64,000 bases of DNA, from NCBI GenBank assembly GCA_031213475.1, contig JARUPZ010000021.1, positions 4,874,438 through 4,938,437 of the forward strand, read 5' to 3'. Both the position numbers and the translations under genes were made by a program. Each line of letters opens with the position of its first letter. Position 1 is the first letter of the stretch. Shown here piece after piece: positions 1-64,000 of the stretch. A model generated the notes under the pieces. The model was not told the origin of the DNA, did not search any database, and saw only the letters and a list, made by a program, of their open reading frames with translations. The stretch is from Nereocystis luetkeana (Eukaryota > Sar > Phaeophyceae > Laminariales > Laminariaceae).

Positions 1-1046
1 TTGTAGTTCTTTCAATCATTCCTGCTGGCCTAAGTTGCGGGAGATCTCGACGAAACCAAAACCGAGCGGCACCACGAGTCATGGTTCTCGCGTTCCGTCC
101 TTGACTGCTCCAACTGCCAGACTGACCCTCTGTGGGTACATAATTTGCCACCCGCGTTGCCGGCGGGTCCCACCACATCCTGATCCCATGCCAGACCAAA
201 ATCGAGGGTCCGCTACAATCTGCAAACGATGATCTCCCGAATGAGTAGTAAACTACAGCACCCTCCCATCTTCGTCTGCTGCTCCATCTCCGATTGATTC
301 GTTTTCGCTCGGACTCTAACCTACGGTGGTGACATTATACGGACGGATCGGGCACATACCGCACGTATAGCAACCGAACGACCGCGGAGTCTGTGTGGGC
401 ACGCGCGCCGAGCAAAGCTTCGCAAAGGCCGAGCGACGACGTCGGCGATGGCACCAACGCCAGCCGCAGCGCTACCTTCGGTGGCAACGGCCTTGCGTTG
501 GGAGTGCGAGGTTCAGACGGGACCAGCGGGTGGTCTACGGCGTCGTCGACAACGTCGTCGACATCATCATCATCATCGTCGTCGTCTTCATCATCATCTG
601 AGGGAGAGAAAGGGGAGGAAGAACCCGGGTTTTCTGCTGAGGGAGGAGGTATGCGGAGTACTATTACGGGGGGGGGGCATACTGTACTCAGAACCAAAGC
701 GTAGTAATCACAACCATTATGCATAGATGGTGTAAAATCATAGGGTGATACTGTACGTGCTCACTGGGTCAATCGTGGTTTCCGATGGCTATCTCCCCCC
801 CGTTACACTATCAATGTAAATAGCACTCCTCCGCAAAGATGCCGGTTGGTAGGACTCTTGCCCGTTGACGGACAGCCGTCAAGGAACCCCCGACATTAAG
901 GATAGTATACTACGTAAGCCCATGGTCGTCTTGACGGGTCAAAGCTAGACCGCCAACCGTACCGACCGATGGTGTTTGCTCCTACCGCGCCGTATCCATC
1001 TACCAGGTACGTACTTTTTCTGCGTCCGATCCTTCCGGTTCTAAAC
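1..1046. other. No gene recognised; simple CGT/ATC-rich stretch
   Basis: I see no supportable gene here. Positions 541-600 are a CGT/ATC-rich imperfect triplet run that reads as poly-Ser or poly-Asp/Glu in different frames, so the short open frames over it are low-complexity artefacts. Confidence 0.6.
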
Positions 1047-1322
1047 TGTGCACAGCTCGGACAGATCGTGACCCATCTATCTGATCTGTCTACAGTAGAT
1101 CATCTAGTTCCTCGCCTGCCATTGTGAGAGGTTGAGCAGGACCTGCACAGAACAGATCCGATCCAGGAAATATGTCCTACATCCTCCTGCAGACTGTGCG
1201 GGTCCCACCCGGCGACATGAACCGAATCATACAAGATCGGGAAGGGGTCTAACAGCCTCGAAAGATCTGCAGATAGATCGTGAACCGTGGGAATCGATTA
1301 TTTGTCCGAGGTGTGAAACTGC
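1047..1322. repeat. AGATC-rich inverted-repeat element, copy A
   Basis: About 270 bp rich in AGATC/GATCT words. The left end reads CTCGGACAGATCGTGA and the right end finishes ATTTGTCCGAGGTGTG, giving imperfect inverted ends (CTCGGAC/GTCCGAG). The interior (CTAGTTCCTCGCCTG, then GAGAGG and GCAGGA, then CCCACCCGGC) recurs at 19470-19740, 37020-37266 and 39562-39935. It is probably a non-autonomous DNA element; no transposase is visible. Confidence 0.6.
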
Positions 1323-1689
1323 TGTGTTGTTCATGTACGAAGGACTCCATCAACAACCTCAGTTGGTTGGTTTGAAAATCGTTTCTTTTTTTCACGTCGG
1401 CGGCTGATCCCTTTTGAAACCCATGTGTACCACACCGTTAAAACTAATAACCGTATACCGGATACCGTATAGCACGTGCGACAAGACAACACACACCGCC
1501 GGACGAATTTCGGAGGTATTCATACTCGACAACGGGGGGGGGCGTACTGAATACGACGAGCGGCGCGTCTACGGAATTATCTCGGCGAGATCTCCCCAAA
1601 GCCGCCATTTTTATTGTGTGCCCCCCCCCCCCTCCCCCCCCCCCTCCCCGCCCCGATTGTGGAGAAAATCGGCTGTGAAGTTCATCCCT

Positions 1690-1895
1690 GGGGGTGTGTT
1701 GTCTTATCACCCTAATGTGTTATCTTGTCACCCTGTTGTGTTATTTGATCACCCTAAGTGTGTCATATTATCACCCTATTAATAGTGTGATGCCTTGTCA
1801 TCGTAGTGTTTTTTCTTATCACCCTAGTCTGTTATCTTATCACCCTAGTGTGTTATCTTACTTCGCCATATTGTTTATTCTATCACCCTAGTGTG
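1690..1895. repeat. Minisatellite, unit about 20-22 bp
   Basis: About nine diverged tandem units of the type GTGTTATCTTATCACCCTA. It follows a C-run at 1621-1650. The same word occurs inverted at about 27290-27355 inside galE intron 1, and a partial copy lies near 42380. Confidence 0.7.
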
Positions 1896-4200
1896 ATTTA
1901 GGTAGAAGAGCGTTCTAACCGTTGTGTGGGCGTGCAGTATACGGTACCAGGTAGCTTATGCAGCGCGCGTGCCGTGCAGCTCCTTGCGCTGGCGACCTCC
2001 CAAATTAAAGTTGAAAGCGTTATCCCCTCCCCTTGTTTTGTGGTGCCGCGGTGGTTTGATACTTGTCGACGTGCGGAAAATTGCCTGCAACGTGTCTGTA
2101 GCGGCGATTACTCAAACACTCCTAACCCTCGGTAGCAACACGCTTTGCCTTCGTGCAGCTGGTGCACATAACCTCCGGACACTTTCGTCGCGTCTGCTCC
2201 TCTGAAGTTCCGGACAACAATTTGTAAGATACGCACTAACTGTGTCATGTCTGTCACATGGTTGCCCGAGAAGGAAACCAAGAAGAAGGTTCGAGCTCCG
2301 GACACCGGGGGCGAAGTTCCTCGGCCTCGTCGCAAAGCTCGTCGCGGTCGGACTCGACGAGCAGCAGCTGGGCGGCGTTGATGGAACACAACTTCCGGCT
2401 TTTGATGAACTCGGACGAAGGACGGGCGTTGCTAGAAAGAGAAGTGCAAGCTCTCAGCGCGCGCGGCCCCCGACCTGGCAGGCAACGATCTCCACGCGGT
2501 ACGTCTGCTACGACCGAACGCGAGCATCTAAGTTACACATCGCTCAAAGAAAGGTACTGCACCCCTTTCGAGCCGACTGAAGCCGCACCCACGACCGAGG
2601 CTCTACGATCGCCGACCGAGAATGATATTTAGATTGTTTTACTGGTACACAGTAGTTTTGTCGAATAGTCAGGCGAGGTGTGGTTGATAGCGTACCCACT
2701 GTTCGAAGTCGCTGGATTCTAGTTTCCCTTTCGCAAGTGGATGATACGATAGGAACAAGCGCTGCGCATTCTCAGATGGCAAGCGTAATGACACTAATGT
2801 TTTGGAATATTGCAAGAAAAAAAAACGGTAGCTGTGATATCGAGGATTTCATCGAAACTCAAAGTTGCGAGCTGCTTGAGATACTTCGAGCTATGTATGT
2901 GTCGTACGATTCTGCGTACTCTCCAAATCGGCCTACGCACACAATTTGACAACAGTTACGAATATCCTGCCGTGCGAGTTCGTACCGACAAGTTACGCTG
3001 CTGTCTTTACTACCCAACAATTTGACCTTGAAAAAATATTGTTTCGCTGTACCATCCGCTATCAACTTTACGAATTATTGTTGATGCTTTTGAGGGTAGC
3101 AAAGCAATACCGTCGCCCATGTAGAACATGCGTAGCACCTGCTCAAAGTTTGAGGAAGCGTCCGCCCCATGATGCTGATGTTGAGCGTGTTCCATCAGTC
3201 CCGGGAACGCAGGTACGATTATCTTATCTCGCCTCGTTTCGAAAATATTTCACGAGTAAGACAGATCGTGATCTGCCTGGCGTAGATCGTTCAGATCAGT
3301 GGGCATGGGGTATATATATGTATAAATAGTGGACATCTTACAGGTCATCGAGAACGCGAAAACGTGGAAACATTACATCAGGTTGAACCAGATCCGAATG
3401 GTACAAGGTGCCTAAAAACACACCCGGGCACACGCACGATAGCGTTACCACCCCCGGTAAATCACTGCTGCACCAACACATGCCGGAACAGATCATGCGC
3501 ATCCTGTAGATCAGCCCCGTGGATATTTTTTTCAGATGGTACAGACCCATTACAATAACCTGCGTGATCTGATCTGATATGTGTGGAGTGATCTGCTTTG
3601 CCCGACGCGTGAACTAACTCCGTGCTTGGAAGGTAAACGGAAGCGAATATGGAGAGCACCGTACAGGGAAGAGCGAGAGCGAGGGCTCGACGGAGACGTT
3701 GAGATGGCCTTGCTGGCTGCCGACACAGGTGAAACTACGGGACGATGGCGAAATGCCACCTTGATTTGCTCGCAATGAGAACTTAACCTTGCGACGTTCT
3801 CGTAGAAGCTACATTAATACTTACTTGAGAAAAAACGCGAGCTGTGCGATCGAGCATTTCGTTGAAATTCGTCTTTGCAAGCTGTGTGCTATTCCTCGGT
3901 CGCGGGTACTACAGCTAATTATAGTAGTTTATCACTCAGACCCCTGAAGACTTTCCGACTTGTCTCTAACACGCGACACAGCACTCAAAACGTTGGGGGA
4001 GTGAAGAAGTTTCTGCTCGACTTGAGCACCAAAAACACACGAAAAGTTATATTTTTTCACAACTGCAGCCCTAACTAACCCCGATCGCGACCGGTTGTAG
4101 AGAGCTCCCGCAACTTCTTCATTGTCACAAGATGCGCCACATCCACTGAGCTACCAGTTAGCGCTGACTGTTACAGCTGACGCGTTCTACGATGGGGGTG
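1896..4200. other. Gene-poor interval
   Basis: Apart from one weak small ORF, nothing is recognisable. AGATC-rich stretches at about 3255-3310 and 3485-3610 may be strongly diverged relatives of the AGATC element. Confidence 0.5.
2258..2632 (+). CDS. Unrecognised small ORF (124 aa), doubtful
   Basis: An ATG-initiated 124-codon frame. Residues about 10-37 are Ser/Arg/Gly-rich low complexity. They are followed by a potentially helical segment (WAALMEHNFRLLMNSDEGRA) and a polar C-terminus. I recognise no family. No introns, operon partners or conserved motifs support it. It may be an exon or remnant of a decayed gene, or chance. Confidence 0.15.
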   Translation: MVAREGNQEEGSSSGHRGRSSSASSQSSSRSDSTSSSWAALMEHNFRLLMNSDEGRALLEREVQALSARGPRPGRQRSPRGTSATTEREHLSYTSLKERYCTPFEPTEAAPTTEALRSPTENDI

Positions 4201-4204
4201 CGAG

Positions 4205-4425
4205 GACTATTTTTGCCTTGCAAGGCGGATATTTATGACTGGTGGGACTCTTATCAGCTGAAGAAAGCTGCCTGGTAGTCAATAAGGCATGCCTTACCGT
4301 TTGCATTGCGCGTTCCATCATAGGGGTGGCATTTTTCTACCTTGCAGGGTGAATATTTATGACTGAATGGGGCTTTCTCAACTGAGGAAACTAGCCAATA
4401 AGGTAAGCCTTATCGTTTTCACTAC
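4205..4425. repeat. Two adjacent copies of a ~110-bp repeat
   Basis: Units at about 4205-4315 and 4322-4425 share AATATTTATGACTG, a GGGGCTTTCTCAACTGA-like core and GCCTTA(C/T)CGTTT. A third partial copy lies at about 18890-18975 in galE intron 2. Confidence 0.6.
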
Positions 4426-4503
4426 AGACGTAGACCATGGGATTTACTCACCGCGGGTCAATTGTGCATTTTTCTTTCTAGCCGCTTTCTGGGTGAATTT
4501 CTA

Positions 4504-4633
4504 ATATTATGGGAGACCATGGTAAACAAATAGGACCAAATACATTGTTATCATAGTAAACATCGGTAAATATATACCAGGTAGATTTGTGTGTGTGCCG
4601 CAGGTCCTACTCACTATGGTTCCCCGCCATAGT
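4504..4633. mobile_element. MITE-2 copy (TA-type)
   Basis: A degenerate copy of a ~105-125 bp palindromic element. Left TIR is GGGAGACCATGGTAAACA, right TIR carries ACTATGGTTCCCC. A CCAGG+TA micro-insertion sits inside it at about 4575 relative to the copy at 39.7 kb. Confidence 0.65.
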
Positions 4634-4935
4634 GCTAATAGTACCAATAGTACTAATGACTTGCTAATAGTATAGAACTCCTCAAGCCAGAAGTCTAAGA
4701 AAATTGCAGGTGCACCCCTCACCATTTAGCATACGTCTGCTCAGGGGTCAATGAGTAGATGTTACAGTAGCTCGGTGTTTTGTGGGGGGAATCTCAAACA
4801 AAAAGGACAGCAGTCTGGAAATTGTGCGTTTTTACCCACACCCGATCTGTTCTTGGTGCTCATGCGCCGCTCTCGGCAAGGTAGCGAGCACAGCAGCAGC
4901 TGGGCGATGTCACCCTTGCCGATGCCCCCGAGCAG

Positions 4936-5054
4936 TATTGCGGGGGACCGTATCAACTAGGACCTACGGTACACACAATAACCTACGTGGTATATATTCC
5001 CTATTTTTACTATTAAAATAACAACACTTGGCCTTATTTACTATGGCCCCCCGA
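4936..5054. mobile_element. MITE-2 copy (TA-type)
   Basis: Palindromic element with TTGCGGGGGACC at the left and GGCCCCCCG at the right. Internal blocks (GGACCTACGGTACACACA, then TATTTTTACTA) match the other MITE-2 copies. Confidence 0.75.
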
Positions 5055-5168
5055 AAAAGTAGTAGCGGCGGACCTACTGCACACAGTGACACGTCTTTGC
5101 TTACGTTGGACGTCCTCCTCCAGCGTCTCGTTAATAATCGTAGCCGCAATCGCGACCGCGACCCGCTC

Positions 5169-5270
5169 TTAACCCTTTTAGCACTGCAGTCTCGTTTTGG
5201 GGACAATAGAGGATAATTTACTTGGAATTTGAGTGGTTTGTCCCCAAAACTAGAGTTCTAAAAGGGTTAA
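5169..5270. mobile_element. MITE-1 copy (TTAA-type, piggyBac-like)
   Basis: A 94-bp near-palindrome (5173-5266) beginning CCCTTTTAG and ending CTAAAAGGG, flanked on both sides by TTAA. The TTAA duplication and CCC...GGG termini are those expected of piggyBac-superfamily MITEs. Confidence 0.85.
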
Positions 5271-6235
5271 AAGCTAAACTGCTTTGTTTCCCCGCCCTCA
5301 CATTTCCTTGCTGCTCATAGGTTGTCCCACAGAACAAAACAAAAACGGATGCATCCTGTCAACCCTTTATAACCGTCGTACTGGTATGACGGCCTCGGCA
5401 AGGTTTCGAGAACGGTGGCGGCGGAACGGCAACATGGTTCTCGATGAACTTGAGCAGTTACTAGCCGTAGCGGCGGAGCTACTGTAAATAGTTGTACGTC
5501 TCTACTTACGGAGGGCGTCCTTCTTGATCGTAGCCCTAACGCCGACCGGGACCCGCTCTTGGAAGTTGAACCTCTTCGATTCCCCCCGCCACATTTTCTT
5601 GAAGCTTAATACACCGTCTCCTCGGGAAACAAGCGATGTTTTCGTTCACCTCTTTTCAACCCCTATATATATGTCGCCCTCCGCAAACTAGCGAGCACGG
5701 AAACGTCGAAATGGTGTCGTCCTTCTCGATAACTCCTCAGCGCAGCAGCGGCGACGCTAGCGATACACGCTAGCGATACATATTTACCGATCGAGGACGT
5801 GCTCCTCTAACGCCCTCATCCTTGACGGAACCCCCAGCCCCGACCAGCCCGCTCTTGGTTTACAAATTTACTTGTTTCCTGCCCCTCGTGTTTGCTCGGC
5901 GCCCTCGGCAAGGGAGCGAGCACGGCAGCAGCGGGACGGCATCATCCTTCTCGATGCACCTGAGTAGCAGTGGCGGCTCTAGCGATGCGTCTTTGCTGAC
6001 CGAGGACGTCCTCCTCCAGCGCCTGGAGCGCGTGGAGCATAGCTTCATCGCCGCGGCAGACGCCGTCTTTGATTTTCTGCGCACCTCGTTAGGTGCGACC
6101 AAAGAAAAAGAGCCGCGCCACCACGTTACAGTACGCGGGGTACTTTCGTTATCCCTCTCGGGGGACTTCAGAGGGGAAACATTGAGGACAGAAATTGACG
6201 ACTACAGCAACGATCACTGGGTGATCGAGAGATAA

Positions 6236-8536
6236 TACGAATTGGTGTCCGAGTCGTATACCAGGTACAACGCAAGGAGTTGTACGACACGGGGCGCAGC
6301 ACGACCTACCCGCACCGTTGTGCGCTGGCGACGCTCGTAGACCGTTGAAAATACCACCTTCACCGACCATTGCTTTGGTTGCCAGTTCGGAGCCCCGAAG
6401 TGGTTCAGCTGGGGTTTGTATACTGTACGTACTACTAGGCACAGAAGGGGATTCGATAAACATGCTTAAAAATCCTTATTTTTTCGTTCCTCTTCGTCTT
6501 CTTTCTGGGGAATCTTTTTAGCCAGTGACGTTGAGGCTCATGCTGCGCATTGTCGAACGGCTGACATAATTACCACACTGATATTTACAAGGGCTCCGCA
6601 TGGGTTTGGCGGGGAAGGAGACCAAATTGTTCGATATTTTCGATTGTAGCAGTAAATTCAAGTAATTAATGCCAAGAGCGGAATAATACCTTGTAGAATC
6701 TCCAATCGCCCGGCACCCATGCTTTTCGGGTGTACAAGGAAGGATTTCGAAGTGTGCGGTTTTCAGTTGTACTGCTGTACTGCTGTAGCAATAAACAAGA
6801 GTGATACCAAAGAGATGAACACACAGTTTGTAGAGTGCCTGGTACCTTAGGCCGAACAAAATCGCACAGATCACATCGTACATATAGCGGCTATGTAGTG
6901 GTAGGACCAACAAATCGAAATGATTTACGACGTCTATCGACTACGGTACCTGGCATCGACCTATTATAATAGAATATCGTTCGACATCCACCAGTCGCTA
7001 CGAATGCAGCTGGTCACTGTGTATACTATGCGTACGTACGGTAATTTGCACCTACCTGGTGGTTCAAGTCCCCTCTGTACCTACTCCCCCACCTAACATT
7101 GATTTTGCTCCATCTATCTGCTTCCCCTACCCCACCCTTGCTTCTTTGTGCATGCTCCTGTACCTTCTACGGTGTATACTCTTCTTCTTGATCCCGCTGC
7201 TTCCTGCTTATATTCTTGTATATTCTTGTATATCTTCACATGTACCATTGTTCTTCTCGTCCTTCGAACTCGACGCTTTCGCCGCCAAGCAGGTGTTACA
7301 AGGCGCGCTTCTGGGTTCCTCTGGGCAGCCCTCCACCTGGTCGCGGCGCAAGGTCGAAGGAGCTTAGCCGCCGGGTTACGGTTCCTTTCTCCCTAGACCC
7401 CTGTATCCTTCTATTTAATAGCAACGCTACAAGATCGTTTGCCACTACTGTTAATATGAATAGCAGTACTACAGCAGCATTAATAGTGGCTATCTCCGCC
7501 GCACCTGATACTCCAGTGCGAGGGTCAGAGCGGGTCGACATTCCCACGATGCCGAACGCTACGAACATAACGCTTGACCGTTAGGTGGCCGTGGGTTTAC
7601 TTCTGAAACGATACCACCAGTCGTACAGCAGTGTGAACTGTTGCGTACATCATACCTGGTACCAGGTATACCAGTAGTTGTTTTCTTTGGGGCACTACAC
7701 ATGCTGCTATGGGGTTTGAGCACCCGTAGGGTGGATACACACCTGAAGACAGGCTCATATTACAGTGTAGCAAGGTGTTTTAATACGTAGTAGAATTTAT
7801 TGAAACCCGCAACAAAAGCTGTATCTTGTTCAAGTGTAAAACAATATTTCAGCGATCAGTTTGTTGACCATGAAATAGAAGTACCCAGTCTTCTGCCTCC
7901 CCCTGCACGAACAAGCCTACAACGAAATATTTATTTTGACAGTCGAGCTGGCGCGACCCCAGGATGTGCACGTAGCCTCCTCGCGATCCAAAAATGTGAC
8001 GATGATGTAGCGACCCCAGAAATGATGCTCGCCCAGTCCCAAAACCGCCGATGATCAAGAAGCGATGATCCGGCGTACTACTACTGTAAGCGATAAGGAC
8101 GCTGTGTTCCAACAACATCAGAAGCCTTGTCCCGTGACAGCCCAAAAAAACGATGATGATGTTCAGCGACCCCAAAAGCGATGTTCCGGAAGTCTTAGAC
8201 GACTGATGGATGTGATGCGGCGGTTCCAGAACACGTTCTCCCCCGGCAATCCCAAGCGGCCCGATCCTGGAAGATTCGTCGGCGACACCACGTTGCTGGC
8301 GCGCGACTCCGGAAGCCCCGGCAGCCCCGTCGAACTGTGCTATACTCGTACGTCCCACGTTGTCTTTCTGGCAATCCAAGCGCTCATGATGCAGCGATGC
8401 CGCGAAACGTCTTTCCGGCGACCTCGCGTTGAGGCGACCCCTGGTCTTCATGGTACACCCTTGCGGTTTTGTCGAATTGTGATGCTAAATGCTGCGTGGT
8501 GTCACGAGCTGGAATTTGAAGCCTCCGATGAGGTGA
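6236..8536. other. Gene-poor interval
   Basis: I see no gene. Positions about 6520-6570 resemble a diverged LINE-2 3' end (GAGGCTCATGCTGCGCATTG). Positions 7960-8450 are an imperfect low-complexity stretch built on words like GCGACCCCAAAA and GATGATG; open frames across it are not credible genes. Confidence 0.5.
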
Positions 8537-8819
8537 TGTTAAGATCAAGGTCGGGACATTTTGTATCCCTGGACAGGGTCGCCTATTAAGCCGCTACTCG
8601 TTGGTACTCAAGTGTGTTATTTGCTTAAAGATATAAGAGAGGAACAACAGCTTCATCATTTCTTTCGTGCACGCGGAGATTGAGAGTCAAGCTCGTGCCT
8701 CGCAGGGACAATCCCTGGTTTTCCATCAAAGATACGCCTCCCAAGTACTACAAATACGACCCCAATACCTGAACCCAGGTAATTACCGGGGTTTCAGTCT
8801 CTTTCAAAGCAGTGTGCCA
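8537..8819. repeat. LTR-like direct repeat, left copy (283 bp)
   Basis: Starts TGTTAAGATCAAGGTCGGGA and ends GTGTGCCA, giving TG...CA termini. It is about 85% similar by eye to 9511-9784. No matching target duplication, primer-binding site or polypurine tract is clear, so this may be a TRIM-like LTR pair or a segmental duplication. Confidence 0.5.
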
Positions 8820-8871
8820 TAACACTAGCCCACTCTGATGAACCGTATATATATTATGCAGAATTATGGGA

Positions 8872-9235
8872 AATTCGTGGAAGCTCGATTCCACGAGCTA
8901 GAACATGAATCCAAGATGCGGCTCCTCAAAACCCACTTCCACACCTCTGAACGGCAAGGCAACGAAGCCAGCAATATACGCCAGAAAAGAGAAAGAAAGG
9001 AAGGCCTAGCCTTAAGGGGCAGGGATAAATCTTCAAGGAAAGCCATGGCCCTCTCAACCCGCTGCATGGAGGGGGCGATGGCTTTTCTTGACGAATTTTC
9101 TTATGCCTGCCCCTCAAGGCTAGGCCTTCCTTATTTCTTTCTCTTTTCTCGCGTACCTTGCCGTTCAGAGGTGTGGGAGTGGCTTTTGAGGAGCCGCATC
9201 TTCGACTCGTGTTCTAGCTCGTGGGATTGAAGAAA
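8872..9235. repeat. Foldback (long inverted repeat), arms about 165 bp
   Basis: The left arm (about 8880-9045) and right arm (about 9058-9235) are reverse complements over blocks such as CACGAGCTAGAACATGAATC, GATGCGGCTCCTCAAAA and AAGGAAGGCCTAGCCTTAAG, separated by a loop of about 12 nt or slightly more. It lies between the two LTR-like direct repeats. No coding potential is recognised. Confidence 0.8.
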
Positions 9236-9510
9236 AATAACGCGGAATACGCCAAGAACTTCCTAAACCCAGCCCACAACTCCGGAAACGTGTCCTGTGC
9301 CACAAGTGAGTGGCCCGATTAACCAGACCAGCCCCGATCTCGCCCCGCGCGTTGCCCCGTACTTCGGACCGACGCAGCGACCCAGCCTCGCTTGTTTCAC
9401 CGGGAGCCCCCGGGCGTCTCCCCCGGCGTGTGTGTGGGGGAAGTCTGCTGCTCTGAGAACACTGAGCCCCTGGTGCGCGAGGCGAAAACTCCTACGCCGA
9501 CGACGCCACT

Positions 9511-9784
9511 TGTTAAGATCAAGGTCGGGACACTTTGTATCCCTGGACAGGTTTCCTTATTAAGCCGGTACTCGTTGGTACTCACGTGTGTTGTTTGCTT
9601 AGAGATAGAAGAAGAGCAGCTTGTTTCCTTTCGTGCACGCGAGCCAAGCTCGTACCTCGCTGGGAAAACCCCTGGCTTGCCATCTTAGATACCTGGTACG
9701 CCTCCCAAGTACCACAAATACGATCCCAATAATACCTGAACCCAGGTAATTACTGGGCTTTCAGCCTCATTCCAAGCAGTGCCA
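9511..9784. repeat. LTR-like direct repeat, right copy (274 bp)
   Basis: Partner of 8537-8819, with the same TGTTAAGATC start and a GTGCCA end. Relative to its partner it carries an exact 7-bp gain: GATACGCC on the left has become GATA-CCTGG-TACGCC here. Confidence 0.55.
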
Positions 9785-11905
9785 GAACAGCAATGATGAT
9801 GCTGCTCGACCTGACCACTGTAGGTCAAGCGCACTATGAATACTGCTGTATCAGGTTGGACGTACGAGCGTCGCAACCTGCTGCTGCCGATGCCCAAAAA
9901 ACGTGAACAGGTGCCAGTATCACACAGTCAGTATCAACAAAAAACGCAAAGCCTCTACTCGGCAAAGAGACGAAGCCAACGAAAGCCGCCACAGACCCTT
10001 CACTCTTTGTCTTTCATATCGGTCAGGAATGCCCGCCGTTGGAGGCAAGGAACCACCCCGTCGGGAGAGTGGATGGTCTTGAGGCGTTAAACGCCGCGGG
10101 AAGTGCAACCATACAGGTCGGTTGTTGGGCTCGTACTTACTGTATGGCATGGCGTTTTGGCTGGGTCGGGGCTGGCTGGTGTGACGGAATCGTACCAGTC
10201 CCAGTATGGGTTTTGTGACTTGATCCTGGGGTCCTAAACAAAACCGCCCCCACAATCTCTTGTCTCATTTGTGTTTTGAGATATAGTGCCGACGGAAAGC
10301 GTTGGAGAAAAACCCTCGTAGGAAAAAGTGAGAAAAAAGTTCTAGAAAAATCGTGATAGTAGGGGTCAAGAATCAGGGCAGAGCCTAGGCGTCAGAAAAT
10401 CAAGTCAAAGTGCGCTTGAGATTTATCTACGAGTAGTGGTATGAGTTTTAGTCCAGACGGAAAAAAAGCTGAGAGGAAACTTAATAGGAGGGATATGATT
10501 GATTGCGCACGGCTCAGGGAATAGGTCCGTGTAACACATACATGCAGAAGAGAGCGCGACCGCGGAGGCCTCTGCGTTTTTCTCTTGCGAGTAAGCGCAA
10601 GGTGCGTTTGGTCTTTCCCTCGTACGGGGTGAATTGACGCGAGTTCTGCTCACAGCACTTACTATTTCGTGCGATGCTAACGCGAGCTATAGGCCACCCC
10701 GCTGTAGTCTTGCCACAGTGCTGCTGGATTGTCACTGCGAACAGAGCGAGCGGTGGCCACGGACCGTTATCGCCTCTGTGACCGTCGCTCAACCGTTAAA
10801 CCACAAAAGACTCCCGATTCAGTAGTGTCCGATTTTTCAGTGCAATCGGCCGTTTTAATATTGCTTTGCTCTGGTATCAGGCATGAGCTCGTAGCTCTAC
10901 AAAACTGCATAAACTATCCCCCTTTTCCGCCTCAGGGTGGGAGGGAGGGAAGGAGGGAGAGGGACACACAAAAGAGCAGCCAACGCGCGGGGCTGTTTGT
11001 CAACCGCACAGCAGTAGTACTACTCCATGTAGGTTTACATTTCGTACGCATCACAACACACGTGCACAAAAACACCCGTAAGTTTTACAGTTTGCAACCC
11101 ATCACAACCAAAATGAACAGGTAGAGCAGTCAGCTCGCCTGTACTCTGTACGCACCACACCCCAACAGTAGTCGCACAATATTTGCCGGCGCCAGACGCG
11201 GCGCGGGATCAACCGAAGCATCCGCCCTGTACTCAACCGCACACAGTAATGTCGAAACCCCACTGGATCTCGCTATTCTCTTGAATCAACACCGCGCGCG
11301 ATAAACCATAAACCTGGGCGACCTACCCTACGATCAACCGCCTACAATACAGTTGAAAACCTGAATTTTGCTATTTTATGTACTCACCCTTCAATAATCT
11401 GCCTACGATATTGTTGAAACCCCTCGGAATGCTATTTGCTGACGGCGAACGCCGGGCACCAAGCGCGCGAGGGGAACGGAAGCACCCACCCTGTGTAATC
11501 AACCGCCTACGCTGAAGTTGAAACCCGTCAGATTGCAACTCGTACAAAGGATTCGCCCTTGCCCCGCACGGAGACCACCTCTATCCCACGCGCAACATTT
11601 TTCTTTCCCTCGCCTATAGGTAAAATAATTGACGACCCATGCATACCCCGCCTATTAATAAAATAAATTTCTGCCCCAAAAACACCCGATAATTAGCCAC
11701 CACGGGGAGGGGTGATCACTCTCGAACGAGCTCGATCCCCAAAAAAATCGGACCCTGTTGTCAACGATCGGGACCTCTCCACCGAAACAACTCCCAAACT
11801 TGTTGTCGACGGCTTCGCGGATGAACTATTTCTTTGACAAAAAAAAACAACAGTCCTTATAGCTAAAACGAACCAAAACACAAAAACAAGCCGTCATCAT
11901 CCAGT
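9785..11905. other. Gene-poor interval
   Basis: I see no gene, RNA or recognisable repeat. From 11110 to 11690 the sequence repeats loosely around CAACCGCC(T)AC and GTTGAAACCC words, probably an old decayed tandem array. Confidence 0.45.
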
Positions 11906-12118
11906 ATGCGCGGCCCCGATAGAAGTACGGCAGCCTTCCAGGAACTAGTGCAATGGCAAGAAAAAAAGACAGGACAAGGAAACAAAAAACTAGAAAACAA
12001 GAGACGAAAAATGCGCGGCGCCGATGAAAGTACGGCAGCCTTCCAGGAACTAGTGCAATGGCAAGAAAAAAAGACAGGACAAGGAAACAAAAAACTAGAA
12101 AACAAGAGACGAAAAACA
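11906..12118 (+). repeat. 105-bp tandem duplication inside a 348-nt open frame
   Basis: Two 105-bp copies (11906-12010 and 12011-12115) differ at only a few sites. The unit is exactly 35 codons, so the plus-strand frame 11906-12253 stays open and encodes two near-identical Lys/Gln/Glu-rich 35-residue repeats. No family is recognised. A duplication that happens to be a multiple of three is the simpler explanation. Confidence 0.7.
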
Positions 12119-13392
12119 GGATATATGACAACAAACGCTCTACATTTGTTTTCCCCCCAAGACACCCACAGCCAAGTTTTTGCGGACATTCCCGCGGCTT
12201 CGCTAACGCACGTGTTATCCAACGTGCTCCTACTAACAGCTCCGAACCAGTGAGCTTCTACAGCACTGGGGGTGGTACACCCCTCGATATTCACGTTTTT
12301 GTTTGTTTGTTTGTTTGTTGACCTTCGGCAGCTAGTAGGCAAAAACTTCACCGCGCTTCCATGACCAGCTGGGTCGTGCGTCGACTCGAACAGCTCGGTG
12401 GTTGTGGGACATGACGACCTGTGCTGTCGTTCACTGCGGTAGCACACGGCAGCGGGAGTACGTCGTCTTGTCTCCCGCCTATGCCGCTCGCATACTAGCT
12501 GTCCCCCCCCCCCCCCCCCCCATCCCCCGCCGCGGTTAAAATGCCAAAATCAACCAAACACAAGTGACAAAAAGTGTGCGGAAACACACGGACTGAAAAT
12601 GCATCACACAGACCGAGTAGGAACACTCTACAACCTCAGCGTCGACCCGCTTCAGCCTCCAAACAAAACCCTCAGGGTGGCTTCTGCTCGGAGTCAGGAG
12701 GGGGGGCTCAACCTCGACCCGCCCCCCCCCCCCTCCCCTGCCGACGGTTCCCGTGCCTATATCTCTCCACCCTCTCATCGCTGCAAAATGTATCACACCT
12801 AAATCAAGTAGTTTGTTCTCAAAAACGTGGGAGCAGTTCTCAAGCCTGTAGAGCTGGAAAAAACGATCCCACACAAAATCCAAGTGGTTGCGCCCCGGGA
12901 AGCATGGGGTGCGGTTCTTAAGCCCCGGGCTGGCTGCGGGCGATCAATACAAAGCTTCGATCAAGCCGTCGTCTCAAGACCTCAGGAGAGGAGGGTGATA
13001 GCCCTCCCTCCGCCTGAGCCCGCGACAGCCACACAACGACCCCAAACAACCCGACAACAACAGCAACAATCACCACCACCACCACCACCACAACCACAAC
13101 AACAACAGCAACATCGGCGACCAACGCTGTGAGCACACAGCACTACAGCACTGCTCCCCGTGCCAACCATGGTCCTCCAAGTTCAGAGACGGAGGGTCGC
13201 TTTTCCTCTCGACAGCGGGGATACGAAACAAACAAAAGTAGCGCAAACGAAAAAGGCGGACGATGTCGTCGCGCAAGCGGTGCGGTGAGCACTCACGTGG
13301 AGCGGTGAAGACTCAAGAGGATGCGAGCACTCAATCAAGACCCAAGAACCACGGTGATGGAGCATTTTTCCCCCCCCTCCCCAACCCCGCTT
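12119..13392. other. Gene-poor interval downstream of galE
   Basis: No gene is recognised. It holds a C-run (12504-12530), a (GTTT)n patch (12298-12319), and CAA/CCA triplet runs (13050-13112) that create poly-Gln/Pro open frames. Confidence 0.5.
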
Positions 13393-13918
13393 TCGCAGAC
13401 AGAAACTCAACGCTTTGACCGAATGCAACGCCCTGTGCCAAATAAAACGCCTGAACCGAATACAACGCCTTGACCGAATACAATGCCTTCACCGAATAAA
13501 AAACGTTTGTTTTCATTTTGAAGCCTCCACGTGAGTGCTTCGCCTGCCTTCGGCGAACGAAACGCCTGCACATGAATACAGCATACCTGGTAGTGGCCGA
13601 ATGCAATGCCTCGCTTCACCGAGTGCAATACCTGCCTTGACCAAACGTAACAACGTCATCGAATGCAACGTCTTCACCGAACGAAACGCCCCCACAATAA
13701 GGCAATACCTTTATCGAATGCAACGCCCGCCTTCACCGAATGCAACGCCGGCCTTCGCCAATGCAATGTCTTCCCCAGCGTAACACCTTCTCCGAATATA
13801 ACGCCTTCACCGAATGTAACAACCTTCACCGAATGCAACGTCTTCACCGAAGGCGGCGCATTCACCAAATGTAACGCCCGCACCGAATGCAACGCCTTCA
13901 CCAAATGCAACGCCTGGC
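13393..13918. repeat. Degenerate 18-bp minisatellite abutting the galE stop codon
   Basis: Many imperfect copies of ACCGAATGCAACGCCTTC (plus-strand sense) run right up to the galE stop codon at 13919-13921. The galE 3' UTR therefore probably consists largely of this array read as its reverse complement. The array gives several short repeat-peptide open frames that are not genes. Confidence 0.75.
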
Positions 13919-32955
<19,037 letters not shown>

Positions 32956-32987
32956 TGCTGCTGCGCTGCTGCTGCTGCTGCTGTTGC

Positions 32988-33027
<40 letters not shown>

Positions 33028-34162
33028 GCTCTTGCGCTTGGATTTGGTTTGTTGATACTTATCCAGCCGGAGGATTGATCGGTATCGACGGTGGCGATAT
33101 AGGCTTGACAGAGAAGAGAGAGGGCGATGAGGAGGAGGAAGGCGGCGCGAGGCGCTATCGAAGATGCTGTCAAAAGCTGGGTAGAAAAAAAGTGTGTCGG
33201 ATGCACGAGCGAGGGCACAAAAGTTGTGTAGTGCGGAGGTGCGGAGGATGTGGATGATATAGCAGCAGGTGGGAGAGACAGAGCAGAGAGAGCGCGCTGG
33301 TCGCCAGTCACAAAAAGGACATCTTGGAGAAAAACACGGAGAGAGAAAAATAATCAAACCAAGAAACGGAACAACAGACAACAGCGGCGGCGGTGAGTTG
33401 CAGCGAAGTGCCAGAACATTTTTTTTTTTCTCGAAAAAATCTAAAATTGAATTGAATGAGGTTGATGGTTGATGGGGACCGCGAAATATCCGAGAATTCC
33501 GAATACATTTCGTGTCAGCCGTGTGCACGCCAGCAGCCAGACACTCAGAGGCTATCTCATCTATCGGCAGCGGTGCACAACGTGCATACACATTGCCTGC
33601 CAGATAGTATTCTGACGACCAGTGCAGCGTACAGCGATACATGGGTATTAATTAGTGCGTATTGCTTCCGATGATCGTGTATCACCACGTAAGCACAGCA
33701 GCTGTATCATCATCGTTGTTTGAATAAAAAGGCTCTGTTGCTTTTTCTTAGAATATTCTGGGAGATACATTTGTTTTAACATTGCTTCGAAGGCGTTTTG
33801 AGTAAAATTGAGAATTGAGAGTGGAGAGGTTTCGAAGTTGGACCGCATTTTGTTGCTCTTTCGCAGCACAAGCAAAGCGGAATACCTCGTACACACGCAG
33901 CGAGCAGAGCACGAGTCTCACACGCACAGCCCCTCCACCCCACCCACTACTCTCCTACAAATATCTCCTACAAAGCGATCCCACCGTGAGAGGCCCCGCA
34001 GTTGCTTCCCGGAGGAAGAACCTCCTCAATCAGAAGGACCAAAGACTGACCGAGAACAATAGAACATTTCAGCGAGTTTCTTGTTCTTCTTCTGCTATCT
34101 CTGAGTTATCCACATCATCGCACCGCCTGTACCGCGTACAGCAGCAGAGACAGACCACAACA
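32956..34162. promoter_or_regulatory. Divergent promoter region between galE and UAP1
   Basis: The two start codons are 1207 bp apart and point away from each other with no other gene between, so both promoters must lie here. I cannot place transcription starts. Both leaders are unusually open: the in-frame upstream sequence has no stop for about 229 codons (galE) and 116 codons (UAP1). Confidence 0.6.
32961..33026 (-). repeat. CAG repeat in the galE 5' leader
   Basis: An interrupted (CAG)n in galE sense, with about 11 uninterrupted triplets at 32991-33025, starting a few bases upstream of the ATG. It is in frame with galE and would encode poly-Ala/Ser if translation began further upstream. 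Confidence 0.85.
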
Positions 34163-35710
34163 ATGGGCGACCTTTCCACCACGAGCGGCCAGGTGCCCGA
34201 GGACCTGCGCGCGGCCTACTCCGAGCACGGCCAGGAACAGGTGTTCGAGTACGTGGACAGCGGGGTGGTCAAGGCGCCCGAAGAGATCGACGCCCTCGTT
34301 ACCCAGCTCCGCTCGATCGACCTCCCCCGCCTGCATGATCTGCACAAGTCAACCGACTCTCCTACCGCACCCGATGCTGACTCCTCTTCTCCCGACGAGT
34401 CCACCCTCGAGGAGATGAAGCCCATCGAGTCCTTCGGGAGCCTGGACTCCGCCCCGGCCGAGGACAAGGACCGTTGGTACAAAACGGGGCTCAAAGCGGT
34501 GGCGGAAGGCAAGGTGGCGGTTGTCGTGCTGAGCGGTGGACAGGGCACCCGCCTCGGCTTCTCCGGGCCTAAGGGAATGTACGACATCGGGCTGCCTTCT
34601 GGCAAGACCCTCTTCCAGCTGCAGGCTGAGAGGTTGCTCCGCGTTTGTGCGCTAGCCCGGGGCAGCGACAATGGCACACCCCCCGCCGCTGGGGCTGACG
34701 CTGGCACCCCCAGTGGCGCGCGCATCCCGTGGTACATCATGACGAGCCCCCTCAACGACGCAGCCACCCGAGAGTTCTTCGCCTCCCACAAGTTCTTCGG
34801 CGTCCCCGAGGCCGATGTGTTTTTCTTCTCGCAGGGCACGCTCCCCTGCATGACGAGGGAGGGCAAGATCATCCTCGAGAGCGCGGGCCGCGTGGCAATG
34901 GCTCCCGACGGCAACGGAGGCATCTACCCGGCCCTGCAGCAGAAGGGCGCCCTGGAAGACATGCGCCTCCGCGGGGTGGAACACCTGCACGTGTTTTCCA
35001 TCGACAACGCCCTCGTTCGCGTCGCCGACCCCCACTTCTTGGGCTACTGCGTCGAGAACGGTGCCGACTGCGGGAATAAGTCGGTGTGGAAGTCGGAACC
35101 GGAAGAGAAAGTAGGCGTCGTCGTGTCCCGGGGCGGCAAGCCTTGCGTAGTCGAGTACTCGGAGATGAGCCAGGAGACCTGCGAGCGAAGGGATGGCGCG
35201 AGCGGCAGGCTGGTTTTCGGCGCCGGCAACATTTGCAACCACTACTTCTCCCGGGGTTTCTTGGAGGACACGGTAATCCCAGGGATGGGCGACATGTACC
35301 ACGTCGCGCACAAGAAGATCCCCGCGGCCGACGGCCCCTCCGGAGAGACCCGCAAGCCTTCCGAGAACAACGGGATCAAGCTCGAGTCCTTCATCTTCGA
35401 CGTCTTCCCGCTCTCCAAGAAGATGGTCCTCTTTGAGGCGTCCCGCGCGGACGAGTTTGCCCCGGTCAAGAACGCTCCGGGCACGGCGACAGACTCGCCT
35501 GACACCGCGCGCGAGATGATCTCCGAGCAGGCAAAACGCTGGGCGCGGGCGGCAGGTGCCAGCCGCCCCGGGGAGGGGGAGGAGGAGGGCGGAGGAGGCG
35601 GCGGAGGGGGGGGGGGGCAGTGCGAGGTTTCTCCCCTGGTGTCCTACGGCGGGGAGGGTTTGCAGGACCGGGTTGGTGAGATGGAGAAGGCGGTTTTCCG
35701 GCTTGAGTGA
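34163..35710 (+). CDS. UAP1: UDP-N-acetylglucosamine pyrophosphorylase (515 aa, one exon)
   Basis: Forms UDP-GlcNAc and PPi from UTP and GlcNAc-1-phosphate, the last step of the hexosamine pathway, in the cytosol. Residues 123-132 (LSGGQGTRLG) are the nucleotide-binding loop, followed by PKGMYDIGLPSGKTLFQ at 136-152. Family blocks follow in order: MTSPLND (193-199), FFSQGTLPC (221-229), MAPDGNGGIY (246-255), FSIDN (278-282), SEMSQE (333-338), FGAGNICNHYF (352-362), NGIKLESFIFDVFP (403-416) and EFAPVKNAPG (431-440). Length fits eukaryotic UAP1 (about 480-520 aa). ATG 34163 was chosen by family length and context ACAACAATGG; the frame is open further upstream. A Gly-rich tract (about 476-485) interrupts the C-terminal region. 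Intronless, unlike its neighbour galE, from which it diverges. UDP-GalNAc activity is possible but not decidable here. Confidence 0.95.
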   Translation: MGDLSTTSGQVPEDLRAAYSEHGQEQVFEYVDSGVVKAPEEIDALVTQLRSIDLPRLHDLHKSTDSPTAPDADSSSPDESTLEEMKPIESFGSLDSAPAEDKDRWYKTGLKAVAEGKVAVVVLSGGQGTRLGFSGPKGMYDIGLPSGKTLFQLQAERLLRVCALARGSDNGTPPAAGADAGTPSGARIPWYIMTSPLNDAATREFFASHKFFGVPEADVFFFSQGTLPCMTREGKIILESAGRVAMAPDGNGGIYPALQQKGALEDMRLRGVEHLHVFSIDNALVRVADPHFLGYCVENGADCGNKSVWKSEPEEKVGVVVSRGGKPCVVEYSEMSQETCERRDGASGRLVFGAGNICNHYFSRGFLEDTVIPGMGDMYHVAHKKIPAADGPSGETRKPSENNGIKLESFIFDVFPLSKKMVLFEASRADEFAPVKNAPGTATDSPDTAREMISEQAKRWARAAGASRPGEGEEEGGGGGGGGGGQCEVSPLVSYGGEGLQDRVGEMEKAVFRLE

Positions 35711-37019
35711 GTGGGGTAGTGAGAATTGACTCTCTCATGATCGTCTCGTTCGCTTCGTGTTGGTTCGTGGAGTATACTTGTAGTGATTTTTTTTGTCAGC
35801 TTGGCTGTACAGCAGTATATTTTAGCATGGTGCTGTTTTACAACGGGCGGCGATCGCGGCCCAAAACCTCAGTCACTTTGACTCTTGACGTTTGCGGTTG
35901 ATAAACGTCACGCTTCTTTCGTGATGTGCGGCGATTTTGACGATTTCCTTACAGCAATCAAGGTTTACCCGAAGTCCGCCACCCTAAGTGCGGCAGGAGG
36001 CAAAGTACCGGGGACGGTTTTATTTCCTCCCCTGATGTCCCGCTACACTAACGGGGGCGGCGGCGGCGGGGGGGGGGCGGTGGCTGCGTTGATTGCCCTC
36101 GAAAGTGCTCGCAGGACACGTTGTCGTAACAGAGGGCTGGTTCGAAAACCTTGAAACCTCATGGACCATAAGTGTGAGTACGACTTGTTTCGAGCACGAC
36201 CCGGTCCGTGCTCTTTTCCCTTTTATTGCCGCCTCTAGTATGACTAAAGCACGTACGTACAACTTACCGAGTCGTCCCCTTTTATTTTCGTCCCCTTAAT
36301 GTAAACTTGCCGTATCTGGTAGGTTGACATTTACTCCCAACCTCCTCGTGCGAATAGCCTTACCCAGCCGCTTCTGCGCTGACGTTTCGCCACCATCTGT
36401 GTAATCATTGTAGACGTTGAATCATGGTTGCCGGCGGAAGTATCATGGTTGGCAGCTGCTTCCATGTCGCTGTCTCCGACGCACCAAGGGCGAGCAATTA
36501 TGAGCCCGCAATCGGTGGGTAGGTCGTACTGCTGTACTGCAGTGATAGCATGATACGTCGCTGGTATGTGTAGCAAGGGCGAGCAATTATGAGATGGAGC
36601 AAACGGTGGGTAGGTTGTAGTACTGTACTGCAGTAATAGCATGATACGTCGCTGGTATGTGTAACGCGGCAGCAGCACAGCAGTGCTGGAGAGACGCCGG
36701 TAGAGTCGAAAGTTTTGAGTTTTGGTCGAGTCGGGGAGCAGGGGCGAAGGGCTTGGTGTTGCGTTTTTGGTGATGTAGGTGTGCCACCAGGTGTGTTGCT
36801 GCTGTCCGTCTGTGCCGCTGGAGTTGCTGTCGTTGTGTGTCGATGCTTTGTTTTCGTGCTGTCCGCTGTTTTTTATTTCGTGTGATGATGGTGATGGTGG
36901 TGGTGATAGTGGTGTCGACGATGATGATGATGGGTGATGATGTTGTTCACGATGATGATGATGATGACGTGGAGTTTTGCTGTAAATTGAGTCACCGCGT
37001 ATCGTTGAAGGTTTCATAA
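35711..37019. other. Gene-free interval downstream of UAP1
   Basis: Contains the UAP1 3' UTR (polyadenylation site not assignable), a short G/GGC-rich patch at 36050-36080, ATG/GAT triplet-rich DNA at 36885-36970 and the duplication listed next. Confidence 0.5.
36486..36666. repeat. 89-bp tandem duplication
   Basis: Units start at 36486 and 36575 with AAGGGCGAGCAATTATGAG and end GATACGTCGCTGGTATGTGT. Within them the CTG/TA words differ between copies (TACTGCTGTACTGCAG versus TAGTACTGTACTGCAG). Confidence 0.8.
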
Positions 37020-37266
37020 CCTCGAACAGATCAGATAGATCATTCCCACAGTCCATGATCTAGATATTTCAAGACAGACATACCAACGATTTTGTATGAT
37101 CTAACTCATGTTGCCGGGTGGAACCCGTGTATTCTGCATGATCTAGCACATGCTTCCTGGGTGGAATCTGTACTATGCAGACCCTGCACAACCCCTCACT
37201 ACGGCAGGCGAGAAACGAGCTGATCTATCTGTAGATAAATCAGATAGATCATAACCTGCCCGAGGT
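37020..37266. repeat. AGATC-rich inverted-repeat element, copy C
   Basis: Inverted relative to copies A and B: starts CGAACAGATCAGATAGATC and ends GCCCGAGGTGTGG, with internal TGTTGCCGGGTGGAACC. Confidence 0.65.
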
Positions 37267-39561
37267 GTGGAAATTTTAGAGCTAATATACAGACTGTTGT
37301 AACGGCAGACAGGAGGGGTACTACATTTCGTTTCTTCGGTGACTCTTTTTGTTGGTGCGGCGCCCGTCGAAAGATGTCTATCAAGTCCCGGGTTGCGTCC
37401 GACGATCTGTTTCGAGCATGTAGTAGCGCCTCAATAGTGTTCTGCTGCACCTAATGTTATCCTGCTCCTGGTGTTGTAGTTTTCATGTCATAGCGACGGT
37501 AATACTGCCTAGAGTCGCTATTAACACTGCTATTCTACCACTTGTTGTGGTTTTCGATTTTGTTGGTAGTACGAGTAGTGGTAGTGGCGGTGGGGGCCAC
37601 TAAAGCTGTACCTCTGTTCCGCCTTGGCACCTCAAATCTGAGCGGGGGGGCCACACGCGAAGGCCTGCCTGTGTTCTCCTGGCGCACGGAGGGGGGGGAG
37701 AGTTCTCATGGGGGGGGGGGGGGCGGGGGGGGCGTTTCTCTACGCGACGCTGCCGTAGCGAGAGGATCGATGCCTCGCGATTGCAACTACAGCAGTGGCC
37801 CCTCACTTGGCGATGCTTTTTTTTTCGTTCTTCGTTTTTTGTGCGGCCCCCTGATTTTGTTGTTTTTCTTTTTGCGAGAATCCCCGTGATGTCTTGGGCG
37901 TGTTTTTTGTGGGAGTTGCCGTTGTTTTCGGTTCACCACTCCGTCCCGAAATATAACGACTTTTTTCACATTAATATTGAATACAAACGGTCCTGTTGTA
38001 TTAGATAGTGTTTTTTGGTGCTGTTCAACCCCCCTTGTTTTTTCTCGAGTCTTTTTTTTCTTGTTTGCGTTCCTTGCAGTTATTCTGCGGAGAGTGTGCA
38101 GCACGTACGTATGTACGTGTGTACGAGGTACGGGTCAATTTTGGATGCTAAAAGGTGGCTACGCTCGTTATATCTCGCCCTTTTCGCGGCCTATTTTTGA
38201 TTCGATTCTATTTTCTAGGTGCCGCACCGACCGGCATCTTGTTGAGATAACCCCAGTCAGTGGTGGTGGCGGTGGAATGTTAACCCGCGTATTCGGAGGA
38301 ACACAGCACTAATCGGAAGTTAATATCCTTCGTACAAGTAATCATCGGGGGGAGTGTGGTTTTAGAGCCCATCGTAGGTCACAATTACTACTGTCTGTGG
38401 TCCCTCGTAATGGCACTGCTGTACCCACGATATCGGGGGCAGGCGGCTTATTACAAGTATGGGAGGGTATCTACAGTGGTAAAAAGGGGTAATTATAACC
38501 CTCCTACGTGCACTGCTGTGCACGCATTTTTGGAGACAAACTACCAGGGAGTTATCGTAGGTGGTGTGGCGTCATTTTCGCGTTTTTTTTTCGTCCGCGT
38601 GGTCAGGGTGTTGTACTGCTTTTGCTGTGCGAGTAAAAAATGTGGGATCGGACATGTCGCGCCTTCGTATACTAAGAAGGATGGTCAGGTGTGGGTGTGT
38701 ATGGTGTCTTCATTAAGTGTGTCCGGGAAAATGTTGTGTCTTGTCCTTCGTTTGTTTTGAGCGGGGTGGGTGTGTGCTTAGACAAGTGGGACGGAAGGTA
38801 TTAATAGTAGTTATGCATACGAAAAGGAGCGAGGTTTTTTTTAATACGCGCGCTGCTCGCTTGCGGGGTGTTTAGAAGGTGTCAGGCACGCCTTGCGTAT
38901 CATTCGTGGCTGGCTGCTGTTGCGCGACGTATGGCTGTCGCGCCACGTATTAATATGATGCTACTGCCTGTGCAAGGTGTTTTCTCCGATAAATATGTAT
39001 ACCTGGTATATATATATATTATATATATGCCGACAAGTATAATGTTCTAGAGATACTCATACGTACGGTACCATGATACCGCTTGCTGTGGATTTTCAGC
39101 GCCGAACTGATGCCTGGATTCCCAGCGGACGACCGACGCTCTTCGCGCTCGTTCCTCTCATAAAGCGCATGTACTTTTTTTCTTTGTACGTAGGAATATG
39201 TTGCTGAATAGGAAAGATGTCCCGTCCGATTCTCGCTCCCTTTCTCTCTCACGTCGCGCGCACACATGTATGATATACGTGCACGTCTCCACGACGTCAC
39301 TGCTGTATTGCCTTATATCATTATTATTATAGTATAAGCTGTTCTCTGTCCCATGAATAATAAGGGCGGTTTGTCGACTATTAATAGCATGTAATCCAAA
39401 TAAATGGTACCTACATTTGGGAACAGAGCTGTACGGCTGTTTTTGTGATGCGCCATATATGTTTCGCAATTTCGCCCGTGACCACAGAACTACTCTATAT
39501 ATGTACATATAGAAGAATTTGCATCTCGCTCGCTAGCGTGAAGAATCCTCACCTTCGTACC
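37267..39561. other. Gene-free interval
   Basis: No gene or known element is recognised. G-runs at 37690-37730, an (AT)-rich patch at 39000-39030, and T-runs that generate hydrophobic open frames. Confidence 0.5.
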
Positions 39562-39935
39562 CCGAACAGATCATCTATCTAATGATCATCGATTCCCACT
39601 TCATGTTGATCTAGCTCTTTGAGGGCAGATACATTAATGATCTGTATAACCTGTATGTGACTGTATGTGATCTAGCTCATCATGTCGCCGGGTGGGAGCT
39701 GTATAACCTGCATGATCTATTACGGGGGACCGTAGTAAATAGGACCAAATATTGTTGGTAAAAATAGGTAGATATATAGGTTTTTGTATATACCACAGGT
39801 CCTATTTGACTATGGTCCCCCGTAATGGGACATATTTCCTGGATTGCCTAATATGTACTGCGCACTCCTGCGCAGCACTCATACCGGCAGGTTAGGATCT
39901 ATCTGATCTATCTGATCTATCTGACCGCCCTGTGG
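39562..39935. repeat. AGATC-rich inverted-repeat element, copy D, split by MITE-2
   Basis: CGAACAGATCATCTATC at the left and ATCTATCTGATCTATCTGA at the right match copy C. A complete MITE-2 lies in the middle, so the MITE entered after the AGATC element. Confidence 0.65.
39718..39827. mobile_element. MITE-2 copy nested in AGATC element
   Basis: TTACGGGGGACCGTAGTAA at the left and CTATGGTCCCCCGTAA at the right, preceded by TA and followed by TG (mutated TA). Confidence 0.8.
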
Positions 39936-40127
39936 AAGAATCAGCATGCGAACACTCCTGTGCTGGCTGTCGACGGGGAAAAATAACGATTTGACGTTAA
40001 CAACACACGCACACGAGTATCTCGCGGTTGGTGTGTAAAACGCATGCTCTTGCAGTACGATACCGGCCCGTTTAAATAAGTACCAAGGTACCTAAGCGAC
40101 AGGGACCTATCCGTATTTCCTGATCTT

Positions 40128-40745
40128 CGCAGAAACCAGAACGAGAGAAACCGACCGGTAAAATACTGGGAAACAGCCAGAAAAATACCAACAATATATA
40201 TATATATTTGCGAAAATTGTCGTTCAGCTTGCTTGTATCATTGTTGTGGCGTTACGGACTGAACCACCAGCCCCCGATGTAAAACCCCGCTTGGAGGGCT
40301 GTGAGTTGCTGTGTTTATGCGAGTTTCCGCTAAACAGCAGATCGAAAAGAACCGACCGGTGATTTACTTGGCAGCCGCCAGCAAAAAGCCAGTAACAATA
40401 TGTAATGGCGGAAATTATCGTTCATCGTGCTTATTGCTTGTATTCTTGTGGCGTTGTGGACTGAACCACCGGCCGCTGATGTAAAATCAGCTTAACCTTG
40501 CCACCGGGAGGGCTGTGAGCTCTGCTATGTTTTCGAGTTCCCGCAAAAGCCGAGAGCGAAAAGCCGACCGGTGTAAAATACCGGGAAACCTTCCAGTATA
40601 GTGCCACAATCATCATATATATCACAACACAATCGCGGAAATTATCGCCCATCACATTCTTGCTGGCTTGCATTCTTCTGGCATAACGGGCAGAAACAAA
40701 AGCACCAACCAGTCGGCAATCGAAGCACCTGTAGAGCTGTGCGGA
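40128..40745. repeat. ~205-bp unit in three tandem copies
   Basis: Units are aligned on CCGACCGGT at about 40151, 40352 and 40564 (spacing 201 and 212). Each unit also carries GCGGAAATTATCG-like and GGACTGAACCACC-like blocks. Divergence of roughly 20-30% implies an old satellite-like triplication. No ORF. Confidence 0.75.
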
Positions 40746-41304
40746 TCGAAAGTCGGCGAGTCGACTGACCCTCAAAATCAGCTGGCTTCGCCACTCGACT
40801 TGCCGGCTAACGGCACCTACCCGGTAGAGCTAGTACCGTAAATAGCGTTGAATTCGCATGGGAGGTGATGCGATCGTTTTTCAGCGGCTCGTTTTTTTTT
40901 TTCAAACGAGAAGGTTGAGGTTGCCAACATTCCGAAAACCAAAAAGGTGTATTCCCGGAAGAAACATCTGGTCCGAAAGAAAGCCCTCCAAAAATATTTA
41001 TTTTCGGCTTGTTTTTATAAAATGATTAAATAAATACGTCCGCTGTGAGTTCGACTGATTATTAAATAGTTGATACTCAGCTTGCTTTGCAAGCTGCGTA
41101 GTACGTCTCGTCTTGTTTGTATAGCATCACCGCACCTCTGTATACCCGTTGTTTCAGAGAAGAACGAGCTCTGAAAAACGATCGCACGCACACCCCACCC
41201 CGTCTCTTCCGTGCGAACTCAATGCTCCCTTGTTAGGGCGGGAAGGCATGAAATCCTGCCGATGACTCACGCGAATCTAAAAAGGATACTGGTAGCTTAT
41301 TATG
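40746..41304. other. Gene-free interval
   Basis: I recognise nothing here. Confidence 0.45.
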
Positions 41305-41308
41305 ACGC

Positions 41309-41407
41309 TCTTGGGGCTGCAGAAATCCGGCTTGGGAGCACCGTCTGGGGACAGGCCAGTCAAATTCCAAGCAGCTTTCCCCCCAAGACAGGGCTGCGGT
41401 CCTGAAC
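41309..41407. mobile_element. Degenerate MITE-1 copy
   Basis: CTGGGGACAGGCCAGTCAAA and the right half with CCCCCCAAGACAGGGCTGCG are recognisable; the termini have decayed. Confidence 0.55.
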
Positions 41408-41423
41408 GGATTTGCACCGATAC

Positions 41424-41532
41424 TATTACGGGGGACCATAGGTAACAGGACCTATGGTATAGATAAAAACCTATATATTTAACCATTTTTACTAAAAAAA
41501 ATTGGTCCTATTAACTATGGTCCCCCGTAATA
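41424..41532. mobile_element. MITE-2 copy, intact
   Basis: A 105-bp element (41426-41530) with TTACGGGGGACCATAG at the left and CTATGGTCCCCCGTAA at the right, flanked by TA on both sides. This is the best reference copy for the family. Confidence 0.88.
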
Positions 41533-41771
41533 CTAGGGCTGTGAACTGGCCGACTATAAGATGCCGACTGGTTAATAGTTGGCCTAGGTAGTACAGGTGA
41601 AGTTGCGTGCGCGGATTGTTCGCGGAGTCCTGCGTCTTTTTTCTGGGGGGGGGGGGGGGGGGGGGCTGACGGCTGGCGAGTTTGTTTATGGCTCGACGTG
41701 TGTATGTGTGTTTTTTTTGTTTAATGGACGAACAGTTTTAAGAAAATAAGTATTTACGAGGGAGGTGTCCA

Positions 41772-41888
41772 CAGTACGGGCGACCATAGTAAATTAGGAC
41801 CTACGATACACACAAAAGCCTACCAGGTATATATTTACATATTTTCACTATCAGTATTTGGTCCTATATACTATCGTACCCTGTAATA
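41772..41888. mobile_element. MITE-2 copy with CCAGG+TA micro-insertion
   Basis: A diverged TIR pair (GTACGGGCGACCATAG / CTATCGTACCCTGTAA). Internally CCTATATATTT of the 41.4-kb copy has become CCTA-CCAGG-TATATATTT. Confidence 0.75.
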
Positions 41889-43531
41889 GTGCAATCAGAA
41901 ACCCACGATGGACCCCCCTCCCCCCAAAAATCACAGGTAGGTATCCCTAATGTTTTACACAGCAATACCAGGTTCTGAATACTACCCCTCCCCCCCTCCG
42001 TGTAGTAGCTATATAGCCGTGAAATTCAGCAAACTCGCAGCCCTGCCTACGTAATACCGTATACCAGTCTGACCGTACAAACAAGGGATTTTTAGATGTG
42101 GTAACTAGATGTCAAAATGTGCCTCGTGTTTCTGGCCAAGACCGGCGCCCGGTAACAGATGTAAGACAGCAACACCGACACACCCCGAGGCGATTTTCCA
42201 AGGGACGAATTTCTCTCGAAACTGGGGGGGGGGGGGCACACACACTCAACGAAACTGGAGGGGAAAGCTGGAAGATCTCGTGGAGGCGTTATTCCCGTGG
42301 GCACATCACCTCTGCGTTTTGCGCCCACCTTCCCGTTGCCGAAAAAAATCAGCGTGGGAATTACTCCGAGGGGGTGTGCTATCCTCATCACCCGTGTGAT
42401 ATGGTGGTATAGCAGTTGCCACAGAAAACATGTTTCTGCCTAATTATTGTTGTTGTCAGGAGTACCTTCACACCCAAAAAGCCGGTGGGTGCGGTTCTAG
42501 TAACGGTTTTTCCGCCGCAGGTTGTATCACGTGAGTTGTATGTCAGGTACGGTATGTATCCCGAGGATTGTTCCGACGCTGGTGTGTGGTTGTATGATCG
42601 TCGGGGAGTTAAACTGCGTGCATAGGCTTCCTTTTTTTTTGTTGTATTCTCCCTTATTTCAATTATTTTAAGGGGAGGGGGTGCTCATGAGTGACCGGCG
42701 TTCCAGTTCATGCTGCGCTTCGTGGGGAGGCAGAGGTAGTGGCACGAGGTATGGCTGGGGCTACCAGGTATATACGAGAAATATTGGCAGCTTCATCGCG
42801 GACGGTGTGATGCCACCGCACCGACGTTTCCCGAGGCTCTACTGTATATACTGCGGCGCACAACCGGTATTTTTTACACCACAAGATGCGTCACTGGAAC
42901 TTCAGACGTGGTGATGTTACTGATGACGCCCTCACATGAGTTTATTTTTTTCGTGAAAATCTCCGCCAGCGGTCGTAAGACAGGCTCCAAAAAACGAGAA
43001 TAAGGCGTCTGTCTCGATGGATGGAAGAAAACATGTACTGGTACACGATACGTATTCTCATAGTAGGCGCAGCACCCGCGCGCAAGGGGATTTAAAATAT
43101 ACCCCAACCACCGGGCTATCAGTGTTCACTGACGGTTTGCTTAATTAATTGTTACCAGGTAGGGTGTATCTCACAATAAAATCACAATCCGGGGTCCACC
43201 GGCCGCCATAAGCCGGGATCTCGGGTTCACTCAAGGGCTACTACACGAGACATCGGCACACTATCCCGTATCACGTGCAGGCAAATAATACCAAGGTTGA
43301 TAGATGGAACTGAAAAAAAATACAGTCGCTTCTTCCGGTCACCGTATTAAAAATACAACCAAGCAAGTTTCGGGTGCACTCCTTCAGATTTACGATGTAG
43401 TAGCAGCTGTGGTATGTAGCCGGTCTCAAGAAGATTTGCCCCCCTCGCCCGAATAAAATAGTAAATGTCGGTGTTTCACTTGAAGGTTGTCCCCGCGCCG
43501 AATCAGGTGTGCATCGGACAGTAAGTTCTGG
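41889..43531. other. Gene-free interval
   Basis: No gene recognised. Around 42260-42400 a block containing AATCAGCGTG and ACTCCGAGGG also occurs at about 27490-27540. Confidence 0.45.
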
Positions 43532-43638
43532 TATTACGGAGGATTTCTATTGAATAGAACCTACGGTACACACAAAAACCTATATGTTTCGCTATTTTTA
43601 CAATATTTTTGTCCTATTTACTATGGCCCCCCGTAATA
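43532..43638. mobile_element. MITE-2 copy
   Basis: TA then TTACGGAGGATTTC at the left; ACTATGGCCCCCCGTAA then TA at the right. The left TIR is more eroded. Confidence 0.78.
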
Positions 43639-44724
43639 GTGCTTGAATAACATTGCTGCCATATATGCTGCCATTTGTTTCTCGCCATGTAATATACCTG
43701 GTACATTATTGCTCTCTGACAATGTATTCAGTATGACCGTAAATGTAAGGTGTAAGTCGACGATTTTTTACCATCTCAGCGTCCCTCACCTTTTACAATC
43801 AGACTGGGTCTCGTGTTCCGGTCCGATTTCAATCGCATATCCCTGACATACACGGCTGTGTGTCTCTTCTACCAATCACTGTCTCTAAACATCCCAACTC
43901 CTCTCGTCACTCTCGTCACGCAGGATAAAAACTTCTAGCCCACTCTCTCTCACCCCCTCTCTAAAGGGATGCGTGGTCAAATATCAAATGACTATAAGGC
44001 AAGCAACGAATGAGTACCCCCCCCCTCCCGTCTTATCACCCCTGTCCTATCCGGCATGGTGTTACAAATAGCCTCCTTGACAACGATTTAGGATATACCT
44101 TCACGGTTCTCGGGGCTACAAAGAATTTTCGATGGTGGGGTCAAGGCAGGGGCATAGACCCAACCCAACTCCCATCACCAACCCTAACCCTCCCTGCACT
44201 AACTGTGAGTGATAAAATTCCCGGAAAATTCAATATGTGCCGATGGAAGATGTATTGTATTACAGCAAATCGTTGTCGAGTGTACTGGAGTTCCTAAAAA
44301 TATGGCTTAGTTCCGGTAGTCAATTGGTCAACCTTTTACCAGCATGCCGGGAGACTACTAATGGTACTGCCTCAACAAGTGGCGTCAAAGTCAGGGCGTG
44401 TTGTTTTCTGTGAGGTCTCTGTGGGTTCGACTCTTCACCACCCTCCATAGCAGGCAGATAGAAAGAAAGGGCATGTCGAACCTGGAAACCATTGTTAGTG
44501 GTTGGTACTATACGATTAGTTTTTTTTTAATGCCCGCGGTCATGGCGTAGAGGCGTCCACCTACCCAACAACCTACACCCCTGAGTTCCTGCCTCGCTTC
44601 TTGGATCTTTGTAGGGCAGCCAGAACCTCGGACAAAAAATCTTGAATCTACTGCAGTACCTAAGAGCTTCGACGCCCAAAACGAACATTATTTTCTTTCG
44701 TCGACTGGGCGCGTCAAAAACGTT

Positions 44725-44756
<32 letters not shown>

Positions 44757-45410
44757 ATTTTAGGGTCGGAAAGTTGTGGCCTCGAGGCTTCTCTCTCTCT
44801 CCCTCTCCCTTCTCACACACGGTATGGGTCTGTTTTGACAGCGAAAAAATTGTCCGCACCCGCCGAATCCCGTGGGGACGAAAACAATTTACCACCATCG
44901 TGACCAGGCAAGTAACCTCTCCATCCAAAGTTGCTGTAGCGGTTAGACAGGGGTGTCCGTTTTTTTTTTTGGGGGGGGGGAAATATTATGTGGCGGAATC
45001 GATTTCGTTCCCCCCCCAACACGATTTCGTCGGATAGAAACAACTAAGTTCCTTGCGGCAAAAAATCCCCTCCCCCTCCTCCTCCTCCTCCTCCTCCGGA
45101 ATTTTCGGGTTCGAAGCACAGCACTGTACGTATTTGAGACTGTCACGTGCGTCCAATATAGTTCGTGCATATCTGGAGTCAAGTTTCCTCTTTTGTTACC
45201 GGTTTCTCCTTTGTTTGGTTTTCTTCTTTCTTCGGGCGATATTTTGTTTATGAGTGATCAACGTTGAAGCTACTGTGGTCCAATAGGCTGCCGTAGTCCA
45301 ATAGCCTACTGCAAGCCAATAGGTTTACTCTTTGTTATGTTGTGTCCCACGGTGTTCTTCTCTTGGGGAAGGTTTGCGAGTGATTAACTTTGAAGCTCAT
45401 GCCGCGGGCG
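43639..45410. other. Gene-free interval with tRNA-like patches
   Basis: No gene. (GTT)n occurs at 44724-44757 and (CCT)n near 45070. Two weak tRNA-like box pairs (44385-44450 and 44545-44610) may be SINE relics but do not form a convincing unit. Confidence 0.45.
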
Positions 45411-45507
45411 TTAACCCTTTTAGATCCACAATCCCGTTTTGGGGACAAGCTACTCAAATTCCAAGTGGTTTGTGCCCAAAACGGGACTGCGGTTCTAAAA
45501 GGGTTAA
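45411..45507. mobile_element. MITE-1 copy, intact, with TTAA duplication
   Basis: TTAA (45411-45414), then an 89-bp palindrome from CCCTTTTAG to CTAAAAGGG, then TTAA (45504-45507). The flanks, AGCTCATGCCGC on the left and CGGATGGCAA on the right, are the two halves of a LINE-2-type 3' end, so the MITE split that fragment. Confidence 0.88.
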
Positions 45508-45658
45508 TGCCGGATGGCAAACGCAACAATAGTGTCAGGTGAATGTGGTAAGTTGTTAGTGTGTACCAGTGCCCTGGGGGGGAAAATCATGTCCGTTTAA
45601 TGTTCACATCAAGCAGAGCCTAGATGGAGATCCACTCCTTCGGAATCCTCTGGCTCGA

Positions 45659-45702
<44 letters not shown>
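45659..45702. repeat. (AT)n microsatellite
   Basis: About 22 AT dinucleotides. Confidence 0.95.
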
Positions 45703-45704
<2 letters not shown>

Positions 45705-45889
45705 AGATAGAGTACCTTGGTTTATAGTACGCCAGGTAGAGACCTACCATCAGTACGTATGTATATAGACCAACCATCAGTATGTATATAGACCAACCGT
45801 CAGCAAATAAGATAGTTGTAATCGCAGCATGGATACGTACGTCTAGTATCGAAGTAGCCGAGGAGATAGAAATATACGTACGTACTATG

Positions 45890-46110
45890 TTCACACATAA
45901 CTCACGGGGTGTCGCGCTGCATAGTATCTTCATACAGGATACTACGCTCATACAGAACTCACGGGATGTTGCGCTGCATAGTATCTTCATACAGGATACT
46001 ATGCCCATACAGAACTCTCGGGGTGTTGCGCTGCATAGTATCTTCATACAGGATACTATGTGCATACATAATTCCCGGGGTGTAACTACATAGCATCCAT
46101 AGCGAGCCCA
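45890..46110. repeat. 57-bp minisatellite
   Basis: At least three units spaced exactly 57 bp (GCGCTGCATAGTATC at 45914, 45971, 46028), continuing with eroded copies to about 46200. 57 is a multiple of three, which keeps repeat-peptide frames open on both strands. Confidence 0.85.
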
Positions 46111-47394
46111 TACAGGATTCTCCGGGTGCTGCTCTATATAGTATCCTCATACAGGACTCACCGGGTGTTGCATTACATAGTAGTACCTTCATACTCGAGG
46201 TTTTACGGGATGGCACGCATGAAGTTAAGGGTGGCGCGTGCCCCCAGTTGAGGGTGACGCGTGCCTCCTTGCAAGTAGATTATAGCCGGTCGAAGACAGA
46301 TCACATTTCTGTCTTCAAAACCCAGCAGCGTTCCACGCCCCCTCCTTGCTCACTCGTCTCTTGCCCCCTTCGAGCAAGCCGCACACTCATAATAAAAGAG
46401 AACATCTCACGAACTGCGTCTGAGTTTGGCCAAGCACAGACACCTAGGTCCTGTGTCACACTTCTTCTTCTGTCGATCATCATCACTGCTACCCTTGACC
46501 TTGCCTTCTCTCCCACATCACAATATACCATATATATCTAAATATATTGATTAATCGTGTGTCAAATATATAATCGACTCGGTCAACTAACCCAATAAGC
46601 CTCGATTGGAAAACCCCTCCCCTGAGCAGTGGCGGGATCTGTGCTGTCGCTGCGTTTTGGTCTCGTGTGCTCGATGGATGGGTGGCTGAAGCTCATCTAT
46701 CAGTAGAACGCAGTGCTGCCTCGTAATGCGGTTTATTCTTCGTTTTAATATATATATATATATATATATATGAAGAGGATTTAGAGCGGGCGATGAAAAC
46801 GTTAGGCGCGGACCCCACTCTGGAGGGGAGATACAACATCACCGTGTGATGCTCACCACCAACCAGAATCCCAACGGGGATGGATCTCCCCTCCTCCCGA
46901 ACCCTCTGGTCCCGAACTAAATATGTATGGAGGCGTGCCACGATAGTTGTGTATCTCTAATAAATGTGGGCAGCACTTTCTGGCCAAATATATCGTCACT
47001 GGGACCGACCGAGCTTTTTGCCCCTAGTCGGAAACTGCGGTCCCGTTTGGGGGACAAACCAGTTAAACTTTTAAGCAGTTTGCTCTAAATGGGCTATAAC
47101 CCAATATCGTCCGAATGCCACTATCACGGGGACCCGTAGCAATTAGGCCCGAAACAAGCCCGCCGAAAGCACCCACTGTGGCGCATGTATACCAAGAGAG
47201 CTGCTTGCTGCGTGAATCTAAAACGTTGTCTGCGCAAATTTCGCGGTTGATGATAGATAGGGTTCCTATTGAACCTTCGTACGTTTGTATTCTTCAGAAA
47301 ATCATTGGGAAGCCTCTCTCCCCCCCGCTTGTGGCCTGTGTAGAAGGGGACGCCGTGATGATACTAAGTATAGTGTTTCACAATATTGTTACTA
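46111..47394. other. Gene-free interval
   Basis: No gene recognised. (AT)n at 46748-46771. A decayed MITE-1 lies at about 47021-47090 (GGTCCCGTTTGGGGGACAAA), and a fainter one follows at 47710-47768. Confidence 0.45.
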
Positions 47395-47470
47395 GGCTTG
47401 CCATCCGACAACTAACTGTGCAGCATGAACTTTCACGTTGATCAATCAAAACGTTCCTGAAGGAAGAAAT
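47395..47470 (-). mobile_element. LINE-2-type 3' end fragment
   Basis: On the minus strand it carries GATCAACGTGAAAGTTCATG and the conserved GTTGTCGGATGGCAAG terminus. Confidence 0.6.
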
Positions 47471-48289
47471 CTCCGTATACAAAGGAAACCTTTACACCAA
47501 GTATATCTACCTTCCGTGTCTACTTCTTCTATGTATTTTATCTACGATACTCTATGTCTTATTTTTGTTCCCTCGTACATCCTAATATGTATTCGTTTCT
47601 GCTATATATACTCTTGACTCCTAACCCGCGTCCAAGCTCCACCCCCACGCCATCGGTGTGGGTCTGCCATCTCCTCCCCTCCTAATATATTATTGTTCGT
47701 GATACACTTTGTTGGCCCCTTTATGGCTGCACTCTCGCCTGGGGCACAAATCACTTGGAGTTAGAGCCATGTATACGTTTCCGTACAGTGCCGTGCTAAG
47801 GGTTTTGTAGGGGTTTCGCGATGTTAGCTTTTCTAAAAAAAAACGAGTTTTTTTGTGGGGTACATGGGTTCTCAACTGAGGATCCTCAGAAAATTCAGGC
47901 GCTTGCCCCTATAAGGCAAAGCACGCGTCTGTGTATATATGTGTGTGTAGTCTGTGTGCATATATATATATATATGTGTGTGTAGATAAGTTGATACCCT
48001 GGTAGGTCGTGTATCGCATAAATGTGATACCGGCCCGGGTATAAGTTTGCCGGTGCGCATATCTCAATGTCGTCGAGAGCACAGCAACCGCTTGATTTCT
48101 TTCCCAGCCAGAAAGGGGGCGTTTATTTGTTTGTTCTCGTTGTGATGTCGGTGTTGGGGTCAAACGTCAGTCACTGCTTGCTGAAGTACGAACGGTAACA
48201 TGTACCTGGGATGCACAACCAGGGGCAAACTTCTACCTGGCAAGTTGCTGCAAGCTCTTATTTCCCTCAGATTTTTATAGCGGTAAGCT

Positions 48290-48365
48290 ATCTATATTAT
48301 TATCATTTCTCTTGCCACCCGACAATGTGCAGCATGATCTTCAACATTGATCACTCATGATATAG
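48290..48365 (-). mobile_element. LINE-2-type 3' end fragment
   Basis: On the minus strand: GAAGATCATGCTGCACATTG, TCGGGTGGCAAGAGAAAT, then an (AAT)-like tail. Confidence 0.65.
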
Positions 48366-48645
48366 TACTGCTGCATACGAACCCCTCGCAAACGTATAAA
48401 ATCACGACGTCTCCCCAAGAATTCGCGCAGGCAGGCGTAATTATTGCACCATTCTCTCTTGACATCCGGTGAAACTGCTATTAATACGTACCCGTCTGGG
48501 GGCGTAAATATAAAGACCGTTTGATATCGATATTGACGCTCAAACGGTTCTTATATTACCGCCGAGAGAGGCATCCAGTGACGCTGGCAATGGCGCCAGG
48601 AGTTGTAGTAACATTGATTGGGTGTGGTGACTGTCCGAGATAACT

Positions 48646-48771
48646 GTTTACGGGGGACCATAGTAAGTAGGACAAAATATTGTTGAAAAAAATAGCGAAA
48701 TAAATAGGTTTTTGAGTGTACCGTAGGTCCTACGTACCAGGTACCGGTACTTAATATGGTCCCTCGTAATA
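48646..48771. mobile_element. MITE-2 copy
   Basis: TTACGGGGGACCATAGTAAG at the left and TATGGTCCCTCGTAA at the right. TACCAGGTACCGGTAC interrupts the right arm. Confidence 0.78.
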
Positions 48772-48877
48772 ACTGCGGTGTACAACGTGGTGAGCTGCCC
48801 GCCCGCCCACATCATGCAGCATGCAGCGACTACGCAAACATACTTGAAACACGGAGTATGCGTACAACAATAGCATC

Positions 48878-49783
<906 letters not shown>

Positions 49784-49826
49784 ACTACTACCACTACTAC
49801 TACCACCACCACCACTACTACTACTG

Positions 49827-49860
<34 letters not shown>

Positions 49861-49916
49861 GACTACTACTACTACTACTACTACTACTAAGTAACTACTA
49901 CTACTACTATTACTAT

Positions 49917-49948
<32 letters not shown>

Positions 49949-50002
49949 ATACTACTACTACTACGACTACTACTACCACCACTACTACTACTACTACTAC
50001 TG

Positions 50003-50056
<54 letters not shown>

Positions 50057-50154
50057 TTAATACTACTACTACTACTACCACCACTAATACTACTACTACT
50101 ACTGCTACTACTACTACTACTACTGCTGCTACCACTACTATTAAATATTACTGT

Positions 50155-50245
<91 letters not shown>

Positions 50246-50272
50246 GTATTACTACTAGCACTACTACTACCC

Positions 50273-50317
<45 letters not shown>

Positions 50318-50320
50318 TAA

Positions 50321-50352
<32 letters not shown>
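49784..50352. repeat. (ACT)n microsatellite, about 570 bp
   Basis: An interrupted ACT array with CCA, TGC and ATT variants. It ends about 38 bp before the 5' truncation point of a LINE-1 copy. Confidence 0.97.
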
Positions 50353-50391
50353 GAGGTAGAAGAAATTCTTACTACTTTTACCCTCCGACAA

Positions 50392-51299
50392 TGCATCTAC
50401 AAACACCAGACCAGACTACCCTCGCACCACCGCTCGTCATCGAAGCAGCACGCCAGAGGTATAAATAGACGACCCGGTTCTTATACCTGGGCGGCATTAT
50501 CCACGAAAACGCTGACCTCTCCCTCGAAATCGACCGACGGATCCGCCTCATGCGAGCATGCCTCAAACGGTTCGGCCCGGAGTTGTAAAAAAATATGATA
50601 GGACGACCGCCCCCCTTAGCCTAAAAGTCCGAATGCTGAAGGCCGAGGTGATTGAGACCCTGCTGTACGGGTGTGTGACGGTGGACCCTCAGAGCGGAAC
50701 GCTTCTCCAAACTTCGAACGGCGCACCACCAAGTCCTGTTGTTGCGAGTCATTCCCTTCCAGCGCCGACTTCGAACTGACCGTGCCACCCTCTCGTACGC
50801 GAAGGCCCTCAAGATGACACGTTGTGAGAGCATCGAAACGACCATTCGTAAACGGCGGCTCTTCTTTGCGGGGGGCGTGGCACGGCAAAGCAAGGAGCGA
50901 TTACCCAGTCGGGTAATGTTCGGGGCGATAACCGGTGGGGAGAACCCGAGACCAGGCGGACAGTGTAAGACTTGGCATAGATGCATAGTCGAAGACCTTA
51001 GGGAATTCCGAGCCACCGAAGGGGCAACGGAAGTTGCCCCCTCCTTGGTGTTTGGAGTTGACACCGCGTTGTGGTCCACTGCAGCCAAAAAGCCGAGGAA
51101 GTGGTACCGGGGGATCCTTGAAGCAGCCGAACGGTTCATGGTGAGGTGGCACGAGGCTGAGGCTGAGATGAGTAGGCTGCGCCGCGCATCCACCGTGGAT
51201 GGGGTCCTAGGGAATGGGGGGGGGGGGGGGGGGCAACAGGAGCAGTGGCAGAAAACCCGACCAAGGGAATGCGGAGAGGGGGGGGGACAGGAGGGGTAG
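50392..51299 (+). pseudogene. LINE-1 reverse transcriptase, C-terminal remnant
   Basis: The peptide matches the C-terminal ~320 residues of the RT ORF on the other strand at 61.4-63.7 kb, including [20 protein letters not shown] and [13 protein letters not shown]. The RT active site itself is missing. At least two frameshifts upstream of 50739, so it is non-functional. Confidence 0.85.
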
Positions 51300-52144
51300 A
51301 AGGGAAACTGCGGTAGACGAAAGTAGGAGGGAGATGGCAGACAGGGTAGCAAGGCACCAGGCCGACTAGGAAGCAGAATATGACCATACTACTAGTGCCA
51401 CCAACTGGTGCTGCTGGTTCGAACGTGGTCTTCCCTTGTTTTCTCTTCTTTTAGTTTTGTTTTTTTTTCTTTCTTGCACTCATTCTCCGTGATTTTTCAT
51501 TTTATTTCTCTCTCTCTCTTCCTTTTTTCGATTGATAAGCCGTACTGAAGGAGCCGTGTGGCGTGGTTGGAAGACGAACCTGCTCTGCTCGTTTCGTATT
51601 GTCTGACGCCAAGGGGCTGGGCATAGTTGACGAACGCAGGGCGGAGACGGCAGTCAGGGTAGCAAGGTACCATGCGAACTAGCAGGGAGAACCTGGCTAT
51701 ACTACTCGTACCACAATCTGCTGCAGCTACCTGGTGGGTGCTTTGTGCTTTGGTTTGCCTGTTATTTTCCCTTTTTTGTTATTTTTCCCTTGGTTCTTTG
51801 TTTTACTCTGTTTAAAAGTAGTGGTGTTTTTGTTATTTTCTTTTTTTCAGCTCGTTATTTTCAAGTGTTTGCCACATCGCCTGCGGGGGGGGGGCACGAC
51901 AGATTGTTTCTTCTATTTTATCTCTTTTTCTTTCATTGTTTTCTTTTCTCTTTCGATTTGTCTTCTTTGTTTTTGTTTTCTCTTCGATTGTTTCCTTTCG
52001 TTTCTCTATTTCATAGAATGTGTTTGTCGTGCCTGTCGTATTTAGTACGTATGATGACATGGCATTGCATTGCCCACTGCAGTGCTTACTGCATACCAGG
52101 TACGTGGCAACGTTGCATCCCTGTGGCGTCTCACATAGCTTTGT

Positions 52145-52496
52145 TACAGGCGTCCCCGGTGACTTGGTATGTGGCCCGCGTGACTATCAATATCAATTTC
52201 GTGGGTTCAAATCCCACCGAGTGCATGCTCGCAGGGACTTTTTCTTGCATAAAAAAAAAGGATTGGCGGGAAGCGCGAGAGCGTGAGTTAGCTACATTCA
52301 TTCAATGAAAATCGACGAGCAGTGGCAATGCTGAACCCTATGCGCGACAAAAAATTAAGGCACGTACCGGGGGGGGGAAGGGACGACACCTGTGACCACG
52401 GCTTGTCCAGAAGATCGCTGAGGCTAAAACCTCCTACGAGATAGGCTGGAAAGTAAAAGTGATGACTAAAAACAAATAAAATATATATATATATAT
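52145..52496 (+). mobile_element. SINE-2 copy with 10-bp target site duplication
   Basis: A tRNA-like head (GGCGTCCCCGGTGACTTGG, B box GGTTCAAATCC), a body sharing GCGACAAAAA(A)TTAAGGCAC with SINE-1, and an A/AT-rich tail. It is flanked by ATAGCTTTGT at 52135-52144 and again at 52497-52506. The duplicated target is LINE-1 3' UTR sequence, proving insertion order. Confidence 0.9.
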
Positions 52497-52660
52497 ATAG
52501 CTTTGTGACCACAGAACTTGTATTTCTTCTAGGATTGAAGAATTGGCACGGACACTGGTTGTGCTGGATGTCGACGGGTAGAAAGAACGCGGTTTCATGT
52601 GAAGACCACACACACGATACACCATGTTCCATTCCTACTGTACTGGAATCGAACACCTCC

Positions 52661-53158
52661 TAAGGGTCATTCTTATCGGAGAGTTTTTTTCCCTAATTTT
52701 CGACATTTTTTTCGCGCAATTTTTCAATCTTCCATATTTTCCTGTTTTTTTTTCCAAATATTGGAATGTTAACGAACTTGATATTTTTGCTTCTGGAGAA
52801 TTTCACGAATAGGGACAGAACGCCTCCGTATATTGATACGTATCTCCGATTATTTCCAAACTTTGGAAATTTTGGAAAAAACGCGATAGTCGTATTAGGC
52901 TCATTCGTATTAGGCTCATTCTTATCGGAGAGCTTTTTTTCCAAAATTTCTAAAGTTTGGAAATAATTGGAGATATGTATCGATATACGGAGGCGTTCTG
53001 TCACTATCCGTGAATTTTCCAGAAGCAAAAACATCAAGTTCGTTAACATTCCAATATTTGGAAAAAAAAACAGGAAAATATGGAAGATTGAAAAATTGCG
53101 CGAAAAAAATGTCGGAAAAATTGGGAAAAAAAGCTCTCCGATAAGAATGACCCTTAAT
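52661..53158. mobile_element. Inverted pair of TIR elements (foldback, ~500 bp)
   Basis: Two copies of the 23.8-kb element lie head to head (about 52665-52893 and 52915-53155) around a spacer with duplicated GTATTAGGCTCATTC. Outer ends are AAGGGTCATTCTTATCGG and its reverse complement. The whole unit is palindromic. Confidence 0.8.
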
Positions 53159-53599
53159 AAGTCTCTCTCACTCGGAAGCATGAACAGATGCACTACTATT
53201 AATACTTCTGTACTTTCCCTGCTTGAAGGTTCCTACCTTGCCTACCTGTGATCGTATTCAATTCTAGCCGGAATGGAACCAGGTATCTATTATTATTAAT
53301 AATTCGTTTTGAGCTCGTCGGTATTACTTTGTCTACGTATCATACATGCCTCTTTTTTCTCTCTTTTTCAAGAGTTTCAAAAATATATATATTCTTCGCT
53401 TTTTTTGTCCAGTCGCTCCGTACTGGCACGAGTATACAGGTGGGTACGAGGTACGAGGAACGAGAGCGCCACAGCTGTGTTGCGTTGACAATGTGTCCCC
53501 TTTCAGCCAGCAACACTCCCGGGATTTCAACTCTACCGTAGTCCTGGAGGGTATATCCTTGTACGAGAGTAATACGACATATTTCCGGAGGGAAATATA

Positions 53600-54920
<1,321 letters not shown>

Positions 54921-55195
54921 AACCTCGGGAACAAAAAGGAATCCTTGGAACGCCAACCATTGCATCGTTGGACCCGTTGAGTTCTCACAGGAGAGGAGTG
55001 CGCGAGCGATCGTTTTTCATCTCGGCGATCTTGTGTCCTGCCGACAACGGTCACAAGTCAAGTAAGAAGAGTGCTCAAAAAAGAAGAAAAAAAAAAAAAA
55101 GGTCGAGAACATTCTAATTTTCGGAAGTGCTACTCTTTCGTATGATCGATCTCTCCCTCTCAACAAGACAACAAGCTTTTTCCCGAAAACACCTG

Positions 55196-55790
55196 GTAGC
55201 AAGGTACCAGGCGGATTAGCAGGGAGAACCTGGCTATACTACTCGTACCACAAGCTGCTGCCGCCACCTAGAAGGTGCTTTGGGCTTTGGTCTGCCTGTT
55301 ATTTCCCCTTTGTTATTTTTCCTTGTTACTTTCTCCTTGGTTCTTTGTCTTACTCTGTTCACAAGCAGTGGTGTCTTTTGTTATTTCTTCTTTTTTCCAG
55401 CTCGTTCTTTTTCAAGTGTAGGCCACCTCGCCTGCGGGGGGGGGGGCACGACAGATTGTTTCTCTTAGATTTTGCTTTCATTTTTCTTCTTTTTCTTTTT
55501 CGACTTGTCTACCTTGTTTTGTTTTCTCTTTGATTGTTTCTTTTCGTTTCACTATTTCATAGATTGCGTATGTCGTGCCTGTCGTATCTAGTATGATGAC
55601 ATGGCTTTGCATTGCCCACTGCAGTTCACACTGCACACGTGGCAACGTAGTATCTCTGTGGCGTAGCTTTGTGACCACAGAACTTGTATCTCTTCTAGGA
55701 TGGAAGAATCGGCACGGACACTGGTTGTGCTGGATGTCGACGGGTAGAAAGAACGGTTTAATGTGAAGAACACACACACACACACACTCT
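55196..55790 (+). mobile_element. 5'-truncated LINE-1 copy (3' UTR only)
   Basis: Starts in the segment just after the LINE-1 stop codon region (GCAAGGTACCAGGCGGATTA), contains the G-run/GCACGACAG block and finishes with GTGAAGAACACACAC and a long (CA)n tail. Confidence 0.82.
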
Positions 55791-55844
55791 CTATCTTTTG
55801 CTCGGTAGTTTCACTTTTTGTTCGGTATTTTCAACCAGGGTGTG

Positions 55845-55950
55845 AAGAATCGTCACGGACACTGCTTGCTGCGTGTGTGCTGGAGGTCGACGAATCGTCA
55901 CGGACACTGCTTGCTGCGTGTGTGCTGGAGGTCGACGAGTAGAAGAACGG
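55845..55950 (+). repeat. Tandem ~47-bp duplication of LINE-1 3'-end sequence
   Basis: GAATCGTCACGGACACTGCT through GTGTGCTGGAGGTCGACGA occurs twice in tandem. It is related to the GGCACGGACACTGGTTGTGC block of the LINE-1 3' UTR. Confidence 0.7.
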
Positions 55951-55951
55951 A

Positions 55952-56055
55952 ATAACCCTCTCCAGGACTGCAGTCCCGTTCCGCGGACAAACCAGTCAAA
56001 TTTTAAGTACTTTGTCCCCAGAACGGGACCGCGGTACTACTGTAAAAAGGGTTAA
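55952..56055. mobile_element. MITE-1 copy between LINE-1 and LINE-2 sequence
   Basis: Body 55956-56051. The left flank ATAA (mutated TTAA) follows LINE-1 3'-end sequence (GTAGAAGAACGG), and the right flank TTAA precedes the truncated LINE-2. It fits insertion into the TTTAATGTG part of a LINE-1 3' end. Confidence 0.75.
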
Positions 56056-56057
56056 TA

Positions 56058-57419
56058 ATGTGTTGGAGGCGGATCCTCGACGACCCCGGTGCATTCCCGC
56101 CGGAATTCTGGCAGCTCTTCTTGCAGTCCAACCTCACTGCCTTGGGGGAAAAATGTCGACCCGTATGTGTAGGTATGACATGGAGACGACTTATCGCAGC
56201 TGGGACGATGCGGCAGTGGCGGCCACGGCTGGAAGAGATTTATCGAGAGGCAAGGCAGTTTGGGGTAGGGGTTCGAGGGGGGGTGGAGCAGGTAGCTCTA
56301 CGCGCCCGGGTGCACCATGAGGCAAGAAACTGGCTCATCCTAACTGACTGTTCCAACGCCTTCAACACTGTAAAGCGGACGGCAGTACTTGCCGAAGCGG
56401 CCACTTGCGTGCCCGCGCTCACGCCGTTCATTGCTAAATGCTACGGCGAGAGGCCCGCCCCTACGTTCTTCCAGATGGATTCGGGGGAGCGGCGCAAAAT
56501 TGACTGTTCCAGTGGAGTGCAGCAAGGGGATGCCATGGGCCCGGCGCTGTTCTGCATGCCACTGCTGCCAATACTCAAGCGGGTCCGTGAGGAGTTCGAA
56601 CCCCGGGGTGTTGAAGCCTTTGCATACCTCGATGACATCAGCATCGGCATGTCAGAGATCACACCGGACACGGTGAGAGTAGTGCCCTTTCTCCAGCACG
56701 AGCTGTGCGAAATGGGGATTGCCATTAACCCCAGAAAGACGGTTGCTTTGCCTCCCAAAGGGCATATGCCTACGTCGGAAGAGATAGCACTTCTGAGGGG
56801 CATCGGTGTTCGCATTGCGGAAGGGGGTGGGGTAAAGGTGGTTGGCGTGCCCATAGGCACTGATGCATTCGCGGTGAACAGCGCCGTGGAGATAGTCCGA
56901 GATGGGGGAGCAGAGCAACTCGCGCGCATCCTGCCGCGTATTTCGGACAAACAGTCGGCGAACCTCATCGCCACCAGTTCAATGGTGCAGCGGACCTCCT
57001 ACATTGAGCGGGTAATGGACCCGGAGCTGCCACTACCCGCGTGTCAGCGGGCAGACACTATCGCAATGTGGATGCTCGAGCGCCTTCTCGAGCTTCCAGG
57101 GACAGCGGACGAATCGCCGTTCTTTGCGGACGGATGCCCGGCGAACCGGTTGACGCTACAGCCGCACCAGAAAGCGCAGGCGAGCCTCTCCACAGGGGCC
57201 GGGGGGTTTGGACTGTCGTCGGCTGAATCAAGGAGAATGTCAGCGTCCATCGGGAGCTTAGTGGCGACGGTGCCAGAGGTCCTCGCCGACCTCTCCGGTC
57301 CATTAGGGGGAAAAGTCCGAAGGGAGTTCACAATTCGGACCTCGTTCGCCGCATATGGAGCAGCGTCAGGGACCTTCGCGATATCCATGGGGTATCGGAG
57401 GAGGCAATGGCAAACGTAG
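56058..57419 (+). CDS. Reverse transcriptase domain of LINE-2 (broken element)
   Basis: A 453-codon frame with RT signatures: LTDCSNAFN (motif A, Asp97), SSGVQQGDAMGPALF (motif B, about 151-165) and AYLDD (motif C, 189-193). The catalytic aspartates are present. The GVQQGD and YLDD spellings and the associated C-terminus point to a non-LTR type found widely in algae and oomycetes; I cannot name the clade. The first ATG lies two bases after the MITE-1 TTAA, so the true N-terminus is missing. The frame is lost near 57345-57405 relative to the downstream domain, so this copy is probably inactive. Confidence 0.85.
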   Translation: MCWRRILDDPGAFPPEFWQLFLQSNLTALGEKCRPVCVGMTWRRLIAAGTMRQWRPRLEEIYREARQFGVGVRGGVEQVALRARVHHEARNWLILTDCSNAFNTVKRTAVLAEAATCVPALTPFIAKCYGERPAPTFFQMDSGERRKIDCSSGVQQGDAMGPALFCMPLLPILKRVREEFEPRGVEAFAYLDDISIGMSEITPDTVRVVPFLQHELCEMGIAINPRKTVALPPKGHMPTSEEIALLRGIGVRIAEGGGVKVVGVPIGTDAFAVNSAVEIVRDGGAEQLARILPRISDKQSANLIATSSMVQRTSYIERVMDPELPLPACQRADTIAMWMLERLLELPGTADESPFFADGCPANRLTLQPHQKAQASLSTGAGGFGLSSAESRRMSASIGSLVATVPEVLADLSGPLGGKVRREFTIRTSFAAYGAASGTFAISMGYRRRQWQT

Positions 57420-58515
57420 TCCCGGAAGGTTGGCGGAACAGGGCGTTCCGCGCAAGCGAGGAAGAGGGACAGAACAGTATGATGTGGAGGTACTGCCGGC
57501 GCATGACGCGCAAACGATTAGCTCCCACAAGGCGCAATACAAGCTGGGGCAGCAGATCAACCGGGTACGGTACCAACGGTACGTTGCTTCTCTGGACCAG
57601 CTCCCCGAGGTAGCAGACCCGTCGGATCGGGACGACGTGTTCGGGGGGACGGAAACCAGAGGTCTTGCCAAGGTTCGGCAACGGAGCCTATCGGGACCAG
57701 GCGCAGTCGCCTGTTTGCGTGCAAGGCCCGTGGACATGGCACGTGTCATACCGGCTTCTGAGTTCGTGTCTATGGGACGGCGCTTCCTGGGAATGGAGGA
57801 GCCCAAAGCGGCGAGGTGCCCGTGCTGCGAAGTGACGGATGTCACCACACGTCACGCGCGTACATGCCACCGAGCAGGCGCACAGGTTAACCAGCATCAG
57901 CCGCTAGTCCACGCGCTGTCTCGCACCTTTAAGCGGTTGTCCATCCGCCACCAAATGGAAAGCGGAGCGCCCTTCAACGCCGATAGAAACCTCCGCATGG
58001 CCATAGTGATAGAGAGCGGAGGCCTCCGAGACGCTACGTCGTCAGAGTACCGCAACAAGGCGATACTCCTCGACGTCACGCATGCAGACCCCCAAGCGAG
58101 GGTCCACATGCGGGCTGGCAGCGCTGATCGAGACGGTTCAGCCGCTTCCACTTCTGAGGCGCGAAAGCGCAACCACTACGCTCGTGCAGGACGAGTGTCC
58201 TTCGACGAGCGCAGCCATAAACTTGTCACCCTCGCGGTGGAAAGCTTTGGACGCCTCGGGAAGGAAGGTAGCGATTTCATCGACCAGCTGGCGGCGAGCA
58301 TCGTTGGAGGAACGGACGGGGGATCTTTAGCAAAAAAAGGGGTTTGTAAGGAGCACCTTTTCCAGGTCATATCGGTGACTACCCAGGTCGCGATCTCGCG
58401 CAGAGTGAACCGATACAAGCTCGCCCTGCGAGACCGCCAGGCCGCCAGGGGGAGAAGGGAGGAGGAGGGAGGACTACTACCGATGGCGTGGGGGTGGAAT
58501 GTAGGTGCGGAGTAG
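57407..58515 (+). pseudogene. LINE-2 C-terminal zinc-knuckle / endonuclease-like region, frameshifted
   Basis: The protein continues first in the 57407 frame (VVPEGWRNRAFR, KRLAPTRR) and, after a second shift near 57525-57545, in the frame ending at 58515 (QINRVRYQRYVASL onward). Around 57817 it has a C-x2-C-x8-H-x3-C knuckle, then ILLDVTHADPQA and SEARKRNHYA, a layout like restriction-like endonuclease domains (PD-(D/E)XK) at the C-terminus of some non-LTR elements. The endonuclease label is inference from motif order. Two frameshifts make it a pseudogene. Confidence 0.7.
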
Positions 58516-58734
58516 GAAGCGTGGCGTATAGATACATAGTAGGTAAAATATCTCGGTAAATGGTGGGGGTGCAAGGGAGTACACGCAGGGAAGGAGAATT
58601 GGTTCGATGAAGTTAGTGGTATTCGATGAATTATGTCAGCTTTTTCATTTTGAATGGATAACGCCCTGCACATTGTCAGAAGGCAAATAAAAAAATAAAA
58701 AAAATGTGAAGAACACACACATGAACAAACACAC

Positions 58735-59086
58735 ACATACGACACCTTCCCGTGAAATCTGTGCAAAAAGCGAACGGCCGAAAAAAACGATCGGACCCCT
58801 GGGTCGCGAACTCATAAGATACATACTACAAAGTATTTAACTGTCAGTTGTTGTACACCAGGCACCTGGTACCAAGTACTCGTACTACAGCAGCAGCAGC
58901 AGCAGTATACACATACGACACCTTCCCGTGAAATCTGTGGAAAAAGCGAACGGCCGAAAAAAACGATCGGACCCCTGGGTCGCGAACTCATATAATACAT
59001 ACTACAAAGTATTTAACTGTCAGTTGTTGTACACTACACCAGGCACCTGGTACCAAGTACTCGTACTACAGCAGCAGCAGCAGCAG
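58735..59086. repeat. 176-bp tandem duplication
   Basis: Units begin ACATACGACACCTTCCCGTG at 58735 and 58911 and are almost identical. Both end in CACCTGGTACCAAGTACTCG and a short (CAG)n run. Confidence 0.88.
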
Positions 59087-59263
59087 TAGTATCGGGTTGG
59101 GTGTATTGCTTTCGTTTTTCTAACAAAAAAAGTCTGCCCCTTTTTTTGTTTCGGGGGGGGGGGCGGGGCGGGGGAATTGGAGTGGTGAGCGAGGTGCAGA
59201 TCTTCTCGAGCGGTGAGGAGCCCCCCATAAATTATATACCAGGGTACCTGGTCTAAATTATTG

Positions 59264-59367
59264 ACACTTTTAGGGCGAACTACGCGGTCCCGTTGTGAGG
59301 ACGAAGCAATCAAATTCTAAGTAGTTTGTCCCCAAGACGGGACTGCTGCATGTCCTAAAAGGATTAA
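59264..59367. mobile_element. MITE-1 copy, diverged
   Basis: CACTTTTAGGGCGAACTACG at the left and AGTTTGTCCCCAAGACGGGA to CCTAAAAGG at the right, then TTAA at 59364. Confidence 0.7.
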
Positions 59368-59397
59368 TACCCCTGTCGTAGAATCTGCGTACCTCGT

Positions 59398-59712
59398 ATG
59401 TGTGTGTTCTTCACATTAAACCGTGTTTTTTCTATGTGCCCGTCGACATCCAGCACAAACAGTGTCCGTGCCGATTCTTCAATTCTAGAAGAGATACAAG
59501 TTCTGTGGTCACAAAGCTACGCCACAGAGACATTACGTTGCCACGTACCTGGTATGCAGTAAGCACAGCAGTGGGCAATGCAATGCCATGTCATCATCCT
59601 AGATACGACTGGCGCGACATGCACAATCTATGAAATAGAGCAACGAAAGGAAACAATCAAATAGAACACAAAAACAAAGAAGACAAATCGAAAGAGAAAA
59701 AGAAAAAAAAGT
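59398..59712 (-). mobile_element. 5'-truncated LINE-1 3' UTR copy
   Basis: Minus orientation. Contains GTGAAGAACACACACA at its 3' end (plus 59398) and runs back to the T/C-rich block. It carries the CCTGG+TA gain at 59549. Confidence 0.78.
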
Positions 59713-59764
59713 GTACGAGTATATATGTGAATATTTATGTGTATGTAAACGTACATGTATACCT

Positions 59765-59782
59765 CGTATATATGTATATGTG

Positions 59783-59825
<43 letters not shown>

Positions 59826-59848
59826 TTGTATATGTATATGTATATGTT
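59765..59848. repeat. (TATATG)n microsatellite
   Basis: About a dozen hexamers, next to the 3' tail of a SINE-1 fragment. Confidence 0.9.
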
Positions 59849-59859
59849 TTGTTTTTGTT

Positions 59860-60053
59860 TTTTTTGTTTTTTTTTTTCCATCCCATTCATTATCTTCGCA
59901 CATCTTCTTCTCTCTCTCCTTCCAACTCGTAACTCAGATCCGGGGTCACATAGCAGGCTCTTCTCCCCCCTTCCCGCTACGGTACGTGCCTTCATTTTTA
60001 TCGCGAGAAGATTTCAGCCTTTTCTTCCCTCGTCGACTCGCATCGAATTGTGC
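59860..60053 (-). mobile_element. 5'-truncated SINE-1 copy
   Basis: Minus orientation. It has the body and tail of SINE-1 (GCGAGAAGATTTCAGCC on the plus strand, T-run at about 59857-59877) but lacks the tRNA-like head. Confidence 0.8.
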
Positions 60054-60074
60054 ATATGTATACCTGGTATGCTT

Positions 60075-60140
60075 TTTCATTTTGAATGAATAACGCCCTG
60101 CCAGCCTGCACATTGTCAGAAAGCAAATAATAATAAAAAA
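60075..60140 (+). mobile_element. LINE-2-type 3' end fragment
   Basis: TTTTTCATTTTGAATGAATA through GCACATTGTCAGAAAGC plus an A-rich tail, very close to the 3' end of LINE-2 at 58640-58705. Confidence 0.7.
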
Positions 60141-60276
60141 AAATGTATATGTGTGTGTGTTCTTCACATTAAACCGTTCTTTCTACCCGTCGACATCCAG
60201 CACAACCAGTGTCCGTGCCGATTCTTCAATCCTAGAAGAGATACAAGTTCTGTGGTCACAAAGCTACGCCACAGAG

Positions 60277-60617
60277 CGGGGGGGGGCACGACAGATTGTT
60301 TCTCCTAGATTTTGCTTTCATTTTTCTTCTTTTTCTCTTTCGATTTGTCCACCTTGTTTTTGTTTTCTCTTTGATTGTTTCTTTCCGTTTCACTATTTCG
60401 TAGATTGCGTATGTCGTGCCTGTCGTATCTAGTATGATGACATGGCTTTGCATTGCCCACTGCAGTGCTTACTGCACACGTGGCAACGTAGTATCTCTGT
60501 GGCGTAGCTTTGTGACCACAGAACTTGTATCTCTTCTAGGATTGAAGAATCGGCACGGACACTGGTTGTGCTGGATGTCGACGGGTAGAAAGAACGGCTT
60601 AATGTGAAGAACACACA
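60277..60617 (+). mobile_element. 5'-truncated LINE-1 copy nested inside another LINE-1
   Basis: A plus-oriented copy starting in the G-run/GCACGACAG block and ending GTGAAGAACACACA. It is flanked by CACAGAG at 60270-60276 and 60618-60624. Removing it restores the normal 3' UTR order of the minus-strand element. Confidence 0.88.
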
Positions 60618-61383
60618 CACAGAGATACTACGTTGCCACGTGTGCAGTGTGCACTGCAGTGAGTGGGCAATGCAAAGCCATGTCATCATACTAGATACGA
60701 CAGGCACGACATACGCAATCTATGAAATAGTGAAACGAAAAGAAACAATCAAAGAGAAAACAAAAACAAGCTTGACAAATCGAAAGAGAAAAAGAAGAAA
60801 AATGAAAGCAAAATCTAGGAGAAACAATCTGTCGTGCCCCCCCCCCGCAGGCGAGGTGGCCAACACTTGAAAAATAACGAGCTGGAGAAAAGAAAGAAAA
60901 AAATAAAATAAGAAAAAACACCACTGCTTGTAAACAGAGTAAGACAAAGAACCAAGGGAAAAAGTAACAAGGAAAAATAACAAAGGGGAAATAACAGGCA
61001 GACCAAAGGCCAAAGCACCTTCCAGGTGGCGGCAGCAGCTTGTGGTACGAGTAGTATAGCCAGGTTCTCCCTGCTAGTTCGCCTGGTACCTTGCTACCCA
61101 GACTGCCGTCTCCGCCCTGCGTTCGTCAACTATGCCCAGCCCCTTGGCGTCAGACAACACGAAACGAGCAGAGCAGGTTCGTCTTCCAACCACGCCACAC
61201 GGCTCCTTCAGTACGGCTTATCAATCAGAAAAGGAAGAGGAAGAGAAAAAATAATATGAAAATCACGGAGAGTCAGCGCAAGAAAGAAAAAAAAACAAAA
61301 ACAAGAAGAGAAGACAAGGGAAGACCACGTTCGAACCAGCTGCACCGGTTGGTGGCACTAGTAGTATGGTCATGTTCTACTTT

Positions 61384-63708
61384 CTAGTCGACTTGGTGCC
61401 TTGCTACCCTGTCTGCCATCTCCTTCCTACTTTCGTCTACCGCCGTTTCCCTTCTACCCCTCCTGTTCCCCCCCCTCTCCGCATTCCCTCGGTCGGGCTT
61501 TCTGCCACTTCTCCTGTTGCCCCCTCCCCCCCCGTTCCCTTGGGCACCATCCACGGCGGATGCGCGGCGCAGCCTACTCATCTCAGCCTCAGCCTCGTGC
61601 CACCTCACCATGAACCGTTCGGCTGCTTCAAGGATCCCCCGGTACCACTTCCCCGCCTTTTTGGCTGCAGTGGACCACAACGCGGTCTCAACTCCAAACA
61701 CCAAGGAGGGGGCAACTTCCGTTGACCCTTCGGTGGCTCGGAACTCCCTAAGGTCTTCGACTATGCATCTATGCCAAGTCTTACACTGTCCGCCTGGTCT
61801 CGGGTTCTCCTCACCTGCCATCGCCCCGAACATTACCCGACTGGGTAATCGCTCCTTGCTTTGCCGTGCCACGCCCCCCGCAAAGAAGAGCCGCCGTTTA
61901 CGAATGGTCGTTTCGATGCTCTCGCAACGTGTCATCTTGAGGGCCTTCGCGTACGAGAGGGTGGCATGGTCAGTATGAAGTCGGCGCTGGAAGCCAATGA
62001 CTCGCAGCAGGACTTGGTGGTGAGCCGTTCGAAGCTTGGCAAAGTGTTCCGCTCTGAGGGTCCACGTCACACACCCGTACAGCAGGGTCTCAATCACCTC
62101 GGCCTTCAGCATTCGGAAATTAAGGCTAAGGGGGGCGGTCGTCCTATCATACAGCTCCGGGCCGAATCGTTTGAGGCATGCTCGCATGAGGCGGATCCGT
62201 CGGTCGATTTCGAGCGAGAGCGCAGCGTTTTCGTGGATAACGCCGCCTAGGTATAAGAACTGGGTCGTCTGCTTATGCCTCTGACCTGCCGCTTCGATGA
62301 CGAGCGGTGGTGCGAGGGTTGTCCGGTCTGGTGTTTGTAGGACCATTGTCTCAGTCTTCTTTTCCGACACCGTGAGGCCTGCTGCTTCGAAGACAGTCAC
62401 GATGACTGTCATCATTTTTGCGAGCCCTTCAGGCGACTTCGAGACAATTCCTGCATCATCGGCGTACAACATGCCCCATACAGACCTTCGCACGCACGCC
62501 AATGGCTCCTCCTTCCCTGTTCGAACTACTCCAGCTTCACTGAGTTGGACCAAATCCCTTACAATGGCTTCGTCTTGGCTGAAGCGTACCAGTACGACGT
62601 GTAACGCAGCAGCGAAGAACACGTTGAACAGTAACGGTGATAGTACACAGCCTTGCCGCAGCCCCTGCGTGACATCAAACCATTCCGAGAGCTCGCCGTC
62701 ATCAGTACGCACGCGAGCCCGCATGCCATCGTGGAAATTACGGATAATTCTCAGCATCTTGGTTGGTACGCCAAAGCGTGTGAGTACCTTCCATAACAGC
62801 TCTCGGTCGACAGAGTCGTACGCTTTCTGCAGATCGATGAAGCACACGTATAAGGGGATTTTCCTCTGTCGTCCGAGCTCTTGCAGCCGGCGCACGACGA
62901 ACAACATATCAATCGTTGATCGTGCGGGGCGGAAGCCGCACTGTTCCTCGGGGAGTAGTTCCTCGGTCTCGCAGTAGTTGCTGAGGCGGGACGCGACGAT
63001 TTTCAACAACACTTTGCCTGCGTGGGCAACAAGCGAAATCCCTCTATAGTTGTTGCAGTCAGTTCGATCCTTCTTTTTGTGAAGGACCTTGATGATCGCA
63101 TCTTTCCATTGCTGAGGGACTTCTCCTGTTAACCAAACATTGACAAGGATGTTGTGAAAGCGCTGGGCGAATGCCGGGTGGTCGATTTTTAGGAGTTCGA
63201 CCGGGAGACCATCTGGCCCGACAGCTTTCCAATTCGACATCCCCTTAAGTGCTTCTGTCATCTCGTCTATGGGTGGTTCATCTTCAAGCGACAGTTTAGG
63301 CGGTCGCGGTGGCAAGAGGTCGATGATCGTGGGATCGAGTTTCAGCGACTTCGTGTTCAAGAGTTTGTGGTAAAACCCCGCCCATCGTTCACGAATTCGC
63401 ACCTTATCCCGTAGGATCGTGCCATCCTCGTCCCTAATAATGAACTGTTCGCTCCTCGCTTTAGTCCCTTCCAATCCTACCGTACTCTTAAGGTGCTTGT
63501 AAAAGCCTCTTTGGTCGTTGTTCGCTAGGAGTCGTTCGGTTTCGGCAAGGTACGCTTCGAAGTACGCATGCAGTCCTGCGTCAATCACCTTCTGCAGGTT
63601 CGCACACGCAGATCTCAGGGTCTTCCACGCGGTTCTGTCCCGGGGGTGGGCACGCAAGAATTGTCGTGCATCCTCCCTCGCTGTCCATGCTGGCATGAAT
63701 GCGGCCAA
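61384..63708 (-). CDS. LINE-1 ORF2-like reverse transcriptase (774 codons in window frame)
   Basis: Non-LTR reverse transcriptase. An N-terminal linker (1-190) leads into RT motifs: KAVGPDGLP (161-169), NNYRGISL (219-226), FRPARST (259-265), [12 protein letters not shown] (290-301, Asp292), [15 protein letters not shown] (348-362) and YADD (415-418). The C-terminal region has [11 protein letters not shown] (605-615) and [13 protein letters not shown], typical of the post-thumb domain, and ends in a Gly/Arg-rich low-complexity tail. The in-frame coding signal continues upstream to the window edge (64000) but crosses a TAA at 63771-63769, so the full ORF is interrupted in this copy. The boundary 63708 is an open-frame limit (TTG), not a proven start; the first ATG is at 63696. 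The RT assignment is secure; the clade is not determined. Confidence 0.92.
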
Positions 63709-64000
63709 GGTTTCGGCAGGCTCACACCATCCATGTCTGCGGTGGCGACGTGCAGGGGGTGGTACCTCTTATTCGACCGCATCAATAACAGCCGTAGTGA
63801 AAATCTCAACTATACCAGACGTATTACGGGGCTGGATAGGCTGGTTGAGAGTGGAGATGACCCTGGAGACTACTCGTTCACGACACTTTCCATCGGACAT
63901 AAAAAGCTGCCTGTCGAACTCTCGGCGTTTCGTCGGTCTACGTATTTGTCTGTTGGGCGCAAAACGACCACCAAGTCGGACTTTGATACCTGGTATACAA

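Follow-up and report, generated by a model that had tools for sequence, protein, structure and literature searches.

A 7-bp TACCWGGTA gain at TA sites across the genome of Nereocystis luetkeana: candidate excision scars of a TA-specific transposon

Excision scars in described systems

The Tc1/mariner transposons Sleeping Beauty and Frog Prince leave the excision footprint C(A/T)GTA, and animal elements of this group have overhangs of 2-3 nt (PMC3878927). Passer retains 0-4 bp at excision. Among plant mariner elements, Osmar5 leaves fragments of 1-4 bp, and the Triticeae Stowaway scar TACTCC...AGTA retains 4 + 2 bases (PMC1925063). The comparisons with published scars draw on excerpts of PMC1925063, PMC4423477, PMC9976928, PMC4561436, PMC3878927, and PMC3770610.

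The word TACCWGGTA described here resembles the Tc1/mariner footprint, TA-C(A/T)G-TA, in its TA duplication, its short self-annealing palindrome and its single A/T-ambiguous middle base, but has 5 nt (CCWGG) in place of 3, occurs at about 0.39 per kb genome-wide, and has no parent element in the 322,945 bases searched. With Stowaway and Osmar5 it would share TA flanks and remnants of element ends left after excision. The scars of those elements vary by event, as do the excision scars compared more widely (PMC1925063 among them), whereas here a single symmetric form dominates in enormous number. Five retained bases exceed the animal overhangs and the 0-4 bp of Passer, and lie within the known range given the 4 + 2 bases of Stowaway. 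Judged against these excerpts, TACCWGGTA differs from published scars in its number and constancy. Neither TACCTGGTA, TACCAGGTA nor TACCWGGTA occurs in the open-licence PubMed Central literature, and no report of a genome-wide field of such scars was found among the titles and abstract openings listed.

The internal eliminated sequences of ciliates (Paramecium, Blepharisma) are TA-bounded and present in very large numbers. Both features recur here; the differences are that a scar is left and that no eliminated element was seen.

Abundance and distribution of TACCWGGTA

The window, i.e., the whole stretch of 64,000 nt analyzed here, contains exactly 35 copies of TACCWGGTA, the number that the sequence-only reading had given as approximate, while dinucleotide shuffles yield a mean of 0.36 and a maximum of 2. 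The positions given in that reading are off by 0-6 bases at most (13586, for instance, should be 13584, and 53979 should be 53985), and the three tandems with a shared TA that it had named are all present. The sites are as follows, from an exact-motif scan except where a repeat alignment is named.

1001..1009, strand., TACCAGGTA, single insertion
1945..1953, strand., TACCAGGTA, single insertion
4575..4583, strand., TACCAGGTA within a MITE-2 copy (about 4500-4625), motif scan and repeat alignment
6259..6267, strand., TACCAGGTA, single insertion
7653..7668, strand., TACCTGGTACCAGGTA, tandem with common middle TA (7653/7660)
9690..9698, strand., TACCTGGTA, site empty in diverged repeat 8537-8814 and in L014, repeat alignment
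13584..13592, strand., TACCTGGTA, single insertion
15984..15992, strand., TACCTGGTA, single insertion
16746..16754, strand., TACCAGGTA, single insertion
21078..21093, strand., TACCTGGTACCTGGTA, tandem (21078/21085)
23198..23206, strand., TACCAGGTA, single insertion
23609..23617, strand., TACCAGGTA, single insertion
24482..24500, strand., TACCAGGTAcTACCTGGTA, two insertions 10 bases apart
24587..24595, strand., TACCTGGTA, single insertion
25114..25129, strand., TACCAGGTACCAGGTA, tandem (25114/25121)
25317..25325, strand., TACCTGGTA, single insertion
26440..26448, strand., TACCTGGTA, single insertion
27589..27597, strand., TACCAGGTA, single insertion
31026..31034, strand., TACCTGGTA, single insertion
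32647..32655, strand., TACCAGGTA, single insertion
39000..39008, strand., TACCTGGTA, single insertion, TA-rich surroundings
41821..41829, strand., TACCAGGTA within a MITE-2 copy (about 41775-41888), repeat alignment
42762..42770, strand., TACCAGGTA, single insertion
43153..43161, strand., TACCAGGTA, single insertion
43695..43703, strand., TACCTGGTA, single insertion
48735..48743, strand., TACCAGGTA, single insertion
52094..52102, strand., TACCAGGTA in a LINE 3' region, other copies without it, repeat alignment
53985..53993, strand., TACCAGGTA, single insertion
59546..59554, strand., TACCTGGTA at the 52094 site of the LINE 3' region but in opposite orientation, repeat alignment
60061..60069, strand., TACCTGGTA, single insertion
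63987..63995, strand., TACCTGGTA, single insertion

The TA-flanked form accounts for 35 of the 157 CCWGG sites of the window, every other flank pair occurring at most 5 times. Across the 465-Mb genome the count is 182,395, against 1,744 for a reversed-pattern control, so that the enrichment is far larger than had been claimed; there is about one intact copy per 150 TA dinucleotides. Among all TA-N5-TA words in a sample of the genome, CCAGG is the most enriched (95 vs. 2.7 expected). Another enriched word, CCCTC (57 vs. 2.1 expected), was taken to come from a satellite, since L011 shows repeats related to it. As for local hopping, spacing among the first 100 sites listed is only mildly clustered, apart from a spike at 7 bp (8 of 99 gaps), and five identical stretches (L029-L033) carry no copy. 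As the sequence-only reading had stated, the UAP1 frame (33812-35710, a match to the UDPGP family) is free of the motif; together with two reverse-transcriptase frames it has 0 copies vs. 3.7 expected (Poisson p 0.025, for frames picked post hoc).

The tandem word also occurs in 9 stretches of viral contigs and in at least 118 stretches of prokaryote contigs, a figure that cannot be set against chance. Some of these stretches are heptamer microsatellites, and no related eukaryote was recognized among the viral and prokaryote matches.

Precise gains at TA in repeat copies

In aligned repeat copies, TACCWGGTA is a precise 7-bp gain at TA. All four empty-site comparisons proposed from the sequence alone hold in alignment: the direct repeats at 8537 and 9511, the MITE-2 pairs 41426/41774 and 39720/4504, and the LINE 3' region. 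The site filled at 41821 is empty in the MITE-2 copies at 41426, 39720, 43555, and 48648. In the LINE 3' region, the copies filled at 52094 and 59546 align with gapped copies at 60331, 26188, 22219, 55491, 60792, and 25356. These empty LINE copies carry CA/TG rather than TA at the site, and the filled sublineage therefore presumably gained its TA by mutation first. At one MITE-2 site, the first 100 of 13,547 copies listed comprise 86 empty copies (hand count), 6 with an exact +7 CCAGGTA, all reading CCAGG in element orientation, 4 with CCAGG and an altered flank, and 4 others. With an insert of only 7 bp, a MITE or SINE bringing its own ends was rejected, as were PIF/Harbinger and piggyBac elements (TWA or TTAA targets), the target being TA with a variable neighboring base.

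Target preference and decay

The flanks show a preference that is two-fold symmetric about TA (173 half-flanks), with a pyrimidine at +1 (p 3e-15), T at +6 (0.46, p 1e-7), and A/T at +7 (p 7e-7); every p is at least 0.05 from +9 on, and the preference is gone by +10. A masked background and distal flanks served as controls for microsatellite confounding of this preference. A symmetric, AT-leaning preference around TA is a mark of Tc1/mariner/pogo elements, and it is present at these sites. Such symmetry is expected of a transposase-like complex and not of slippage, and the flanks thus support an integration step that is probably transposase-like.

The copies show ordinary decay. Those with one mismatch have an excess ratio of 0.67, equivalent to about 7% divergence for a single burst or a spread of 0-22% for a constant rate, and from this excess about 343,000-404,000 original insertions are estimated. 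Flanking TAs have changed to CA (15 vs. 5.4), TG (18 vs. 4.5), and AA (9 vs. 4.0), the remaining three variants being near expectation. The one-mismatch copies indicate old, decaying insertions. Within the core, a single form dominates: substitutions number 58 vs. 30 expected, 1-nt insertions are mildly enriched (23 vs. 10), and 1-nt deletions show no clear enrichment (38 vs. 30.7).

Search for a parent element and resident transposases

The sequence-only reading had proposed a Tc1/mariner-type scar with a self-annealing 5-nt overhang and had placed the parent outside the window. The sequence fits such a scar, but no element with CCWGG ends and matching inner ends was found among TACCWGG...CCWGGTA pairs up to 8 kb apart in 322,945 bases (an earlier pass covered 276 kb), and the DDE_3 (Tc1-type) profile had no match among 30 scored candidates. 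These 0.32 Mb amount to 0.07% of the genome, a sample in which a low-copy parent would escape notice. Of the 598 CCWGG end pairs compared there, nine agree at 11 or more of the 19 inner bases; inverted LINE copies account for the two best (15 and 17 of 19), and the remaining seven, at only 11-12 of 19, were taken for chance. None of 104 families of TA-flanked inverted repeats of 40-2500 bp starts with CCWGG, nor did any among 60 of 78 in an earlier scan. Comparing 117 half-sites for common inner sequence gave 9 pairs with at least 14 of 22 bases alike, of which seven are ordinary repeats with outer flanks also alike and two (14/22, flanks unlike) were taken for chance. The fully filled-in form CCAGGCCTGG between TAs was not found.

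The Transposase_1 profile gave 0 matches, but its control gave none either. DDE_1 gave 28 matches, 15 of them without an internal stop, and a DDE transposase of the kind expected for Tc1/mariner/pogo is present in this form, with a putative tie to the scars. The pogo-like DDE_1 elements L161, L163, and L164 have inverted ends and TA target duplications, but their ends start with CAGTACCGG; ends starting with CAG were read at L161 and L163 (both ends), L164 (one), and L025 and L027 (one). The scar expected from CAGTACCGG is TACWGTA, which is barely enriched (TA-CAG-TA, 84 vs. 56.6 in 264 kb), and TA-CCG-TA is similarly weak (52 vs. 34.3 in 264 kb). The TA elements with readable ends leave no comparable scars. 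No inverted CCWGG end pair was found within 1.5 kb on each side of L025-L028, and no inverted ends were found at L162 and L165.

Origin of the 7-bp units

We consider it probable (about 0.62) that a TA-specific cut-and-paste transposon, cutting with a 5-nt stagger (CCWGG), left the units behind as excision scars, which accumulated neutrally while the element was rarely fixed. Such a transposon would insert at TA and duplicate it; at excision, the transposase would cut one strand at the tip of the element and the opposite strand about 5 nt further in, and each broken chromosome end would retain a 5-nt overhang, CCAGG or CCTGG. The two overhangs would anneal save for the middle base, and end joining would give TA-CCWGG-TA. 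With excision much faster than fixation in the population, empty sites would turn into scars and build up neutrally, and the element would stay rare. In favor of this reading are the counts in the window and the genome, the exact 7-bp differences between empty and filled repeat copies, the symmetric target preference, the decay of the copies, the top rank of CCAGG among TA-N5-TA words, and the presence of TA-inserting pogo-like elements with readable inverted ends.

Several observations weigh against scars: no parent was found in 322,945 bases, DDE_3 had no match, a single form dominates, abutting copies are in excess, the TA elements with readable ends leave no comparable scars, and CCCTC is a second enriched word. 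Abutting pairs with a common TA number 15,917, vs. 1,221 under random TA insertion, a 13-fold excess, and run lengths are nearly geometric (182,395 units, 15,917 doubles, and 1,689 triples, with 1,389 triples predicted). By hand calculation, the single-site target preference would account for a factor of no more than about 0.4-0.7 if insert-like flanks are excluded, or about 3 if they are retained. The excess slightly favors the alternative already raised from the sequence, a very small self-propagating insertion. An enzyme complex would open TA with a 2-nt stagger and add CCWGGTA directly from a template or tiny donor, sometimes repeatedly, the unit itself being mobile; the strong preference for TAs adjoining existing units, the near-geometric run lengths, the single product, and the failure to find a CCWGG-ended parent in 322,945 bases would all follow. 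We nevertheless regard this as unlikely, as the symmetric TA-centered preference is typical of transposases and a low-copy parent is easily missed in 0.07% of the genome; to our knowledge, no enzyme adds CCWGGTA directly at opened TA sites. A shade less probable is its fuller form, in which an integrase-like complex, with no larger element, propagated CCWGGTA some 340,000-400,000 times, preferring TAs beside existing units.

The uniform product would also suit a host-tamed pogo-like (DDE_1) transposase that removes TA-bounded elements each generation and leaves a standard CCWGG scar, as would the stop-free DDE_1 matches and the lack of inverted CCWGG ends around L025-L028. We find this quite improbable: the scars are old and decayed, hence germ-line inherited, inverted ends and TA duplications mark at least one DDE_1 family as ordinary transposons, and no eliminated DNA was seen in the one assembly. 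That a few ancestral insertions were multiplied inside LINEs, MITEs, and duplications is suggested by the one common filled site of MITE-2, where the six copies with an exact gain in that listing of 100 all read CCAGG, and by the LINE site common to two copies. As a general account it is very improbable, since only 11 of 114 sites examined have an alignable repeat flank elsewhere in the sample and all 206 half-flanks (103 sites) are distinct over their first 14 bases; as far as the sample shows, passenger copying would explain a minority only. Least credible is that selection maintains the word as a binding motif, regulatory or structural, with no insertion involved. Its palindromic form and its very strong over-representation would fit, but the exact +7 gains in aligned repeats and the ordinary decay speak against it, and the empty sites exclude it as sole cause.

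Implications

If no parent exists, a new insertion chemistry would be required. If the units are excision scars, an element now almost gone has left in them the fossil trace of several hundred thousand transposition events. They would show that a transposon which excises fast can mutate a genome while its own copies do not accumulate, and can in this way escape ordinary repeat annotation. The scars would then be a ready source of frameshifts and would offer phylogeny a set of 7-bp markers that are datable and near-neutral.

Abundance and Origin of TACCWGGTA

TACCWGGTA occurs exactly 35 times in the 64-kb window, in agreement with the approximate count in the sequence-only reading, against 0.36 expected and a maximum of 2 in dinucleotide-preserving shuffles. 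TA flanks both sides of 35 of the 157 CCWGG sites in the window, while every other flank pair occurs at most 5 times. The enrichment reported in that reading persists against a proper background, both in these shuffles and genome-wide, where 182,395 copies were counted in 465,085,209 bases (reversed-word control, 1,744); it is real and unusually large. A 264-kb sample, consisting of the window and twenty 10-kb pieces, contains 95 copies, which places the window above average density. Among TA-N5-TA words in the sample, CCCTC ranks second in enrichment (57 vs. 2.1 expected), probably owing to repeats related to a satellite-like repeat with the recurring word ATACCCTC (L011). Microsatellites of the type (TAC)n/(GTA)n and long stretches of G are also very abundant (window 49780-50600 and sample). 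The chlorophyll-binding family has 68 matches in the genome, which very likely belongs to a photosynthetic eukaryote, perhaps a brown alga judging by general features.

TACCWGGTA arises by insertion of seven bases (CCWGG plus one TA copy) at TA. The precise 7-bp gain proposed earlier was confirmed in three aligned repeat pairs, with seven additional bases exactly at a TA in GATACGCC vs. GATACCTGGTACGCC (8537 vs. 9511) and CCTATATATTT vs. CCTACCAGGTATATATTT (41426 vs. 41774), and likewise at a TA in 39720 vs. 4504. When all 114 sites then in hand were searched against sampled sequence, an alignable repeat flank was found for 11; of the alignments at these 11, which include some tallied from each side, 36 showed a 7-base gap, 10 were filled, and 42 fell into a mixed class of aligner-shifted gaps, poor alignments, and decayed copies. 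Insert-less copies of the LINE family have CA or TG where filled copies show TA.

MITE-2 is a short inverted-repeat family with TTACGGGGGACC ends (window copies at 41426, 41774, 39720, 43555, and 48648). One internal site, searched as AAAACCTA-N(0-14)-TATATTT (15 fixed bases and a 0-14 base gap), gave 6,729 + 6,818 genome matches, i.e., 13,547. Among the first 100 listed, classified by hand, 86 were empty, 6 carried exact CCAGGTA, 4 had CCAGG next to an altered flank, and the remaining 4 were of other kinds. All six exact inserts read CCAGG in element orientation, and therefore these copies probably descend from a single filled MITE.

Age and Decay

The insertions are old and decaying. With up to one mismatch allowed, the genome contains 367,383 matches (control, 66,255), and the excess of one-mismatch copies over that of intact copies is 0.67, corresponding to ~7% divergence if all arose in one burst, or to constant supply back to ~22%, and to about 343,000 or about 404,000 original insertions, a calibration that is rough because the control is the reversed word. 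In the 264-kb sample, the flanking TA has decayed to CA (15 vs. 5.4 expected), TG (18 vs. 4.5), and AA (9 vs. 4.0), with GA, TC, and TT close to expectation; core substitutions number 58 (30 expected), 1-nt deletions 38 (30.7), and 1-nt insertions 23 (10).

Target Preference and Abutting Units

We compared 173 half-flanks, with insert-like flanks removed, to their own distal sequence. Position +1 favors T (0.49) and C (0.30) over A (0.06; p 3e-15), position +6 favors T (0.46; p 1e-7), and position +7 favors A or T (p 7e-7), with lesser biases from +2 through +5 and at +8, and every p ≥0.05 from +9 outward. The T preference at +6 is present on both sides (left halves 0.50, right halves 0.39; 76 sites). 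Such a two-fold symmetric, TA-centered preference is what a transposase target complex, unlike slippage, should produce, and bears against a parent-free micro-insertion that produces TACCWGGTA, which we consider improbable even though the search for a parent described below found none in 322,945 bases.

Doubles, i.e., two units sharing one TA, number 15,917 (control, 2), compared to 1,221 expected from random TA hits at the observed density, with TA density taken from the sample; triples number 1,689, compared to 1,389 under a geometric run length. Outside this 7-bp spike, site spacing shows mild clustering only, and 190 cases have units spaced by one additional TA. Single-site target preference falls short of explaining the double excess, as it predicts, by hand, a factor of 0.4-0.7 with insert-like flanks removed (which biases downwards) and ~3 with them kept. 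By middle base, the doubles comprise 4,800 A-A, 4,739 T-T, 1,856 T-A, and, by subtraction, 4,522 A-T. The 2.4-fold excess of A-T over T-A agrees in direction with the T preference at +3 (T 0.38 vs. A 0.25), while the surplus of 3,161 like-like doubles over both unlike types combined points to simple tandem duplication as the source of some doubles. A transposase bound to an element end might steer a second insertion to the neighboring TA, giving abutting units. Several bacterial genomes contain short tandem arrays of CCWGGTA-like heptamers (L043-L122, 80 of at least 118 prokaryote stretches); among the matches listed, one Acidimicrobiia bin has them on six contigs and one Chitinophaga assembly has six stretches on five contigs.

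Search for a Parent Element

No element with CCWGG ends, as postulated in the sequence-only reading, was found in 322,945 bases (earlier passes covered 276 kb); by the rule of three, as many as about four to five thousand copies could still exist in the genome. None of 30 scored candidates matched DDE_3 (controls did in 3 of 14 genomes), and Transposase_1 gave 0, with no control genome matching either. For pogo-like DDE_1 there were 28 matches, 15 free of internal stops. They include one family with TA duplications and inverted ends:

Pogo-like DDE_1 transposons (copies ~90% alike; inverted ends ~27 bp, TACAGTACCGGCC...; TA duplications)
L161:1037-3224, copy with inverted ends
L163:923-3154, copy with inverted ends
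L164 from 988, left end

Another DDE_1 family has the left end TACAGTGGGGGG (L025 and L027). Readable DDE_1 ends begin with CAG; a TA-inserting transposase superfamily is thus present in the genome, with CAG ends where readable. One locus carries an inverted pair of 1.9-kb DDE_1-bearing copies, 1.6 kb apart and 99.5% alike (L165:704-2591 and 4205-6092). Five stretches of ~5.9 kb (L029-L033), one on contig C2 and the others on four small contigs, are 100% identical, which may be assembly redundancy; they contain a DDE_1 frame interrupted by three TAG stops, and 0 TACCWGGTA.

Proposed Mechanism

We consider TACCWGGTA most likely to be the scar of a cut-and-paste transposon that is specific for TA and cuts with a 5-nt stagger (probability roughly 0.6), although assignment to Tc1/mariner or pogo is unwarranted as long as the parent is lacking. 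In the portions of the literature drawn on here, Tc1/mariner breaks have 3′ overhangs of 2-3 nt, with C(A/T)GTA left behind by Sleeping Beauty and Frog Prince (PMC3878927); Osmar5 leaves 1-4 bp and Stowaway scars retain up to 4 + 2 bases (PMC1925063); the pogo-superfamily element Passer leaves behind 0-4 bp (PMC9976928); and Hsmar2 scars are non-canonical and variable (PMC3770610). Five retained bases thus have some precedent in these portions, whereas a single constant, symmetric 5-base form at such density has none among the scars they describe.

The self-annealing 5-nt overhang with a central mismatch, as suggested from the sequence alone, fits the motif, but the search of 322,945 bases for its CCWGG-ended source came back empty. 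Two identical 3′ overhangs CCAGG would anneal at four of five positions with a central A:A mismatch, repair of which would give CCAGG or CCTGG. If excision were fast relative to fixation, scars would be many and the element scarce: each scar would be permanent and neutral, while the element would be transient at any given site. Scar number would then reflect transposition rate multiplied by time, and element copy number may remain low.
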